Assembly (NCBI RefSeq): GCF_020097155.1
Contig: NZ_CP083691.1
Span: 1,922,001 to 1,986,000, forward strand
DNA: 64,000 nucleotides
Direction: 5' to 3'
Source: Micrococcus porci
GTDB taxonomy: Bacteria; Actinomycetota; Actinomycetes; Actinomycetales; Micrococcaceae
Made by a program: the position numbers and the translations under genes
In this document: in pieces, positions 1 to 64,000 of the stretch
How the letters are laid out: each line of letters starts with the position of its first letter
Position numbering within the stretch: the stretch's first letter is position 1
The notes under the pieces: model-generated
Databases searched by the model: none
What the model saw: the letters and a program-made list of their open reading frames with translations, nothing else
Told to the model about the DNA's origin: nothing

Positions 1-1
1 C

Positions 2-685
2 ACACCCCGCGACAACGAGACCCCCTTCGACCCCGAAACCTTCCTCCGCGAGTCCGGGACCCTCTACCTGCTCGCCACCGGCGCCGGCGCCGGAGCGTCG
101 GCCGCGCTGGTGGCAGCGTTCATCGAAGACCTCATCGAAACCGCCCGCCGCCTCGCCGCCCGCTCACCCGGCGCACGCCTCGACCCACCCCTGCTCCTGG
201 CGCTGGATGAGATCGGGAACCTCGCGCCCCTGCCGTCGCTGCCGACGTTGATGGCCGAAGGTGGCGGGACCGGGATCACCACCCTGCCCGTCTTGCAATC
301 GCTCGCCCAAGCGCGCGACAAGTGGTCCGACCACCAAGCCGGAGCGATCTGGGACGCCGCCATCGTCAAACTCATCCTCGGCGGCGCCTCCAACAGCCGC
401 GACCTCCAAGACCTCACCACCCTCATCGGCGAACGCGACGAATACACCGACTCCGTCACCCTCGGTGACCACGGGACCAGGTCGAACCAGCGCTCCGTAC
501 GGCGGGTGCCGATCCTGCCACCGGACCGCATCCGCACCCTCCCCTTCGGCACCGGCGTCGCCCTGCTGCGCTCCGCGCCGCCGATCATCACCGACCTGAC
601 CGCCTGGCCCACCCGTCCCGACGCCGAGGCCCTCAAGCGGGATCGCGCCCGGCTCGAACAGCTCCTGCAGAACCCCCGTGCATGA
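2..685 (+). CDS. VirD4/TraG-type conjugative coupling protein, C-terminal part
   Basis: The frame is already open at the window start, so the N-terminus and the Walker A motif lie outside; 227 residues are visible. The segment contains a Walker B-like LLLALDEIGNLAPLPSL followed by GGGTGITTLPVLQSLAQ, which is the pattern of the C-terminal motor domain of TraG/TraD/VirD4 ATPases (TraM-recognition region). Such membrane-anchored hexamers bring relaxosome DNA to a type IV secretion channel or, in actinobacterial elements, drive transfer directly. It is followed after 84 nt by an SSB-like gene and further on by a serine recombinase, the usual company of an integrative conjugative element. The family call is firm; whether the element still transfers cannot be judged from one end. 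Confidence 0.85.
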   Translation, partial: TPRDNETPFDPETFLRESGTLYLLATGAGAGASAALVAAFIEDLIETARRLAARSPGARLDPPLLLALDEIGNLAPLPSLPTLMAEGGGTGITTLPVLQSLAQARDKWSDHQAGAIWDAAIVKLILGGASNSRDLQDLTTLIGERDEYTDSVTLGDHGTRSNQRSVRRVPILPPDRIRTLPFGTGVALLRSAPPIITDLTAWPTRPDAEALKRDRARLEQLLQNPRA

Positions 686-769
686 CCGGGGTCGCGGGGT
701 GCACCTGACCGGTACCAGGAGCCCGCACCACCAGCGGGCTGCAGTCCACGAGTTGAGAGGTACCGCGTC

Positions 770-1219
770 ATGGCCATCCGCACCCAGGAATCCCTGTCCG
801 GGTTCATCGCATCCGACCCACAGCTGACCTACACCGAACGCGGCGATGCCCGCTTCTACGCCCGCTACGGCCAGGAGAACTTCCAGCGCGAAGAAGACGG
901 CACCTTCACCAAACTGGAGCCCTCCTTCGGCAACCTCGTGCTCTACCGCGCCACCGCCGAACGCGCCTTCCAACGCTTCACCAAAGGCGACCAGTTCGTC
1001 GCCGAAGGCTACGCCCACGACTACACCTACGAACGCGACGGACAACGCATCGCCGGCGAAGAGTTCGTCGCCAAGAAGATCGGCCACGACACCGCCCGCA
1101 CCCGCTACGACGTCGACCGCACGCCCCGCCAAGCACTCGAACGTCAGGCGGCTGGGCAGGCCTTCGAACCACCCCAGCACCACCAGGCGACGCCTGCTAC
1201 CGACAGCCTCAGCATGTGA
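770..1219 (+). CDS. Single-stranded DNA-binding protein-like (OB-fold) protein of the mobile element
   Basis: 149 residues. The N-terminal ~110 residues look like an SSB OB fold: an early strand (ESLSGFIASDPQLTYT), a variable strand with FYARYGQ, then NLVLYRATAERAFQRFTKGDQFVAEGYAHDYTYE, which matches the SSB pattern of a partner or replication-associated strand followed by a KGD turn. The tail after residue 115 is polar and short, without the DDDIPF-type tip of housekeeping SSB. A good ribosome-binding sequence (gagaggta) lies about 8 nt before the ATG. Element-borne SSB-like proteins usually protect transferred single strands. A housekeeping role is unlikely given the neighbours. The exact subfamily is not certain. 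Confidence 0.7.
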   Translation: MAIRTQESLSGFIASDPQLTYTERGDARFYARYGQENFQREEDGTFTKLEPSFGNLVLYRATAERAFQRFTKGDQFVAEGYAHDYTYERDGQRIAGEEFVAKKIGHDTARTRYDVDRTPRQALERQAAGQAFEPPQHHQATPATDSLSM

Positions 1220-1235
1220 CCCGGGCGGACCGATC

Positions 1236-1856
1236 ATGAGCACTCACAGCCCCGAGCCCGACGACCAGTACGACGACCCCGGCATCCTCGACGACCAGCC
1301 CGACATGTTCGACACGAACGCGCTGCCCGAACCCCCGCACCCGATCAACTGGAACCTGCTATCCGCGCAGGATCTGGAAGCCGAACTGCTGGAGCTGAAC
1401 CGGTGGGTCGACTGGCTCCGCCACACCTACGGGCTGCCTGCCTCAGTCATCCCGCCCTACTGGCATCGTCACCCCGAACTTCTGTGGGAACTGTCCGCGC
1501 TGCACCTGCACTGGCTGTGCGCCTACGACCCCGAACAGAACGGCTCCGCACCTTTGGGATGGCACCGCGACTTCGCCGACGCCCGCCACCGCCTGCGCGA
1601 CTGGGTCACCGCCTCCGGCACCCGTCTCGACCGGGACCGGCCCACCCGGCAGACCACCTGGCCCGGCGAAGAACCCCAACCCACCCACGGGGAGTCCGTG
1701 ATCACTGACCGGGATGCCGACTTCGTTCAGTTCATCATCGACCAAGTCAACGAACGACAGGCTGCCGAAGACGCCTTCTACGCCAGCCTGGATGACCGGA
1801 TCGACCCGGCGACCGGTGAGGTTCGCGACGATGTTCTGGGTCCTGAGGGTGGTTGA
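1236..1856 (+). CDS. DUF4913-like element protein
   Basis: 206 residues starting at the ATG 16 nt after the SSB-like gene. The middle (about residues 35-110) has the tryptophan-rich pattern WVDWLRHTYGLPASVIPPYWHRHPELLWELSALHLHW seen in shorter form in the DUF4913 family, which occurs beside TraG-like genes in actinobacterial plasmids and integrative elements. The N-terminus is acidic and low in complexity. No enzymatic motif is visible. The function is unknown; context suggests a role in conjugation or its control. The last base pairs overlap the start of the next small gene (TTGA), so the two are probably translationally coupled. Confidence 0.55.
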   Translation: MSTHSPEPDDQYDDPGILDDQPDMFDTNALPEPPHPINWNLLSAQDLEAELLELNRWVDWLRHTYGLPASVIPPYWHRHPELLWELSALHLHWLCAYDPEQNGSAPLGWHRDFADARHRLRDWVTASGTRLDRDRPTRQTTWPGEEPQPTHGESVITDRDADFVQFIIDQVNERQAAEDAFYASLDDRIDPATGEVRDDVLGPEGG

Positions 1857-2056
1857 GGATGGTGCGCCGGTATCGCCGCGCCACGGCCCGGGTCGAGGCG
1901 GATCGGCCCCTGCGCGTGCGGTATGAGCCGCGTGAGGAGATCGATGCCGCGAAGGTTGCGGAGGTGTTGATCCGGATCGCGCTGCGCACCGCTGGCGACC
2001 AGCCCGGCGGGCAGTCCGGTGCCCATCTTCGTCGCCTGCTCGTAGCCGGTCGCTAA
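1853..2056 (+). CDS. Small basic hypothetical protein
   Basis: 67 residues from TTG at 1853, or 65 from the ATG at 1859. It is rich in arginine, with the segment EEIDAAKVAEVLIRIALRTA predicted to be one helix. It overlaps the stop of the preceding gene and ends just before an intrinsic terminator, so it is likely to be the last gene of the element's operon. I recognise no family. The coding case rests on position, coupling and G/C third bases. Confidence 0.45.
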   Translation: MRMVRRYRRATARVEADRPLRVRYEPREEIDAAKVAEVLIRIALRTAGDQPGGQSGAHLRRLLVAGR

Positions 2057-2104
2057 ACTGGATCCACATCAAGTTTCGGCGCTGTTGGCACCTGCCTTGC
2101 TAAG

Positions 2105-2127
2105 CCCCGTTCGCGGGGTGTTCTTTT
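2105..2127 (+). terminator. Rho-independent terminator
   Basis: A 5-bp stem CCCCG/CGGGG closes a TTCG tetraloop (2105-2118) and is followed by TGTTCTTTT. It sits 48 nt after the small gene's stop and would end the TraG-side transcript before the recombinase. Confidence 0.75.
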
Positions 2128-2161
2128 CGACTCTGACGTGACCGCCTCCGGCGCCCCACCC

Positions 2162-2181
2162 GCCCCCAGTTATGTGGGGGC
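2162..2181 (+). promoter_or_regulatory. Hairpin in the recombinase leader
   Basis: GCCCCC and GGGGGC arms separated by AGTTATGT lie 18 nt before the recombinase ATG, directly upstream of its GAAAGG ribosome-binding sequence. There is no T tract, so this is more likely a translational or mRNA-stability element than a terminator. Function is inferred only from position. Confidence 0.35.
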
Positions 2182-2199
2182 TTGTGAAAGGCGGTCACC

Positions 2200-5028
2200 A
2201 TGACACTCGATCAGCTCTCCGGCCTCGACATCTCAGGCCTTCGACGCCTCGCCTGCACCACACCACGCCCAGACGCCACAGCGACCGGGGCTGAGGGGCA
2301 GGTGGCGGCGATCAGCTACCTGCGGGTCTCGACCAAGGATCAGGCCACCCGCAACGGGCTGGAAGAGGGTCTGTCGATCCCGGCCCAGCGCGAAGCCGCG
2401 CAGCGCAAGGCCGAACAGCTCGGTGCGGTCATCATCAAGGAGTTCATCGAGCCCGGCGAGTCCGCCAAGACCGCCCAACGACGCGCGCTCCAAGAGATGC
2501 TCGACTACGCGACCACGCATCCGGTGCGGTACTGCATCATCAACAAGGTCGACCGCCTCGCCCGCAACCGGCTCGATGACGCCATGATCCACGCCGCGCT
2601 GCGGGATGCGAACATCAGTCTGGTGTCGGTCACTGAGAACATCGACGAGACCCCCTCGGGGATGCTGATGCACGGCATCCTGGCCTCCATGGCCGAGTTC
2701 TACTCGCTGAACCTGGCCCAGGAAGTCCTCAAAGGCATGACCCAGAAGGCCGCGATCGGTGGCACCCCCACCAAAGCGCCTCTGGGCTACCTCAACGTCC
2801 GCACCACCGACGCCCGAGGACGCGAGTCCCGCGAGATCGAGATCGACCCCGAACGCGCCGACCTCGTCCGTTTCGCGTTCACCGCCTACGCCACCGGGGA
2901 CTGGTCCCTGTCGCGCCTGGCCAAGGAACTCACATCCCGTGGCTTGACCACCCGGCCCACCCCCTCGCAGCCGGCCAAACCAGTCACCACCACCGGACTG
3001 CACAAGATCCTGACCAACCCCTACTACCAGGGCACCGTCACCTTCCGCGGCGTCACCTACGACGGCTCCCACGAGCCCCTCGTCGACGCCGAGACCTGGC
3101 TGCGCGTCCAGACCAACCTCGACGCCAACAACGCCCGCGGCGAACGACCCCAGAAGTACGACCACTACCTCAAAGGCACGCTGTACTGCGCCTGCGGAGC
3201 CAAGCTCATGATCGAACGCCCCCGCGACAAGGCCGGGGACCGCTACGAGTACTTCACCTGCTCCGGACGACGCCGCAAGACCACCAACTGCACCCGCTCC
3301 GCGATCCTTGCCGAACGCGCCGAAGCGGAGATCGAACGCACCTACCAGCGCAATTCCCTGACCCAGACCCAGGCGGAGCACGTCCGGAAGGTCCTCAACG
3401 ACGTGTTCGATCAGCTCGAAGGATCGCGCGAGGACGAACGCAAGCTCCTGACCGCCCAGCGCGACAAGCTCGAAGCCGAACGCCTCAAACTCGTCCAAGC
3501 TCACTACGCCGACGCGATCCCCCTCGACCTCCTCAAAAGCGAACAAGACCGCATCCGCGCCAGCCTCGATCAGATCACCAGACGGCTCGACAACCTCACC
3601 GACACCTACGCCGACGCCCGAACAGGCTTGGACCAGCTCACCGAACTCCTCGTCGACCTCGACGAGCTCTACAACAAGTGCGACCCAGCCGAACGACGCA
3701 TCCTCAACCGCGCCCTGTTCACCCGCATCACCATCGACGACGAAGAGAACGCCACCTACACACCCGAGCAGACCACCGCCAGCGTCCTCGTACACACCAG
3801 CATCGATGCCCCGGCCCACGTCACCGCAGAAACAAAACTGCCCCGCCATCAGGCGGGGCAAGTTTCGATTTTCTCATCTTACGTGGAGGTAAGGGGATTC
3901 GAACCCCTGACCTTCTGCATGCCATGCAGACGCGCTACCAACTGCGCCATACCCCCGAGATCGGGCGCCCCCCGGAACCCGTGGGCGCCGCGGCGACTCG
4001 AGAACTGTATCCGAGCCGCCGCGGCACGCGCAAATCGGCGGCGCTCAGACCGGGTCGGTCCCCGGGTCCAGGCGCTCGAGGGCGAGCCCCTCCCCCGGGA
4101 GCAGGCGGAGGTCCGCCCCCTCCTGGGTGTAGCCGCCGGCGGGGGCGTCCGAGGCGAACCAGAGTGGGGCGTCGAGGTCCACCATGGTCACCGCCGGGTG
4201 GGCCAGGGAGAGCTGCACCGCCGCGGCGATCGAGATGCGCGGCTCCATCATCGAGCCGACCATGCACCCGATGCCGTGCTCGGCCGCGAGGTCCGCGATG
4301 GCCACGGCGTCGGCGAGCCCGCCGGTCTTGGCGAGCTTGACGTTGAACAGGTCAGCGGCGCCGGCCTCGATGAGCCGCCGGGCGTCCTCCGAGGACCACA
4401 GGGCCTCGTCCGCCATGATCGGCGTGGTCACGGCCGCGCGCACGCGCGCCAGCCCGGCCACGTCGGCGGCCGCGACGGGCTGCTCCACGAGGTCGACGGG
4501 CAGGCCCTCGTCCTCCATGCCGGAGATGATCGCGATCGCGTCCTCCACCGACCAGCCCTGGTTCGCGTCCAGGCGCAGGCGGGCCTGTGGGGCGGCCTCC
4601 AGCACGGCGTGCAGCCGCCGGCGGTCCTCCGCGACGTCCCGGCCCAGCTTGATCTTCAGGATCCGGGTCCCGGCGGCCACCGCCTCGGCGGCGCGGGCGG
4701 CCATCGTGGCCGGGTCCTCGAGGGACACCGTCATGTCGTTCTCCAGGGTCTGCTTCACCGCGGTCCCCGCCGGGGCCAGCAACGCCGTGAGCGGCACGCC
4801 GGCGGCACGGGCGACCGCGTCGTGCACGGCCACGTCCACGGCCGACCGGGCGCTCGTGGCACCCCGGGCCGGGGCGGGCAGGCGGGCCAGCAGGCCGTCC
4901 AGCCCGCCCGTGGCACCGGTGAGAGCGGGGCCGAAGACCCCGTCCACGGCGGTCTCGATGGACGCCGCGTCCTCCCCCGTCACCGCGACGGTCTCGGCGG
5001 CGGAGCCCTGGCCGACGGTGCCGTCTGA
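2200..5028 (+). CDS. Large serine recombinase (integrase) whose frame runs on through the tRNA
   Basis: The first ~560 residues are a clear large serine recombinase: a resolvase domain with catalytic Ser44 in YLRVSTKDQ and the helix IINKVDRLARNRLDD, a recombinase domain (about residues 200-310), a zinc-ribbon (CACGAKL...CSG...NCTR) and a long coiled coil (about 390-480). GAAAGG precedes the ATG by 8 nt. There is no stop before the chromosome junction: the frame passes an internal terminator hairpin at 3839-3860, enters the antisense of tRNA-Ala at 3884 (residue 562) and stays open to 5028, antisense to the epimerase gene. That extension gives a 942-residue product and is surely not conserved protein; the functional part ends near 3880. 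The enzyme probably integrates and excises the element whose coupling-protein end lies at 1-2056. Confidence 0.85.
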   Translation: MTLDQLSGLDISGLRRLACTTPRPDATATGAEGQVAAISYLRVSTKDQATRNGLEEGLSIPAQREAAQRKAEQLGAVIIKEFIEPGESAKTAQRRALQEMLDYATTHPVRYCIINKVDRLARNRLDDAMIHAALRDANISLVSVTENIDETPSGMLMHGILASMAEFYSLNLAQEVLKGMTQKAAIGGTPTKAPLGYLNVRTTDARGRESREIEIDPERADLVRFAFTAYATGDWSLSRLAKELTSRGLTTRPTPSQPAKPVTTTGLHKILTNPYYQGTVTFRGVTYDGSHEPLVDAETWLRVQTNLDANNARGERPQKYDHYLKGTLYCACGAKLMIERPRDKAGDRYEYFTCSGRRRKTTNCTRSAILAERAEAEIERTYQRNSLTQTQAEHVRKVLNDVFDQLEGSREDERKLLTAQRDKLEAERLKLVQAHYADAIPLDLLKSEQDRIRASLDQITRRLDNLTDTYADARTGLDQLTELLVDLDELYNKCDPAERRILNRALFTRITIDDEENATYTPEQTTASVLVHTSIDAPAHVTAETKLPRHQAGQVSIFSSYVEVRGFEPLTFCMPCRRATNCAIPPRSGAPRNPWAPRRLENCIRAAAARANRRRSDRVGPRVQALEGEPLPREQAEVRPLLGVAAGGGVRGEPEWGVEVHHGHRRVGQGELHRRGDRDARLHHRADHAPDAVLGREVRDGHGVGEPAGLGELDVEQVSGAGLDEPPGVLRGPQGLVRHDRRGHGRAHARQPGHVGGRDGLLHEVDGQALVLHAGDDRDRVLHRPALVRVQAQAGLWGGLQHGVQPPAVLRDVPAQLDLQDPGPGGHRLGGAGGHRGRVLEGHRHVVLQGLLHRGPRRGQQRRERHAGGTGDRVVHGHVHGRPGARGTPGRGGQAGQQAVQPARGTGESGAEDPVHGGLDGRRVLPRHRDGLGGGALADGAV
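3839..3873 (+). terminator. Intrinsic terminator inside the open recombinase frame
   Basis: A perfect 9-bp stem TGCCCCGCC/GGCGGGGCA around ATCA (3839-3860) is followed by AGTTTCGATTTT. It would end recombinase mRNA 11 nt before the tRNA sequence. Because the reading frame is still open here, the terminator and the missing stop codon contradict each other (see findings). Confidence 0.8.
3884..3956 (-). tRNA. tRNA-Ala(GGC), copy 1
   Basis: 73 nt without encoded CCA. The cloverleaf is complete: acceptor GGGGGTA/TACCTCC, D stem GCGC, anticodon stem TCTGC/GCAGA with loop ATGGCAT (anticodon GGC), T arm AGGGG-TTCGAAT-CCCCT, discriminator A. Its 3' end faces the serine-recombinase element, the geometry of an element inserted at a tRNA 3' end. 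It is identical to the copy at 6570-6642. Confidence 0.95.
4004..4033 (-). promoter_or_regulatory. Promoter of tRNA-Ala copy 1
   Basis: On the minus strand TTGCGC (4028-4033), an 18-bp spacer and TACAGT (4004-4009) lie about 47 nt before the tRNA 5' end. The copy therefore has a promoter of its own. Confidence 0.5.
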
Positions 5029-5169
5029 GAGCTCGACCTCCACGACCACGTACTCGACCGCCTCGGTGCGGCGGGCGGCCGTCACGAAGGGGTGGAGCAG
5101 CGGCGCCCGGTGGCGATGCCGGCGCACGGCCGCCACCGACACGGGGGCCTGACCGGGGGCGGGACTCAT
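4045..5169 (-). CDS. Enolase-superfamily dipeptide epimerase
   Basis: 374 residues. An N-terminal capping domain is followed by a TIM-barrel of the mandelate racemase/muconate lactonizing group. Visible active-site elements are KIKLG (KxK pair), RLDANQGWS and EQPV (metal ligands D and E), MADEA (third acidic ligand) and NVKLAKTGG; GSMMEP and DLDAPL near the end are typical of L-Ala-D/L-Glu epimerases, which act on murein-derived or other dipeptides in the cytoplasm. The start overlaps the stop of the DUF819 gene by four bases (ATGA), so the two form an operon. Substrate specificity within the dipeptide epimerases cannot be fixed from sequence alone. Confidence 0.8.
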   Translation of the reverse strand: MSPAPGQAPVSVAAVRRHRHRAPLLHPFVTAARRTEAVEYVVVEVELSDGTVGQGSAAETVAVTGEDAASIETAVDGVFGPALTGATGGLDGLLARLPAPARGATSARSAVDVAVHDAVARAAGVPLTALLAPAGTAVKQTLENDMTVSLEDPATMAARAAEAVAAGTRILKIKLGRDVAEDRRRLHAVLEAAPQARLRLDANQGWSVEDAIAIISGMEDEGLPVDLVEQPVAAADVAGLARVRAAVTTPIMADEALWSSEDARRLIEAGAADLFNVKLAKTGGLADAVAIADLAAEHGIGCMVGSMMEPRISIAAAVQLSLAHPAVTMVDLDAPLWFASDAPAGGYTQEGADLRLLPGEGLALERLDPGTDPV

Positions 5170-6335
5170 CCGAAGAGCCTCATGACGGCACCGCCGCCGA
5201 GCCCGGCGAACGTGCCGATCAGCTGGCCCATGAGGGCGAAGAGGACGCCCACGGGGACGAGGCGCTTGTCATAGGCGGCGGCGACGACCGGGGCGGAGGC
5301 CATGCCGCCCACGTTGGCGGTGGACGCGACCGTCAGCGAGAAGAGGTCGGCCTTGGCGAGCTTGGCGTACACGACCATGATCGCGCCGTGCACCAGCACG
5401 ATGAGGACGCCCATCAGCAGGTAGACGGGCGCCTGCGTGATGCCGGAGAAGTCCGACCCCGAGGCGATCTGCCCCACCACGACGAACAGCATGAGGGAGC
5501 CGACCTCGGACGAGCCCGCCACCTTGCCCAGCGGCGTCTGGGCCGCGATGAGGCCGAGAATCGACACGATGATGATGGTCCACGCGGTGCCGTTGATGAC
5601 GTCGCCGACCTTGGGGAGCAGCTTGCCGGCCTCGATGGACAGCGCGCCGACGAGGATCGACCCGAAGACGAGGACGGCCAGCGAGGTGCGGGTGATCGGC
5701 GTGTCGTCGTGCTCGACGCGCGCCGCGTGCTCGTCGATCCGGGAGGTGTCCGCCTTGGTCCAGCGGTTGAACGCGCCGGCGACCGCGACGGAGGAGAACA
5801 TCAGCATCAGCCAGAACGAGTAGACGACCGTGTCCGTGATCAGGGCGAATCCGAACAGGTTCTCCGGGCCCTGGAGGATGTCGTTGACGGCCACCATGTT
5901 GGAGGAGCCGCCGGTCCAGGAGGCCAGCAGGGACGCCATGGGGATCCAGGACTGGGGATCCAGGGCCTGCCCGTCCAGGAGGCTGCGGAAGAGGCCGAAC
6001 ACCAGGAAGAACGCGGCCATGATGGAGAGCACCGTGACGAAGAACGTCAGGAGCAGCTTCGGGCCGAGCTTGGCGATGCGGCGCAGGTCGCAGCCGAGCA
6101 GCAGGACGAAGATCATGGACGGCAGCAGGAGGTCCTTGGTGGCCTTGAGCGCGTCGCGGGAGCCCTCGGCGTCGCCGAGGACGCCGAAGGTGTTCAGGGC
6201 GGCGCAGCCGAGGTACATCAGGACGAAGGCCGGAAGGTACTTGAACACCTTCCAACCGGTGTACGACTCGAGGGCGATGAGCAGGCCTGCCAGGCCCACC
6301 ACCACGCCGAGCACCAGGACGGGATCGTTGATCAC
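5166..6335 (-). CDS. DUF819 family membrane protein
   Basis: 389 residues, GTG start. About eleven hydrophobic segments cover the length, with conserved-looking PSMIFVLLLGCDLRRI, SWTGGSSNMVAVND and ASTANVGGMASAP. These match the DUF819 (YjcL-like) family of polytopic proteins, whose layout recalls two-fold repeated secondary transporters. The next gene, coupled through ATGA, is a dipeptide epimerase; an inference is that the pair takes up and processes peptides or cell-wall fragments. No experimental function is known to me for this family. The ribosome-binding sequence before the GTG is weak. Confidence 0.8.
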   Translation of the reverse strand: MINDPVLVLGVVVGLAGLLIALESYTGWKVFKYLPAFVLMYLGCAALNTFGVLGDAEGSRDALKATKDLLLPSMIFVLLLGCDLRRIAKLGPKLLLTFFVTVLSIMAAFFLVFGLFRSLLDGQALDPQSWIPMASLLASWTGGSSNMVAVNDILQGPENLFGFALITDTVVYSFWLMLMFSSVAVAGAFNRWTKADTSRIDEHAARVEHDDTPITRTSLAVLVFGSILVGALSIEAGKLLPKVGDVINGTAWTIIIVSILGLIAAQTPLGKVAGSSEVGSLMLFVVVGQIASGSDFSGITQAPVYLLMGVLIVLVHGAIMVVYAKLAKADLFSLTVASTANVGGMASAPVVAAAYDKRLVPVGVLFALMGQLIGTFAGLGGGAVMRLFG

Positions 6336-6532
6336 GGGGGTCTCGTTTCCGTGGGGACCGGCGCGGGTGCGAGGGCGACCGGCCCCGCACGACGCGGCCG
6401 GTCGCCGCGCGTCGTGCGCGGATCTCTGCCGTGACGCCTGCCACAGGCTACCGTGCTCCGCCGCACTCCCCGGTCGCTGCCAGGGGCGGATCGTCCCACA
6501 TCACCTCAGGGCGGCGTCTCACCGGAGACGAC

Positions 6533-6562
6533 GAAGGCCCGGTCCGTGCGGACCGGGCCTTC
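6533..6562. terminator. Bidirectional terminator after tRNA-Ala copy 2
   Basis: A perfect 13-bp stem GAAGGCCCGGTCC/GGACCGGGCCTTC closes GTGC seven bases beyond the tRNA 3' end. There is no long T tract, as is common in very high-GC actinobacteria. Confidence 0.75.
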
Positions 6563-6569
6563 GTGCTCG

Positions 6570-6642
6570 TGGAGGTAAGGGGATTCGAACCCCTGACCTT
6601 CTGCATGCCATGCAGACGCGCTACCAACTGCGCCATACCCCC
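6570..6642 (-). tRNA. tRNA-Ala(GGC), copy 2
   Basis: Same 73-nt sequence as copy 1, anticodon GGC, with different flanks beyond CGT on one side and CGAG on the other. It has its own promoter and terminator. Confidence 0.95.
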
Positions 6643-6703
6643 GAGGGATGCCACCGCGGTTCACGGTCCGTTTCCGGCCCGTCCACCTCTCGGCAACTCG
6701 ACG

Positions 6704-6733
6704 ATCGTACACCACCTTGCACGTCAGCACCAA
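6704..6733 (-). promoter_or_regulatory. Promoter of tRNA-Ala copy 2
   Basis: TTGGTG (6728-6733), 18-bp spacer, TACGAT (6704-6709) on the minus strand, about 61 nt before the tRNA 5' end. The spacing equals that of copy 1 but the sequence differs. Confidence 0.5.
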
Positions 6734-6766
6734 CTCGGCCATGCCCGGCGGCTCAGCGGGCCCGCG

Positions 6767-7426
6767 TCAGACGTCGTAGCCGAGCAGGCTCCAGGCCCCG
6801 GGGCCCTCCCCCGCGAAGGTCCCGTCCAGGATCACGGCCCGGGCGTTCGAGACCCGCGCCAGGTGCGCGAAGTCGGCGCCCTCGAGGGCGAGCGCGAGGC
6901 CGGCGGCGGCGCGGATCACTGCACCGTGGGCCACGATCAGGAGGGTGCGGGCGTCGGGCACCCGCGCCGGACGCGGCGTGGACCAGTCCTCCGGGACGTG
7001 TGCGGCGGCCGCGGCCAGCACGCGCTCGCCGCCGGCCCGCAGCACCTCGCCGCCCACGGGTCCTCCGTCGAGGTCCGGCACGGTGCGCCAGGCGTGGTGC
7101 TCATGGGGCCAGCGCGCCCCGATCTCGGTGAAGTCCAGGCCCTCCCACTCGCCGCCGCCCAGCTCCACGAGCCGGGAATCCACGGCGAGCTCGACGGCGC
7201 CCACGGCGTCCTCGAGGACGATCTCCGCGGTGCGCCGGGCTCGGATCAGCGGGGAGGACACGGCCACGAGGTCCTCCGCCGAGCGCAGCAGCTCCCCCAC
7301 GGGACCGGCCGCCGCGGCGGCGGCCTGCCGCTCCCCCAGTGCGTTCAAAGGGACGTCGGTGCGGCCCTGGTACCGGTCCAGGGCGTTCCAGTCGGTCTCC
7401 CCGTGCCGCAGCAGCACCAGCCTCAC
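6767..7426 (-). CDS. Histidine phosphatase family protein (phosphoglycerate mutase-like)
   Basis: 219 residues, GTG start. The catalytic signature LLRHGETDWN is at residues 5-14, the second histidine is in LIVAHGAVIR near residue 166, and SPLIRARRTAEIV carries the usual arginine. These define the RHG phosphatase branch, which hydrolyses phosphate esters through a phosphohistidine. The start lies 6 nt after the rsfS stop, so it is the last gene of that run. Nothing in the sequence singles out phosphoglycerate mutase activity, and cofactor-dependent mutases are usually longer, so a broad or unknown phosphatase role is more likely. Confidence 0.8.
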   Translation of the reverse strand: MRLVLLRHGETDWNALDRYQGRTDVPLNALGERQAAAAAAGPVGELLRSAEDLVAVSSPLIRARRTAEIVLEDAVGAVELAVDSRLVELGGGEWEGLDFTEIGARWPHEHHAWRTVPDLDGGPVGGEVLRAGGERVLAAAAAHVPEDWSTPRPARVPDARTLLIVAHGAVIRAAAGLALALEGADFAHLARVSNARAVILDGTFAGEGPGAWSLLGYDV

Positions 7427-7432
7427 GGCGGA

Positions 7433-7843
7433 TCAGTCCTGCGCGGCGGCGTCGAGGGCGTCGTCGGGGCGCGTGGCCTCCTCCGGCAGGCCTAGGTCGA
7501 TGGCCGGGCTGTCCTTCCAGAGCCGGTCCAGGGCGTAGAACTCGCGGTCCTCCCGGTGCTGCACGTGCACCACGAAGTGCCCGTAGTCCAACAGCACCCA
7601 GTGGCCGTCCGAGCGGCCCTCGCGGCGCAGGGGCTTCAGCTGCTCCTTCACGAGCAGGTCCTCCTCGATGCCGTCCACGATCGCGTTGACCTGGCGCTCG
7701 GAGGCGCCGGAGGCGATCAGGAAGGCGTCGGTCAGGCCGAGGCGCTCGGCGACGTCGACCGCCACGATGTGCGTGGCGACCTTCTCCGCGGCCGCGGCGG
7801 CGGCCACCTGCAGGGCGTCGAGGGTGGTCTGGGGAACGGTCAC
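7433..7843 (-). CDS. rsfS: Ribosome silencing factor RsfS
   Basis: 136 residues from the GTG at 7843. RsfS binds ribosomal protein L14 on the 50S subunit and blocks subunit joining when nutrients are low. The DUF143 fold is evident: HIVAVDVAERLGLTDAFLIASGASERQVNAIVDGIEE followed in pieces by GHWVLLDYGHFVVHV and FYALDRLWKDS. The start was chosen because AAGGAG lies 5 nt before it and the conserved domain begins right after it. The frame remains open upstream to an ATG at 8056, but that part is low-complexity and matches the tail of the neighbouring frameshifted gene. A C-terminal extension of about 18 residues is acidic. Confidence 0.85.
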   Translation of the reverse strand: MTVPQTTLDALQVAAAAAAEKVATHIVAVDVAERLGLTDAFLIASGASERQVNAIVDGIEEDLLVKEQLKPLRREGRSDGHWVLLDYGHFVVHVQHREDREFYALDRLWKDSPAIDLGLPEEATRPDDALDAAAQD

Positions 7844-7934
7844 GGTGCTCCTTGGCGGCGTGCGGACCGCGACGGCGGAGGCCGGCGCGGAAGGGGCCGC
7901 GGGCGCGGCCCCGGAGATCAGCGGTTCAGAGGGC

Positions 7935-8525
7935 TCAGCGGGTGAGTGCGATGGCGCCGCGTCCGCCGAGGTCTCTGCCGCGGCGGGCGTCTCCCCGGCG
8001 GCCCACTGGCGGCCGGCCGACGGGACGATGCTCTCGGTCCCCGTGGTCTCGGGCAAGTGGAGGCGGCCCCACGGGGACGACTCCGCGACGGCCCGCAGCT
8101 CCGCGGTGTCCGGCCCGGTGCGCGGCAGCCCCTGGGCCAGGGCGCTGTGGCCGGGCTCCTCGGCGGCCGGCCTGGACGTCGGCGGGCGTCTCGGCGTCGG
8201 CCCCGATGAAGACCTCCGGCGAACCGTCCCCCGCAGCGGGGACCGATGCCGCGCCGGGGGCGCCGGTCACGGAGCCGTCCGCGGTCGCGTCGCCCGGCAG
8301 GCCGACCGACGGGCGATCGACGGGGCCGTACACGTCCTCCACCGAGGGACGGTCCTGGGGCACCGGGGCCCCCGCCGTGCCGCCACGCAGGCGCGTGCGC
8401 GCGGCCGGGCTGATGGGATCGCGCCGCCCATGCTCCTCCGTGAGGGCCGCCTCCTCCTCGGCGAGGACGGCGCGCAGCAGCTCCTCGTCCGGGTCCGGGC
8501 GGTGGGACTCGTGGGGCGTTGTCAT
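7935..8525 (-). CDS. Hypothetical acidic protein between nadD and rsfS, probably frameshifted
   Basis: The ATG at 8525 overlaps the nadD stop (ATGA). Up to about residue 118 the frame has almost only G/C third bases ([20 protein letters not shown]...), then from about 8165 the third bases become random. In the frame shifted by one base the text [15 protein letters not shown]...[17 protein letters not shown]...GTESIV has G/C third bases throughout. A one-base difference in the GGCCGGCCGCC run near 8160-8175 would join the two. The intact product would be a disordered Ala/Pro/Glu-rich protein of about 190 residues; I recognise no family. It is either a true frameshift or a sequencing slip. Confidence 0.5.
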
Positions 8526-9199
8526 GGCCGGTCTCCCTCCGGGGTGTAGAGGTGGTGCTTGTTGATGTACTGCACGACGCCGTCCGGGACCAGGTACCAG
8601 ACGGGCCGGCCCCGCTCCACGCGGCGGCGGCAGTCCGTGGAGGAGATGGCCATCGCGGGGATCTCCATGAGGGAGATGTCCTCGCTCAGCCCGTAGTCCT
8701 CCAGCTGGTAGCCGGGCCGGGTGACGCCCACGAAGTGCGCCAGGTCCCAGAGCTCCTCGACGTCCTTCCACGTGAGGATCTGGTTCAGCGCGTCGGCGCC
8801 GGTGATGAAGAACAGCTCGGAGTCCGGGCGCTTCGCCCGGATGTCCCGCAGCGTGTCCACCGTGTAGGTGTTGCCCGGGCGCTCGATGTCCACGCGGGAC
8901 ACGGTGAAGCGCGGGTTGGACGCCGTGGCGATCACCGTCATGAGGTACCGGTGCTCGGCCGGGCTGACGCGTGTGTCCGACTTCTGCCAGGGCTGCCCGG
9001 TCGGGACGAAGACGACCTCGTCCAGGCCGAACTCCGCGGCGACCTCGCTCGCGGCGACGAGGTGCCCGTGGTGGATGGGGTCGAAGGTGCCGCCCATGAC
9101 GCCCAGCCGGTGACGGCGGGACGTGGGGGGCGGGGCGGGGTCGCGGGTGGCGGACGTCATCGACGGCGCGTCAGGACGCGGGGTCGGCCGTGGGGGCAC
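8522..9199 (-). CDS. nadD: Nicotinate-nucleotide adenylyltransferase NadD
   Basis: 225 residues from GTG 9199, or 212 from the ATG at 9160. NadD joins nicotinate mononucleotide and ATP to form deamido-NAD in NAD synthesis. The nucleotidyltransferase signature [15 protein letters not shown] (HxGH) is at residues 33-47 and [10 protein letters not shown], the variant of the ISSTxIR motif, is near residue 190. GGGAAGG lies just before the GTG, which favours the longer start, while the conserved fold begins only at residue 30. The stop overlaps the next gene. The order proA, small membrane protein, nadD, rsfS is usual for Micrococcales. Confidence 0.92.
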
Positions 9200-9219
9200 G
9201 GCCCTTCCCGCGTGCGACG

Positions 9220-9447
9220 TCAGTGCCCGGCGCTGTGGGAGCCGGTGCCGTGGGTGCCGTGGTGCTGCACGGCGGTGGTGGGCTCGGCGTGGCGCAGGCC
9301 CACGGAGCGCATGGACAGGATCGCCAGGAGGCCCGCCATCAGGAGCAGGAACACGATGATGCCGAACCAGACCGGCGGGATCGGCAGCTCATTGACGACG
9401 TGGTGGCCCTCCTCGGCGGCGGCCAGGACCAGGGCGGAGTTCAGCAT
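9220..9447 (-). CDS. Small single-span membrane protein
   Basis: 75 residues with one strong hydrophobic segment ([21 protein letters not shown], about residues 24-44) and a histidine-rich tail. A clear GAGGAG lies 6 nt before the ATG. It sits between proA and nadD, where many actinobacteria have a similar small membrane protein of unknown function. No catalytic motif is present. Confidence 0.75.
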
Positions 9448-9548
9448 GGGGTGCTCCTCGGGGGCGTCGGTGCGGGGGCTGGGACGAGGTCCCGGCCCGT
9501 GGGCTCCCGGCCATCCTAGCCGGTGGGGGCCGCGGGCCGGGGCGTGCG

Positions 9549-10925
9549 TCAGCGGCGGACCTGCCCCGCGCCGCGCAGGACCCACTTGGTGGTGGTCAGC
9601 TCCTCGAGGCCCATGGGCCCCCGGGCGTGCATGCGCTGGGTGGAGATGCCCACCTCGGCGCCCAGGCCGAGCTGACCGCCGTCGGTGAAGCGCGTGGAGG
9701 CGTTGACGATCACGGCCGCGGCGTCCACCTCGGAGACCCAGCGGTCCGCGTTCGCGAGGTCGTTGGTGACGATGGCCTCGGTGTGGCCGGTGGACCAGCG
9801 GCGGACGTGCTCCATGGCCTCGTCGATGGAGTCCACGGTGCGCACGGCCATCTCCATGTCCAGGTACTCCCGGCCCCAGTCCTCGTCGGACGCGGCCTGC
9901 GGCTCCCGGGCGTCCTGGCCGCGGTCCGCCGGGGAGGGGAGCCGGGCGCGGGAGGCCTCGTCCACGTGGAGCAGGACCCCGGCGCGGGTGAGGGCGCGCA
10001 GCACCTCGCGGCCGGCGCGCTCGGCGTCCTTGTGCAGGAGCAGGGTCTCGGCCGCGTTGCACACGGACGTGCGGTGGGTCTTCGCGTTGAGCGCGATGTC
10101 CACGGCCATGTCCGCGGGTGCGCTCGCGTCGATGAACAGGTGCACGTTGCCCTCGCCCGTCTCGATGACCGGCACGCGGGCCTCGGCGACGACGCGCTGG
10201 ATCAGCTCGCGGCCGCCGCGCGGGATCAGCACGTCGACGGCGCCGCGCGTGGACATCAGCGCGGCCACGCCGGGGCGGCCGAGGTCGTCGATCCCCTGCA
10301 CCAGGTCGGACTCGAAGCCCTGGTCGCGCAGCGCCTCCCGCAGCACCTGGATGAGGACCGCGTTCGTGTGCTCCGCCGCGGAGCCGCCGCGCAGGAGGAC
10401 GGCGTTACCGGACTTCAGGGCGATGCCTGCGATGTCCACGGTGACGTTCGGGCGGGCCTCGTAGACGGCGCCCACCACGCCGAGCGGCACGCGCACCTGC
10501 TGCATGTGGATCCCGTTCGGCAGGTCCCCGCCGCGGACGACGGCGCCCACCGGATCCGGCAGGGAGGCCAGGTCCTCGAGGGCGACGGCCAGGGACTCGA
10601 GGCGGGGCTCGTCGAGGCGTAGGCGGTCCAGCATGGCGGCCGAGGTGCCGTTCTCCTCGCCGCGGGCGAGGTCCTCGGCGTTGGCCGCGAGGATCGACGC
10701 GGCGGCGGCGCGCACGGCGTCCGCCATGGAGCGCAGGAGGGCGTCCTTGCGCTCGCGCCCGGCCCGGGCCAGCTCGGGGGCGGCCGCTCGGGCACGCGCC
10801 GAGCGGGACCGCACCTCGGCCACGACGTCCGCACCCGGGCGCCCGTCCGCCGACGCCCCCTGTTCGGGGGTGGGCGTCTGCTGGACGCGCTCGGCGGGCT
10901 CGGTCTCGGTGTGCTCGGTGGTCAT
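9549..10925 (-). CDS. proA: Glutamate-5-semialdehyde dehydrogenase ProA
   Basis: 458 residues. ProA reduces gamma-glutamyl phosphate to glutamate semialdehyde with NADPH, the second step of proline synthesis. The aldehyde-dehydrogenase core is complete, with VPLGVVGAVYEARPNVTVD, GNAVLLRGGSAA and the catalytic-cysteine region KTHRTSVCNAAETLL; NASTRFTDGGQLGLGAEVGIS is near the end. A disordered 40-residue N-terminal extension precedes the fold. The ATG at 10925 was chosen because a TACAGT -10-like hexamer lies 6 bp before it, suggesting a leaderless transcript separate from proB, which ends 46 nt upstream. Confidence 0.93.
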   Translation of the reverse strand: MTTEHTETEPAERVQQTPTPEQGASADGRPGADVVAEVRSRSARARAAAPELARAGRERKDALLRSMADAVRAAAASILAANAEDLARGEENGTSAAMLDRLRLDEPRLESLAVALEDLASLPDPVGAVVRGGDLPNGIHMQQVRVPLGVVGAVYEARPNVTVDIAGIALKSGNAVLLRGGSAAEHTNAVLIQVLREALRDQGFESDLVQGIDDLGRPGVAALMSTRGAVDVLIPRGGRELIQRVVAEARVPVIETGEGNVHLFIDASAPADMAVDIALNAKTHRTSVCNAAETLLLHKDAERAGREVLRALTRAGVLLHVDEASRARLPSPADRGQDAREPQAASDEDWGREYLDMEMAVRTVDSIDEAMEHVRRWSTGHTEAIVTNDLANADRWVSEVDAAAVIVNASTRFTDGGQLGLGAEVGISTQRMHARGPMGLEELTTTKWVLRGAGQVRR

Positions 10926-10931
10926 CCCCCC

Positions 10932-10937
10932 ACTGTA
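10932..10937 (-). promoter_or_regulatory. Putative -10 element, leaderless proA
   Basis: TACAGT (TANNNT) is separated from the ATG by six G residues, so transcription would begin at or next to the start codon. No convincing -35 was seen. Confidence 0.4.
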
Positions 10938-10971
10938 GCCAGGCGGCGGCATCGACCCCAGGGGCATCCGC

Positions 10972-12186
10972 TCAGCGGAACGCCGAGTGCGTGGGCGCCA
11001 GCCGGACCCAGTCGTCCGCGTGGACGACCACGCCGTCGTAGCCGGCACCGATCTCCTCCTTCAGCTGGGCGGTCTGGCGCCCGAGCATCCGCGGCAGCTG
11101 CGACGAGGAATAGGCGGCCAGGCCGCGAGCCAGGACCGTCCCCTGCGCGTCGGCGATCTCCACCACGTCGCCCGCGGTGAAGTCGCCCTCCGCGGCCGTG
11201 ATGCCGGCCGCGAGGAGGGACCGGCCGCGGTCGATCGCCCCGGCCACCGCGCCGTCGTCGATGGTGAGGCGGCCCCGGACCTGCGCCGTGAGGCCCAGCC
11301 AGGCCGCGCGGGCGGTCCGGCGTCGCCCCGCCGCGGAGAACCAGGTGCCGACGTCCTCACCGTCGAGGGCGGCGGAGGCCAGCGCCGCCGAGGTGAGCAG
11401 CGTGGGGATGCCGGTCGTGGCGGCGATCCCGGCGGCGTCCACCTTGGTGACCATGCCGCCCGTGCCCACGCCGGCGCTGCCCGGGGTGCGCACGTCCACC
11501 CCGCCCAGGTCGGTCTCCGCCGTGACCGTGTCGATCCGCCGGGAGCCCGGCCGCGAGGGGTGCCCGGTGTAGAGCGCGTCGACGTCGGACAGCAGGACCA
11601 GCAGGTCGGCCTTCACGAGGTTCGCGGTCAGCGCCGCGAGGCGGTCGTTGTCGCCGAACCGGATCTCGCGCGTGGCCACGGCGTCGTTCTCGTTGACGAT
11701 CGGCAGCACGTCCAGCGTGAGCAGCCGCGCCAGCGCGCGGTGGGCGTTGATGTACTGGCCGCGGCGCATGAGCTCCTCGGCGGTGAGCAGCACCTGCGCC
11801 ACGGTGGTGTCGAACCGGGCGAACGACTGCGAGTAGTAGGCCACCAGTCGGTTCTGCCCCACCGCGGCGGCGGCCTGCTGCGTGGCGGTGTCCTTCGGGC
11901 GCCGGCTCAGCCCCAGCGCCGGGAAGCCGGCGGCGATGGCGCCGGAGGAGACCAGCACCACCTGCGTGCCGCGCCCGCGCAGCCGGGCCACCAGCTCGAC
12001 GAGCGCGTCGATCGCGTCCGTGTTCAGGCCCGTGCCCGTGGTCAGGGAGGACGAGCCCACCTTGATCACGACGCGGCGCGCGGCCCCGATGTCCGCGCGG
12101 GTGTGGACCGGGTTGGCCTTGGGGTCCTCCGCGCCGCGCGAGGACGGGGTGGCGTGGCGGTGCACGGTGCTCGGGCGGCGGGCCAT
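10972..12186 (-). CDS. proB: Glutamate 5-kinase ProB
   Basis: 404 residues. ProB phosphorylates glutamate in the first step of proline synthesis. The amino-acid kinase domain shows RVVIKVGSSSLT, LVSSGAIAAGFPALGL, PIVNENDAVAT, FGDNDRLAALTANLVKADLL and GTGGMVTKVDAA; a C-terminal PUA domain follows (about residues 300-400). The start codon shares one base with the obg stop (TGATG), so it is translationally coupled to obg. About 30 residues of disordered N-terminal extension precede the kinase fold. Feedback control by proline is expected from the family but not visible here. Confidence 0.94.
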   Translation of the reverse strand: MARRPSTVHRHATPSSRGAEDPKANPVHTRADIGAARRVVIKVGSSSLTTGTGLNTDAIDALVELVARLRGRGTQVVLVSSGAIAAGFPALGLSRRPKDTATQQAAAAVGQNRLVAYYSQSFARFDTTVAQVLLTAEELMRRGQYINAHRALARLLTLDVLPIVNENDAVATREIRFGDNDRLAALTANLVKADLLVLLSDVDALYTGHPSRPGSRRIDTVTAETDLGGVDVRTPGSAGVGTGGMVTKVDAAGIAATTGIPTLLTSAALASAALDGEDVGTWFSAAGRRRTARAAWLGLTAQVRGRLTIDDGAVAGAIDRGRSLLAAGITAAEGDFTAGDVVEIADAQGTVLARGLAAYSSSQLPRMLGRQTAQLKEEIGAGYDGVVVHADDWVRLAPTHSAFR

Positions 12187-13739
12187 CAGTCCAGCTCCTC
12201 CTCCTCCACGGGGTCGCCGGTCCAGAGCCCGGAGCGGCGCTCGGCCTCCATCTCCGCGCGGGTGGCCGCGCGGGCGGCGCGGCGCTGGTCCTGCTCGGCG
12301 CGCTTCTCCGCGCGCGTGGCGCGGGTGCGCTCCTCGAGGCGCAGGTCCGAGCCGCGCGGGCCGGCGAGCAGCTCGGCGCCCGCGGAGAGCGTGGGCTCCC
12401 AGTCGAAGACGACGCCCGTGGCGTCGTCGCCGATCACCACGGCGTCGCCGGGGCGGGCGCCCGCCTTGAACAGCGCGTCCTCGACGCCGGCGCGCTGCAG
12501 GCGGTCCGCCAGGTAGCCGATGGCCTCGTCGTTCTGGAAGTCCGTCTGCGCGACCCACTTCTCCGGCTTGTCGCCGCGGATCCGGAACAGCGGCTCCAGG
12601 TTCCGCTCCTCGCGGCGCACGGTGAAGTCGGCCTGGTCCCCGCGACGACGGCGCCGCGGCACCTCCACGACCGGAGCCTCCTCGGGCTCGGGCTCGCGTG
12701 CGCGCGCCTCCTCCACGAGGCCCGCCATGGCGAACTTCAGGGACTCGAGGCCGTCGTGGGCGAGGGCGGAGATGTCGAACACGCGCAGGCCGCGCTCCTC
12801 GAGCTGGGCGCGGACCAGGTCCGCCATCTCCCGGCCGTCCGGCAGGTCCGTCTTGTTCAGGGCGACCAGGCGGGGGCGCTCGTTCAGCGGCACGACGCCG
12901 GCCCCGCCCTGGGAGAAGACCGGCTCCACGGCATAGGCCTCGAGCTCGGCCTCGATGGCCTCGAAGTCCGAGAGGGGGTCCCGCTCCGGGTCCAGGGTGG
13001 CGCAGTCCAGCACGTGCACGAGCGCGGCGCAGCGCTCCACGTGGCGCAGGAACTCGAGGCCCAGGCCCTTGCCCTCGGAGGCCCCGGGGATGAGCCCGGG
13101 CACGTCCGCGACGGTGAAGCGCACGTCGCCGGCCTGGACGACCCCCAGGTTCGGGACGAGCGTGGTGAACGGGTAGTCGGCCACCTTCGGGCGGGCCGCC
13201 GAGATCGCCGCGATGAGCGAGGACTTGCCCGCCGAGGGGTAGCCCACGAGGGCGATGTCCGCGACGGACTTGACCTCGAGGATGAGCTCGCGCTCCTCAC
13301 CCGGCAGGCCGAGGAGTGCGAAGCCGGGCGCCTTGCGCTTCACGGAGGACAGCGCCGCGTTGCCGAGTCCGCCCTGGCCGCCGGCCGCGGCCACGAAGGA
13401 GGCCCCCTCCCCCACGAGGTCGGCCAGGATGTTGCCGTCCGCGTCCTTGACCACGGTGCCGGCCGGCACGGGCAGCACCACGTCCTCGCCGTGGCGGCCG
13501 GCGCGGTGGTCGCCCATGCCGGGCTGGCCGTTGTCCGCGCTGCGATGCGGGGCGTGGTGGTAGTTCAGCAGGGTGGTGGTCTGGTGGTCCACGACCAGGG
13601 TGATGTCCCCGCCGTTGCCGCCGTTGCCGCCATCGGGACCGCCGAGGGGCTTGAACTTCTCGCGCTTGACGGACACGCAGCCGTGCCCGCCGTTGCCGGC
13701 GGTGAGGTGCAGGACCACGCGGTCCACGAAGGCGGCCAT
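12186..13739 (-). CDS. obg: Obg/CgtA GTPase
   Basis: 517 residues. Obg binds the 50S subunit and couples guanine nucleotides to ribosome maturation and stress control. The glycine-rich Obg fold (residues 1-158), the G domain ([43 protein letters not shown]) and a C-terminal OCT domain (about 385-455, [22 protein letters not shown]) are in order. The tail after it is charged and probably disordered. GGAGTC precedes the ATG. It is followed without a gap by proB and preceded by rplU and rpmA, the conserved actinobacterial order. Confidence 0.95.
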
Positions 13740-13788
13740 GGGGGACTCCTGACGGACGGGGCGGGGAGGGAGAAGGGTGGGACGACGA

Positions 13789-13830
13789 CGGCGGGGGCGG
13801 GTGCTGGAGTGCAGCGACCCGCCCCCGCCG
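13789..13830 (-). terminator. Hairpin between rpmA and obg
   Basis: A 14-bp stem CGGCGGGGGCGGGT/ACCCGCCCCCGCCG surrounds a 14-nt loop. It may end most rplU-rpmA transcripts and reduce read-through into obg; there is no T tract. Confidence 0.55.
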
Positions 13831-13899
13831 GGGCGTCATGCGGCGCGGGCCGCCTCCTGGACGGGGGCGGCGCCGGCGCTCATGCCGGGAGCGAGCAGG

Positions 13900-14157
13900 T
13901 CACTCGCCGGCGGCGACGATGTCCACGACCTTGCGGCCGCGGCGCTGGCCGAAGGACACGGTGCCCGCCGAGAGGGCGAACAGGGTGTCGTCCTTGCCGC
14001 GGCCCACGTTGCGGCCCGGGTGGAACTTGGTGCCGCGCTGGCGGATGAGGATCTCGCCGGCGTTGACGTCCTGGCCGCCGAAGCGCTTGACGCCGAGGTA
14101 CTGCGGGTTGGAGTCGCGGCCGTTCTTCGAGGAACTGCCGGCCTTCTTGTGTGCCAT
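13900..14157 (-). CDS. rpmA: 50S ribosomal protein L27
   Basis: 85 residues with the unprocessed N-terminus [16 protein letters not shown] that reaches the peptidyl-transferase centre, then [27 protein letters not shown] in typical form. The length is normal. There is no Firmicute-type cleavable leader. It follows rplU by 53 nt in the same transcript. Confidence 0.97.
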
Positions 14158-14210
14158 TGCTGTTGCCTGTCTTTCTGGGAGCTGCGGGGTCTGCCGGTCG
14201 CGTCAGCGAC

Positions 14211-14516
14211 TCAGGCGATCCCGGTGATCTTGACCGTGGAGAGCTCCGAGCGGTGGCCCTGGCGCTTCTTGTAGCCGGTCTTGTTCTTGTACTTGACGAT
14301 GACGATCTTCTTGCCGCGGGAGTGGGAGACGACCTCGGCCGTCACCTTCACGTCGGCGGCGTCGGCGCCGGCCTTGACCTTGTCCCCGTCCACCAGCATC
14401 AGAGCGGGGAGCTCGACGGAGCCGCCCTCCTCAGCGGGGACGCGGTCAAGGGTAACGAGGTCACCGACGGAGACCTTCTCCTGGCGGCCGCCAGCGCGGA
14501 CAATCGCGTACACCAC
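14211..14516 (-). CDS. rplU: 50S ribosomal protein L21
   Basis: 101 residues: [19 protein letters not shown] at the start and [20 protein letters not shown] near the end, the standard bacterial L21 signature. It is the first gene of the rplU-rpmA unit and has a well-formed promoter about 140 nt upstream, leaving a leader of roughly 130 nt. Confidence 0.97.
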
Positions 14517-14653
14517 TGTGGACTCACTTCTCTCGACGTTGCATGGTTACGTGTTCCGGTTCCACTCGCCCGCACCTCGACCGCTTCGCGTCCGGGTCCG
14601 GCGGGTCCCTCTCGGGGACATGCGGGAGCATGCGGGGTGAACACCGAGTGTCC

Positions 14654-14683
14654 ATCATACTCGGTGCCCCCACCGGGGGCCAA
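14654..14683 (-). promoter_or_regulatory. rplU-rpmA promoter with an overlapping palindrome
   Basis: TTGGCC (14678-14683), an 18-bp spacer and TATGAT (14654-14659) form one of the best sigma-70-like promoters in the window. The -10 sits inside an inverted repeat CACCGAGT/ACTCGGTG (14642-14666), which could bind a regulator or fold at the transcript start. Confidence 0.6.
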
Positions 14684-14697
14684 ACGCGGGCCCGTCG

Positions 14698-14733
14698 GCG
14701 CGTCGCCCCGCCGGCGCGGGCGGGGCGACGCGC
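14698..14733 (-). terminator. Terminator after rne
   Basis: A perfect 15-bp stem GCGCGTCGCCCCGCC with its complement around GGCGCG, starting 4 nt beyond the rne stop. Confidence 0.75.
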
Positions 14734-14737
14734 GGGC

Positions 14738-17700
14738 TCACTCCCCGCGGACGATGTCCGCGGCCTTGACGCCCACCCCGAGCATGACCGGGGCCGCGGT
14801 CTCCCCGGCCGGGGCCGCCTGCGCGGCCTGGGCGGTGAAGCGGCCGCCGCCGGCGGCGGCGCCCTCCTGCACCTGCACCGTGGCGCCGTCCGCGGACACC
14901 GCCCGGCGCGACCGCCGGCGGGGCGCGGCGGCGGCGGGCCCCTCCCCCGCCACCGGGGCCGGGGCGGGCTCCGGAGCCGCCGTCGGCGTGGCGGCCGGGG
15001 TCGCCGGCGAGCGCTGTGCCGCCGCGGCGGCGTCCTCGGCGCGCCGGTCGACGGCCGCCTCCAGGGCATCCATGCCGGAGGGACGCGGGGCACTCACACC
15101 GTCGCTGGTGGCCCGTCGGGAGCGTCGGCGACGCGGCACGGCCACCGGCTCGCCGTCGAAGGTGACCACGGCGGCGGGCTCCGGCGAGGCCGGGGCCTCC
15201 TCCGCGGCGAGGGCCTCCTCGGCCTCGGCCGCACCCGCCGGCTCCTCCGGGTCCTGCTCGGCCTCGACGGAGGCCTCCGGAGCGGACGCCGGCGCGCCGG
15301 AGCCCTGCGGGGACTCGGCGCGCCGGCCGCCCCGCCGACGGGACCGGCGGCGGCCGCCGGAACGACCGTCCTCGTCCGCCTCGGCCTGGGCGGCCGGAGC
15401 GTCCGACGCGGAGTCGGCGTCGGCGTCCTCCGTCGCGGTCTCGGCCGGGTCGGGCGCCCCGGCCTCCGCCGGCGCGGGCTCGCCGGCGGCCTCCGCGGGG
15501 TGCTCGGCCGGGGCGTCCTGCTCCTCCGCGCTCCGGGCCGCGTCGTCCCCACCGCGCCCGCGGCCGCGACGACGGCCCCGGCGCTTGCGGCGACGGCCGC
15601 CGGACTCGGACTCGCCCTGCTCCTCGGCGTCGCCCGCGGGAGACGGGCGCACCTCGTCCGCCGCCTCCTCCGGCGCGTCCTCGGCCCGCGGGGCGGCCTC
15701 CTCCGAGGGCTCCTCGTCCGCGGCCTTGCCGGAGGCCTTGGCGATGGACATCAGGGCGGTGCGCGCGGCGGCGGCGCGCTCGGCGCGCAGGCGCTCCTCC
15801 TCGGTGAGCTCCGCTGCGGTCGGCTCGGCGGGGCCGCCCTCGCCGGACTCGGTCCCGCGGCGGCGCTTGTTCCGCCGGCGGGCCTCCGGCTCGGCGCGGT
15901 GCTCGTGGCCCCACCTGTTCCGCTCCACGGGGGTGTCCTGGATGAGGATGCCGCGGCCCCCGCAGTGCTCGCAGACCTCGGAGAAGACCTCCACGAGGCC
16001 GGTGCCCATGCGCTTGCGGGTCATCTGGACCAGGCCGAGCGAGGTCACCTCGGCGACCTGGTGCTTGGTCCGGTCCCGGCCCAGGCACTCGACCAGGCGG
16101 CGCAGCACGAGGTCCTGGTTGGACTCCAGCACCATGTCGATGAAGTCGATGACGATGATGCCGCCGATGTCCCGCAGGCGCAGCTGGCGCACGACCTCCT
16201 CGGCCGCCTCCAGGTTGTTCTTGGTGACGGTCTCCTCGAGGTTGCCGCCGGAGCCGGTGAACTTCCCGGTGTTCACGTCCACCACGGTCATGGCCTCGGT
16301 GCGGTCGATCACCAGGGAGCCGCCCGAGGGCAGGTAGACCTTGCGCTCGAGGGCCTTGTGCAGCTGCTCGTCCACGCGGTGCGTGGCGTAGAGGTCCTCG
16401 CCGTCGTGGTCCTCCGGAACCCAGTGGTGCAGGCGGTCCAGCAGGTGCGGCGCCACGTAGGTCACATACGCCTCGATGCTGTCCCAGGTGGCCTCGCCCT
16501 GGACGAGCATGGCGGAGAAGTCCTCGTTGAAGACGTCGCGGACCGTCTTGATGGTCAGGTCCGGCTCGGCGTAGAGCAGCTCAGGGGCCAGCGTCTTCGT
16601 GGAGGACGCCTTCTCCTGGATGCCCTCCCACTGCACGCGCAGGCGGTTGATGTCGTTCTGCAGCTCCTGCTCCGAGGTGCCCTCGGCTGCGGTGCGCACG
16701 ATCACGCCGGCGTCCTGCGGCAGGTGGTCCTTGAGGATCTTCTTCAGGCGGGCGCGCTCCACGTCCGGCAGCTTGCGGGAGATGCCCGTCATGGTCCCGC
16801 CCGGCACGTACACGAGGTAGCGGCCCGGCAGGGAGATCTGGCTGGTCAGACGGGCGCCCTTGTGGCCGACCGGGTCCTTGGTCACCTGCACCAGGACGGT
16901 GTCGCCGGACTTCAGGGCGTTCTCGATCTTCTTGGCCTTGCCGTCCAGCTGGGCGGCGTCCCAGTCCACCTCGCCCGCGTAGAGCACGGCGTTGCGGCCG
17001 CGGCCGATGTCCACGAACGCGGCCTCCATGGACGGCAGCACGTTCTGCACCTTGCCAAGGTAGACGTTGCCGATCATCGAGTCCTGCGTGGTGTTGGAGA
17101 CGAAGTGCTCCGCGAGCACGCCGTCCTCCAGGACCGCGATCTGGATGCGGTGCTCGCGCTGGCGGACCAGCATCTTCCGATCCACCGACTCGCGGCGGGC
17201 CAGGAACTCGGCCTCCGTGATGACGGTGCGGCGACGCCCGCCCGAGCGGGACTCGCGGCGCCGCTGGCGCTTGGCCTCGAGGCGGGTGGAGCCCTTGACG
17301 CCCTGCACGGCCTCCGGGCCGGTGCTCAGGGCCCGGCGAGGGGCGCGCACGCGGGTGACGGTGTCCTCGGGGTCGCCGTCCTCGCCGCCGGCGAGCTCCA
17401 TGTCCACGGTGCCGCGGCGGCGACGGCGACGGCGACGCGAGACCGCGGGGCGGTCCTCGTCGTCCTCGTCGTCCGCGTGCGCGTCGTCGGCGGCGCCCTC
17501 CGGCACCGGGTCCGCGGCGGGGCGGCGCCGCCGGCGCTCCACCGTCTCCGCCTCGATCAGGGGCAGCAGCCCCTCCGGCACCGCGAAGGGGTTGGTGGGG
17601 TCGAACCGGACGTCCGGGGCGGCCGTGGCCTCGGCGGCCTCCCCCGCGGGGGACTCGGCGACCTCCGCCGCGGTCTCCTCCTCCGTCGCCTCCACGGGGG

Positions 17701-17758
17701 TCGTCGACCCCTCGGCCGTCTCGTGGGTGTCCTGCGTCGTGCTCTCGTCCGCCGCCAT
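14738..17758 (-). CDS. rne: Ribonuclease E/G family endoribonuclease
   Basis: 1006 residues. It cleaves AU-rich single-stranded RNA and organises mRNA decay and rRNA processing. An acidic, disordered N-terminus (about 1-250, with arginine-rich patches) is followed by the catalytic core: an S1 domain (NVYLGKVQNVLPSMEAAFVDIGRG), a 5' sensor/RNase H-like region, a DNase I-like site with VVDVNTGKFTG and IVIDFIDM, and the zinc-link CEHCGGRG. The C-terminal ~350 residues alternate acidic Ala/Glu runs with RRRR clusters, a likely scaffold. The ATG at 17758 was chosen because GGAGG lies 6 nt upstream. N-terminal extensions of this kind are usual in actinobacterial RNase E. Confidence 0.93.
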   Translation of the reverse strand: MAADESTTQDTHETAEGSTTPVEATEEETAAEVAESPAGEAAEATAAPDVRFDPTNPFAVPEGLLPLIEAETVERRRRRPAADPVPEGAADDAHADDEDDEDRPAVSRRRRRRRRGTVDMELAGGEDGDPEDTVTRVRAPRRALSTGPEAVQGVKGSTRLEAKRQRRRESRSGGRRRTVITEAEFLARRESVDRKMLVRQREHRIQIAVLEDGVLAEHFVSNTTQDSMIGNVYLGKVQNVLPSMEAAFVDIGRGRNAVLYAGEVDWDAAQLDGKAKKIENALKSGDTVLVQVTKDPVGHKGARLTSQISLPGRYLVYVPGGTMTGISRKLPDVERARLKKILKDHLPQDAGVIVRTAAEGTSEQELQNDINRLRVQWEGIQEKASSTKTLAPELLYAEPDLTIKTVRDVFNEDFSAMLVQGEATWDSIEAYVTYVAPHLLDRLHHWVPEDHDGEDLYATHRVDEQLHKALERKVYLPSGGSLVIDRTEAMTVVDVNTGKFTGSGGNLEETVTKNNLEAAEEVVRQLRLRDIGGIIVIDFIDMVLESNQDLVLRRLVECLGRDRTKHQVAEVTSLGLVQMTRKRMGTGLVEVFSEVCEHCGGRGILIQDTPVERNRWGHEHRAEPEARRRNKRRRGTESGEGGPAEPTAAELTEEERLRAERAAAARTALMSIAKASGKAADEEPSEEAAPRAEDAPEEAADEVRPSPAGDAEEQGESESGGRRRKRRGRRRGRGRGGDDAARSAEEQDAPAEHPAEAAGEPAPAEAGAPDPAETATEDADADSASDAPAAQAEADEDGRSGGRRRSRRRGGRRAESPQGSGAPASAPEASVEAEQDPEEPAGAAEAEEALAAEEAPASPEPAAVVTFDGEPVAVPRRRRSRRATSDGVSAPRPSGMDALEAAVDRRAEDAAAAAQRSPATPAATPTAAPEPAPAPVAGEGPAAAAPRRRSRRAVSADGATVQVQEGAAAGGGRFTAQAAQAAPAGETAAPVMLGVGVKAADIVRGE

Positions 17759-18175
17759 GGCAGCACCTCCCGCCGGGCGGCGGTCCACACCGTCCGTCGC
17801 GCGGCGACTCAGGCCCGCCGCCGGCCGCGTTGCCCCGTCGACGCGCAGGGCGTCCTCGGGTGCGCCGGGAGACGGGCTCCAGGAAAGTCCGGTGATGGAC
17901 CACGGGCGCCAGGGGCGTTCCCGCGGAACCGCTGCGACGCACCGATCCGGGCCCTCTCGGATGTCCTCGCCGGGCGGCGCCCCGGCCGTCCCGGATCCCG
18001 GGGCGGGCGCGTCCCGGGGTCCCGGGCGGGCGTCACGGCGGCGGCCCGTGGGCGGGCGCGCAGCGGGCAGACCCGCGGTGTGGGCACGGATCGACCGGTC
18101 GCCATTCTCTCATACCCGTCCCAAGGCGACCCCACGCAGGCCGCAACGCACCGCGGGCCCGCCCAGGGCCGGTGC
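17759..18175. other. rne upstream region, no gene
   Basis: 417 bases without a credible gene. It contains several G+C hairpins but no convincing -10/-35 pair on the minus strand. It would form a long rne leader if transcription starts near the transposon edge at 18176; long leaders are used for RNase E autoregulation in enterobacteria, but nothing here proves that. Confidence 0.4.
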
Positions 18176-19162
18176 CTAGATGTACTGATCGGGGACGTTG
18201 GTCAATCGTGAGAACGGCGGCTGGTTCCCGCAGGCGGTGTGGGGCCGGTGCTGGTTGTAGTAGTGCAGCCAGCCATCGAGCTCGCCGCGTCGTTCGGCCT
18301 CGGAGGTGTAGCAGCGGGCGTAGGCCCACCCATCGGCCAGGGTCCGATGGAATCTCTCGATCTTGCCGTTGGTCTGCGGCCGATACGGTCGCGTGCGCTT
18401 GTGCTTGATGCCGAGCTCGTGACAGGTATCCCGCCACAGGTGCGATCGGTAGGCGCCGCCGTTGTCTGACAGCACCCGCTCGACGGTCACACCTCGCCGG
18501 TTGAACCACTCCACGGCCCGCACCAGCACGGCCGAGGCTGTCACGGCGGTTTCGTCGTCGTGGATCTCGGCGTAGGCGACGCGGGAGTGGTCGTCGATGA
18601 CGGTGTGGACGTAGGCCTTGCCCATCAACGGGTCGGAGTACTTGCTCCTGAGCTTGCCTGGTGTAGCTGCCCGGTTCTTCTCGCCCTGGCGGCGTCCGAC
18701 GTAGCGCCAGCCTCCCCCATCGGGGATGTTGCCGAGCTTCTTCACGTCGACGTGGAGCATCGCGCCGGGATGGTCGTGCTCGTAACGGCGCACCGGTTCC
18801 CCCGTGGCGCGGTCCACATGCGACAGCCGGTTCAGGTGGGCGTCGGTCAGGATCCGGTGGACCGTCGACGGCGCGATCCCCAGCCGACATGCCAACTGCA
18901 CGGGTCCTTCTCGGAGTCGGAGCCGCAGCTGGATACAGCGGCGAGTGACCGTCGGGCTGGTCTTGTTCGGTGAGTGGTGCGGTCGCGAAGAGCGGTCCTG
19001 CATGGACTCGCCCGCTCGGTGGCGGTCCGCCCAGCGCTTCACGGTGGGCCAGGAGACCTGGAAGCGGGCGGCAACCTCGCTGATCGGCCATCCGTCGTCG
19101 ACGACGAGTTGGGCGACCTTCAAGCGGTGGCGAGGTGTGAGGGCGGCGTTGGCATGGGACAT
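18176..19162 (-). CDS. IS481-family transposase (Tn A)
   Basis: 328 residues. An N-terminal pair of helix-turn-helix units (LKVAQLVVDDGWPISEVAARF; SWPTVKRWADRH) is followed by an integrase core with the DDE triad: HTVIDDHSRVAY, LSDNGGAYRSH and NGKIERFHRTLADGW. The ATG at 19162 follows GGAGC. The stop TAG is the reverse complement of the first three bases of the CTAG target, so it is provided by the host flank rather than by the element. Length and motifs are complete, so it may be active. Confidence 0.9.
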   Translation of the reverse strand: MSHANAALTPRHRLKVAQLVVDDGWPISEVAARFQVSWPTVKRWADRHRAGESMQDRSSRPHHSPNKTSPTVTRRCIQLRLRLREGPVQLACRLGIAPSTVHRILTDAHLNRLSHVDRATGEPVRRYEHDHPGAMLHVDVKKLGNIPDGGGWRYVGRRQGEKNRAATPGKLRSKYSDPLMGKAYVHTVIDDHSRVAYAEIHDDETAVTASAVLVRAVEWFNRRGVTVERVLSDNGGAYRSHLWRDTCHELGIKHKRTRPYRPQTNGKIERFHRTLADGWAYARCYTSEAERRGELDGWLHYYNQHRPHTACGNQPPFSRLTNVPDQYI

Positions 19163-19173
19163 GGCTGCTCCAT

Positions 19174-19212
19174 GCGGCAGCGGGCGGCCCAAGAGGGGCC
19201 GCCCGCTGCCGC
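19174..19212. terminator. Insulating terminator between Tn A cargo and transposase
   Basis: A perfect 17-bp stem GCGGCAGCGGGCGGCCC with its complement, loop AAGAG, lies between the oxidoreductase stop (19235) and the transposase start. It would keep cargo transcription from entering the transposase gene. Confidence 0.75.
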
Positions 19213-19234
19213 TGTTGGTCGTTGAAGTGTCAGG

Positions 19235-20104
19235 TCACAAGGCGGGGATCAGTTCCTCTTGCATCCAGCCAGCAAGGCTCGTTGGAGTCGTGCTGGTTGC
19301 TGTGCGCAGTTGTTCCGGGTGGAAGTCGTCGCGCAGTCCAGTGCTCATGCCCAACACGGCGTCGGCCATTGCCGGGGGCATGCCAGCCGTGAGGTATTGC
19401 TGGCGCATCAGGTCATCGCTGATCTGCTCTGCCTGGACATGCCGCCCGGTCAGGTCGGTGAGAAGCGCGGCCACGTCGTTCCACGACAGATCCTGCGGGC
19501 CATGGACCGCCTGTACCCGATGTCCATGCCACGACGGGTTCAGCAGTGTCAGCGCGGCAACCTCGGCGATGTCGCGCGGCGAGACCCAGCTGAACTGATG
19601 GTCCAGAGGCAGGACCGTCCGCAACCGTCCCTGGCGCACATCCTCCATGCTCAGCAGCAGGTTGGTGAAGAAGTAGCCGCAACGCAGGTGCGTCACGTCC
19701 GCGTCCAGGCGGTCGAGGGCGACCTCGGTGGCGGCGAGGCCGTCGATCTCACCGACCCCATGCCGCTTCTCCGCACCGACGCTGCTCTGGAACACGACCC
19801 GAGCAATGGTATTCGCCTCGACCGCGGCGACGATGGCCTGCGTCGCCCTGGCGTAGTCAGCCAGCGGATCAGCCGATGCGGTGCTCGGGTCGACCCAGTA
19901 GATGGCATCTACCCCGCGGGTGGCCTTCACGACCTGCTCGGGGTCAGTGGAGTCAGCTTCCACGACGTCGACGTGTGTGAGGAGATCGATGGGGATCTTG
20001 GATGGGGTGCGGGCCAGAAGCAGTGGCCGCACACCGGCACGGATCATCATGCCGGTCAGGTGGGTGCCGACATTTCCTGTCGGGGTGGTCACAGCGATAC
20101 GCAT
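19235..20104 (-). CDS. NmrA-like NAD(P)-binding oxidoreductase, cargo of Tn A
   Basis: 289 residues. The Rossmann start MRIAVTTPTGNVGTHL has the TGxxG variant typical of atypical short-chain dehydrogenases; VEADSTDPEQVVKATRGVDAIYWV and FQSSVGAEKRHGVGEIDGLAATEVAL follow the NmrA/quinone oxidoreductase pattern, and no classical YxxxK pair is visible. Such proteins act as NAD(P)H-dependent quinone or azo reductases or as redox sensors. It is transcribed away from the WYL regulator with 87 bp between, so the regulator probably controls it. Its substrate is unknown. Presence inside transposon ends indicates transfer. Confidence 0.8.
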   Translation of the reverse strand: MRIAVTTPTGNVGTHLTGMMIRAGVRPLLLARTPSKIPIDLLTHVDVVEADSTDPEQVVKATRGVDAIYWVDPSTASADPLADYARATQAIVAAVEANTIARVVFQSSVGAEKRHGVGEIDGLAATEVALDRLDADVTHLRCGYFFTNLLLSMEDVRQGRLRTVLPLDHQFSWVSPRDIAEVAALTLLNPSWHGHRVQAVHGPQDLSWNDVAALLTDLTGRHVQAEQISDDLMRQQYLTAGMPPAMADAVLGMSTGLRDDFHPEQLRTATSTTPTSLAGWMQEELIPAL

Positions 20105-20179
20105 TGGAGTCTCTTCTCAGGGCCGCTCATGCTCCGACGCTACCGAGAGACGAGGCCTGTTCCTGGCCGCATCTCGACG

Positions 20180-20185
20180 GATAAT
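20180..20185 (+). promoter_or_regulatory. -10 element of the Tn A WYL gene
   Basis: GATAAT lies 6 bp before the ATG at 20192, which implies a leaderless transcript; no ribosome-binding sequence precedes the start. The -35 is unclear. Confidence 0.4.
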
Positions 20186-20191
20186 CGATGC

Positions 20192-20905
20192 ATGGACAGT
20201 CCCTCGGCACGCTCGCTACGCCTGTTGGCGCTGCTGCAAACGGGACGTCGGTGGACCGTGGCTGACCTGAGCCGCCGACTCGAGGTGGCACCTCGGACGG
20301 TTCGCCGTGATGTCGCCCGGCTGCGGATGCTGGGCTACGACATTCAGTCCCACCCGGGCCCCGGCGGGGCATACGTTCTTGCCCCGAGCATCAAGATCCC
20401 ACCGCTTCTCCTGGACGCCGACGAGGTCTGCGCGCTTGTCACGGGGCTCCTCATCCTTGAAGCAGGCTTCGCAGACGACAGCGCAACTACCGTGAGAGCC
20501 AAGCTTGAGCGACTTCTACCTCCCAGCCTGCGTCAACGAGCCGTCGCCGCTGCCGCGGCTACCCAGGTCCTCACCGCCACGCACGCGTTCGATTGGCCCG
20601 CCCTGGGGATGATCGCGGACACCATCGCGGTTGGACAGCATCTGGGCTTCGCATACACCGACCAACACGGTCACGCGAGCAACCGGATCGTTCAGCCGTA
20701 CCGCCAGGTCCTGCGCCACGGCATCTGGTACCTCGTCGCCTACGACACGCAGCGTGAGGACTGGCGCCTGTTCCGCAGCGACCGCGTTCACGAACCTGAG
20801 CCCCGAACGCCAGCACCGGGATACGAGGCCCACCCCTTCCCTGACGAGTCCATCCACCGCTGGCTCATCACCGACTTCGGACGCGCCGCACAACACGTCA
20901 ACTAA
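20192..20905 (+). CDS. HTH/WYL transcriptional regulator, cargo of Tn A
   Basis: 237 residues. An N-terminal winged helix (SLRLLALLQTGRRWTVADLSRRLEVAPRTVRRDVARLRMLGY) is followed by a linker and a WYL domain, seen as YRQVLRHGIWYLVAYDTQREDWRLFRSDRV (about 165-195). WYL proteins of the YafY type bind a ligand and repress or activate a neighbouring divergent gene. The stop lies 22 nt inside the right transposon end. It shares architecture with the regulator at 31196-31888, cargo of the second transposon. The most likely target is the oxidoreductase promoter. Confidence 0.85.
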   Translation: MDSPSARSLRLLALLQTGRRWTVADLSRRLEVAPRTVRRDVARLRMLGYDIQSHPGPGGAYVLAPSIKIPPLLLDADEVCALVTGLLILEAGFADDSATTVRAKLERLLPPSLRQRAVAAAAATQVLTATHAFDWPALGMIADTIAVGQHLGFAYTDQHGHASNRIVQPYRQVLRHGIWYLVAYDTQREDWRLFRSDRVHEPEPRTPAPGYEAHPFPDESIHRWLITDFGRAAQHVN

Positions 20906-20928
20906 CGTCCTCGGGTAGTACAACTAAG

Positions 20929-20962
20929 CCAGTTCTCGAGCGTCAACGGCGTCGAGAACTGG
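20929..20962. repeat. Perfect palindrome just outside Tn A
   Basis: CCAGTTCTCGA (20929-20939) and TCGAGAACTGG (20952-20962) are exact complements around 12 nt, beginning one base after the transposon edge. It could be a terminator, a regulator site or a preferred landing structure. Confidence 0.5.
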
Positions 20963-21065
20963 TTGCAGCAGCCTGGGCACGCACACCATGGCTGAACCCT
21001 AGCCAGGGGCCCTGGTGGGACCGGGCCGCGCCTCATGCGGGCGGGGAATCGGGTCCCGTGGACCC

Positions 21066-22427
21066 TCACCGCCGCCCGAAGCCAGCCAGCATCACGGCGA
21101 GGTCGTCCTCTGCGCCGGCCCGAGCACCCGACGTGCTGCCCAGGGCCTCTGCGGTGAGGCGCCCGATGTGCACAGCGGCCGGCGCTGGTGCGGGTGCACC
21201 GGCGGGCAGGGCGAGGTCGTGATGGTGCACGGCGAGCTCCACGGCCCAGGTGGCCAGCATGTCCCCGGCGGTGAGCACATGGCCCTGGAACGCGATCGAC
21301 TCCTCGATCAGAGTGTCCGCTGCATGTCGCAGTCCTGCACTCACCTGGTTCAGGTGCTCAAGCGCGTTCCTGGGACGGGCATAAGCGGAAGCGGTGCGGC
21401 GCGTCATGAGGATCCCGGGCACCGGGTCCTTCTCCGGTTCGTACGTGGTCCAGTAGGACGCGGCGTCGACATCGGGGGTGTCGTCCGTGCGGGCCGCCAG
21501 GCCGGCGAGCATCTCCTGCAGCCCCAGGCGCACGTGCACCAGGCAGTCGAGCCGAGACCAGCCGTGGACGTGGCTGACTCCGAGCAGGGTGAGGTCGTCG
21601 AGAGAGCTGGCGCCCTCCTCGAAGGCGTCGAGCGCGGCGAGGAACGCCGTTCGGGCCTCGGCCAGGGGGACGCTGTAGGGCTTCATGACTGTCGGTTCCT
21701 CCTCCAGGCTCCGGCCTCGGAGGTGTGACGCGACGGTGATCAGCTCGGCGTTCCCGGGCGCTGGGCGGCCGTCAGCGAACGTCACCATGTCCTCCAGCCC
21801 TGCTCGCGTGTCTAGTCCGAGCCGTCCAGCCAGCTTGAGGGCGGGCCAGGCAGACCGCTCCTCGCCGTGGAGCAGCAGGGGCATGGCCGGTTCAGCGCGG
21901 CGGACGCCCTGGACGAGCACGAGCGCCTCGGACTCCACCTCCTCCGCGGGTATGTCCTGCACCTCGATCAGCACGCGCAGGCACCGCGACCGCAGGGGTG
22001 AGGCAAGCCATGCGGTGAGGCCCTCCTGGTGCCAGATGCCGGCTTCGACGCCGATGCCTCGGTCCAGGAGCGTCGCCGCGATCTGGTCGGCACCGGGTTC
22101 ATGCCAGTTCACGGAGGCGAAGTCCGGCAGCGTCTGCCAACCAACGATCGCCTGCCGTCGGTCCTCCACCGACGGTAGAGCCCAAGCTCCCGTCGTCACC
22201 CCCACCGGGACGCCGGCGCATCGCGCCCTCACTTCGCGGACCCAGCGGCCGACGTCGGGGTTCTGGAGGCTGTCCTGTCCGTGAGCGTCCTTCGGGTGGA
22301 CGTGGACGGCGTCAGCTCCGGCCGCGACGGCCTCGGCACACTCGGCTGCCACGCGGACGGGGTCGGCGCTGAGAGCGGGGTGCTCGGCGATGTCGCGGGC
22401 TCCGTTGACGCAGACCTGAAGCATCAT
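21066..22427 (-). CDS. BKACE-type protein fused to a DinB/maleylpyruvate isomerase-like domain
   Basis: 453 residues. Residues 1 to ~245 resemble the 3-keto-5-aminohexanoate cleavage (BKACE) family: MLQVCVNGARDIAEHPALS, GADAVHVHPKDAHGQDSL (metal HxH), VPVGVTTGAWALP and SVNWHEPGA. BKACE enzymes condense beta-keto acids with acetyl-CoA. After SLEEEPTV a second domain starts at MKPYSVPLAEARTAFLAALDAF, with GWSRLDCLVHVRLGLQEMLAGL and WAVELAVHHHDLALP, as in the TIGR03083/maleylpyruvate isomerase group. GGAGGAGG lies about 10 nt before that internal ATG, so this may be a fusion of two formerly separate genes. The ATG at 22427 has TAGTGT 7 bp upstream (leaderless). Confidence 0.65.
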   Translation of the reverse strand: MMLQVCVNGARDIAEHPALSADPVRVAAECAEAVAAGADAVHVHPKDAHGQDSLQNPDVGRWVREVRARCAGVPVGVTTGAWALPSVEDRRQAIVGWQTLPDFASVNWHEPGADQIAATLLDRGIGVEAGIWHQEGLTAWLASPLRSRCLRVLIEVQDIPAEEVESEALVLVQGVRRAEPAMPLLLHGEERSAWPALKLAGRLGLDTRAGLEDMVTFADGRPAPGNAELITVASHLRGRSLEEEPTVMKPYSVPLAEARTAFLAALDAFEEGASSLDDLTLLGVSHVHGWSRLDCLVHVRLGLQEMLAGLAARTDDTPDVDAASYWTTYEPEKDPVPGILMTRRTASAYARPRNALEHLNQVSAGLRHAADTLIEESIAFQGHVLTAGDMLATWAVELAVHHHDLALPAGAPAPAPAAVHIGRLTAEALGSTSGARAGAEDDLAVMLAGFGRR

Positions 22428-22764
22428 GCCCAATACACTACCGACCCTCTCGAGTCCCTCCATCGGTAGCGGCGCATAGCCATGTAGGAGCCGGGAGTGT
22501 CGAGTTGCAGCCCAGATTCCACACGACGCGCGGCGAACTCTTCGCATATCGGGCGGGATCCGGTTGGCGTGAAAACTGGGTGTCCAGGTGGGTGCTCCCG
22601 GGCGCCCCAAGACTCGCCAGAAACGTACGGGCGGCTGCGGCTCTGGCGGGTTGGTTGTGGCGAGTCATGTGGCGGGCGGACAGGGCCGGAGGTGGCGCGC
22701 ACGGCGCACGGCGGGACCCCTCGCCACAAACGACCGATTCTGCCGCCCGGCCGTGGGCCAGGAG
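22428..22764. other. Intergenic region, no gene seen
   Basis: 337 bases between two minus-strand genes. Apart from the -10 above and one copy of a 14-bp repeat (22723-22736) I see nothing I can name. Confidence 0.4.
22435..22440 (-). promoter_or_regulatory. -10 element of the BKACE fusion gene
   Basis: TAGTGT is 7 bp before the ATG, consistent with a leaderless mRNA and with choosing 22427 over the longer open frame. Confidence 0.4.
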
Positions 22765-23643
22765 TCAGGACGGGAGGAAGAACTCAGTCAGAACAGCGGT
22801 GAGCTGTTCGGGGTTGTCTTCGGCCATGTGGTGGCCGGAGTCGATGACGGCGCTTTCGGGGCGATGGGCGCACCAGGATTCCCACACTTCCGCCGGGTTC
22901 CCGTAGAGGTCCTCCATGTCGTCGTGCTTCGACCATGCGACCAGCGTGGGGCACTGGATCTGATGGCCGCGTGCACGGTCGCGTGCATCGGCGTCTCGGT
23001 CGACGTGGAGGCTGGCCCGGTAGTCCGCGATCATGGAGCGCACGGTCTGAGGGTCGCTGATGGCGGCCACCATGTCCTGGTAGTTCTCCTGTCCCATCTT
23101 CTGGGCGTCGGGCTGGTACCAGGCCAAGGGGTCCGCGCAGATCACTCGCTCGGCGTGGGGGGAGGCGAAGAAGAACCAGTGCCACCACTTCTCCGCGAAG
23201 CGGGCATCAGCGCGCTCGAGGGCCTCCAGGATCGGGACGCAGTCCAATACAGCCATACGGTCCACCCGCTCTGGAAAGTCCAGGGCGGTGCGGTACGCCA
23301 CGTAGCTGCCCCGGTCGTGGCCGACGACGCTGAAGTGATCGTGGCCGAGGTGCGTCATGAGCAGGGCGATGTCGCCGGCCATGGTGCGGTCGCTGTGGGT
23401 GTGAAGGTCGTCGCTGGGCTCTGGGGCGCTGGACTGCCCGTATCCGCGCAGGTCCGGGCAGACCACCCGGAGACCCGCGTCTGCCAGAGCGGGGGCGACC
23501 CTATGCCAGGTTGCATGGGTGCGAGGGTGGCCGTGGAGGAGGACGACTGCCGGCCCTTCGCCCCCGGTGGCGACGCGAAGCGTGACGCCCGACGGCAGCG
23601 GGATGTGTTCGAGGGCGAAGCCGGGAATCGTCATGACGCTCAT
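22765..23643 (-). CDS. Alpha/beta hydrolase, haloacetate-dehalogenase-like
   Basis: 292 residues. The fold is clear: oxyanion segment VVLLHGHPRTHATWHRVAP, DLRGYGQSS, nucleophile elbow VVGHDRGSYVAYRTAL (Asp in GHDRG), and a late GHHMAEDNPEQL carrying the catalytic histidine. An Asp nucleophile and the paired Arg of HPRTH and the RG after the nucleophile are typical of fluoroacetate dehalogenases and epoxide hydrolases; WHWFFFASP supports the former. It is cytoplasmic with no signal peptide. The start was placed at the ATG 23643 because homology begins there; ribosome binding is weak. A 14-bp direct repeat flanks the gene. Confidence 0.75.
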   Translation of the reverse strand: MSVMTIPGFALEHIPLPSGVTLRVATGGEGPAVVLLHGHPRTHATWHRVAPALADAGLRVVCPDLRGYGQSSAPEPSDDLHTHSDRTMAGDIALLMTHLGHDHFSVVGHDRGSYVAYRTALDFPERVDRMAVLDCVPILEALERADARFAEKWWHWFFFASPHAERVICADPLAWYQPDAQKMGQENYQDMVAAISDPQTVRSMIADYRASLHVDRDADARDRARGHQIQCPTLVAWSKHDDMEDLYGNPAEVWESWCAHRPESAVIDSGHHMAEDNPEQLTAVLTEFFLPS

Positions 23644-23779
23644 CGTCGAGGACCGTTGCCCATGACACAAGGCGGCGATCGAAGTGGTGTCGGTGCCGAG
23701 TCTACTGGCGAAGAGGTGAGCGGCCACAAACGACCGTTTACGCCCGTGTCAGGGATCGCCAAAGCCCTGACTTGGCACC

Positions 23780-24001
23780 TCAACGGGATCGGTTTCGAGG
23801 GTGTTGACGCGCTTGACGCTCATTTCCTCTGCGGTAGTTGCCTGTCAGGCGCGCCATGAACTCCTGGGGGTCGCCCGCTTCGACGTCCTCTAAGAAGGAA
23901 GCCGCTCTGACGCCCCGCAAGACCGTCGCCTGCTTGCCGCGATGCGTAATGATCACTTCACCAGCTCGTTCGACGTAATCGAACCCCTCAGGTCTTGGCA
24001 T
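23780..24001 (-). CDS. Phd/YefM antitoxin-like small protein
   Basis: 73 residues, with AGEVIITHRGKQATVLRGVRAASFLEDVE resembling the beta-hairpin and helix of Phd/YefM antitoxins, which bind operator DNA through this part and a toxin through the C-terminus. The C-terminal third is short and basic. No RelE- or Doc-like gene follows it on either strand before 23643, so it is an orphan or the toxin was lost when the region was rearranged. Confidence 0.5.
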   Translation of the reverse strand: MPRPEGFDYVERAGEVIITHRGKQATVLRGVRAASFLEDVEAGDPQEFMARLTGNYRRGNERQARQHPRNRSR

Positions 24002-24121
24002 AACGGCGAGCCTACTGATCAGGCCTCCCCTCGGACCAGCACATTTTTCTGAGGCGTGAGCGGCCGCAGCGCCGCCGTGTAGCTCAAACGAAGGTGAAGC
24101 GTCCCGGGTTTCGTGCCGCTC

Positions 24122-25057
24122 CTATGTGGGTGCCAGCTCTCGGTTGAGGGCGGCGTAGTAGGCAGTCTCGTACTCGGCCGGGGTGGTCATAGCCAGGGAC
24201 GAGTGGAGCCTTCGATTGTTGTACCACTCGACCCATCCGGCGGTGGCGTACTCCACGTCGGCGATGGTCTTGTACGGGCCGTTGTGGAAGATCGTGGTGG
24301 TGATGCACTCGGTCCTGTACAAGCCGATGACGCATTCCATGAGCGCGTTGTCATACGCATCGGCGACGGTCCCGATGGACGCGGCGATGCCCTCGGCGGC
24401 CAGGTGCTCGGCGAAGCAAAGGCTCGTGTACTGCGACCCGGCATCGCTGTGCGCGATCAGCTCGCCGGGCTGCACAGGGTGCCCGTGCCGGTCACGGTCC
24501 CACAACGCGATCCGCAGCGGGGTCAGAACCAGCGGGGTCGTCTTGGCCGTCGCGGCATGCCAGGCGAGGATTCTCTGCGAGTAGCAGTCCAGCACGAACG
24601 CGACGTATACGAAGCCCGCCCACGTGCGCACATAGGTGAAGTCCGCGACCCACTTCGTGTTCGGCGCGGCCGCGGTGAAGTCTCGATTGAGCAGGTCACC
24701 GGCACGGCAGCCGTCCTTGGCCGGGACGGTGGTGCGCACTGGCCTGCCTCGACGCACACCGTTCATCCCCGCAACCCGCATGAGCCGGTCCACACGACCG
24801 GCGCCGACCTGGTGACCTTCTCGACGCAGCCACGCGGTCATCTTCCGACGCCCGTACAGCCCTTCCGGGGTGCCGACAAGGTCGTGCAGGACGTTGAGCA
24901 GGACCGCGTCGGACGTGTCACGAGCCGACGCGCTGCGGCGGCGCCACGCCCGGTAGGTGCGTGCGGCGATCTGACAGCCCTCCTGACGGAGCACCCTGCA
25001 GATCGACTCGACCGCATGCCCCTTGGCGCGCATCTGATCGATGAATCCCATGATCAT
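24122..25057 (-). CDS. IS3-family transposase OrfB
   Basis: 311 residues. An HTH_21-type start (ALLNVLHD-like region, GLYGRRKMTAWLRREGH) precedes an rve core with WVADFTYVRTWAGFVYVAFVLDCY (D), IAHSDAGSQYTSLCF (D) and YDNALMECVIGLYRTE (E). The start overlaps the OrfA stop by four bases (ATGA), and the -1 frame is open upstream through the GATTTTC run, so it can be made by coupling or as an OrfAB fusion by -1 frameshifting. All catalytic residues are present. Confidence 0.88.
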   Translation of the reverse strand: MIMGFIDQMRAKGHAVESICRVLRQEGCQIAARTYRAWRRRSASARDTSDAVLLNVLHDLVGTPEGLYGRRKMTAWLRREGHQVGAGRVDRLMRVAGMNGVRRGRPVRTTVPAKDGCRAGDLLNRDFTAAAPNTKWVADFTYVRTWAGFVYVAFVLDCYSQRILAWHAATAKTTPLVLTPLRIALWDRDRHGHPVQPGELIAHSDAGSQYTSLCFAEHLAAEGIAASIGTVADAYDNALMECVIGLYRTECITTTIFHNGPYKTIADVEYATAGWVEWYNNRRLHSSLAMTTPAEYETAYYAALNRELAPT

Positions 25058-25365
25058 CGGTTGCGGGGGTCGAGCTCCCCCGCGAAGAAAATCGAGGCCT
25101 TGCGCAGGATCTCGTTGTCCTCCCGCAATCGCTTGACCTCGCCGCGCAGGCGCTTGAGCTCGGCCAGGTCATCGCTGGTCGGCCCGTCCTTGAGGCCGGC
25201 GTCGACGCGGTGCTGACAGACCCAGCGGCGCAAGGTCTCGCGCCCCACGTCGACCTTCGGCGACACCAAAGCCACGGCCTTCGTGACTGACCCGGCTTCC
25301 TCGACACGGTCCAGGACCATCCGCACCGCGCGGTCCTTCACCTCGGGATCGAACTTCTTCGGCAT
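25054..25365 (-). CDS. IS3-family transposase OrfA
   Basis: 103 residues from MPKKFDPEVKDRAVRMVLDRV. A helix-turn-helix (GRETLRRWVCQHRVDAGL) and a leucine-zipper-like coil (ELKRLRGEVKRLREDNEILRKASIFFA) are typical of OrfA. GAGAGG lies upstream of the chosen ATG. Confidence 0.85.
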   Translation of the reverse strand: MPKKFDPEVKDRAVRMVLDRVEEAGSVTKAVALVSPKVDVGRETLRRWVCQHRVDAGLKDGPTSDDLAELKRLRGEVKRLREDNEILRKASIFFAGELDPRNR

Positions 25366-25419
25366 GAACAACATCCTCTCGAACTCGAAAGGAAGCGGCA
25401 TCACACCCTGGACGCTTCA

Positions 25420-25749
25420 GGTGCGCTGATGACGACACTTGAACCCGGTTGTCAACTCAAGTTGACGCGGCGAGCCTCGCTTGAAAGACGTGTGGCAGCT
25501 CATGAGGCGCTCCGGGCTGGGGTTGACTCAGGCGGGTCCGCTCGCGGAACAGACGTCTGGCCGACGATGATCAGGCGATGGGACGCTCCGGCTGGGCGCT
25601 GCTAAAGACGGCGGTCGTGCACCGGGCAGATGATCTTTCCCGGCGATGGACGTCGCGCGGGGTGCGCTCACCGGACTGGAGGCTCAGTCGCGGCTAGCTT
25701 AAAGTCGGGGTGCCAGCGTCTATGTAGTGTCGCAGGCTGGGTAAGGTGA
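25420..25749. other. Intergenic region, no gene seen
   Basis: 330 bases between the IS3 element and the ArsR gene. It has mixed composition and short open frames only; I recognise no RNA gene, promoter or repeat. It may be debris of earlier insertions. Confidence 0.4.
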
Positions 25750-26067
25750 TCAGTCGCCGCTGTCGCTTCCGATGAGGTCGAGCAGGCCCGGGAAGCGCGC
25801 ATCGAGGTCGCGCCTGCGCAGAGTCACCTCGCTGCGGTTGCCCCGGTCGACCTGGTGCACCAGCCCGGCCTCGCGGAGCACCTTGAAGTGATGACTGCGC
25901 GTGGACTTCGACAGGTCCAGGCCGAAGCTCGTGCAGGAGCGCTCGCTGCCGTCCGCATCGTTCACCAGGTCATGAATGACGCGCCGCCGATGAGGGTCGG
26001 CCAGCGCCGACAGCACCGCACCGAGCTCGATCTCGTCCGGCTCCACACCGTCGGTCCTGCCAGCCAT
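25750..26067 (-). CDS. ArsR-family transcriptional regulator
   Basis: 105 residues. The winged helix reads ELGAVLSALADPHRRRVIHDL, then SKSTRSHHFKVLREAGLVHQVDRGNRSEVTLRR. SerSCTSFGLD contains one cysteine, but there is no ELCVCDL metal site, so it is probably not a classical metal sensor. GGAGGG lies 5 nt before the ATG at 26067, which decides against the longer frame from 26121. It is divergent from an MFS exporter, and the region between them contains paired operator-like repeats. Confidence 0.85.
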   Translation of the reverse strand: MAGRTDGVEPDEIELGAVLSALADPHRRRVIHDLVNDADGSERSCTSFGLDLSKSTRSHHFKVLREAGLVHQVDRGNRSEVTLRRRDLDARFPGLLDLIGSDSGD

Positions 26068-26099
26068 CGTCGCCCTCCATCTCCGTACAGCATCAAAGG

Positions 26100-26177
26100 T
26101 TCGACTTGCATCGTACCTCATGGTCGTGCCAGTCTAGCTACGTTCGTTCTGTATCGAACCTCTGTCATGTATCGAAC
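26100..26177. promoter_or_regulatory. Operator cluster between arsR-like and MFS genes
   Basis: Two inverted repeats with the same spacing occur: GTTCG-N8-CGTAC (26100-26117) and GTTCG-N8-CGAAC (26142-26159), and a third GTATCGAAC half-site follows at 26169-26177, just before the MFS ribosome-binding site. They are the best candidates for binding of the ArsR-type regulator to both promoters. Confidence 0.55.
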
Positions 26178-26191
26178 CAAAGGAGTGCCCC

Positions 26192-27475
26192 GTGCCTCGA
26201 CCTAGACTGCTGCTGGCCGTGATCCTGCTCGCTCAGTTCGTGATCCCGTTGTCCATCTCCGGCACCGCCGTCGCGCTCCCTGCGATCGCCAGCGACCTGG
26301 GTTCGGACCCGACGCCGTTGCAGTGGGTAGTCAACGGCTTCAACGTCGCCTTCGCGGTCTGCACGATCGTGTGGGGCGCCTGCTCCGACCGGATCGGCTA
26401 CACGCGCTCGTTCCGGATCGGCATCGCCATCGCCATAGCCGGGGGCATCGTCAGCATGTTCGCCCCGAACATCGCCGTGCTGGACGCGGGCAGGATCATC
26501 GCCGGAATCGGCTCAGCCGCGGTACTCACCAGTGCCGCACCGATCCTCAGCCACCTATTCGAGGGCAAGGCCAGAGCGCAGGCGTTCGCGCTGTTCGGCA
26601 CAATCAACGGCCTCGGCCTCGCCGCCGGCCCTGCCCTATCGGGTCTGCTCCTGTCCGCCTGGGGATGGCAGGGCATCTTCGCCGCGCACACGATCGTCCT
26701 GATTGTCGCGTTCATCGGTGCCGCACGGCTTCCCCAGCTTGGTCGGGGCGGAACCTCGCTGCGGGAGATCCTCGACTTCTCCGCGCTGAAGGCTCCGAAG
26801 TTCCTCGCCATGACACTCGTGCCGATCGCCGGGGCAATCGGCTTCGTGACGTTCCTGACCTACCTCCCCAGCGCGCTCGGAGCCATCCACGGGCTCACCG
26901 CCGGAGTCACCGGCGCACTGATGCTTGTCATGACTATCCCGGTGCTCATCGCCCCGGTCGCGGTTCACCGTCTCATGGAACGCAGCCACCTCACCCCGAC
27001 CGCCATCGTCGCCGTCTCGTTCGCGTGCCTCATCGTCGGCGGCATCGGCGTGCTCTTGTTGCTAAGGCCCGATCTGCCGGTCGCACTCGGCGTCACTCCG
27101 ATGATCCTGCTCGGCCTGGGCTTCGGCCTGCCGCTCGGGTTCGTCGACGCCGAAGCGCTGGCGGCCGTGCCCGCTGAACGAGCCGGAGCCGCCTCGGGCG
27201 TCATCAACCTCTTCCGCATCGGCTCTGAGGCAGTGTTCGTCGCCGCCTACGGCGCGCTCCTCGCCGCCGTCATCACCACAACCCTCCCCGGCACCACCGG
27301 TGAACTGATCGCTTCCGGCAGCCCGGGCGAACCGTGGATATACCACAGCGGCCTCATGGCCGCCGCCGGAACCATGATCGGGCTCGTCGCCATCGCCGGT
27401 GTCACGTTCCTCGCTCTCACCCGCGCCGCCAACCGCAGTGCCGTCACCGCCAGGCAGGTCGAAGTAGCGCGCTGA
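26192..27475 (+). CDS. MFS transporter (drug exporter type)
   Basis: 427 residues, GTG start 7 nt after AGGAG. About 12 to 14 hydrophobic segments are present. Motif A-like GACSDRIGYTRSFRIG lies between helices 2 and 3, and AGRIIAGIGSAAVLTSAAPILSHLF and GLAAGPALSGLLLSAWGWQGIF match the DHA2-like drug/H+ antiporters. Control by the divergent ArsR-type gene is likely. The substrate is unknown. The gene ends 9 bp before an IS256 end. Confidence 0.85.
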   Translation: MPRPRLLLAVILLAQFVIPLSISGTAVALPAIASDLGSDPTPLQWVVNGFNVAFAVCTIVWGACSDRIGYTRSFRIGIAIAIAGGIVSMFAPNIAVLDAGRIIAGIGSAAVLTSAAPILSHLFEGKARAQAFALFGTINGLGLAAGPALSGLLLSAWGWQGIFAAHTIVLIVAFIGAARLPQLGRGGTSLREILDFSALKAPKFLAMTLVPIAGAIGFVTFLTYLPSALGAIHGLTAGVTGALMLVMTIPVLIAPVAVHRLMERSHLTPTAIVAVSFACLIVGGIGVLLLLRPDLPVALGVTPMILLGLGFGLPLGFVDAEALAAVPAERAGAASGVINLFRIGSEAVFVAAYGALLAAVITTTLPGTTGELIASGSPGEPWIYHSGLMAAAGTMIGLVAIAGVTFLALTRAANRSAVTARQVEVAR

Positions 27476-27483
27476 GACGAAGA

Positions 27484-28261
27484 GGGGACTGTAAGAACAA
27501 CGGTGTGTGAGGGTCCGGCCTGATCCGAAAGGAGACGGCCGTGTCAGAGTCCACGACCGAGATGACAGGCCCGATGATCGATCCCGTGACCGGAGAGATC
27601 ATCGATCAAAAGGACCTCGCCGAGCAGCTGCTCGCCCAGGCCAAGGAGCAAGGCGTGCGCCTGGTCGGGCCCGGCGGCCTGCTGAACCAGCTCACGAAGA
27701 ACGTCCTCGAGACCGCCCTGGAAGCCGAGCTGACCGAGCACCTCGGGCACGACCACGGGCAGACCCCGATCGCGGCCAACATGCGCAACGGCACGAGGTC
27801 GAAGACCGTGCTGACCGAGATCGGCCCGGTCGAGATCGAGGTGCCCCGGGACCGGGACGGGTCCTTCGAGCCGGTGATTGTGCCCAAACGGAAGCGGCGC
27901 CTGGACGGGACCGACCAGATCGTGCTCTCTCTGTCAGCCCGCGGGCTGACCACCGGAGAGATCGCGGTGCACTTCGAGGAGGTCTACGGTGCGAAGGTCT
28001 CCAAGGACACCATCAGCCGGATCACCGAGAAGGTCGCCGGCGAACTGGCCGAGTGGTCCTCCCGTCCGCTGGACCCGCTCTAACCGGTGCTCTTCGTCGA
28101 CGCGATTGTCGTGAAGGTCCGCGACGGGCAGGTGCGCAACACGCCGTTCTACGTCGTCATGGGCGTCACCGTGCACGGGGAACGCGACATCCTCGGGATC
28201 TGGGCCGGCGACGGCGCCGAAGGCGCCCGGTTCTGGCTGCAGGTCTTCTCCGAGCTGAAGA
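27484..28261 (+). mobile_element. IS256-family fragment, left part
   Basis: A plausible left end (GGGACTGTAAGAACAACGG near 27485) and about 60% of a mutator-type transposase remain. The right part has been replaced by an IS3-family element whose first base is 28262. Confidence 0.7.
27541..28261 (+). pseudogene. IS256/mutator-type transposase, nonsense mutated and truncated
   Basis: GTG start with AAAGGAG upstream. The reading MSESTTEMTGPMIDPV... through HLGHDHGQTP, NMRNGTRSKTVLTEIGPVEI and GAKVSKDTISRITEKV is standard for the family. After SSRPLDPL a TAA (28081-28083) stands where the family has Tyr; downstream the same frame continues PVLFVDAIVVKVRDGQVRN with the first catalytic Asp and ends at FSELK, cut by the IS3 element. 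The rest of the catalytic domain is absent from the window. Confidence 0.85.
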
Positions 28262-28279
28262 TGAATCGCCCCGGGTTTG

Positions 28280-29290
28280 TTAGAGGCTCGTAAGTGCCGT
28301 CCCGGCGGGCGCGGGCGCGGGGTTCTCATGATGGTAGACGTCCTCGAACTCGACCGGAGGGACCAGCCTGATCTCGCCGTGCACACGACGATGGTTGAAC
28401 CAGTCGACGTACTCCGCGACCGCGATCGCCAGGTCCTCGATGGACGTGAACGGGCCCTTGTTCCGGATCAGCTCGGCCTTGAACAGCGAGTTGAACGCCT
28501 CCGCGAGGACACTTATCGTAAGAATCCCCCGCCGAGCCGACCGAGGCGACTGCGCCGGCCTCGGCCAGCCGCTGGGTGTTCGCACGGCGACGTACTGGAC
28601 TCCTTTATCGCTGTGATGCCGTAGCCCGGCCACGTCTTGGCCTGCACGCTGACGCGTCCAGAACGCCATCTCCAACGCGTCCAGGGCCAGGTCCGTGCGC
28701 AGCGACTTCGACAGCTGCCAGCCCAGCACCCGTCGGGAGAACACGTCGATGATGAACGCGGCGTACACCCATCCGCTGAAAGTGCGGCAGTAGGTGATGT
28801 CAGCGACCCACAGCTGGTTCGGAGCCGCCGCGGTGAAGTCTCGCTGGACCAGGTCTTGACGCTCATCCGGGCCGCGGCCTGGGACCGTGGTCCTCGGTCC
28901 CTTCGCGCGGCTGATCCCGCCCAGGCCTGCGGCTCGCATGAGCCGCTCCACCGTGCACCTGGCCACCTGCAGGCCCTCCCTCCGCAGTTGCGCGTGGACC
29001 TTCCGGGCCCCGTAGAGCCCGTAGTTGGCCTCATGCACCCGCCGGATTTCCACGAGCACCTGCACATCGCGCAGGCTGCGCACTGAAGGAGGGCGCGTCT
29101 TGGCCGCGTAGTACGTGCTCGGTGCGATCTGTGTGCCTGCCGCGGACAGCGTGGCGCAGATCGGCTCGACACCGAACTCGTGCTTGTGTTCGTCGATGTA
29201 GTCCACGATCAGCGCTGTGGGCGTCTCGAGCATCCGCCGCGAAGAAAGCCGACGCCGAGCGCAGGATCGCGTTCGCCCGCCGTAGTTCAC
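28280..29290 (-). CDS. IS3-family transposase OrfB, probably inactive
   Basis: The open frame gives 336 residues; the real OrfB part starts near MLETPTALIVDYIDEHKHEFG (29233) and is normally made by -1 frameshifting from OrfA at the GGCTTTCTTCG run. QLWVADITYCRTFSGWVYAAFIID and HHSDKGVQYVAVR carry the two Asp residues, and LAEAFNSLFKAELI the Glu. Between VAVR and LAEAF about 24 residues are in the wrong frame (28512-28582): one base is missing near 28580 and one is gained near 28512, so the conserved SYDNA segment is lost. Confidence 0.75.
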   Translation of the reverse strand: MNYGGRTRSCARRRLSSRRMLETPTALIVDYIDEHKHEFGVEPICATLSAAGTQIAPSTYYAAKTRPPSVRSLRDVQVLVEIRRVHEANYGLYGARKVHAQLRREGLQVARCTVERLMRAAGLGGISRAKGPRTTVPGRGPDERQDLVQRDFTAAAPNQLWVADITYCRTFSGWVYAAFIIDVFSRRVLGWQLSKSLRTDLALDALEMAFWTRQRAGQDVAGLRHHSDKGVQYVAVRTPSGWPRPAQSPRSARRGILTISVLAEAFNSLFKAELIRNKGPFTSIEDLAIAVAEYVDWFNHRRVHGEIRLVPPVEFEDVYHHENPAPAPAGTALTSL

Positions 29291-29528
29291 GGTTCTCCTT
29301 CTCCAGCTCGGCCACCCGGGCGGCTTCGCTGGTCGTGATTCCGGGGCGGTGGCCGTGGTCGATCTCGGCTTGGCGGACCCAGTTGCGCAGCGTCTCGGGA
29401 TTGATCCCGAGCTGTTCTCCTACGCGGCGGAATGCTCCGGTCCTCGTGGCGGGGTCTTGACGGGCTTCCAGTGTCATCCGCGTGGCGCGTTCGCGGAGCT
29501 CGTCGGGGTACTTCCGTGGTGCGGGCAT
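29031..29528 (-). CDS. IS3-family transposase OrfA
   Basis: MPAPRKYPDELRERATRMTLEAR, a helix-turn-helix in GINPETLRNWVRQAEI and the coil EAARVAELEKENRELRRANAILRSASAFFA are typical OrfA. GGAAGG lies 9 nt before the ATG at 29528. The frame stays open after the expected OrfA end, giving 165 residues; the part after about residue 100 is antisense-like noise overlapping OrfB. Confidence 0.75.
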   Translation of the reverse strand: MPAPRKYPDELRERATRMTLEARQDPATRTGAFRRVGEQLGINPETLRNWVRQAEIDHGHRPGITTSEAARVAELEKENRELRRANAILRSASAFFAADARDAHSADRGLHRRTQARVRCRADLRHAVRGRHTDRTEHVLRGQDAPSFSAQPARCAGARGNPAGA

Positions 29529-29577
29529 GCTCTGCATCCTTCCGTTGGATCAGAGCCTCCACCAGACCCGGAGCGAT

Positions 29578-30324
29578 TCAGTCGCAGGTGTCGCGCCACA
29601 GGTGTGACCGGTATGCCCCGCCATTGTCAGACAGCACCCGTTCGATGGTGACGCCGCGGTTTGCGAACCACTCGACCGCCCGGTGCAGGACGGCGACGGC
29701 GGTGATGGCAGTCTCGTCGTCGTGGACCTCGGTGTACGCGACGCGGGAGTGGTCGTCGATGACGGTGTGCACAAACGCGTACCCAAGCTTTGGGTTGTGC
29801 CACTTGTTCTTCGGCTTCCCGGGCGTGGCGGCGCGGTTGCGTTCGCCTTGGAGTCGGCCGACATAGCGCCAGCCGCCGCCGTCGGGGATATTCCCGAGCT
29901 TCTTCACGTCCACGTGCACCAGCGAGCCGGGATGGGGGTGTTCGTACCGGCGGATCGGCTCGCCGGTGGCACGGTCGACGTAGGACAGCCGGTTGAGGCG
30001 TGCCGTCGTGAGGATTCGGTGCACCGTCGATGGTGCGATGCCGAGTCGAGCGGCGAGCTGAACTGGGCCTTCGCGCAACCGCATTCGCAGGCTGACGCAC
30101 CGCTTGGTCACCGTCTTCGGGGTCTTGTTCGGCGACACCCTCGGGCGCGAAGACCGGTCTTCCATGGACTCACCGGCGAGGTAGCGGTCGACCCACCGCT
30201 TCACCGTCGGCCAGGACACCTGGAAGCGGGCAGCAATCTCGCTGATCGGCCACCCGTCCTCGACGACGAGGCGAGCGACCTTCAGGCGGTGGCGGGGTGT
30301 CAGGGCGGCGTTCTTGTGGCTCAT
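29578..30324 (-). pseudogene. IS481-family transposase of Tn B, C-terminally truncated
   Basis: 248 residues from MSHKNAALTPRHRLKVARLV. The helix-turn-helix pair and the two Asp motifs HTVIDDHSRVAY and LSDNGGAYRSH are present, then the frame meets the IS3 element and stops (TGA spans the junction). The NGKIERFHRT segment with the catalytic Glu is missing, so it cannot be active. It is about 80% identical by eye to the Tn A transposase. Confidence 0.88.
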
Positions 30325-30342
30325 GGGGGCTTTCGGAACGGG

Positions 30343-30378
30343 ATGAAGGGGGACAGCGCAGTGGCTGTCCCCCTTCAT
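30343..30378. terminator. Insulating terminator between Tn B cargo and transposase
   Basis: A perfect 15-bp stem ATGAAGGGGGACAGC with its complement, loop GCAGTG, occupies the same place as the terminator of Tn A but has a different sequence. Confidence 0.75.
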
Positions 30379-30392
30379 CGGCGAGGAGGAAC

Positions 30393-31121
30393 CTAGGAGG
30401 CGAGAGCGGCGGTGGCGATCGCCTTGCCCAGATCCTCGGGGCGGCTCCACATCGGCCAGTGACCAGTAGGCAGGTCGATGAACTGGACGTCGATCAGGTC
30501 GTTGACGGCGGCGAACATAGGGTGTCGTGCCTGGGCCAGCTCAAGGACCTGGCTGGACGGCAGGGAGCAGCAGATCAGAGTGGTCGGCACGCCGTAGCGC
30601 CGATCATTGTTCAAAGAGACCGAGGCGCGGGCGACACCTGCAGGCTCGGGAACAGCGCGGGCGCGGAAGGTCTTGAGCTGGCCGTCGCTAAGCCCTTCGA
30701 GGCTGGCCTGCTGACCGAGCGTGTCAAAGTCAGGCAGCGGGAGCTCCTCGATGTCTTGCGGGAGCTCCGGCGCGAAGGCTGCTCCGTCCGTCATGGGCCC
30801 GGAATCGACCCAGATGACCCGGCGGAGCAGCTGCGGGATCCTGTCCGTGACAGTGCTTACCGCGGCGTTGGCGCCGCTGTGGCCCACGAGAACGACGTCG
30901 CCGCCGGCCTGTTCGACAAGGGCCTGGAGGGCATTGACCTGCTCCTGCAGAGTGGCGTTCTTCCGGTTGAGATCTTGCTCGTCGAGGCCCGGCGGGGTGA
31001 CGGCCTCGACGTCGAGCCCGTGCTCCTTCAGGGCGGGCACTACGTCATCCCAGGCCCAGGCGCCCAGCCAGTAGCCGGGAACGAGGATGACGTGCGGTTG
31101 GTCCGTTGCGTTCGATGTCAT
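30393..31121 (-). CDS. Alpha/beta hydrolase, cargo of Tn B
   Basis: 242 residues from ATG 31121. VILVPGYWLGAWAWDDVVPAL is the oxyanion region, VVLVGHSGANAAVS the Ser nucleophile elbow, and LPTGHWPMWSRPEDL the histidine loop. It resembles the esterase/hydrolase group often annotated as salicylate-binding or RutD-like; the substrate cannot be told. It is divergent from the WYL gene with 74 bp between, and its TAG stop lies in a CTAG. The ORF upstream of 31121 is antisense to the regulator and was not used. Confidence 0.82.
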   Translation of the reverse strand: MTSNATDQPHVILVPGYWLGAWAWDDVVPALKEHGLDVEAVTPPGLDEQDLNRKNATLQEQVNALQALVEQAGGDVVLVGHSGANAAVSTVTDRIPQLLRRVIWVDSGPMTDGAAFAPELPQDIEELPLPDFDTLGQQASLEGLSDGQLKTFRARAVPEPAGVARASVSLNNDRRYGVPTTLICCSLPSSQVLELAQARHPMFAAVNDLIDVQFIDLPTGHWPMWSRPEDLGKAIATAALAS

Positions 31122-31195
31122 GTGCTCGATGCTGGCAGGGCTCCTGGACAACGGAGTGGCACTATTTGTGACATGAATGTGGCGATGGTTCCCTG

Positions 31196-31888
31196 ATGAA
31201 GCGTTCGGAACGCCTCCACGCACTGTCGGAGGCGCTCAGGCGCGGCGGGAAGCGTGGGAGGAGCGCGGAGGGACTGGCCCGTGAGTTCGGGGTGTCTGTC
31301 CGGACGATTAAAAGAGACCTGGCGGCACTCGAAGCATCCGGAGCGCCGCTGTGGTCCCGCCCTGGCCCAGGCGGAGGGTACGGGATCGTAGAAGGTGGTT
31401 CCCTGCCGCCGGTCGCATTGTCACCGGCTCAGGCCTTGGCACTGCTGGCAGCGGTCAAGGCCGCACCCGATGCGCCGTACTCCGATCTCGCTACAGCCGC
31501 CGTCCGCAAGATCGTGGATGTCCTCGACCCGCGCACTCGGGAGAAAGTAAGCGAGCTCGCGCAGCGAGTCTGGGTCGACTCGCCCCCCAGCACCTCTCGA
31601 TCCGTCCGCTCGACCTGCGAACAGGCCATGACAGATCAACGAGTGCTGCGCATCGACTTCGTCTCCGCCGCTGGCGAGCACACCCGTCGCGACGTCGAGC
31701 CCATTCTGTTCGCCGGCACCCGTGGTAGCTGGTACCTCATCGGGTGGTGTCGACTGCGCGGTGCTGTGCGGTGGTTCTCTCTCGACCGCATTCGCAAAGC
31801 TACGCTCACGCGCCATCCATGCTCGGGCCACACCGTCGACGAGATCGGCACACCACCGGACACCGCCGCCAGCGTCGCCTTGGACTGA
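31196..31888 (+). CDS. HTH/WYL transcriptional regulator, cargo of Tn B
   Basis: 230 residues. The winged helix is RLHALSEALRRGGKRGRSAEGLAREFGVSVRTIKRDLAALEASG, and the WYL domain carries VEPILFAGTRGSWYLIGWCRLRGAVRWFSLDRI. It ends 10 nt before the inverted-repeat end of Tn B. Its layout relative to the enzyme gene is the same as in Tn A, which suggests the regulator/enzyme pair moves as a unit. The two regulators share the domain plan but are clearly diverged. Confidence 0.85.
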   Translation: MKRSERLHALSEALRRGGKRGRSAEGLAREFGVSVRTIKRDLAALEASGAPLWSRPGPGGGYGIVEGGSLPPVALSPAQALALLAAVKAAPDAPYSDLATAAVRKIVDVLDPRTREKVSELAQRVWVDSPPSTSRSVRSTCEQAMTDQRVLRIDFVSAAGEHTRRDVEPILFAGTRGSWYLIGWCRLRGAVRWFSLDRIRKATLTRHPCSGHTVDEIGTPPDTAASVALD

Positions 31889-31925
31889 ACTCGATCGGGT
31901 CAATCAACGTCTCAGGGCAGTACAC

Positions 31926-32921
31926 CTAGATGTGATGTCCAGGGAGGTTGTTGAGCCTGCTGGCAGGTGCGGCTCCGATCGCGGAGTGGACTCGGTGATG
32001 ATTGTAGAAGTGCACCCACCCAGGCAACGCGGCCCTGCGTTCGGTCTCTGAGCCGTAGAACTTGGCGTAGGCCCACCCGTCAGCGAGCGTGCGATGGAAC
32101 CGCTCGATCTTCCCGTTCGTCTGCGGTCGGTAGGGCCGAGTCCGCTTGGGCTTGATCCCGAGCTCGGTGCAAGCATCCCGCCAGGCATGCGAGCGGTAGG
32201 CCGAACCGTTGTCCGAGAGCACCCGCTCCACCTCCACGCCCAGCTGCGCGAAGTGAGCGACCGCGCGGCGCAGCACCGCGATGGCGGTCTGGCTGCGTTC
32301 GTCGGAGTGCATCTCGACATACGCGAAGCGGGAGTGGTCATCGATCACGGTGTGCAGGAAGCCCACCCCGAGCCGGGGCTGGTATCGGGCATCACGGGTT
32401 CCTTCTCGGTCCGAAGTCGCCGCGCGGTGCTTCATGCCCTGCTGACGCCCGACGAATCGGTGCCCGCCCCCGTCGGGGATGCGTCCGAACTTCGTGACGT
32501 CGACGTGGATCAGCGAGCCGGGGTGGGGGTGCTCATAGCGGCGGATCGGCTCGGCGGTGACCCGGTCCAGACGGGCGAGGCGGTTGATCCGGCAGCGCAC
32601 GAGCACGGCATGGACGGTGGATGCCGGCATCCCGAGTTCTGAGGCGATCTGCACGGGCCCCAGGCGCCGGCGCCTTCTGGCGGCCACGATCTGTTTCACC
32701 ACTGCAGGCGATGTTCTGGTCGGCATCGTGGCCGGCCGGCTGGACCGGTCGACCATGCCTGCAGGTCCCTCGGCCCGGAAGCGGGTGGCCCATTTGCGTG
32801 CGGTGGGTGGGGAGACCATGAACATCTTGGCCGCGGTGGCGACCGCCCAGTGCTCATCGACGATGAGCTTGGCCAGGCGTAGACGGGCGCGAGGGGTCAG
32901 GGCGGCGTTAGCGTGGGACAT
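31926..32921 (-). CDS. IS481-family transposase
   Basis: 331 residues. Helix-turn-helix units ARLRLAKLIVDEHWAVATAAK and SPPTARKWATRFRA come first, then the DDE core HTVIDDHSRFAYVE, LSDNGSAYRSHAW and NGKIERFHRTLADGWAYAKF. The stop TAG is formed by the CTAG flank (…GHHI-TAG). It belongs to a different subgroup from the Tn A and Tn B enzymes, with weaker similarity in the middle. Apparently intact. Confidence 0.9.
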   Translation of the reverse strand: MSHANAALTPRARLRLAKLIVDEHWAVATAAKMFMVSPPTARKWATRFRAEGPAGMVDRSSRPATMPTRTSPAVVKQIVAARRRRRLGPVQIASELGMPASTVHAVLVRCRINRLARLDRVTAEPIRRYEHPHPGSLIHVDVTKFGRIPDGGGHRFVGRQQGMKHRAATSDREGTRDARYQPRLGVGFLHTVIDDHSRFAYVEMHSDERSQTAIAVLRRAVAHFAQLGVEVERVLSDNGSAYRSHAWRDACTELGIKPKRTRPYRPQTNGKIERFHRTLADGWAYAKFYGSETERRAALPGWVHFYNHHRVHSAIGAAPASRLNNLPGHHI

Positions 32922-33029
32922 GAAGGCCTTCTGTTCGCGTGAGCGGTTTCTTGACAACTCCACTCTCGCAACAGGAGGCCTTCGCCTGTCAGCTGCTCAC
33001 GCAACAACGTCCCTGGACATCACACCTAG
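31926..33029. mobile_element. Plain IS481-family insertion sequence
   Basis: Both ends read CTAG-N-TGTGATGTCCAGGGA inward, with CTAG at 31926-31929 and 33026-33029 as the 4-bp target duplication. It is about 1.1 kb with one transposase and no cargo. It starts in the CTAG that closes Tn B. Confidence 0.88.
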
Positions 33030-33920
33030 GGCATGTCTGACAATCGTTTTGACCATGCGAGCACAGCATTCAGGACCACAGCGGCCCTGTAGATGATCGC
33101 GTACTTGTCATACCGGGTCGCCAGACCCCGCCACTGCTTCAGGTGAGCGTACTGACGCTCGATGACGTTGCGGCCCTTGTAGGCGTCCGCGTCGAGGCTG
33201 ACGGGGCGCCCGCCGCGGGCACCGCGCCGTCTGCGGTGGCCCTGCTGGTCGGCCGGTTCGGGGATGACCGCCTTGATCCGGCGGGCGCGTAGGTGGGTGC
33301 GGATCGCCCGGGAGGAGTACGCCTTATCGCCCAGCACGGCCTCGGGGCGGGTCCGGGGCCGCCCTACTGGCCGGGTCACGCGCAGCTGCTCCAGAAGAGG
33401 AAGCAGCATCGGGGAGTCCCCTGCCTGGCCGGGGGTGATCAGGCTGACCAGCGGCAGCCCGGTCCCATCGACGAGCTGATGGATCTTCGTGCTCAGCCCG
33501 CCACGGGAGCGCCCGATGCCGTGATCGGCCGGCTCCTCACGCGGATTCTTGTAGTTCGATCCATCCCCCTGTGTGGCGGGTGATGTTCGTCGCGTGCTGG
33601 TGGGCGCGGGCGATCGTGGAGTCCACCGAGACCGACCAATCGATCAGGCCTTCGGCGTCAGCGGCGGCGGTCAGCGTGGCCAGCACCGTGTCCCAGGTGC
33701 CTTTTTCGGCCAAGCGCCGATGCCAGGTCCACACGGTCTGCCAGGGCCCGTAGACCTCGGGCAGATCCCTCCAAGCGATTCCGCACCGGTACCGGTAGAT
33801 GATCGCCTCCACCATGGCGCGGGCGTCGGCGAACGGCCTGCCGGCGCGGCCGGTCCGGGTCGGGAGCATCGGGGCGATCAACTCCCATTGGGTGTCAGAG
33901 AGCATCTGGAACCGGGACAT
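33026..33920 (-). CDS. IS5-family transposase in two frames
   Basis: The first frame (33920 to 33537) encodes FQMLSDTQWELIAPMLP and the first Asp in VDSTIARAHQHATNITRH. From a G5 run at 33565-33569 the protein continues in the next frame: SNYKNPREEPADHGIGRSRGG, then GDKAYSSRAIRTH (Asp) and RNVIERQYAHLKQWRGLATRYDK (Glu), ending at 33026. Two-frame organisation with programmed frameshifting is known for the IS427 group, so it may be active. The TAG stop comes from the CTAG flank. Confidence 0.8.
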
Positions 33921-33970
33921 GTCCCCAGGGTCTCAGCTGACTCGTGCATCTATTCTCAGACACGCCCTAG
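33026..33970. mobile_element. IS5-family (IS427-like) insertion sequence
   Basis: Ends GGGCATGTCTGACAAT (from 33029) and GGGCGTGTCTGAGAAT (inward from 33967) lie between CTAG copies at 33026-33029 and 33967-33970. The left CTAG is shared with the plain IS481 element; the right one overlaps the VKOR promoter. Confidence 0.85.
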
Positions 33971-33973
33971 ACT
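33968..33973 (+). promoter_or_regulatory. -10 element of the VKOR gene overlapping the IS target
   Basis: TAGACT, whose first three bases belong to the CTAG duplication, is 6 bp before the ATG at 33980. The native -35 region has been replaced by the IS5 end. Confidence 0.45.
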
Positions 33974-33979
33974 GCCCCC

Positions 33980-34648
33980 ATGGACGTCACCGAGACCGCC
34001 GAGAACCCCCCAGCCCCGCGCGCGCACCACGCGGCGCACGCCCTGCCCGAGGACCGCTCCCTCTCCTGGTACGCACGCCCGCTCGGCACCGCCTGGATGC
34101 TCCTGATCACCTCGATCGTGGCGGTCACGGCCACGATCATCATCATCGTGGAGCGCTCGATCCTCGCGGAGAACCCGAACTACAGGACCAGCTGCGACAT
34201 CAACCCCTGGCTCTCCTGCGGCACGGTGATGCAGTCCTGGCAGGCGCACACCTTCGGCTTCCCGAACACCTTCGTCGGCATCGTCGCGTTCCCGGTGCTC
34301 ATCACGGTGGCCGTGTCCCTGTTCGCCGGCGCCCGCTTCGCCCGCTGGTACTGGGTGCTGATGAACGTGGGGATCCTGGCCGGCTTCGCCTTCGCCGCGT
34401 GGCTCTGGTACTCGGCCGTGTACTCGATCGGCACCCTGTGCCTCTACTGCATGATCGTCTGGGCGATGGTCATCCTGCAGCTGGTGCTGGTCACCTCGCG
34501 CAACCTGCAGACCGGCGCCCTGCCCTCCTCCCCCGGTCTCGCGCGCCTGGCCCAGGACTTCGCCTGGCCCGTGATCGTGCTCCTCTACGCGCTGGTCTTC
34601 GCCTCCATCCTGCTGCAGCTCGGCCTGGGCGTGATCGGGATCCGCTGA
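33980..34648 (+). CDS. Vitamin K epoxide reductase (VKOR) family protein
   Basis: 222 residues with five hydrophobic segments. The redox pair TLCLYCMIVW (CxxC) lies in a late membrane segment and the outer-loop pair is TSCDINPWLSCGTVMQ; N-terminal residues 1-30 are polar and cytoplasmic. Bacterial VKOR proteins reoxidise DsbA-like partners and pass electrons to menaquinone, making periplasmic or extracytoplasmic disulfides. No Shine-Dalgarno sequence is present, in keeping with leaderless initiation. It lies beside ndk as in other Micrococcaceae; the 15.8-kb island separates it from rne. Confidence 0.9.
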   Translation: MDVTETAENPPAPRAHHAAHALPEDRSLSWYARPLGTAWMLLITSIVAVTATIIIIVERSILAENPNYRTSCDINPWLSCGTVMQSWQAHTFGFPNTFVGIVAFPVLITVAVSLFAGARFARWYWVLMNVGILAGFAFAAWLWYSAVYSIGTLCLYCMIVWAMVILQLVLVTSRNLQTGALPSSPGLARLAQDFAWPVIVLLYALVFASILLQLGLGVIGIR

Positions 34649-34663
34649 CCCTCTCCGACGCTC

Positions 34664-34709
34664 GACGACGACGGCCGCCCACCGATGCAGGTGGGCGGCC
34701 GTCGTCGTC
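34664..34709. terminator. Bidirectional terminator between VKOR and ndk
   Basis: A perfect 20-bp stem begins GACGACGACGGCCGCCCACC and closes GATGCA; it serves convergent genes from both sides. Confidence 0.9.
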
Positions 34710-34739
34710 CCGGGGCGTGCGCACCGGGGAGGGGAGGGT

Positions 34740-35162
34740 TCACGCGAACCAGATGGCGAGCTCGCGCTCGGCGGAGAGCGTGGAGTCGGAGCCGTGCACG
34801 AGGTTCTTCTGCACGCCCGCACCCCAGTCGCGGGCGTAGTCGCCGCGGATGGTGCCGGGGGCGGCCACCGTGGGGTCGGTGGCGCCGGCCAGGGAGCGGA
34901 AGCCCTCGATCACGCGGTCGCCGGCCAGGCGCAGCGCGACGACGGGACCGGAGCCCATGAACTCGAGGAGGGGTTCGTAGAACGGCTTGCCCTCGTGCTC
35001 CTCGTAGTGCGCGGCGAGCATCTCGCGGGTCGGGACCAGCATCTTCAGGTCGACGACCTCGTAGCCCTTGCGCTCGATGCGCGCGATGATCTCGCCGGTC
35101 AGGCGACGCTCCACACCGTCGGGCTTGACGAGGACGAGGGTCTCTTCGGGGTGATGGGTCAT
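34740..35162 (-). CDS. ndk: Nucleoside diphosphate kinase
   Basis: 140 residues from the ATG preceded by AGGAGC. Ndk equalises nucleoside triphosphate pools using a phosphohistidine. TLVLVKPDGVERRLTGEI, the lid, GPVVALRLAG and TIRGDYARDWGAGVQKNLVHGSDS (catalytic His in NLVHGSD) are all present. Length is normal. The longer frame from 35216 lacks support. Confidence 0.96.
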   Translation of the reverse strand: MTHHPEETLVLVKPDGVERRLTGEIIARIERKGYEVVDLKMLVPTREMLAAHYEEHEGKPFYEPLLEFMGSGPVVALRLAGDRVIEGFRSLAGATDPTVAAPGTIRGDYARDWGAGVQKNLVHGSDSTLSAERELAIWFA

Positions 35163-35276
35163 GGCGTGCTCCTGTTCGGGAAGGGGGGCGCGGCTCACGG
35201 GTGCCGTCGCATCCACCCTAGTTGCCGCCCCGGGCGCCGGGCCCGGGGCGGGAGGCGGCGGACGGCGTGGAGCCGC

Positions 35277-35795
35277 TCACGTCCGGGGGCCGGCCTCCTC
35301 GGGGTGGGAGGCCTCCCACGCGGCCTGGGCGCGGGCCCGGGCGGCGTTCTCCCGGTCGATCTGGTCGCCCTTGGTGATCGCGTACCACCAGGTCAGCGCG
35401 AACAGCGGGCCGATCACGAACATCGAGTACTCCCAGAACCCGGACGCGATCAGCACCGCCTGGATCGCCCAGCCGATCGCCACCCCCAGGGGCTTCCGGA
35501 CGAGGGCGCAGTCCAGGACGGCGACGGCGGCGAGGGCCGTGAACGCGACGGCCACCCACGGGGCGTGGTCGGCCCCGCGGTTGAGGCCGAACAGCGTCAT
35601 CCCGAGGAAGAAGAGCAGCACGGCCTCCAGGCACAGCACGGTGGAGGCGAACATCGCGCGCACCGACCGTGCGCGCTTCCGCTGCCCCGGCCGCCAGGCG
35701 CGCTGGGTCTTCGTCTCCCGTGCGGGGCGCCAGTCCTCGGCGCCGAAGCGCTCGTCGGCGGGGCGCCCGGGGCGCGGCTCGGTCGGTCCGCTCAT
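35277..35795 (-). CDS. DUF4233 membrane protein
   Basis: 172 residues with four hydrophobic segments between residues 47 and 145 (for example ASTVLCLEAVLLFFLGMTLFG) and polar ends. A DUF4233 gene between folC and ndk is usual in Actinobacteria. Its ATG overlaps the folC stop (ATGA). Function unknown. Confidence 0.82.
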   Translation of the reverse strand: MSGPTEPRPGRPADERFGAEDWRPARETKTQRAWRPGQRKRARSVRAMFASTVLCLEAVLLFFLGMTLFGLNRGADHAPWVAVAFTALAAVAVLDCALVRKPLGVAIGWAIQAVLIASGFWEYSMFVIGPLFALTWWYAITKGDQIDRENAARARAQAAWEASHPEEAGPRT

Positions 35796-37333
35796 CGGGT
35801 GTGCTCCTCTCGGTCGTCCAGCAGCTCCAGGACCTCGGGGTCCACGGCGTCCGCGTCGTCGTCCTCGAGGCCGACGGCCGCGAGCAGGTCCGCGGGGTCC
35901 ATGCCGCGGGCGGCCACGGTGACCGGCCCGGCGTGGGCCGGCGCGCCCAGCAGGGACCGGACCTCGGCGGCCAGGGTGATGGAGCCGAGCACGAGCACGC
36001 CGCCGGCGGTGCCGGAGGCCAGGGCGTCGGCGCTGGTCTCCACCGCCTCGGCCCGACCCACGGCCCACTCCAGCGCGTCCGGCACGGACTCGGTGATGAA
36101 GAGGTCGTCCTCGGGCCAGCCGGCGTCCACCGCGAGCGCGGCCAGGTCCCCGGCGGGGATGGCGCGCGGCGAGGCCGACTGGGTGAGCGCGACGTCCGAG
36201 ATGAGGTCGCCGAACTCGCGGTGGAGGACCTCGAGCATGGTGCGGGCGTCCTTCTCCTGCAGCACGCCGACCACCAGGGCCAGGCGGGTGAAGGAGAAGA
36301 CCTCCTGCACGGCCCGGGCGGTGACGGCGACGCCGTCGGGGTTGTGGGCGGCGTCCACGACGACGGTGGGCGCGGTGCGCAGCACCTCGAGCCGGCCGGG
36401 CGAGGTGACCTGGGCCAGGCCCTCGCGGAGCAGCTCGACGTCCAGGGGGCGCTGACCGCCGCCGAGGAACGCCTCCAGGGCGGCGACGGCGACGGCGAGG
36501 TTCTCCGCCTGGTGCGCCCCGTGCAGGGGCAGGAACAGCTCGCGGTACTCGTCGGCGAGGCCGCGCACGTCCACCTGCTGGCCGCCGACGGCGAGCCGGC
36601 GCTCCAGCACGCCGAACTCGACGCCCTCGAAGCGGAACGGCACGTCGGCGGCGCGGGCGGCCTCGAGGAGGACCTGGGCGGCGTCGGCGTCCTGGGCGGC
36701 GGAGACCAGGAAGCCGCCCGGCTTGATGATCCCGGCCTTCTCCTCGGCGATCTCCGCCTCGGTGTCGCCGAGCAGGTCGGTGTGGTCGAGGGAGATGGGG
36801 GTGACCACGGAGACCGCGCCGTCGGCGACGTTGGTGGCGTCCGTGATCCCGCCCAGGCCCACCTCGAGGACGACGACCTCGACGGGGGCGTCCGCGAACA
36901 CCGCGAAGCCGAGCACGGTGACGGCCTCGAAGTACGTCAGGCGGGGTTCGCCGGCGGCCTCCAACTCGGCGTCGACCGTGTGGACCATGGGGAGGATCTC
37001 GCCCCAGACGCGCACGAAGTCCTCGTCGGCCACGGGCTCGCCGTCCACGCTGATGCGCTCGGTGACGCGCTCCAGGTGGGGCGAGGTGTAGCGGCCGGTG
37101 CGCAGGCCGTAGGCCCGCAGCACCGCCTCGATCATCCGGGCCGTCGACGTCTTGCCGTTGGTGCCGGTCAGGTGGATCACCGGCGCGGCGTGCTGGGGGT
37201 CACCCAGCAGGGCGAGCACCCGGCGCACCGGGTCCAGGCGCGGCTCCATGCGGTGCTCGGGGGCCCGGGCGAGCAGGTCCGCGTAGACCTCCTCGACCGT
37301 GCCGGGCACGCGGCCCTCGGCGGGGGCGCTCAT
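35792..37333 (-). CDS. folC: Folylpolyglutamate/dihydrofolate synthase
   Basis: 513 residues. FolC adds glutamate to dihydropteroate or tetrahydrofolate. [21 protein letters not shown] is the P-loop, [18 protein letters not shown] the folate motif, and [34 protein letters not shown] and [10 protein letters not shown] complete the Mur-ligase-like pattern. It is longer than E. coli FolC because of a C-terminal extension of some 50 residues that is acidic. The start overlaps the ileS stop (ATGA). Confidence 0.93.
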
Positions 37334-40300
37334 GCCTGGGCCTTCGCGACGGCGACGGCCACGGTCTTCATGGCGTCGTCGGCGGGGTCCCTACGCGGGT
37401 CCGCGGCGCCGGAGTCCACGAGGTCCAGCTCGACGGTGAGGGTCTCCTGCGCCACCAGATCGCGATGGGACTCGAGCGCGGCGACCACGGGCGCCGGGCC
37501 CTCGATGCGGGTGCGCACCCGGTCCGCGACGTCCAGGCCGGCGTCCTTGCGGGCGGCCTGCACCGCGCGGATGACGTCGCGCGCGACGCCCTCGGCGGCC
37601 AGCTCTGCGGAGACCGCGGTCTCCAGGACCAGGAACCCTCCGCCGGGGAGCACGCCCACGGCGGTGCCCTCCGGGGCACCGGTCGAGACGGTGCGCAGCT
37701 CGTAGAGCTCGGGCGCCAGCGTCACCACGGCGCCGTCGGCGAGGGTCACGTCCAGGCCCTGCTCCCCCTCGGCGTAGGCGCCGGCGTCGACCGCCTTCTT
37801 GATCAGCGGGACCTGCCTGCCGAAGTGCTTGCCCAGCTCGCGGAAGTTGAGCTTCAGCTCGGTGCCGATGCCGTACCGGGAGATGGCCTCCTCGGAGAGC
37901 TCGGTGAGGCGCACCTCCTTGAGGTTGAGCTCGTCCGCCACGATCCGCGTGAACGTGCCCTCCAGCGCGGCCGCGTCCGGCACGACGACGGACATCGCCG
38001 CCAGCGGCAGGCGCACGCGGCGCTTGGCCCCCTTGCGCAGGGCCGAGCCCGCCGAGGTGATGGACCGCACCAGGTCCATGCGGGCCACCAGGGCGTCGGC
38101 CTCCGGGCCGTGCGGGAACAGGTCCGCGTCGGGGTAGTCGGTCAGGTGCACGGAGCGCCCTCCGGTGAGGCCGCGCCAGATCTCCTCGGCCACCAGCGGC
38201 AGCAGCGGGGCCGCGGCACGGGTGAACGCCTCCAGCACCGTGGAGAGCACGTCCATGGCGGCCGTGTCCTCGGCGAAGAAGCGCTCGCGGGAGCGGCGGA
38301 TGTACCAGTTGGTCAGGGTGTCCATGAAGGCCCGCAGCGCGTCGGCGGCGTCGGAGACCTCGTAGGCGTCCAGGGCGGCCTTGACCTGACGGAGCATGGT
38401 GCCGCAGGCGGCGAGCACGTACTGGTCCAGCGGGTCCTCCGCGGTGTGCCGCTCGGACGCGCGGTACCCCTCCGGGCGCGCGCCGCCGTCGTGCGCGGTG
38501 TTGGCGTACAGCGTGAAGAAGTGCCACGCGTTCCACAGCGGCAGGATGACCTGGCGGGTGGCCTCGCGGATGCCCTCCTCCGTGACGATCAGGTTGCCGC
38601 CGCGCAGGATCGGGGAGGCCATGAGGAACCAGCGCATGGCGTCGGAGCCGTCGCGGTCGAGGACCTCGGTGACGTCCGGGTAGTTCCGCAGGGACTTGGA
38701 CATCTTCTGCCCGTCCGAGCCCAGCACGATGCCGTGGGAGATCACGTGGGAGAACGCCGGCCGGTCGAACAGGGCGGTGGCCAGGATGTGCATCGTGTAG
38801 AACCAGCCGCGCGTCTGCCCGATGTACTCCACGATGAAGTCCGCCGGGTTGTGCGTGGGGAACCAGTCGGCGCGCTCGAACGGGTAGTGCACCTGGGCAT
38901 AGGGCATGGAGCCGGAGTCGAACCAGACGTCCAGGACGTCCTCGACGCGGCGCATGGTGGCGCCGGCCGCCGCGGCCTCCGGGTCCGGGTGCGGGCGGGT
39001 GAGGTCGTCGATCCACGGGCGGTGCAGGTCCACCTCGCCGTCGGCGTTGCGGGGCAGGCGGCCGAACGCCTCCTCCAGCTCGGCCAGGGACCCGTAGACC
39101 TCCTGGAGCGGGTAGTCCGGGTGGTCGGACTCCCACACGGGGATCGGGGAGCCCCAGTAGCGGTTGCGGGAGATCGACCAGTCGCGGGCGTTGGCCACCC
39201 ACGTGCCGAACTGGCCGTGCTTGACGTTGCCCGGGATCCAGGTGATGTCCTCGTTCAGCTCCAGCATGCGGTCCTTGACCTTCGTCACGGACACGTACCA
39301 GGAGGTGATGGCCCGGTAGATCAGGGGCGTGCGGCAACGCCAGCAGTGCGGGTAGGAGTGCTCGTAGGAGGCCTCGCGGGCGATCCGGCCGAGGGCGCGC
39401 AGGGCGCGGATGATGGTGCGGTTGGCCTCGAAGACCTGGACGCCGGCGATGTCCTTCAGGTCGCCGCGCCCCTGGCCCTCGCGGGCGAACAGCGGCAGGA
39501 AGCGGGCGCCCTCGTCCACGGAGAGCAGCACCGGGATGCCGTTGGCCTCGCAGACGCGCTGGTCGTCCTCGCCGTAGGCCGGGGCCTGGTGGACCACGCC
39601 GGTGCCGTCGTCGGTGGACACGTAGTCGTCCACGAGGATGCGGTGCACCCCGTCCAGGGTGAGCGTGCGGGCGCCGACCGGGAACGTCTCCCCCGCGTGC
39701 GCCTCGAACACGTCCGTGAACAGGGGTTCGTAGCGCAGGCCGCCCAGTCGGGCTCCCAGCACGGTGCGCTCGACGGCGGCGCGGGCCGCGTCGGCGTCGG
39801 CGTAGCCGAGCTCCTTGGCGTGCGCGCCCACCAGGTCCACGGCCAACAGGAAGCGCTCGGCGGCGGCCACCGTGGCGCCCTCCGGGCCGGCCGGCACCAC
39901 GGCGTACTCGATCTCCGGGCCGACGGCGAGGGCCGCGTTGGTCGGCAGCGTCCACGGCGTGGTGGTCCAAGCCAGGACGTGCACGCCGGCGAGCTCGTCC
40001 GCGAGCGCGGCGTCCGCACCGCCGGCCGGGACCAGGGCGGCGTCGTCGGGCAGGCCAAGGATCGGGAAGGACACCGTGACGGAGGGGTCCTGGCGCATCT
40101 TGTAGACGTCGTCGTCCATGCGCAGCTCATGGTTGGACAGCGGAGTCTCGTCGTGCCAGCAGTAGGGCAGCACGCGGAAGCCGCGGTAGGTCAGGCCCTT
40201 GCGGTGGAGCTCGGAGAACGCCCAGATCACGGACTCCATGAAGTCCGGGGTGAGGGTCTTGTAGTCGTTGTCGAAGTCCACCCAGCGGGCCTGGCGGGTG

Positions 40301-40746
40301 ACGTAGCGCCTCCACTCCTCGGTGTACTTCAGCACGGAGGAGCGGCAGGCGTCGTTGAACCGGTCGATGCCCATGGCCTCGATCTCGGACTTGTCCGTCA
40401 TGCCCAGCTGCTTCATGGCTTCGAGCTCGGCGGGGAGGCCGTGGGTGTCCCAGCCGAAGCGGCGCTCCACGCGGCGGCCCTGCTGCGTCTGGTAGCGGGC
40501 CACGAGGTCCTTGACGTACCCGGTGAGCAGGTGGCCGTAGTGCGGCAGGCCGTTGGCGAAGGGCGGGCCGTCGTAGAAGACGAACTCGTTCTGGCTGCCG
40601 TCCTCGTTCACCGCGGGACGGGCGTCGATGGAGGCCTGGAAGGTGCCGTCCTCGTCCCAGTAGCGCAGGATGCGCTGCTCGATCTCCGGCAGCAGCGGGG
40701 AGGCGGGCGTGGCGCCGGCGGGGTCGGTGGAGGCGAGGGGGTACAC
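37330..40746 (-). CDS. ileS: Isoleucine-tRNA ligase
   Basis: 1138 residues, GTG start after GAAGGA. Class I signature PHYGH (HIGH) is at about 68-72, the CP1 editing domain occupies about 200-400, and KMSKS is in [22 protein letters not shown] forms a metal-binding pair. It is longer than E. coli IleS and resembles the type found in high-GC actinobacteria, which is closer to the eukaryotic-like branch; that branch is sometimes mupirocin tolerant, which I cannot judge here. A T-box upstream controls it by uncharged tRNA-Ile. Confidence 0.96.
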
Positions 40747-40779
40747 GGCGGTCCTTCACGGGTCGGGGGTGCGGTCCGT

Positions 40780-40950
40780 GCGAGGACGCTCGTCGCGGCT
40801 CCGGGGAGCCGGGCGGGCGCGGTACCACCTCGCTTGCCGGGCGCGCGGCCCGACCTCTTCGTGACGGCTGTGACGGGCCTGCCCGTCCGGGTCTACTGGG
40901 GTCCGCGGGAGGGCCTGTTCTTCCGGAGGCTCGCCGGTGATGGCCGGGTC
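40780..40950 (-). promoter_or_regulatory. T-box riboswitch of ileS
   Basis: The T-box core AGGTGGTACCGCG is at 40818-40830 on the minus strand. About 110 nt upstream a compact Stem I can be drawn: GGCC, specifier ATC (40939-40941, an Ile codon), ACCGG, loop, CCGG, then GGCC. Ultrashort Stem I with translational control is known for actinobacterial ileS leaders; no terminator follows, and the ribosome-binding site is about 70 nt downstream of the core. Confidence 0.85.
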
Positions 40951-40980
40951 GACGCCTGTGGGCGCCAGTCTAGACGACGC

Positions 40981-41012
40981 ACGCGGCGGCGCCGAAGGGG
41001 GCGCCGCCGCGT
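40981..41012 (-). terminator. Terminator after the TIGR03085-like gene
   Basis: A 13-bp stem ACGCGGCGGCGCC with its complement, loop GAAGGG, lies 38 nt beyond the stop and before the ileS leader. Confidence 0.7.
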
Positions 41013-41050
41013 GACGGTGCTGGCCGGCCGAGCCGACCGCGAACCCGGGG

Positions 41051-41686
41051 TCAGATCCCGCCGCGGACGACGGCGGCGTGGTCGCCGTCGAGGTCCACGT
41101 GGACGGCGTCGCGGCCCGAGGCCCAGAACAGGAGCTCGCCGACGGGGCCGCTGACGGTCACGGGGGCCTTCACGGCAACGGCCTCGCGGGCCACCGTGAT
41201 GGGGGCGCGGCCGGGAGCCTGGAGGACGACCGGAGCGGCGGACTTGCGCAGCAGCAGCGGGGCCATGCGGCGCAGCGAGCGGTAGAGGGCGTCCTCCTCG
41301 GAGGGCGTGAAGTCGCGGGGCGCGGGCGTCACGCCGCCGGCCACGGCCTCGCCGCGGCGGACGTCCTCGAGGTGGATGAAGTGCTCGGCGGCGTTGACGT
41401 GCCTGTCCGCCACACGCATCGGATTCAGCGAGGCGGGGCCCTGGGACCACTCGCCGACAACGTCGACGTACTCGCGGCGCTTGGTGTGGGCGGTCAGGCG
41501 GTCGAGGTGGCCGGCGAGCGGCTTGACGAACATGGAGGCCATGGCGTCCGGGCGGTTCTCACGAAGCCACAGGTGGGCGGCGAGGTCCCGGGTGCTCCAG
41601 CCCTCGCAGAGGGTCGGGGCGTGGGGGCCCTTCTCGAGCAGGAGGTCAGCGAGGCGGGCGCGTTCGGCTGCGGCGAAGGTGGTCAT
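41051..41686 (-). CDS. Maleylpyruvate isomerase/DinB-like protein (TIGR03085 type)
   Basis: 211 residues. TLCEGWSTRDLAAHLWLRENRPDAM and HVNAAEHFIHLEDVRRG contain the spaced histidines of the DinB/maleylpyruvate isomerase four-helix fold (His in AAHL, EHFIHLED), which bind a metal; family members in actinobacteria are often mycothiol-linked. The C-terminal half is an SCP-like domain (VAVKAPVTVSGPVGELLFWASGR). The substrate is unknown. Single gene bounded by a terminator. Confidence 0.75.
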   Translation of the reverse strand: MTTFAAAERARLADLLLEKGPHAPTLCEGWSTRDLAAHLWLRENRPDAMASMFVKPLAGHLDRLTAHTKRREYVDVVGEWSQGPASLNPMRVADRHVNAAEHFIHLEDVRRGEAVAGGVTPAPRDFTPSEEDALYRSLRRMAPLLLRKSAAPVVLQAPGRAPITVAREAVAVKAPVTVSGPVGELLFWASGRDAVHVDLDGDHAAVVRGGI

Positions 41687-41766
41687 GGGCACCACGGTAG
41701 GGAGCGGGCCGCGGCGCGGGCGAGGGGTGGACCGCGCCCGGCCTCGCATCCACCCGACGGGAGGGC

Positions 41767-43203
41767 TCAGCCTCCGGCGCCGAGGAGGATGCTCTTCCGG
41801 GAGATGCGGGTCATCTCCTCCCGGTCCACGACCTTCACCCGCTCCCGCGCCACCGGCCCGGCCTCCGTCGCCTGCGCGCCCAAGGACTTCTCATGGTCAT
41901 CCAGAGCATGCCAACCAGCCCACGTGGTGTACGGGACCTCACGGGACTCCAGCAGCTCGATCACGGACTCTTCCGACGGCTCCTGAGCCCGCCACAGCCC
42001 CGGCTCGTCCTCGATCAGATGCGTGATCGTCTCCAAGGAGTCACCCTTGGTGTGCCCGATCAACCCCACCGGACCCCGCTTGATCCACCCCGAGGCATAC
42101 AGCCCCGGCACCGGGGCACCGTCCGCGTCGAGCACCCGGCCCTCCGCGTTCGGGATCACCCCGCGCACCTCATCGAACTCCACCCCCTCCACCGGAGACC
42201 CGAAGTACCCCACCGCCCGGTACACCGCCTGCACCGGATAGTCCACGGTCTCCCCCGTCGGACGGACCCCACCGGAACCGTCCAACTCCATCCGGCGCAT
42301 CCGCAGACCATCCACCCGGCCGTCCCCGTCCTCGTCCAGGAACTGCTCCGGGGCCTGCAGGAAATGCAGGTGCAGCCGACGCGAGGCGCTCTGCTGACGG
42401 TCCTCCTGCTCCATGAGCCAGTTCGTCAGCGTCCCCACCATGGTGCGGACCTGGTTGTTCTCCTCGATGGCCTGCTCCGAGGCCTCATCGAAGTCGAAGT
42501 CCTCCTCGTACAGCACGATGTCCACATCCCGGGAATGCGCCAGCTCCCGCAGCTCCAACGGGGTGAACTTCACCTGCGCCGGCCCGCGCCGACCGAACAC
42601 GTGCACGTCTGTGACCGGGGAGGCGGCCAGGTCCCGGTACACGTTGTCCGGGATCTCGGTGGGCAGCAGGTCCTCGGCATGCTTGGACAGGATCCGGGCC
42701 ACATCCAGGGCCACGTTCCCGTTGCCGATCACCGCCACCTGGGTGGCCTCCAACGGCCAGTGCCGCGGCACATCCGGGTGCCCGTCATACCAGGCGGCGA
42801 AGTCCGCGCCACCGAACGAGCCGGCCAATTCCACCCCCGGCACGTCCAGGGCCGCGTCCCGCACCGCCCCGGTGGAGAACACGATCGCGTCATAGTGCCG
42901 ACGCAGATCCGCCAGGCTCAGATCCGTGCCGTAGTCCACATTCCCCAGGAAACGGATGTCCCCGCGGTCCATGACCTTGTGCAGCGCGTTCACGATGCCC
43001 TTGATACGCGGATGGTCCGGGGCCACCCCGTAACGGATCAGGCCGAACGGGGCCGGGTACCGGTCGAACAGGTCGATGCTGACCCGGAAGTCCCGCTCCT
43101 CCTTGGTCAGGATGTCCGCCGTGTACACCCCGGCGGGCCCGGCACCGATGATGGCGATGCGCAACGGGCGGTCGGGCCTCGAGGACGAGGGGGTCGGGGT
43201 CAT
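41767..43203 (-). CDS. fprA: Ferredoxin/flavodoxin-NADP reductase (FprA type)
   Basis: 478 residues. RIAIIGAGPAGVYTADIL is the FAD site, APFGLIRYGVAPDHPRIKGI the family signature, and VAVIGNGNVALDVARIL the NADP site. It moves electrons between NADPH and ferredoxin. As the last gene of the sir operon (ATGA overlap with cysG), it probably feeds a ferredoxin for the ferredoxin-type Sir. AAGGAG precedes the ATG. Codon choice differs from its neighbours: many GGG, TTG, CGT, CAT and GAT codons, a sign of replacement by foreign DNA. Confidence 0.9.
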   Translation of the reverse strand: MTPTPSSSRPDRPLRIAIIGAGPAGVYTADILTKEERDFRVSIDLFDRYPAPFGLIRYGVAPDHPRIKGIVNALHKVMDRGDIRFLGNVDYGTDLSLADLRRHYDAIVFSTGAVRDAALDVPGVELAGSFGGADFAAWYDGHPDVPRHWPLEATQVAVIGNGNVALDVARILSKHAEDLLPTEIPDNVYRDLAASPVTDVHVFGRRGPAQVKFTPLELRELAHSRDVDIVLYEEDFDFDEASEQAIEENNQVRTMVGTLTNWLMEQEDRQQSASRRLHLHFLQAPEQFLDEDGDGRVDGLRMRRMELDGSGGVRPTGETVDYPVQAVYRAVGYFGSPVEGVEFDEVRGVIPNAEGRVLDADGAPVPGLYASGWIKRGPVGLIGHTKGDSLETITHLIEDEPGLWRAQEPSEESVIELLESREVPYTTWAGWHALDDHEKSLGAQATEAGPVARERVKVVDREEMTRISRKSILLGAGG

Positions 43204-44468
43204 GCTCGTGCTCCTTCGGAGGTCGGGTTCAGGGTCGAGATCGGGGCAGGGACACCGGCCGCAGGCGCGCCGGTGGCGTAGGGGCTCAGGCGCACGACGT
43301 CGCCCACGACGATCACGGCGGGGTTCTCCACACCGACGGCGGCCGCCTGCGCGGCGATGGTCTCCACCGTGCCCACGGTGACCCGCTGGTCCGGCATCCA
43401 GCCACGCTCGATGATCGCCACGGGCGTCGCGCCGTCGAGGCCGCGCTCCGTCAGTCGGCGCGCGGTGTCCGCGAGCCGGCGCACGCCCATCAGCAGGACG
43501 AGCGTGTGGTCGGCCCGGGTGGGCACTTCGGCCAGCTCTTCGTGGCCGGTCACCAGCGTGAAGCCGGTGGCGACACCGCGATGGGTGACCGGGATCCCCG
43601 CGGCGGCGGGCACCGAGACGGCGCTCGTGACACCGGGGACCACCTCGACGTCGACGCCATGGGCGCGGCAGTGCGCAGCCTCCTCGCCGCCGCGGCCGAG
43701 CACGTACGGGTCGCCGCCCTTGAGCCGGACGACGAGGCGGCCGGCCCGGGCCTCCCGGACCAGGACGGCGTTGATCTCGTCCTGCGTGGCCAGGTGGTTC
43801 CCGGGGGCCTTGCCGACCTCGATCACGGGCACCGCCGGGTCCAGCTCGGCCAGGAGGGCGCGCGGGCCCAGCCGGTCGGCGACCACCACGTCGGCCTCCG
43901 CGAGCAGCTGTCGGCCGCGCACGGTGATGAGCCCGGAGTCGCCGGGGCCGCCGCCGACGAGGGCCACGCGACCGGGCTCGGAGGACGCGCGCCGCCGGCG
44001 CAGCGGCAGCCGCCCCGTGGACAGGGCGAGGGTGATCGCGTCCTTCAGGGCGCGGGCGCGGCGAGGGTCTCCCCCGGCGTTGACGGCCACGGTCACGTCC
44101 CCGGCCCGGGCGACGGCGGGCGTCCAGGCGGCGGAGGACTCGGCGTCGGAGGCGTCGACACACCAGACGCGGCGGGCCTCGGCGTCGGAGGCCACGGCCC
44201 CGTCCACGGCCCGGTCGCCGGTGGCGGTCTGGGCGAACCAGACCCCGTCGAGGTCGGACGGGCGGTAGGGGCGGCGGTGCAGGGTGAGCAGGCCGGCCGC
44301 CGCCAGCCGCTCCACCTCCTCCCCCGGCTCCGGGGCCACCACGGTGACGAGCGCGCCGGCGTCGAGGAGGGCGCCCACGCGGCGGCCGGCCACGCGCCCG
44401 CCGCCCACGATCAGGACGGGACGGCCGAGCAGACACAGGGAGGTGGGGTACAGATCGGACGCGGTCAT
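43200..44468 (-). CDS. cysG: Siroheme synthase: precorrin-2 dehydrogenase and uroporphyrinogen-III methyltransferase
   Basis: 422 residues. Residues 1-170 form a Met8-like NAD-binding domain (PVLIVGGGRVAGRRVGALLDAGA) for precorrin-2 oxidation. Residues 175-400 are the SAM-dependent methyltransferase: RVALVGGGPGDSGLITVRG, ADVVVADRL, RLKGGDPYVLGRGGEE, PGVTSAVSVPAAAGIPVTHRG. The product siroheme is the cofactor of Sir, the first gene of the operon. Iron insertion may be done by the CbiX-type chelatase at 50998-51747. Overlaps both neighbours by ATGA. Confidence 0.9.
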   Translation of the reverse strand: MTASDLYPTSLCLLGRPVLIVGGGRVAGRRVGALLDAGALVTVVAPEPGEEVERLAAAGLLTLHRRPYRPSDLDGVWFAQTATGDRAVDGAVASDAEARRVWCVDASDAESSAAWTPAVARAGDVTVAVNAGGDPRRARALKDAITLALSTGRLPLRRRRASSEPGRVALVGGGPGDSGLITVRGRQLLAEADVVVADRLGPRALLAELDPAVPVIEVGKAPGNHLATQDEINAVLVREARAGRLVVRLKGGDPYVLGRGGEEAAHCRAHGVDVEVVPGVTSAVSVPAAAGIPVTHRGVATGFTLVTGHEELAEVPTRADHTLVLLMGVRRLADTARRLTERGLDGATPVAIIERGWMPDQRVTVGTVETIAAQAAAVGVENPAVIVVGDVVRLSPYATGAPAAGVPAPISTLNPTSEGARA

Positions 44469-45377
44469 CGCGTGCTCCCTTCCAGCAGCCCCTGGCGGCG
44501 CAGCATGCGCCGCTCGACGGGGCCGAATGCGGTCAGTTCGACGAGGACGCCGACGGCCAGGATGGCCAGGACGGCGCAGAGGACGACGGCGAGGTCGGAC
44601 TCGGCCCGTCCCTGGTGGAGCAAGGTCCCGAGTCCGACGCCCATGGGCCCGCCGACGGCGATGATCTCGGCGGCCATGAGGCCTCGCCACGCGAAGGCCC
44701 AGCCCTGGCGCAGGCCGGAGACGAAGGCGGGCAGGGCGGCCGGGAGGACCACCAGCAGGGCGGTCTCGAGGCGCGAGGCGCCCAGCACGCGGGCCGCGCG
44801 ACGCAGCTGCGGCGGCACCTGGTCCGTGCCGGTGGTGAGGCCGGCGACCACGGCGGGGACGGCGCCGGTGAGCATCACGAAGTACGCGGTGGCGTCGCTG
44901 AGGCCGAACCACAGCACCGCGAGCGGCACCCAGGCCACGTTGGGCAGCACCATCAGGGCCGTGAGCAGCGGGCCGAACGCCCGTCGCAGGACGCTGACCT
45001 GTCCGAGCAGCAGGCCCAGCCCGACGCCGACGACCACGGCGAGGGCGAAGCCCACGACGGCGCGGCCCACCGACGTCGCCACTGCCTGCTGGACGAGGCC
45101 CTGGGCCCACAGCGTCCCGAAGGCCCTGAGGACGTCGCCGGGACCGGTGATCGGCTCGCCGCGCGCAGCGGCCAGCCACGCGGCGACCTGCCAGATCGCC
45201 ACGAGCAGGACGACGGCGGCCACCGGGAGCAGGACCCGGCTCCAGTCCCACCCGGCCAGACCCGTCCGTCGGGTCGAGTCGACGGCCTGGAGCGCGTCGA
45301 GGCCGCTGTCGAGCTCGCGCAGCTCGTCGTCGGCGGCGGCCCCCGGCGCGCGGCCGGGGGCGTCGAGGGTGGGGGTG

Positions 45378-45388
<11 letters not shown>
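44465..45388 (-). CDS. ABC transporter permease, sulfonate/taurine/nitrate type
   Basis: 307 residues. A polar N-terminus of about 50 residues precedes six hydrophobic segments, with the coupling-loop motif RRAARVLGASRLETALLVVLPAALPAFVSGLRQGWAFAWRGLMAAE. This matches the SsuC/TauC group of importers. It overlaps its ATPase by 11 nt. No substrate-binding protein gene is in the operon or elsewhere in the window, so the substrate (sulfonate or sulfate are likely from context) is not established. Confidence 0.85.
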
Positions 45389-46103
<715 letters not shown>

Positions 46104-46134
46104 GACCGCTCCCCTCGCGCCGTCGTCATCCGGA

Positions 46135-47475
46135 TCAGGCCTCGTCGCCGCCGCGCACCATGCCGGCGGCGAGCGTGGCCCCGTCCTGGGGGTCGATCAC
46201 GAGGAACGCCCCGGTGCGCCGATGCACGGCGTAGGGCTCCACGGGCAGCGGCGCGGCCAGGTGCAGGCGCACCTGTCCGATGTCGTTGAGCCCGAGGGTC
46301 TCGGCCGGGTCGAGCCGCAGGGTGTCCAGGTCGAGCCGGCCGGCCACCTCCTGGACGAGCGCCCGGACGACGGCGGTGCCGTGCTTGACGAGGACCTGCT
46401 GCCCGACGCGCAGCGGCGCGGCGGAGAGCCAGCACAGCGCGGCGGCCACCTCCGCGGTGGGGCGCGGGGCGGTGTCCGCGGCGGCGATCGTGTCCCCGCG
46501 GGCCACGTCCACCTCGTCGGCCAGGCGCAGGACCACCGACTGCGGGGAGGAGGCCTCCTCGAGGGACTCCCCGGCGGCGTCCACGCCCACCACGGTGGTG
46601 GTGCGCGCCGGCTGCCCCGGGGTGAGGACGGCGACGGCGTCCCCGGGCCGGACGGTGCCCGCCACGACCTGCCCGGCGTAGCCGCGGTAGTCGCGGAACA
46701 CCTCGGGGTCGAGGCCGGGGGCCAGGGCGCCCTGGGGGCGCACCACGAGCTGCACCGGGAAGCGGAAGGAGGCCGCGGCGTCGTCCTCGGCGTCCGCCCC
46801 GGGCAGGGACTCGAGCAGCTCCATGAGCGTGGGGCCGGTGTACCAGTCCGTCCGCTCGGAACGGGTGACCACGTTGTCGCCCTGGAGGGCGGACACCGGG
46901 ACGCTCACCGCGTCGGAGAGGCCGAGCTCCCGGGCCACGCGCCGGACGTCCTCGGCGATCGCGGTGAAGACCTCCTCCGAGTAGTCCACGAGATCGATCT
47001 TGTTGACGGCGACGATCACCTGCGGCACCCGCAGCAGGGCCACCACGCTGAGGTGGCGCCGGGTCTGCTCCACCACGCCCTTGCGGGCGTCCACGAGCAG
47101 CACGACGGCGTCGGCCGTCGAGGCGCCCGTGACGGTGTTCCGGGTGTACTGCACGTGCCCCGGGCAGTCGGCCAGCACGAAGGTGCGCCGGTCCGTGGCG
47201 AAGTACCGGTACGCGACGTCGATCGTGATCCCCTGCTCCCGCTCGGCGCGCAGGCCGTCGGTCAGCAGCGCCAGGTCCAGCCCGCCCTCGGCGCCGCCGA
47301 AGCCGCGCTCGGCGGAGGTGCGGGCCACGGCCTCGAGCTGGTCGGCCAGGACGGCCTTGGAGTCGTGCAGGAGGCGGCCCACGAGGGTGGACTTGCCGTC
47401 GTCGACCGAGCCGGCCGTGGCCAGGCGGAACAGGGTCCCGGCGGGGGCGTGCCGGTCCAGCAGTGCGGTGCTCAT
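46135..47475 (-). CDS. cysN: Sulfate adenylyltransferase subunit 1 (GTPase)
   Basis: 446 residues. An EF-Tu-like GTPase: RLATAGSVDDGKSTLVGRLLHDSK, EQGITIDVAYRYF, VLADCPGHVQYTRN and VAVNKIDLVD. It drives APS synthesis by CysD with GTP hydrolysis. There is no fused CysC kinase, which fits a pathway that reduces APS directly. The ATG shares one base with the cysD stop (TGATG). Confidence 0.94.
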   Translation of the reverse strand: MSTALLDRHAPAGTLFRLATAGSVDDGKSTLVGRLLHDSKAVLADQLEAVARTSAERGFGGAEGGLDLALLTDGLRAEREQGITIDVAYRYFATDRRTFVLADCPGHVQYTRNTVTGASTADAVVLLVDARKGVVEQTRRHLSVVALLRVPQVIVAVNKIDLVDYSEEVFTAIAEDVRRVARELGLSDAVSVPVSALQGDNVVTRSERTDWYTGPTLMELLESLPGADAEDDAAASFRFPVQLVVRPQGALAPGLDPEVFRDYRGYAGQVVAGTVRPGDAVAVLTPGQPARTTTVVGVDAAGESLEEASSPQSVVLRLADEVDVARGDTIAAADTAPRPTAEVAAALCWLSAAPLRVGQQVLVKHGTAVVRALVQEVAGRLDLDTLRLDPAETLGLNDIGQVRLHLAAPLPVEPYAVHRRTGAFLVIDPQDGATLAAGMVRGGDEA

Positions 47476-48410
47476 CAGAAGTACCCGTCCTTCTTGCGAT
47501 CTTCCATGGCCGCCTCGGAGATGCGGTCGTCGGCGCGGGTGGCCCCGCGTTCGGTCAGGGTGGAGGCGGCGACCTCGAGCACGACGTCCTCGACGGTCGC
47601 GGCCTCCGAGAGGACGGCGCCGGTGCAGGACATGTCGCCCACCGTGCGGTAGCGCACCGTCCGCGTGGTGACCTCCTCGCCCTCGGCCGGCCGGGAGTGC
47701 TCCCCCACGGCGCGCCACATGCCGTCGCGGCGGAAGACCTCCCGCTCGTGCGCGTAGTAGATGGAGGGCAGCTCGATGCCCTCGCGGGCGATGTACCGCC
47801 ACACGTCCAGCTCGGTCCAGTTGCTGATGGGGAACGCGCGGACGTGCTGGCCGGGGGTGTGACGGCCGTTGTAGAGGTTCCACAGCTCGGGGCGCTGGTT
47901 GCGCGGGTCCCACTGCCCGAACGCGTCCCGCAGGCTGATGATCCGCTCCTTGGCCCGCGCCTTGTCCTCGTCACGGCGGCCTCCCCCGAAGACGGCGTCG
48001 AACCGGTTGGTCCGGATCGTGTCCAGCAGGGGGGTGGTCTGCAGGGTGTTGCGGGTGCCGTCGGCGCGCTCACGCAGCTCGCCGCGGTCGATGTACTCCT
48101 GCACGGAGCCCACCACGAGCCGCAGGCCGAGCCGCTCCACCGTGCGGTCGCGGAACTCGAGGACCTCGGGGAAGTTGTGGCCGGTGTCCACGTGGACCAC
48201 CGGGAAGGGGATCCTCCCCGGCCAGAAGGCCTTCGCGGCCAGGTGGAGCATCACCACGGAGTCCTTGCCGCCCGAGAAGAGCATGGCGGGGCGCTCGAAC
48301 TCGGCCACCACCTCGCGGATGATGTGGATCGCCTCGGCCTCCAGGGCGTCCTGGACGTCGGGCCCGGCGGGGCTCACGGTCCCCGGGTCGGGGGCATGGG
48401 TGAGGGTCAT
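47475..48410 (-). CDS. cysD: Sulfate adenylyltransferase subunit 2
   Basis: 311 residues. The PP-loop AMLFSGGKDSVVMLHLA and HVDTGHNFPEVLEFRD, GGGRRDEDKARAKERI and FPISNWTELDVWRYI are diagnostic. It makes APS from ATP and sulfate together with CysN. AAGGAG lies 6 nt before the ATG at 48410. Confidence 0.95.
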   Translation of the reverse strand: MTLTHAPDPGTVSPAGPDVQDALEAEAIHIIREVVAEFERPAMLFSGGKDSVVMLHLAAKAFWPGRIPFPVVHVDTGHNFPEVLEFRDRTVERLGLRLVVGSVQEYIDRGELRERADGTRNTLQTTPLLDTIRTNRFDAVFGGGRRDEDKARAKERIISLRDAFGQWDPRNQRPELWNLYNGRHTPGQHVRAFPISNWTELDVWRYIAREGIELPSIYYAHEREVFRRDGMWRAVGEHSRPAEGEEVTTRTVRYRTVGDMSCTGAVLSEAATVEDVVLEVAASTLTERGATRADDRISEAAMEDRKKDGYF

Positions 48411-48442
48411 CGTGTCTCCTTGGTCTGTCTCGGGAGCGGCGC

Positions 48443-49168
48443 TCAGACGTGGATGCCGCACTCGGTCTTCGCGGTCCCGGCCCAGCGCCCGGCTCGCGGG
48501 TCCTCCCCGGGGGCGACGGGGCGGGTGCAGGGGCGGCAGCCGATCGAGGGGTAGCCGTTCTGCAGGAGCAGGTTCACGGGCACGTCGTGGTCCGTGGCGT
48601 AGCCGACCAGGTCGTCGAAGCTCCATGGGGCGACGGGGTTGACCTTGACCATGCCGTGGGCCTCGTCCCAGCCCACCAGCGGGGTGTTCGTGCGCGTCGG
48701 AGCCTCGTCCCGGCGGACGCCGGTGAACCACAGGTCGTATCCGGCCAGCGCCCGGTTGAGGGGCTCGACCTTGCGCATCGCGCAGCACAGCCCCGGGTCG
48801 CGGGCGAACAGGTCCTTGCCGTGGCGCTCGTCCTGCTCGGCCACGGTCAGCTCCGGCAGCACGTCCACCACGGTGACGTCGAGGCGGCGGGCCACCTCGT
48901 CGCGCGTCGCGAGGGTCTCGGTGAAGTGGTAGCCGGTCTCCAGGAAGAGGACGTCCACGCCGGGCATCCGCTGCGCCACCAGGTGCGGCAGGACGGCGTC
49001 GGCCATGGAGCAGGCCACGGCGGCCCGGCGGAGGTCCACATGGCGGGCGGCCCAGTCGACCACCGCCTCGGCGGGTGCGTCCCAGCCGAGCTCGGCGGCG
49101 CCGGACTCCGCGAGCGCCTGCAGGCGCTCGAGGTCCTCGGTCGGACGGGTGGGGGGAACGGTGCTCAT
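48443..49168 (-). CDS. cysH: Adenylyl-sulfate (APS) reductase, CysH type
   Basis: 241 residues. LETGYHFTETLATRDEV and the iron-sulfur ligands CCAMRKVEPL and GCRPCTRPV show a [4Fe-4S] APS reductase rather than the cluster-free PAPS enzyme; ECGIHV at the end carries the catalytic cysteine. It reduces APS to sulfite with thioredoxin. The absence of CysC in the operon agrees. ATGA overlap with sir. Confidence 0.93.
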   Translation of the reverse strand: MSTVPPTRPTEDLERLQALAESGAAELGWDAPAEAVVDWAARHVDLRRAAVACSMADAVLPHLVAQRMPGVDVLFLETGYHFTETLATRDEVARRLDVTVVDVLPELTVAEQDERHGKDLFARDPGLCCAMRKVEPLNRALAGYDLWFTGVRRDEAPTRTNTPLVGWDEAHGMVKVNPVAPWSFDDLVGYATDHDVPVNLLLQNGYPSIGCRPCTRPVAPGEDPRAGRWAGTAKTECGIHV

Positions 49169-50880
49169 CGGAGGGCCTCCTCGTCGACTCGGTGCGCCCA
49201 CCGGGCGAAGGTCTCGCCCGGCTCGCGCTGCTCGTCGTACCGGCGGACGAGGCGCTCGACGTAGTCGACCAGCCCGTCCGCGCGGACCTTCAGGCCGCGG
49301 ACGCTGCGTCCGAGGCCGGCCTCGGCGCGGTCCACGGAGGCCAGCCCGCCGCCCAGGTGCACCTGGAAGCCGGGCGTCTGGCCGCCGTCGTCGTCCGGGA
49401 GCAGCTGCCCCTTCAGGCCGATGTCCGCGGTCTGGATGCGGGCGCAGGAGTTGGGGCAGCCGTTCACATGCAGGCTCAGCCGCTCGGGGAGGCGATCGGC
49501 GAGGTCGGCCAGGCGCTCCTCGAGCTGGGCGATCGCCGCGGTGGCGGTGTCCTTCGTGTCCACGATGGCGAGCTTGCAGAACTCCAGGCCCGTGCAGGCG
49601 ATGGTGGAGCGGCGGAACACGGACGGCTCCGGGTCCAGCCCCAGCTCCTTCAAGCCGGCCACGACGGCGTCCACCCGGTCCCGCTCCACGTCCAGCACCA
49701 CGATCTTCTGGTGCGGGGTGGTGCGCAGCCGCGTGGAGCCGTGGGCCTCGAGCAGATCCGCGAGGGCGGTGAGGGTCGTGCCGCTGGAGCGTCCGACGAC
49801 GGGGGCGGCGCCGATGTAGAAGCGGCCGTCCTTCTGCTCGTGGACCCCCACGTGGTCGCCGGGACGAGTGGGCGGGGCCGGGGCGGGCCCGTCGGGCAGG
49901 GCGTAGCCGAGGTACTCCTCCTCCAGCACGGTGCGGAACCTCTCCGGCCCCCAGTCCTCGAGCAGGTACTTCATGCGGGCCTTGTTGCGCAGGCGCCGGT
50001 AGCCGTAGTCACGGAAGATGCTCACGACGGCGTGCCACACCTCGGGGGCGCGCTCGGCCGAGACGAAGGCGCCGATCCGGTCGGCCAGGCGGGCCTTCGT
50101 GGACAGGCCGCCGCCGACCCACAGGTCGTAGCCGGGGCCCAGCTCGGGGTGGACCACACCGATCAGGGAAACGTCGTTGATCTCGTGGACCACGTCCTGG
50201 GAGGGGTGTCCGGTGATGGCGGTCTTGAACTTGCGGGGCAGGTTGGAGACCTCGAGGTCGCCGATCCAGCGGTCCGCGATCTCCCGGATCACGGGCGTGG
50301 GGTCGATGATCTCGTCCGCGGCGATCCCGGCCACCGGTGAGCCGAGGATCACGCGCGGCACGTCGCCGCAGGCCTCGGTGGTGGACAGGCCCACGGACTC
50401 CAGGCGCCGCCAGATCTCGGGGACGTCCTCGACTCGGATCCAGTGCAGCTGGACGTTCTGCCGGTCGGTGATGTCCGCGGTGTCACGGCCGAAGTCGGTG
50501 GAGATCCCGCCGATCACGCGCAGCTGCTCGGTGGTGAGGTCGCCGCCGTCGATGCGCACGCGCAGCATGAAGTAGCGGTCCTCGAGCTCGTGGGGCTCGA
50601 GGGTGGCGGTCTTGCCGCCGTCGATCCCCTGCTTCCGCTGGGTGTACAGGCCCCACCAGCGGAAGCGGCCGTGCAGGTCGTCCGAGGGGATCGAGTCGAA
50701 GCCCTCCCGGGCGTAGACCTGCTCGATGCGCTCGCGGACGTTCAGGCCGTCGTCCTGCTGCTTGAACTCCTCGTTGTGGTTCAGGGGGGCGGTCCCGTCC
50801 ACCTTCCACTGGCCGTGCGGCTTGGCGGAGGGACGGCGCGGGGTGCGCGCCGGCCTCGACGTCTCGTTCACCTGGGTCAT
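49165..50880 (-). CDS. sir: Sulfite reductase, ferredoxin type (or nitrite/sulfite reductase)
   Basis: 571 residues. Two ferrodoxin-like halves, the siroheme/[4Fe-4S] ligands in ACTGLEFCKLA and NGCPNSCARIQTADIG, and TTPHQKIVVLDV, QNVQLHWI are typical of one-subunit ferredoxin-dependent sulfite reductases. It makes sulfide from sulfite. It is the first gene of an eight-gene operon, and a -10 hexamer ends 7 bp before its ATG, so the mRNA is probably leaderless. Nitrite reductases look similar; the cys neighbours favour sulfite. Confidence 0.92.
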   Translation of the reverse strand: MTQVNETSRPARTPRRPSAKPHGQWKVDGTAPLNHNEEFKQQDDGLNVRERIEQVYAREGFDSIPSDDLHGRFRWWGLYTQRKQGIDGGKTATLEPHELEDRYFMLRVRIDGGDLTTEQLRVIGGISTDFGRDTADITDRQNVQLHWIRVEDVPEIWRRLESVGLSTTEACGDVPRVILGSPVAGIAADEIIDPTPVIREIADRWIGDLEVSNLPRKFKTAITGHPSQDVVHEINDVSLIGVVHPELGPGYDLWVGGGLSTKARLADRIGAFVSAERAPEVWHAVVSIFRDYGYRRLRNKARMKYLLEDWGPERFRTVLEEEYLGYALPDGPAPAPPTRPGDHVGVHEQKDGRFYIGAAPVVGRSSGTTLTALADLLEAHGSTRLRTTPHQKIVVLDVERDRVDAVVAGLKELGLDPEPSVFRRSTIACTGLEFCKLAIVDTKDTATAAIAQLEERLADLADRLPERLSLHVNGCPNSCARIQTADIGLKGQLLPDDDGGQTPGFQVHLGGGLASVDRAEAGLGRSVRGLKVRADGLVDYVERLVRRYDEQREPGETFARWAHRVDEEALR

Positions 50881-50887
50881 GGCCGCC

Positions 50888-50916
50888 ACGCTAGAAACCG
50901 GGCATGCCGGCCCCAA
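50888..50916 (-). promoter_or_regulatory. Promoter of the sulfate assimilation operon
   Basis: TTGGGG (50911-50916), 17-bp spacer and TAGCGT (50888-50893), with 7 bp to the sir ATG. The start point would coincide with the start codon. Confidence 0.55.
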
Positions 50917-50997
50917 GATCGTCGACGCGGTTCGTCACGTTCCCGGGGCCGGGCCGCGGCGGGGACCCGGCCCGGCCCCGGTCGTGTGACGGACGGC

Positions 50998-51747
50998 TCA
51001 GCGGCCTCCGGCGGCTCCCCTCGGGGCCTCGGCGAGGGCGGACCGCAGCCGGTCCAGGGCGATCCGCGCCACCAGCGGATGCGGCAGCAGGGGGTCGGTG
51101 ACCGCGTCCGCGCCGCTCTCGCCGAGTCGGTCGTGGAAGTACCCGGGGGCCAGGAGGTGGGCGGCCACCACGGCGCGACGGCCGGTGGCGCGCACCCGGG
51201 CGACGGCGTCGGGCACCCGGGGGGTGGCCGCCGCCCCGAACGCCGCGGTCACGGGCAGTCCCGTGGCCCGGGCCAGGGCCGCGGCCAGGGCGTGCACCTG
51301 GGCCTGACCGTCCGCGGCGCGGGTGCCGGCCGCCGCCAGGATGATGTCCGATGTCGCGGCCTCACCGGCCGGCACCGCCTGGGCCACCCGTTCGGCCAGA
51401 ACGGTCACCAGGCGCGGCTCGACGTCGTCCTCCGCCCCGGCCAGCGGTGCGGCGGCGATCGTGTCGGGTCGGGCGGCCGCGGCGTGGTGGATGTCGTGGT
51501 GGACGTGGTGGCCCAGGGACAGCAGCAGCGGCACGATCACGGCCGGCTCCCCCGGGGGCAGGGCCGCCACGACCTCGTCGAGGGAGGGGCTCTGCACGTC
51601 CACGTAGGCCTCGTGGACCTGGGCGCCCGGCCCCTCGGCGTCCAGGAGGGCCGCCAGGTCGGCACGGAGGCCGTCGATCACGACGCGGCCGGCCGCATCA
51701 TGCGTGCCGTGGGCGCAGGCGATCACGTGCAGCACGGGCGCGCTCAT
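50998..51747 (-). CDS. CbiX-type sirohydrochlorin chelatase
   Basis: 249 residues, two repeated chelatase halves: VIACAHGTHDAAGRVVIDGL and EPAVIVPLLLSLGHHVHHDI carry the metal-binding histidines; VVAAHLLAPGYFHDRL is the second half. It would put Fe into sirohydrochlorin for Sir, or Co in cobalamin synthesis; the location just upstream of sir in the same orientation favours Fe. Confidence 0.82.
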   Translation of the reverse strand: MSAPVLHVIACAHGTHDAAGRVVIDGLRADLAALLDAEGPGAQVHEAYVDVQSPSLDEVVAALPPGEPAVIVPLLLSLGHHVHHDIHHAAAARPDTIAAAPLAGAEDDVEPRLVTVLAERVAQAVPAGEAATSDIILAAAGTRAADGQAQVHALAAALARATGLPVTAAFGAAATPRVPDAVARVRATGRRAVVAAHLLAPGYFHDRLGESGADAVTDPLLPHPLVARIALDRLRSALAEAPRGAAGGR

Positions 51748-51790
51748 GCCGAGCCCACCGCGTCGGCCCGCACGTTCCACGGCCCGCCGC

Positions 51791-52585
51791 TCACCGGCGG
51801 ATCACCTTGTGCTGGGCGGCCTGGGCGACCGGCCGCATCACGATCTGATCCAGGTTCACGTGGTGGGGCAGCTCGACGGCGTGGACGCACACCTCGGCGA
51901 CGTCCTCGGCGGTGAGCGGCTTCTCCACGCCCGCGTAGACGGCGTCGGCGGCGGACTGGTCGCCGCCCAGGCGGTTGCGGGAGAACTCCTCGGTGTGGAC
52001 CATGCCCGGGAGCACCTCGATCACCCGCACGTTGTGCTCGGCCTCCTCCAGGCGCAGCGCGCCGGTGAGCCCGTGCTGGCCCATCTTCGCGGCGTTGTAG
52101 CCGGCGCCGCCCTCGTAGGCGGTGACGGCGGCGGTCGAGGTCAGGTTGAGCACGGTGCCCTCGCCGTGGGTGCGGAGCATGGGCAGGAACGCCTGGCACA
52201 TCGTCAGGGTGCCGAGCACGTTGACGCGGTACATCCACTCCCAGTCGGCGCGGTCGCCGTCGCCCACCGCGTCCGTGCCGAGCGCGCCGCCGGCGATGTT
52301 GACGAGGGTGTCGGCGCCGCCGTCGGCCTCGACGCGCGAGGCCAACGCGGCGACGGCGGCCTCGTCCGTGACGTCCAGGGGGGCGGGGACGACGTCGCCG
52401 CTCACGCCCTCGGCCCGGGCGTCGGCAGCGAGGGTCTCGAGGCGCTCGGCCCGGCGGCCGACGGCGTACACGCGCCAACCGCGGCGGGCGAGCTCGAGGG
52501 CCGTGGCGCGGCCGATGCCGCTCGTGGCCCCCGTCACGACGGCGGCGCGGGCGGGGTTCTTCGCAGGTTCATGGGTGTGGCTCAC
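51791..52585 (-). CDS. Short-chain dehydrogenase (YdfG-like)
   Basis: 264 residues, GTG start. AAVVTGATSGIGRATALELARRG is the NADP site, NIAGGALG and NLTSTAAVTAYEGGAGYNAAKMGQHGL (Ser, Tyr, Lys) the active site, VLPGMVHTEEF after it. It resembles NADP-dependent 3-hydroxy acid dehydrogenases. TACGGT lies 7 bp before the GTG, so it may be leaderless; divergent from valS. Confidence 0.85.
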   Translation of the reverse strand: MSHTHEPAKNPARAAVVTGATSGIGRATALELARRGWRVYAVGRRAERLETLAADARAEGVSGDVVPAPLDVTDEAAVAALASRVEADGGADTLVNIAGGALGTDAVGDGDRADWEWMYRVNVLGTLTMCQAFLPMLRTHGEGTVLNLTSTAAVTAYEGGAGYNAAKMGQHGLTGALRLEEAEHNVRVIEVLPGMVHTEEFSRNRLGGDQSAADAVYAGVEKPLTAEDVAEVCVHAVELPHHVNLDQIVMRPVAQAAQHKVIRR

Positions 52586-52724
52586 GCCTCCGACCGTAGC
52601 CGAGCCGCGCCGTTCGGAGCACCGCCCGGATCACCTCCGCCAGGTCGACCGACTGGAAGGGCGGGACGTCCCGGGCGTCGTCGCAGGCCCGGCCCGCCGC
52701 CCCGGTCATGGGAGGATGGCGGGC

Positions 52725-55409
52725 ATGGCTGAGAACACGCAGGGCACAGACACGCCCATCGACGCATCGACCCCGTCCACCCCCGCCGCCGGCGCCGTGG
52801 CCGTGCCGGACAAGCCGGCCCTCGAAGGCCTCGAGGAGAAGCTGACCGCCCGCTGGGCCGACGAGCGCACCTATGCGTTCGACACGCAGACCACCCGCGA
52901 GCAGGTCTACTCGATCGACACTCCCCCGCCGACCGCCTCCGGCTCGCTGCACGTGGGCCACGTCTTCTCCTACACGCAGACCGACGTGCTCGCCCGCTAC
53001 CAGCGCATGAACGGCAAGAACGTGTTCTACCCGATGGGCTGGGACGACAACGGCCTGCCCACCGAGCGCCGCGTGCAGAACTACTACGGCGTCCGCTGCG
53101 ACCCCGCCAAGCCGTACGTGGAGGGCTACCGACCGCCGGAGAAGCCGGCGAAGAACCAGCGCGACTGGGACGTGATCTCCCGCAAGAACTTCATCGAGCT
53201 CTGCGAGGAGCTCGCCGTCGAGGACGAGAAGGTCTTCGAGGACCTCTTCACCCGTCTCGGCCTGTCCGTCGACTGGGACATGACCTACCGGACCATCGAC
53301 GACGTCTCCCGTGCCGTCTCCCAGCGCGCCTTCCTGGCCGGCATCGCCTCGGGCGACGCCTATCTGGCCGAGGCCCCCACCATGTGGGACGTGACCTTCC
53401 GCACCGCCGTGGCCCAGGCCGAGCTCGAGGACCGCGAGGTCCCCGGCGCCTACCACCGCTACGCCTTCACCGCTGCGGACGGCGAGCAGGTCTTCATCGA
53501 GACCACCCGCCCCGAGCTGCTGGCCTCCTGCTCCGGCCTGGTCGCCCACCCGGACGACGAGCGCTACCAGCACCTGTTCGGCACGACCGTCACCTCCCCG
53601 CTGTACGGCGTGGAGGTCGAGGTCTTCCCGCACCCGCTGGCCAAGCCGGACAAGGGCTCCGGCATCGCCATGGTCTGCACCTTCGGCGACCTCAACGACG
53701 TCACCTGGTGGCGCGAGCTGCAGCTGCCGACCCGCACCCTGATCGGCCGTGACGGCCGGTTCGCCGCCGACACCCCCGAGTGGATCACCACGGACGCCGG
53801 CCGACAGGCCTATGCGGACACCGTGGCCGGCAAGACCGTGTTCTCCGCCAAGCAGGGTGTGGTGGACGCCCTCACCGCGGCCGGCCTGCTGGACGGAGAG
53901 CCGAAGAAGATCATGCACGCCGTGAACTTCTACGAGAAGGGCGACAAGCCGCTCGAGGTCGTCACCTCCCGCCAGTGGTACATCCGCAACGGCGGCCGCG
54001 ACGCCGACCGCCGCGCGGAGCTGATCGAGCGCGGCCGCGAGCTCTCCTGGCACCCGGAGCACATGCGCCACCGCTACGAGAACTGGGTCGAGGGCCTCAA
54101 CGGAGACTGGCTCGTCTCCCGCCAGCGCTTCTTCGGAGTGCCGATCCCGGTCTGGTACCCGCTGGACGCGGAGGGTGAGCCCGACTATGAGAACCCGATC
54201 CTCCCGGCCGACGAGCAGCTCCCCGTGGACCCGGCCGCCGAGGCCGCTCCGGGGTATTCCGAGGACCAGCGCGACGTCCCCGGCGGCTTCACCGGCGACC
54301 CGGACGTCCTGGACACCTGGGCCACCTCCTCACTGACCCCGCAGATCGTGGGCCGCTGGTCCCGGGACGACGCGTTCTTCAGCAGCGTGTTCCCGTTCGA
54401 CCTGCGCCCGCAGGGCCACGACATCATCCGCACCTGGCTGTTCTCCACGGTGGTACGCGCCCACGCCCTCAATGGCTCCGTGCCGTGGACGGACACCGCG
54501 CTCTCCGGCTGGATCCTCGACCCGGACCGCAAGAAGATGTCCAAGTCCAAGGGCAACGTGGTGGTCCCGACCGACATCCTGGACCAGTTCGGCTCGGACG
54601 CGGTCCGCTACTGGGCCGCCTCAGCCCGCCTCGGCGCGGACACCGCCTACGAGGTGGCGCAGATGAAGATCGGCCGCCGCCTGGCCATCAAGCTGCTCAA
54701 CGCCGCCAAGTTCGTGCTGAACCTGGGCGCCACCCAGGACGCCGTCATCCGCACGGCCGACGACGCCGCGGCCGTCACCAACCCGCTGGACGCCTCCCTG
54801 CTGGCGCGCCTCGCGGTCTCCGTGGAGCAGGCGACCCGCGCGTTCGAGGCCTACGACTACGCGCGTGCCCTCAACGTGACCGAGCAGTTCTTCTGGGCCT
54901 TCACCGACGACTACGTGGAGCTCGTGAAGGACCGTGCCTACGGCGGCCACGGCGAGGCCGAGCAGGCCTCTGTGGTGACCACGCTGGCCACCACCCTGGA
55001 CGCCCTGCTGCGTCTGCTGGCCCCGTTCCAGCCGTTCGCCACCGAGGAGGTGTGGAGCTGGTGGCGCGCCGGCTCCGTGCACACCGCCGCGTGGCCGGGC
55101 GCCGCGGACGAGGTGGCGTCCCTGTCCTTCGCCGCCTCTTCCGGCGACGCCGAGGTCCTGCCCACCGTGGCGCAGGTCCTGGGCGGCGTCCGCAAGGCGA
55201 AGTCCGAGGCCAAGGTGAAGCAGCGGACCGAGGTGCGCTCCGCCGTGGTGACCGGGCCGGCCGAGTGGCTCGAGAAGCTGCGCGGCGGCCTGGCGGACCT
55301 CAAGGCGGCCGGCAACATCGCGGACCTGTCCCTCACGCAGGGCGAGGCCGGCGAGGCCGCGCCGCTGACCGTCTCCGACGTGCAGCTGGCACCGGTCGAG
55401 GACGACTGA
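52725..55409 (+). CDS. valS: Valine-tRNA ligase
   Basis: 894 residues. The HIGH motif is in PPTASGSLHVGHVFSYTQTD and KMSKS in KKMSKSKGNVVVPTDIL; the WDDNGLPTERRVQN segment and the editing domain follow as in ValRS. A C-terminal coiled coil is reduced. GGAGG lies 9 nt before the ATG 52725. The type resembles the archaeal-like ValRS in part (VQNYYGVRCDP). A hairpin terminator follows. Confidence 0.95.
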   Translation: MAENTQGTDTPIDASTPSTPAAGAVAVPDKPALEGLEEKLTARWADERTYAFDTQTTREQVYSIDTPPPTASGSLHVGHVFSYTQTDVLARYQRMNGKNVFYPMGWDDNGLPTERRVQNYYGVRCDPAKPYVEGYRPPEKPAKNQRDWDVISRKNFIELCEELAVEDEKVFEDLFTRLGLSVDWDMTYRTIDDVSRAVSQRAFLAGIASGDAYLAEAPTMWDVTFRTAVAQAELEDREVPGAYHRYAFTAADGEQVFIETTRPELLASCSGLVAHPDDERYQHLFGTTVTSPLYGVEVEVFPHPLAKPDKGSGIAMVCTFGDLNDVTWWRELQLPTRTLIGRDGRFAADTPEWITTDAGRQAYADTVAGKTVFSAKQGVVDALTAAGLLDGEPKKIMHAVNFYEKGDKPLEVVTSRQWYIRNGGRDADRRAELIERGRELSWHPEHMRHRYENWVEGLNGDWLVSRQRFFGVPIPVWYPLDAEGEPDYENPILPADEQLPVDPAAEAAPGYSEDQRDVPGGFTGDPDVLDTWATSSLTPQIVGRWSRDDAFFSSVFPFDLRPQGHDIIRTWLFSTVVRAHALNGSVPWTDTALSGWILDPDRKKMSKSKGNVVVPTDILDQFGSDAVRYWAASARLGADTAYEVAQMKIGRRLAIKLLNAAKFVLNLGATQDAVIRTADDAAAVTNPLDASLLARLAVSVEQATRAFEAYDYARALNVTEQFFWAFTDDYVELVKDRAYGGHGEAEQASVVTTLATTLDALLRLLAPFQPFATEEVWSWWRAGSVHTAAWPGAADEVASLSFAASSGDAEVLPTVAQVLGGVRKAKSEAKVKQRTEVRSAVVTGPAEWLEKLRGGLADLKAAGNIADLSLTQGEAGEAAPLTVSDVQLAPVEDD

Positions 55410-55456
55410 TCCCCGCCGCGCGTTCCCGGACGGTGTCTCGGGAGCGCACGCGGCAC

Positions 55457-55499
55457 GACGACGGCCCCGTCGCCCGTCACGGGCGGCGGGGCCTTCGTC
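55457..55499 (+). terminator. Terminator after valS
   Basis: A roughly 18-bp imperfect stem, GACGGCCCCGTCGCCCG with CGGGCGGCGGGGCC, ends in TTCGTCTGCC. Confidence 0.75.
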
Positions 55500-55647
55500 T
55501 GCCCGTCGCCGACGAGCGCAGCCGGACGTCAGCGGAAAATGAACTCAGGACACCCTTGCCTGAGTGAATTTCGGCACCGGATAAATCCTATTTCCCTCCC
55601 AGGTCCTCCCTGGCCGGCCACCCGAATCCCCTCGTAGCGTCCAGGCC

Positions 55648-56163
55648 GTGAACAGCCTCCCCCTGCACCCGCTGATGGTGCACCTGCCCGTCATCCTCAT
55701 CCCGCTGACCGTGCTCATGGCCCTGCCGGCCGTGCTCTCCCGCCGCTGGTTCCAGTGGTCCGCCCCGCTGACGCTCGCCTTCTCCCTCGCAGCGGCGGTC
55801 GGCTCCGTGCTGACCGCGGCCACCGGTGAACAGCTCGCCGCGTCCGACGGCGAGGCCTCCGCCCTGCTGTGGCAGCATGCGCAGCTCGGTGAGAAGACCC
55901 GCAACCTGGCGATGCTCCTGTTCCTGCTCCTCCTCGTCTGGACCGCTCTGTCCTGGCACCGCTCCCCCGCCGCGCTGCGCCGCATCGGCGAGCGGATCCC
56001 CGCCCTCCACCTGGTGCTGGCGGTCCTGGTCCTGCTGGTCGGCGTGGCGGAGGTGGTCGTCGCGGTCCAGGCTGGCCACGCGGGAGCCCAGCTCGTCTGG
56101 CAGGGCGAGGGCTCCGGGACGCAGAGCGGAGGCGGGCTGGGCACCGGCGGCGGCCGCCCCTGA
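55648..56163 (+). CDS. DUF2231-like membrane protein
   Basis: 171 residues, GTG start. The N-terminal LPLHPLMVHLPVILIPLTVLM, with the two histidines (LHP, VHLP), and three further hydrophobic segments match DUF2231 (YkgB-type) membrane proteins, thought to be heme- or metal-linked. The C-terminal 20 residues are Gly-rich. No partner gene is adjacent. Confidence 0.7.
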   Translation: MNSLPLHPLMVHLPVILIPLTVLMALPAVLSRRWFQWSAPLTLAFSLAAAVGSVLTAATGEQLAASDGEASALLWQHAQLGEKTRNLAMLLFLLLLVWTALSWHRSPAALRRIGERIPALHLVLAVLVLLVGVAEVVVAVQAGHAGAQLVWQGEGSGTQSGGGLGTGGGRP

Positions 56164-56199
56164 GTCCCTGACGTTCCCGCCCCCGCCTGGCGACACGGA

Positions 56200-56234
56200 A
56201 CGGCCCCGACACCTCGAGGAGGTGACGGGGCCGT
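56200..56234. terminator. Terminator after the DUF2231-like gene
   Basis: ACGGCCCCG with CGGGGCCGT and inner ACACCTC/GAGGTG pairs around GAG, 37 nt after the stop. Confidence 0.75.
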
Positions 56235-56447
56235 CATCGCGCCCGTGGCAGGGGGCCCGCTGCCGTCAGCGTGGGATGTTCGTGGCCCGGAGCTGGTACG
56301 TCGCAGCGTACGTCGGACAGCCTGCCGCCGGATCGGAGTTCGTCGGGAGGCGGCGGCACCCCCGTGGGGTGTCGTGGTGCACGTCCCGGTCGTGCTCCTG
56401 CCGCATGTCTGAGTGCGGTCACCGCGGCAGGGGTGGACACTGAGAGG

Positions 56448-56846
56448 ATGAAACCGACACCCGATCCCGCCCCGGCCGGCCGCCGCGCCTCCGATGGCTC
56501 CGCCCGGCGGATGTCCGCCGCCCTCGCCGCCATGGGCGTGCTCCACTTCGTCCGCCCCGAACCCTTCGACGGGCTGATCCCGCCGTTCCTGCCCGGCTCG
56601 GCCCGCGCGTGGACCCACGGCTCCGGCGTGGCCGAGCTGGCCGTGGCGGGTCTGCTGGCCGTCCCGCACACCCGGCGCGCGGGCGGACGCGCCGCGCAGG
56701 CGCTCTTCCTCGGCGTGTGGCCCGGCAACGCGTGGATGGCCTGGCGGTGGCGACGCCGGCCCTGGCCGGCGCAACTGGTCTCCCTCGGGCGGCTGCCCCT
56801 GCAGGTCCCCCTGATCCGCGCGGCCGGCCGGGTGGCGCGCCGCTGA
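56448..56846 (+). CDS. DoxX-like small membrane protein
   Basis: 132 residues. MSAALAAMGVLHFVRPEPFDGLIPPFLPG, GVAELAVAGLLAVP and AQALFLGVWPGNAWMAW resemble the DoxX/DUF4870-like family with GVxHF and ENxxGL-type motifs. Start at 56448 has AGAGG directly before it, which is closer than usual; leaderless reading is possible. Function unknown. Confidence 0.65.
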   Translation: MKPTPDPAPAGRRASDGSARRMSAALAAMGVLHFVRPEPFDGLIPPFLPGSARAWTHGSGVAELAVAGLLAVPHTRRAGGRAAQALFLGVWPGNAWMAWRWRRRPWPAQLVSLGRLPLQVPLIRAAGRVARR

Positions 56847-56872
56847 CCCCCGCCGCCCCGCGCCCCCGACAA

Positions 56873-56913
56873 CGCCGGCCCCGCACCTTCGCGCTGAAGG
56901 TGTGGGGCCGGCG
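56873..56913. terminator. Bidirectional terminator
   Basis: CGCCGGCCCCGCACCTT pairs with AAGGTGTGGGGCCGGCG (one G-T pair), loop CGCGCTG, between convergent genes. Confidence 0.85.
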
Positions 56914-56930
56914 TCGTGCGAGCCGGGGGC

Positions 56931-57545
56931 TCAGTCGAACTGCGGGTCGGTGGTGCGGGCGCGCTTGATCTCGTAGAAGTACGGGAACTGCGCCAGTCGG
57001 ACGGCCGCGTCGAAGATCTCGCCGGCCTCCTCGCCGCGCGGGATGCGGGTCATCACCGGGCCGAAGAAGGCGGTGCCGTCGAAGGACACCACCGGGGTGC
57101 CGACGTCGTTGCCCACGAGTTCCTCGGCGGCGCGCTGCTTGGCACGGAGGTCGTCGTCGGCGGCGTCGGTGCGGGTGGCCTCGAGGATCGGGGCGGCGTC
57201 GAGGCCGAGCTCCGCCGCGGCCCCCGTGACGACGGCTTCGTAGTCCTGGTTCCCCTCGTTGTGGATGCGCGTCCCCACGGCCGTGTACCAGTCGGACAGC
57301 AGCTCCGGGTGGTGCTCGCCGACGTGGAGGGTGGCACGGCCCGGCATGAGGCCGCGGTCCGTGTGCCGGCGGTAGTCCTCGGGCAGCTCACGGCCCTCGT
57401 TGAGCATGTAGAGGGACATCTGGTGGAAGGTGACGGAGAGGTCCCGGACCTTCTCCACCTCGAGGATCCAGCGGGAAGTGATCCACGCGAAGGGGCAGGT
57501 GGGGTCGAAGTAGAAGTCGACGACGGGGGCGGTGTTCTCGCTCAT
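56931..57545 (-). CDS. DsbA-family mycothiol-dependent nitroreductase (Rv2466c-like)
   Basis: 204 residues. VDFYFDPTCPFAWITSRWILEVE carries the CPxAW active site that replaces CxxC, and the rest follows the DsbA thioredoxin/helical design of Rv2466c, a mycothiol-dependent oxidoreductase in actinobacteria that can activate nitro compounds. It is 39 nt downstream of clpX and so probably in its transcript; Rv2466c itself lies near clp genes in mycobacteria. Confidence 0.82.
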   Translation of the reverse strand: MSENTAPVVDFYFDPTCPFAWITSRWILEVEKVRDLSVTFHQMSLYMLNEGRELPEDYRRHTDRGLMPGRATLHVGEHHPELLSDWYTAVGTRIHNEGNQDYEAVVTGAAAELGLDAAPILEATRTDAADDDLRAKQRAAEELVGNDVGTPVVSFDGTAFFGPVMTRIPRGEEAGEIFDAAVRLAQFPYFYEIKRARTTDPQFD

Positions 57546-57584
57546 GTCCGGACCAACCCCCGCGCGGGGCCGGGCATTCCCGGC

Positions 57585-58883
57585 TCAGGCCGTGCGGCGG
57601 CGGCGCTTGCGCTCGACCTCGGCGGGGATGAGCAGGGGCTCGGCCTGCCCCGTGACCACATCCCCGGAGATCACCACGGTGCCCACGTCCGTGCGCGAGG
57701 GCAGCTCGAACATCACCGGCTTGAGGACGTCCTCCATGATGGAGCGCAGCCCGCGGGCGCCGGTGCCCCGGGCCTGCGCGAGCTCCACCACCGCATCCAG
57801 CGCCTCGGGCTCGAACTCCAGCTCCACGCCGTCCATGAGGAACATCTTCTGGTACTGCTTGAGGAGCGCGTTCTTCGGCTCGGTGAGCACCCGCACGAGC
57901 TGGTCGTGGGTGAGGTCCTCCACCGTGGTGATGACGGGGAGCCGGCCGATGAACTCGGGGATCAGGCCGAACTTGAGCAGGTCCTCCGGGCGGACGTCCG
58001 CATAGGAGACCTCCCCGGAGCCCAGGTGGTTCAGCGGGGCGCCGAAGCCGATGCCCTTGCGACCGGCCCGGGAGCCGATGATCTCGTCGAGGCCCGCGAA
58101 GGCGCCCGCCACGATGAACAGCACGTTGGACGTGTCGATCTGCAGGAACTCCTGGTGCGGATGCTTGCGGCCGCCCTGCGGCGGGACCGACGCCACCGTG
58201 CCCTCGAGGATCTTCAGCAGCGCCTGCTGCACGCCCTCGCCGGAGACATCCCGGGTGATGGAGGGGTTCTCCGACTTCCGGGAGATCTTGTCGATCTCGT
58301 CGATGTAGATGATGCCCTGCTCGGCGCGCTTGACGTCGTGGTCCGCGGCCTGGATCAGCTTGAGGAGGATGTTCTCCACGTCCTCGCCCACGTAGCCGGC
58401 CTCCGTGAGGGAGGTGGCGTCCGCCACGGCGAACGGCACGTTGAGCATGCGCGCGAGCGTCTGGGCCAGGTAGGTCTTGCCGGAGCCGGTGGGGCCCACC
58501 ATGAGGATGTTGGACTTGCCGACCTCGACGTCCGCGAGGTCGTCCCGCTCCTCCAGGCGCTCGGCGAGGTCCCCGCCGCGGCCCTGCGGCCCGCGCACCC
58601 GCTTGTAGTGGTTGTACACGGCGACGGCGAGGGACCGCTTGGCGGCCTCCTGGCCGATCACATAGCGCTCGAGGTGCTCGAAGATCTCCCGGGGGGTGGG
58701 GAGTTCGAGCTCGTCCGTCTCCGCGGCCTCGCCGAGCTCCTCCTCGATGATCTCGTTGCAGAGCTCGATGCACTCGTCGCAGATGTACACGCCCGGGCCC
58801 GCGATGAGCTTGCGGACCTGCTTCTGGCTCTTCCCGCAGAACGAGCACTTGAGCAGGTCGGCGCTCTCTCCGATGCGCGCCAT
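57585..58883 (-). CDS. clpX: ATP-dependent Clp protease ATP-binding subunit ClpX
   Basis: 432 residues. The zinc-binding domain (CSFCGKSQ…CDECIELC) comes first, then Walker [16 protein letters not shown], pore loop GYVGED, Walker [10 protein letters not shown], and IGFGA for ClpP docking; ERKRRRR ends it. GGAGGAG precedes the ATG at 58883. It unfolds substrates for ClpP1P2, whose genes lie upstream but are separated by a terminator and a promoter. Confidence 0.96.
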
Positions 58884-58953
58884 GGGGTTCTCCTCCGGGT
58901 CAGGGGCGACCGAGGGCGGCGCACAGGCGGCGTCGTCGTCGGGATGTGGATCC

Positions 58954-58981
58954 AGGATAAGCACAGGGCCGGACGCGTTAA
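58954..58981 (-). promoter_or_regulatory. clpX promoter
   Basis: TTAACG (58976-58981), 16-bp spacer, TATCCT (58954-58959), giving a leader of about 64 nt. Confidence 0.5.
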
Positions 58982-59010
58982 GCGCGTGCGGCGGGTCGTC
59001 CCGGACGGGA

Positions 59011-59047
59011 CGGGCCCCGCCCGCCGCGGCGCGGCGGGCGGGGCCCG
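59011..59047 (-). terminator. Terminator between clpP2 and clpX
   Basis: A perfect 17-bp stem CGGGCCCCGCCCGCCGC with its complement around GGC, 14 nt after the clpP2 stop. Confidence 0.85.
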
Positions 59048-59060
59048 GGGGCCGGAGCGG

Positions 59061-59726
59061 TCAGGCTCCGGTGCGGGTGATCTTGCGGGGGGCCAGCACC
59101 TCGTCCACGAGGCCGTACTCCTTGGCGCCCTCGGCGGAGAGGAACTTGTCCCGGTCGATGTCCCGGGAGACGTCCTCGGGCGTCCGGTTGGACAGGGAGG
59201 CCAGGGTCTGCTCCATCCAGACGCGCATGCGGTTGATCTCGTTCGCGTGGATCTCCAGGTCCGTGGCGGTGCCGCGGTCACCCTGCATGGCGGGCTGGTG
59301 GATGAGCACGCGGGCGTTCGGCAGCGCCAGGCGCTTGCCGGGGGCGCCGGCGGCCAGCAGTACCGCCGCCGCGGAGGCGGCCTGGCCCAGGCACACGGTC
59401 TGCACCTCGGGGCGGATGAACTGCATGGTGTCGTAGATCGCCGTCATCGCGGTGAAAGAGCCGCCGGGCGAGTTGATGTAGAGCGTGATGTCGCGTTCGG
59501 AGTCCATGGCCTCCAGCACGAGCAGCTGCGCCATGATGTCGTCCGCCGAGGCGTCGTCCACCTGGGAGCCGAGGAACACGATGCGGTCCTCGAACAGCTT
59601 GGCGTAGGGGTCCTGGCGCTTGAAGCCGTACGGGGTGCGCTCCTCGAACTGCGGGAGGATGTAGCGCGCGCTCGGGGCGGCCTGGCTGGGCGTGCCGACG
59701 GGGAGGCCGGCGGGGAACTGGGTCAT
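59061..59726 (-). CDS. clpP2: ClpP2 protease subunit
   Basis: 221 residues. Catalytic Ser in CLGQAASAAAV, His in VLIHQPA, Asp in DIDRDKFLSAEGA. AGGAG before the ATG. Actinobacterial ClpP1 and ClpP2 form mixed double rings that are active only together. N-terminal propeptide of about 15 residues. 43 nt after clpP1. Confidence 0.95.
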   Translation of the reverse strand: MTQFPAGLPVGTPSQAAPSARYILPQFEERTPYGFKRQDPYAKLFEDRIVFLGSQVDDASADDIMAQLLVLEAMDSERDITLYINSPGGSFTAMTAIYDTMQFIRPEVQTVCLGQAASAAAVLLAAGAPGKRLALPNARVLIHQPAMQGDRGTATDLEIHANEINRMRVWMEQTLASLSNRTPEDVSRDIDRDKFLSAEGAKEYGLVDEVLAPRKITRTGA

Positions 59727-59769
59727 TCTGCTTCTCCTCGAGAGGTCTGCGGGCGGTCCGGGCGCGGGC

Positions 59770-60384
59770 TCAGCCCTCGACGCCGCCGCCGCCGGTCACG
59801 GACGCCGCGGACTGGGCGATGCGGTCGATGAAGCCGTACTCGAGGGCCTCCTGCGCGGTGAACCACTTGTCGCGCGCGTTGTCCTCCAGGATGGTCTCCA
59901 CGGACTGGCCGGTCTGCGCGGCGGTGAGCTCGGCCATGATCTGCTTCATGTGCAGGATCAGCTGGGCCTGGATCCGGATGTCCGACTCCGTGCCGCCGAT
60001 GCCGCCCGAGGGCTGGTGCATGAGGATGCGCGCGTGGGGGGTGGCGTAGCGCTTGCCCGGGGCGCCCGAGGCCAGCAGGAACTGGCCCATGGAGGCGGCG
60101 AGGCCGGTGGCGACGGTCACCACGTCGTTCGGGATGTACTGCATGGTGTCGTAGATCGCCATGCCCGCGGTGACGGAGCCGCCCGGGGAGTTGATGTACA
60201 GGTAGATGTCCTTCTCCGGGTCCTCCGCGGAGAGCAGGAGCAGCTGCGAGCAGATCGCGTTGGCGTTGTCGTCCCGCACGTCCGAGCCGAGCCAGATGAT
60301 CCGGTTCTTGAGCAGCTGGTTGTAGAGGTAGTCCTCGCGCTGCGTCGGCTCCACCGACGTCATGCGGGGGGTGAGGTCCGTCAT
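59770..60384 (-). CDS. clpP1: ClpP1 protease subunit
   Basis: 204 residues from the ATG at 60384 after GGAAGG. Ser in [13 protein letters not shown], His in ILMHQPSGG, Asp in [14 protein letters not shown]. Length usual. It is the first gene of the clpP1-clpP2 unit. Confidence 0.95.
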
Positions 60385-60470
60385 CACGGCCGCCTTCCTG
60401 TTCGGGTCAGGGTTCGGGCCCCCGACGCCCGCCTGGGGAGGCGGCGCGGACGGGTCCCGGATCGTGGTCG

Positions 60471-60528
60471 AGACTAGCCCGCGCGTCCCCGGCGCGGGTG
60501 CCCCCGCCGGGCCGTTTCGCTCATGGCG
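60471..60528 (-). promoter_or_regulatory. clpP1 promoter region with a ClgR-like site
   Basis: TAGTCT (60471-60476) is a plausible -10. Upstream TTCGCTCATGGCG (60516-60528) resembles the CGCT-N3-AGCG pattern bound by ClgR, the usual activator of actinobacterial clp genes, with one mismatch. Confidence 0.35.
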
Positions 60529-60557
60529 TGCCCCCGGCGCCACCCTCGCCCCCTCAC

Positions 60558-60598
60558 GACGACGGCGCCCCCTCCCAGCGGAAGGGGGCGCCGTCGTC
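60558..60598 (-). terminator. Terminator after tig
   Basis: GACGACGGCGCCCCC with its complement, loop of about 12 nt, 26 nt beyond the tig stop. Confidence 0.8.
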
Positions 60599-60623
60599 GC
60601 GCGTCACGCGGAGCGGGGAGGGA

Positions 60624-62042
60624 TCAGGCCTCCTCGGACTCCTCGGCCTCGGCCTTCTTGGCGGCCGGCTTCTTCGCGGCGGCCTTCTTGGCGGCGGCCT
60701 TCTTGGCGGGGGCCTTCTTGGCCGGCTTCTCCTCCGCCTTCTCCTCCTCGGCGGCGGCGGGGGTGACGAAGGCGGTGAGGTCCACGGCGTTGCCGTCGGT
60801 GTCGGTGACCACGGCGTGCTCGAGGACCTTGGCTAGGGCCTTGCGGCGACGGACCTCGCCCATGATCATCGGGATCTGGCCGGCCTGGTCCAGCATCATC
60901 GCGAACTGGTTCGGGTCCATGCCGTACTCGGCGGAGGTCGCGAAGATGTACTCGATCAGCTCGCCCTGGTCCACGGTCACGGACTCGGCCTCGGCGACCT
61001 CGTCGAGGATGACCTCGTTGGCGAAGGCCTCGCGGGTGTTCTTCTCGAGCTCCTCGCGGTGCTCCGGGGTGTCGTGCTCGTCGCCCGCGGAGTGGCCGCC
61101 CTGGGAGAAGTGCTGCTCGAGCTGCTCGGCGATGACGTTCTCGGGGACCGGCACCTCCACGAGCTTGCCCAGCTCGGCGAGGACCTTGTCGCGGGCCTCG
61201 ACGCCCTGGCGGGTCTCGGCGGCCTCCGCGGCCTTCTTCTTCAGGTCCTCCTTGAGCTCGGCGATGGTGTCGAACTCGGAGGCCAGCTGGGCGAAGTCGT
61301 CGTCCGCCTCGGGGAGCTCGCGCTCCTTCACGGCCTGCAGGACGAGCTTCACGGTGGCGGTCTCGCCGTCGTGCTCGCCGCCGTTGAGGGTGGTCTCGAA
61401 GGTGGCGTCCTCGCCGGCGGACAGGCCCTCGAGGGCCTCGTCGATGCCGTCGAGCATGGTGCCGGCGCCCACCTGGTAGGACAGGCCCTGGGCCTGGTCG
61501 ACCTGCTCCTCGCCGACGGTGGCGGTCAGGTCCATGGTCACGAAGTCGTCCTTCGCGGCCGGGCGGTCCACATCCTTGAGGGTGCCGAAGCGGGAGCGCA
61601 GGGCGTCCAGCTGGGCCTGCTCGTCCTCGTCCGTGGCCTGGGCGGGCTCCACGGTGACCTCGATGCCCTTGTAGTCGGGCAGCTCGATGGTGGGGCGCAC
61701 GTCGAACTCGGCGGTGAACTCCACCGGGCCCTCGGCAGCGGCCGGGGTGGCGGTGACGTCGACCTCGGGGGTGGAGATCGGGGTGACCTCGGCCTCGGCG
61801 AGGGCCTGGCCGAACCAGGTGTTCAGGCCGTCGTTCACGGCCTGGTCGACGACGGCCTCGCGGCCGAAGCGCTGCTCGATCAGGCGCGCCGGGACCTTGC
61901 CCTGACGGAAGCCGGGGACCTGCACCTGCATGGCGATGTCCTTGTAGGCCTTGTCCAGGACGGGCTTCACCTCCTCGAACGGCACCTCGACGGTCAGCTT
62001 GACGCGGGTCGGGCTGAGGTTCTCTGCGGTGGACTTGACCAC
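60624..62042 (-). CDS. tig: Trigger factor
   Basis: 472 residues, GTG start after AGGAG. The ribosome-binding domain has [19 protein letters not shown] (GFRxGxxP signature), then a FKBP-type PPIase domain (DDFVTMDL…FETTL) and a helical C-terminal chaperone arm. The last ~35 residues are lysine/alanine repeats ([16 protein letters not shown]) ending in acid residues, unlike E. coli trigger factor. Confidence 0.94.
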
Positions 62043-62088
62043 GGACGGCTCCTGTTGAACTGGTTGTCGGATTGGATCGGACGTCGAG

Positions 62089-62162
62089 TCGGGGTGACAG
62101 GATTTGAACCTGCGGCCTCACGCTCCCAAAGCGCGCGCTCTACCAAGCTGAGCTACACCCCG
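62089..62162 (-). tRNA. tRNA-Pro(TGG)
   Basis: 74 nt: acceptor CGGGGTG/CACCCCG, D stem GCTC/GAGC, anticodon stem CGCGC/GCGTG with loop TTTGGGA (anticodon TGG), T arm GCAGG-TTTGAAT-CCTGT, discriminator A, no CCA. It precedes tig in the same direction by 46 nt. Confidence 0.95.
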
Positions 62163-62241
62163 CTGCGGGAACACCGCGCGGGGGGACGCCCTGCCGCGGC
62201 GCGCCGGGCACCCGAGACTCTGCCCGGGGGCAGACTGTGGA

Positions 62242-62247
62242 ATCCTA
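62242..62247 (-). promoter_or_regulatory. Possible -10 of tRNA-Pro
   Basis: TAGGAT about 80 nt before the tRNA. The -35 is not clear. Confidence 0.3.
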
Positions 62248-62303
62248 GCGTGCCCTGCCGTCGGGGGCGAAAATCCGCCGCTGCCGACACCGCGCACCGC
62301 CCC

Positions 62304-63140
62304 TCAGCGGCGGCCCGTGAACCCGTCCATGGCGCGGTTCACTCCGAGGACGTCCATGACGCGGTCGAACGCCGGCACGGGCAGGGCACGCAGCGGCGCG
62401 ATCAGCTGCACCGCCGGGGGCAGCACGAGGCGCTCGCGCCCGGCCTCGACGGCGTCCACCACCTGCGCGGCCACGGCCTCCGGCTCGAGGATGGGCAGCA
62501 GGGCCGGCACCTTCGTGCGGACTCCGGCGAACATGCCGGTGGAGATGTAGAAGGGGCAGACCACCAGCGAGGTCACCGGCGCGTCGGCGCGGCGCAGCTC
62601 GGCCCGCAGGGACTCGGCGAAGCCCACGGCCGCGTGCTTGGAGGCGGAGTAGTCGGTCTGCCGGGCCACGCCCACGAGACCGGCGGCCGAGGCGACGGTG
62701 ACGACCGCGCCCCGACCCCGCTCGAGCATCCCGGGCAGGAGGGCGCGCGTGGTCCAGTACCCGGCCAGGGCGTTCACCTCGAACGTCCGGCGGATCCCCT
62801 CCTCCGTGGTCTCCAGCAGCGGGGTGCCGGTGACCACGCCGGCGTTGTTCACCAGCACGTCGACCGCCTCGGCGCGGGCCGCGGCGGCCTCGACGGCGGC
62901 GGTGTCCGTCACGTCCACGCATGCGGCCTCCCCGCGCGCCCCGAGGGCGGCGACCTCGGCCGCGACGGTGCGGGCGGCGGCGTCGTCCCGGTCCCAGACG
63001 TGGACGACGGCGGCGCCGCGCCGGGCGGCCTCGAGTGCCATGAGGCGGCCGATGCCGGAGCCGGCGCCGGTGATCAGGACGGCGCGGCCGGCCAGGGGCA
63101 GCGGGCGGCGCCCGCGGAGTCGGTTCAGGATGGGGGTCAT
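62304..63140 (-). CDS. Short-chain dehydrogenase, SDR family
   Basis: 278 residues. AVLITGAGSGIGRLMALEAARRGA, NNAGVVTGTPL, TVASAAGLVGVARQTDYSASKHAAVGF (Ser, Tyr, Lys). The C-terminal segment (PPAVQLIAPLRALPVPAFDRVMDVLG) resembles retinol-dehydrogenase-like membrane-associated members. Substrate unknown. It is divergent from tRNA-Gly. Confidence 0.82.
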   Translation of the reverse strand: MTPILNRLRGRRPLPLAGRAVLITGAGSGIGRLMALEAARRGAAVVHVWDRDDAAARTVAAEVAALGARGEAACVDVTDTAAVEAAAARAEAVDVLVNNAGVVTGTPLLETTEEGIRRTFEVNALAGYWTTRALLPGMLERGRGAVVTVASAAGLVGVARQTDYSASKHAAVGFAESLRAELRRADAPVTSLVVCPFYISTGMFAGVRTKVPALLPILEPEAVAAQVVDAVEAGRERLVLPPAVQLIAPLRALPVPAFDRVMDVLGVNRAMDGFTGRR

Positions 63141-63202
63141 GGGGAGGCCGTTCTGCCGGGACGGCGCCGGGTCCGCCGGGGAGGCGGGGGCTGCGCGCGT
63201 GC

Positions 63203-63208
63203 TAGGGT
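63203..63208 (+). promoter_or_regulatory. Possible -10 of tRNA-Gly
   Basis: TAGGGT, 33 bp before the tRNA; -35 not clear. Confidence 0.3.
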
Positions 63209-63241
63209 GGACGCCGCCGGTCCGCCGTCCAGGGGACCCGC

Positions 63242-63315
63242 GGGGACGTAGCTCAATGGTAGAGCCCCAGTCTTCCAAACTGGCTACGCGGGTTCGATTC
63301 CCGTCGTCCCCTCCA
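63242..63315 (+). tRNA. tRNA-Gly(TCC)
   Basis: Acceptor GGGGACG/CGTCCCC, D stem GCTC/GAGC, anticodon stem CCAGT/ACTGG with loop CTTCCAA (anticodon TCC), T arm GCGGG-TTCGATT-CCCGT, discriminator T, and CCA encoded at 63313-63315. Confidence 0.95.
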
Positions 63316-63374
63316 CGAGCACCACATGCCGCAGAGCCCGGAGCGATCCGGACCCTGCGTCGTCTCCGGTTCCG

Positions 63375-64000
63375 TCAGTACAGGGTGCCGCCCGTGGCAC
63401 CCAGGACCTCCCCCGAGACGTAGCTCGCCTCCGTGCTCGCGAGGAACACGTAGGCCGGGGCCATCTCCGCCGGCTGGCCCGGCCGGCCGAGCGGGGCGTC
63501 CTGGCCGAGCACGTCCACCTGCTCGGGTGCCCGGCCCAGGCTCACCTGGATGGGGGTCCAGATGGCCCCGGGCACCACGGCGTTGACGCGGATGCCGCGC
63601 GGGGTCAGCTGCTGGGCGAGCGCCTTGGTGATGCTGACGATGGCGCCCTTGGTCCCGGCGTAGTCCACCAGGCCCGGCAACGGCGTCGTGGCCTGCGTGG
63701 ACGCGGTGTTCACGATCGCTGCGCCGGCGGGCAGGTGCGGGAGCGCCTCCTGGACGATCCAGATCAGCGCGAACACGTTGATCTCAAACGTGTCGCGGAC
63801 CTGCCGGGGGTCCAGCTCCGCGAGGTCGTCCACGTACCTCTGCTCGCCGGCCACGTTGGCGATCAGGTCCAGCCCGCCCAGGAACTTGACGGCGTCGCGC
63901 ACGAGGGCCCGGGTGGCGGCCTCGTCGCGCAGGTCCACCTCCCGTGCGACGTGGCGCACACCTTCGGCATCCAGGAGCTCTGTGGTGCGCGCCGCGTCCT
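63375..64000 (-). CDS. SDR-family oxidoreductase, N-terminus outside the window
   Basis: 208 residues visible; the NAD-binding GxxxGxG start lies beyond 64000. LIANVAGEQRYVDDLAEL, NTASTQATTPLPGLVDYAGTKGAIV (Ser, Tyr, Lys) and VNAVVPGAIWTP are typical of YhdF/YghA-type SDR proteins with a YxxxK pair and a long N-terminal extension. End YVSGEVLGATGG is the family signature. Function: likely an NADP-linked dehydrogenase of stress type. Confidence 0.82.
   Translation of the reverse strand, partial: DAARTTELLDAEGVRHVAREVDLRDEAATRALVRDAVKFLGGLDLIANVAGEQRYVDDLAELDPRQVRDTFEINVFALIWIVQEALPHLPAGAAIVNTASTQATTPLPGLVDYAGTKGAIVSITKALAQQLTPRGIRVNAVVPGAIWTPIQVSLGRAPEQVDVLGQDAPLGRPGQPAEMAPAYVFLASTEASYVSGEVLGATGGTLY

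Follow-up and report, generated by a model that had tools for sequence, protein, structure and literature searches.

IS481-family insertion sequences with passenger genes have been reported as single cases. ISArsp12 carries two such genes, for an ArsR regulator and a permease, with the inverted repeat TGTACTGACCGGACACGTTG and the direct repeat CCTAGA (PMC6305408), and ISPfr21 carries a TetR regulator together with a gene listed as unknown (PMC2909200). Like the two elements analyzed here, TnA and TnB, they are IS481 elements with two passengers including a regulator (the relatives L028 and L041 of our census are of this type), whereas the available portions of both accounts describe them singly and mention no slot, cargo exchange or WYL regulator. 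The IS481-driven TnRErm46 of Rhodococcus equi, with an NCTAGN duplication and a target-derived stop codon, has a TetR regulator among its several genes; unlike the TnA/TnB family, it is, in the accessible part of its description, a selected resistance element of 6.9 kb with seven ORFs and the terminal repeat TGTTGCGGGTCATGACGTTG (PMC6794481). Transporter ISs and mobile insertion cassettes resemble the family in carrying passenger genes, also as transposase-free ends with cargo, but are general classes for which the available text describes neither an exchange slot nor a regulator-effector rule (PMC3129680, PMC9330008). Regulators and transporters, including MFS transporters with IS481, are enriched beside ISs; in the part of that study available, they are insertion neighbours and are not placed inside an element as in TnA and TnB (PMC9208149). 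No account of the TnA/TnB transposon family, its slot or its WYL cargo was found in the literature searched. The layout, not known to the earlier note as described, thus has precedents in single published cases (ISPfr21, ISArsp12 and TnRErm46), as far as the available parts of these sources go.

TnA and TnB lie in the window, i.e. the whole 64,000-nucleotide stretch of Micrococcus porci DNA analyzed, and are very probably members of an IS481-family transposon clade that shuttles small regulated gene cassettes. Pfam, NCBIfam and copies elsewhere bear out the earlier note's reading of both as IS481 elements carrying an enzyme gene and a divergent WYL regulator. The exact limits of TnA (18181..20922, minus strand, 2742 bp) come from a congener, where a different site carries a copy that is 98.4% identical over 2743 bp and shares both ends. 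The TnA transposase (18176..19162, minus strand, 328 aa; found by Pfam and NCBIfam) scores 347.6 bits against the NF033577 cut-off of 224, as expected of an IS481-family DDE transposase, and is 85% identical in DNA to that of ISArsp12; the TAG stop is supplied by the CTAG of the left target copy CCTAGA (18175..18180). The transposase-side terminal repeat (18181..18205) is also found in relatives. A perfect 17-bp hairpin (19174..19212) precedes the transposase start, followed by a gene for an NmrA-like NAD(P)-binding protein, the cargo effector (19235..20104, minus strand; Pfam NmrA, 8e-15, with PDB relatives by sequence), a candidate operator dyad (20148..20174) and the divergent WYL regulator A (20192..20905, plus strand, 237 aa; Pfam WYL, 2e-17), whose stop codon falls inside the outer repeat (20898..20922).

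TnB has the same order. Its transposase gene (29578..30324, minus strand; identified by Pfam and sequence) is cut after about residue 250, adjoining an IS3-type element; a perfect 16-bp hairpin (30342..30379) precedes its start, and the slot holds an alpha/beta hydrolase as effector (30393..31121, minus strand; Pfam Abhydrolase_6, 7e-14), a candidate operator block (31157..31173) and WYL regulator B (31196..31888, plus strand, 230 aa; Pfam WYL, 1e-17). The outer repeat proposed earlier stands (31900..31924), but TnB is not a whole element in the window, the transposase-side end being missing. An intact homologue occurs in a genome of another family (G132), flanked by identical TCTAGC hexamers.

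Both elements are part of a 15.8-kb island (18181..33965) that occupies a single CCTAGA site, with the rne leader on one side and the VKOR gene on the other. A match was found in 10 same-genus relatives, of which 7 were fetched; the island is missing and the site empty in 7/7, reading CCTAGA or ACTAGA in 6/7. The earlier note had proposed comparing insertion sites with relatives, and the enzyme-WYL pairs are indeed absent there. To the right of TnB, CCTAGA (31925..31930) immediately precedes a plain IS481 from a different group (31931..33024, minus strand), inserted at CTAG beside TnB.

With the 20-mer at 18181 itself as the end pattern, mismatches number 4 at the outer end of TnB and 5 at that of TnA, which diverges from the consensus; mononucleotide shuffles, the kind used throughout (ends, hairpins, folding, dyads and transposase-free pairs), yielded TG-starting sites at a rate of 0.05 per window for 4 mismatches and likewise 0.05 for 5. 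Because an unrelated TG-starting site at 41377 also has 5 mismatches, the outer end of TnA is placed by the congener copy (G398) and not by the match alone. Terminal inverted repeats starting with TGT were found at both TnA ends, at the TnB outer end and at both ends of the G132 homologue. The right-end repeats thus recur as ends of copies elsewhere, that of TnA in G398 and that of TnB, with identical flanks, in G132.

Among 80 transposase relatives, both ends were located in 60, comprising 47 cargo elements and 13 plain ISs, and the 20 loci without two located ends were excluded from the census. Flanks are identical in 34 of the 47 cargo elements, vs. 4.0 by permutation, and unmatched in the other 13, as also in E689. 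The 6-bp NCTAGN duplication is therefore clear in the family and in the intact TnB homologue; TnB is one-ended in the window, and the flanks of TnA are unlike (CCTAGA left, ACTAAG right), as they are in all three TnA copies. When unlike elements are compared, homology in most cases breaks off at the transposase start (beginning within −10 to +9 of it in 510/702 pairs) and some 25 bp into the outer end, delimiting a cargo slot. At the level of aligned sequences, the copies demonstrate the two-ended structure, the slot boundaries and the CTAG target, with a 6-bp duplication in most copies. An element comprises a transposase gene whose 3′ end doubles as one terminal repeat, a cargo slot and, beyond the slot, a free outer end some 25 bp long.

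It could be argued that each pair once sat between two IS481 copies, one of which decayed to a lone end. Plain sister ISs share the outer ~25 bp, insertions pile up at CTAG, and in one element (L084) another IS481-type transposase lies close to the outer end. However, two IS copies around the cargo, as a composite transposon has, are not the pattern of the family: 46 of the 47 slots lack a remnant of a second IS481 transposase (L079 shows only its own transposase start), and beyond about 28 bp the similarity among outer ends does not exceed chance. We regard a composite origin as very unlikely. TnA and the intact TnB homologue each have a single transposase with passenger genes between two ends, as a transporter IS does, and copies were observed at different sites, as expected if the element moves as a unit.

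The 47 cargo elements make the guessed family of regulator/enzyme shuttles larger than supposed, and the suggestion that conservation lies in the design and not in the gene is borne out across 23 cargo types. Every type includes a regulator (that of L086 was assigned through a cross-type homologue search, after the type scan scored none), partnered by an enzyme, a transporter or another effector. WYL is the regulator of TnA and TnB, as claimed, but is only one of ten regulator classes, present in 6 types, and regulator orientation in the family is not always divergent. The effectors, which include VOC proteins, oxidoreductases, hydrolases, RidA, SnoaL and transporters, suggest responses to toxic small molecules. 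Genes of the relatives were called by a codon-position GC score, followed by Pfam on 1-2 representatives per type; the nearest gene was called + (toward the transposase) in 37/47, and of the remaining 10, 6 are of a type for which the scanned effector is +. In several elements the score had chosen shadows on the wrong strand. Slots typically hold a regulator, often divergent and adjoining the outer end, and 1-3 effector genes read mostly toward the transposase.

Another reading is that these are ordinary transporter ISs, which acquired cargo separately and by chance, with nothing favouring regulator pairs; transporter ISs are a known kind of element (PMC3129680 and PMC9330008, in the parts available), and single IS481 examples have been published. 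Against this, a regulator homologue was found in 46/47 slots vs. 1/138 neighbouring control stretches, a partly circular comparison given that the queries come from these elements, and in 30/47 slots after removal of same-type hits; moreover, cargo transposases form one supported branch (100/99), which includes one plain IS (L072). We regard chance acquisition as very improbable. The presence of a regulator in 23/23 types and the reading of most effectors toward the transposase could also mean that regulator and partner serve the transposon itself, controlling transposition, and not the host. This, too, is very unlikely: the families of the regulators and effectors are unrelated to one another, the partners being enzymes or transporters, plain sister ISs manage without such pairs, and regulator-effector pairs persist in genomes without the transposase.

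A clade of cassette-shuttling transposons thus remains the preferred reading. Within it, the regulator would act on the effector promoter through a candidate dyad in the common intergenic region. Both WYL proteins carry an HTH and a WYL domain (Pfam), and conservation of the dyads suggests binding to these candidate operators. In TnA, 6-9 of 10 positions are kept, in register, across 7/7 NmrA/WYL intergenic regions, and in the TnB block 3-5 of 5 half-site positions across 14/14 hydrolase/WYL regions; in single-sequence shuffles, the dyads were not significant, equally good ones arising in 53/300 (TnA) and 293/300 (TnB). Control of effector by regulator and the function of the pair are inferred; the ligand-controlled detoxification suggested in the earlier note would rest on gene families and candidate dyads.

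The hairpins lie between the enzyme stop and the transposase start, the enzyme being upstream of the transposase. Both are perfect, and that of TnA has the 17 bp first noted, but that of TnB has 16 bp, not 15, and the terminator role is not upheld. Plain terminators were rejected given the lack of a T run and the strong folding before the transposase start in 12/13 plain IS relatives, and the idea that every cargo element has a hairpin was likewise discarded, perfect stems of at least 9 bp being present in 26/51. The hairpin may limit read-through into the transposase.

Cargo distribution does not follow the transposase tree; the same cargo is found on different transposases, with copies in different species and families, and L029 is a natural hybrid element. 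Cargo might be exchanged by recombination at the common transposase gene and outer end, and many transposase-free chromosomal pairs may be settled former elements. One element (L159) retains ends and cargo without a transposase. A broader and, in our view, somewhat unlikely proposal is that the clade is an open-slot shuttle. A self-regulating promoter-effector pair would then become mobile once it sits in the slot, from the outer 25 bp to the start of the transposase. Whatever induces the cargo may also increase transposition, because the transposase gene is downstream of the effector, with the hairpin between them; the element would spread when its cargo is useful, settled transposase-free pairs remaining. 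The logic resembles that of gene-cassette systems, with an insertion sequence as the basis.

The cassette-shuttling clade offers a concrete way for sensor, promoter and effector, together a complete regulated function, to pass between distant Actinomycetota in packets of mostly 2-4 kb, and IS481 cargo elements may account for some of the patchy occurrence of regulator-enzyme pairs. They are easy to overlook, since their regulator and effector resemble ordinary genes of the chromosome. With boundaries of about 25 bp and a start codon, the slot lends itself to direct tests of mobility and cargo exchange, and the elements link WYL regulators to particular partner genes and to candidate operators.

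The clade appears thinly spread, since a class-wide search at 1e-150 found only 2 genomes besides the host's own among 394; a search in the order at 1e-160 found 22 other genomes of 396. In a further sample, identity between plain and cargo transposases reaches about 77%, and 10 of 13 cargo elements have a clear regulator; no regulator was found in L195, and L193 and L206 have only an AbrB/MazE-type protein. The host genome contains three further such elements, one of them with a third WYL regulator.

The element TnA (18181-20922) comprises an IS481 transposase gene (18179-19162, minus strand; above the NCBIfam IS481 cut-off), an NmrA-like gene (19235-20104, minus strand) and a divergent WYL regulator (20192-20905, plus strand), the latter two assigned by Pfam. 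TnB carries an alpha/beta hydrolase gene (30393-31121, minus strand), a WYL regulator (31196-31888, plus strand) and, at 31900-31924, its outer end (the terminal repeat far from the transposase); its transposase is truncated in the window at about residue 250. Matches across the two WYL lines have 28-33% identity, so that the two enzyme/WYL pairs look like separate captures.

In a family scan with one genome per species, the best 80 of 289 transposase relatives were kept. The two ends were located in 60 of these 80 loci, giving 47 cargo elements of 1851-5635 bp and 13 plain, cargo-free ISs of 1092-1170 bp; the remaining 20 loci were excluded. Identical flanking hexamers were found in 34 of the 47 cargo elements, compared to a mean of 4.0 and a maximum of 12 in 1000 permutations of flanks among them, and in 12 of the 13 plain ISs. 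Transposase identity to that of TnA was 77-96% for cargo elements and 68-75% for plain ISs, except for L072 (83%). A maximum-likelihood tree built from 63 transposases, without TnB and three short sequences, places the 50 cargo elements and L072 on one branch (support 100/99), within which the same cargo (WYL-VOC1, XRE-DUF2938, SRPBCC-MarR, DUF2268-MerR, LysR-EamA and ArsR-ArsP) appears on separate branches; because 11 forks are open and several weak, the number of cargo exchanges is not fixed.

Including the elements of the same genome, 23 cargo types were distinguished by Pfam (L086 via phmmer). The regulators are WYL, TetR, MarR, AraC (with or without DJ-1/PfpI), LysR, ArsR, MerR, XRE-cupin, IclR-like or HTH_11 without WYL; the effectors are VOC, RidA, NmrA, alpha/beta hydrolase, alcohol dehydrogenase with SnoaL, DJ-1 with DUF1348, SRPBCC, DUF2268, DUF4865 with cupin, SnoaL with DUF5655, DUF2938, EamA, MFS, ABC, ArsP and UvrA-like proteins. 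WYL accounts for 13 of the 47 external elements and 6 of the 23 types. A regulator homologue was present in 46 of 47 cargo slots vs. 1 of 138 random neighbouring stretches of equal length, a partly circular control, and in 30 of 47 slots when cross-type matches alone were counted; L029 is without a regulator of its own. One actinobacterial-type ArsR-ArsP element (L041) lies on a contig labelled Vibrio cholerae strain 35D, a gammaproteobacterium, which is likely contamination.

A second search yielded 45 places, of which 20 were fetched as unlike the first set; two (L192 and L201) belonged to that set and were dropped. The remaining 18 comprise 13 cargo elements (10 with identical flanks), 4 plain elements and 1 unassigned. 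A clear regulator was found in 10 of the 13 (WYL and HxlR, two each; MerR, two; IclR-like, Rrf2, TetR and PadR), based on Pfam for eight, on similarity for L197 and, for L204, solely on a DUF2268 partner and a suitably sized ORF. L193 encodes an AbrB/MazE-type protein, L206 is of the same type, and no regulator was found in L195. On a Micrococcus plasmid, an IS481 transposase adjoins Rrf2 and NAD(P)H-binding genes.

The cargo slot is bounded by the transposase start and the outer end. Among elements with unlike cargo, homology sets in at the transposase start, within −10 to +9 in 510 of 702 pairs (>80% identity) and within −20 to +19 in 615. The outer end consists of ~25 bp common to the elements (consensus TGTACTGACCGGAGACGTTGATCGA), inward of which identity is at chance level (0.267 at positions 28-40). 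In plain sister ISs, almost identical outer 25 bp are followed by a leader, and the transposase begins 116-130 bp from the tip (188 bp in L072); cargo thus stands where these ISs have the leader. One element, L029, is a natural hybrid: its bases 1-148 match the LysR-EamA element L030 at 99% identity, and from base 146 on it matches the TetR-cupin-DUF4865 element L071 at 93%. Immediately upstream of the transposase start, 26 of the 51 cargo elements tested have a perfect stem of at least 9 bp, as against 0 of 13 plain ISs, 12 of which have, by folding energy, a strong imperfect hairpin at that position; we infer that the hairpin is a leader structure limiting transposase expression.

ISfinder/TnPedia mention IS481 members with passenger genes. 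ISArsp12, ISPfr21 and TnRErm46 are published as single cases, and IS5564/Tn5564 with cmx is listed under IS481 in a table of PMC8304765; no account of the clade, the slot or WYL cargo was found in the literature covered, which mostly lies outside subscription journals. The TAG stop of the transposase is supplied by the target, as PMC6794481 reports for TnRErm46. In E689, E1412 and 8 of the 47 external elements, the reading frame of the divergent regulator likewise extends past the outer end, and the flank provides its stop.

E689, E1412 and E677 are close relatives in the same genome. E689 (G000:C1:689486-692976; 3491 bp) has unequal flanks and encodes a GlxA/AraC-type regulator, an alcohol dehydrogenase and SnoaL, 99% identical to the proteins of L031 from Brachybacterium equifaecis. 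E1412 (2041 bp; MarR and a VOC protein) has ACTAGA at both flanks, and E677 (677033-683026; WYL, an MFS transporter and a UvrA-like protein) has CCTAGG. Three of the five elements of this genome (TnA, TnB, E677) carry WYL.

The right-end repeats of TnA and TnB, on which the earlier note hinged its reading, do occur as ends of copies elsewhere. In G398, from the window's genus, a TnA copy 98.4% identical over 2743 bp has the same two ends and unrelated flanks; its transposase-side end lies head to head with another repeat-like sequence (L182:6363-6385), resembling a joined-ends junction. A more distant version in G272 (L138) retains both ends and an interrupted transposase. An intact TnB-type element in G132 has TCTAGC at either side (identity to TnB: WYL 97%, hydrolase 91%, transposase 80%), and a second, in G398 (L186), is flanked by GTTAGG and CCTAGG. 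The two flanks disagree in all three TnA copies, an argument against a simple history. The left flank of TnA in the window is the true target, and the right flank, from 20922 onward, has an 85% match to a different locus in G397 and G401; the mismatch would follow from recombination between insertions located at different sites. Where flanks are unequal (TnA, L138, L159, L186, L191, E689), the outer one is often TTAG or CTAA rather than CTAG, as if by a single C to T base-pair change.

Comparison with empty relatives, proposed earlier, showed that the surrounding island is missing in all seven same-genus relatives fetched, out of 10 with a left-flank match. There, the counterparts of ~18116-18122 and ~33966-34072 are just 33-140 bp apart, the gap lying immediately before a VKOR gene and containing CCTAGA in four relatives and ACTAGA in two; in G401 it lacks CTAG. 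The 15.8 kb (18181-33965) thus entered at a single CTAG. This motif is rare in the window (19 observed vs. 51 expected from trinucleotides). Because insertion duplicates it, each element is flanked by a copy into which the next can insert; one plain IS481 adjoins TnB directly at this motif, and another adjoins E677. The rightmost island element (33030-33965), a two-ORF DDE type with GGGCRTGTCTGA ends, likewise lies at CTAG. Between IS3-type genes within the island, an ArsR-type regulator and an MFS transporter form a divergent pair (25750-27475) that may be another former cassette. A single ORF at 21066-22610 combines a beta-keto acid cleavage enzyme domain with a weak mycothiol maleylpyruvate isomerase domain.

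Cargo pairs also occur outside intact elements. Among the best 11 of 31 genomes with a hydrolase/WYL match (L159-L169), a recognisable outer end past the WYL gene is present in 6 (equalled in 0 or 1 of 2000 shuffles) and absent in 5; L168 retains transposase remnants, and in L159 both ends are present and the transposase is absent. The NmrA/WYL pair stands without transposase in L135, L137, L139 and, in broken form, L134, with outer-end traces in L135 (own chromosome; weak, 2 of 2000 shuffles as good) and L139 (4 of 2000). The NmrA/WYL intergenic regions share a 10-7-10 dyad, its register kept in 7 of 7 (two near-identical) with 6-9 of 10 positions complementary, and the hydrolase/WYL regions a TGTCAC-ATTT-TGnCA block (14 of 14, 3-5 of 5). 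Shuffles of single sequences were mostly not significant, and these candidate operators are therefore a lead.
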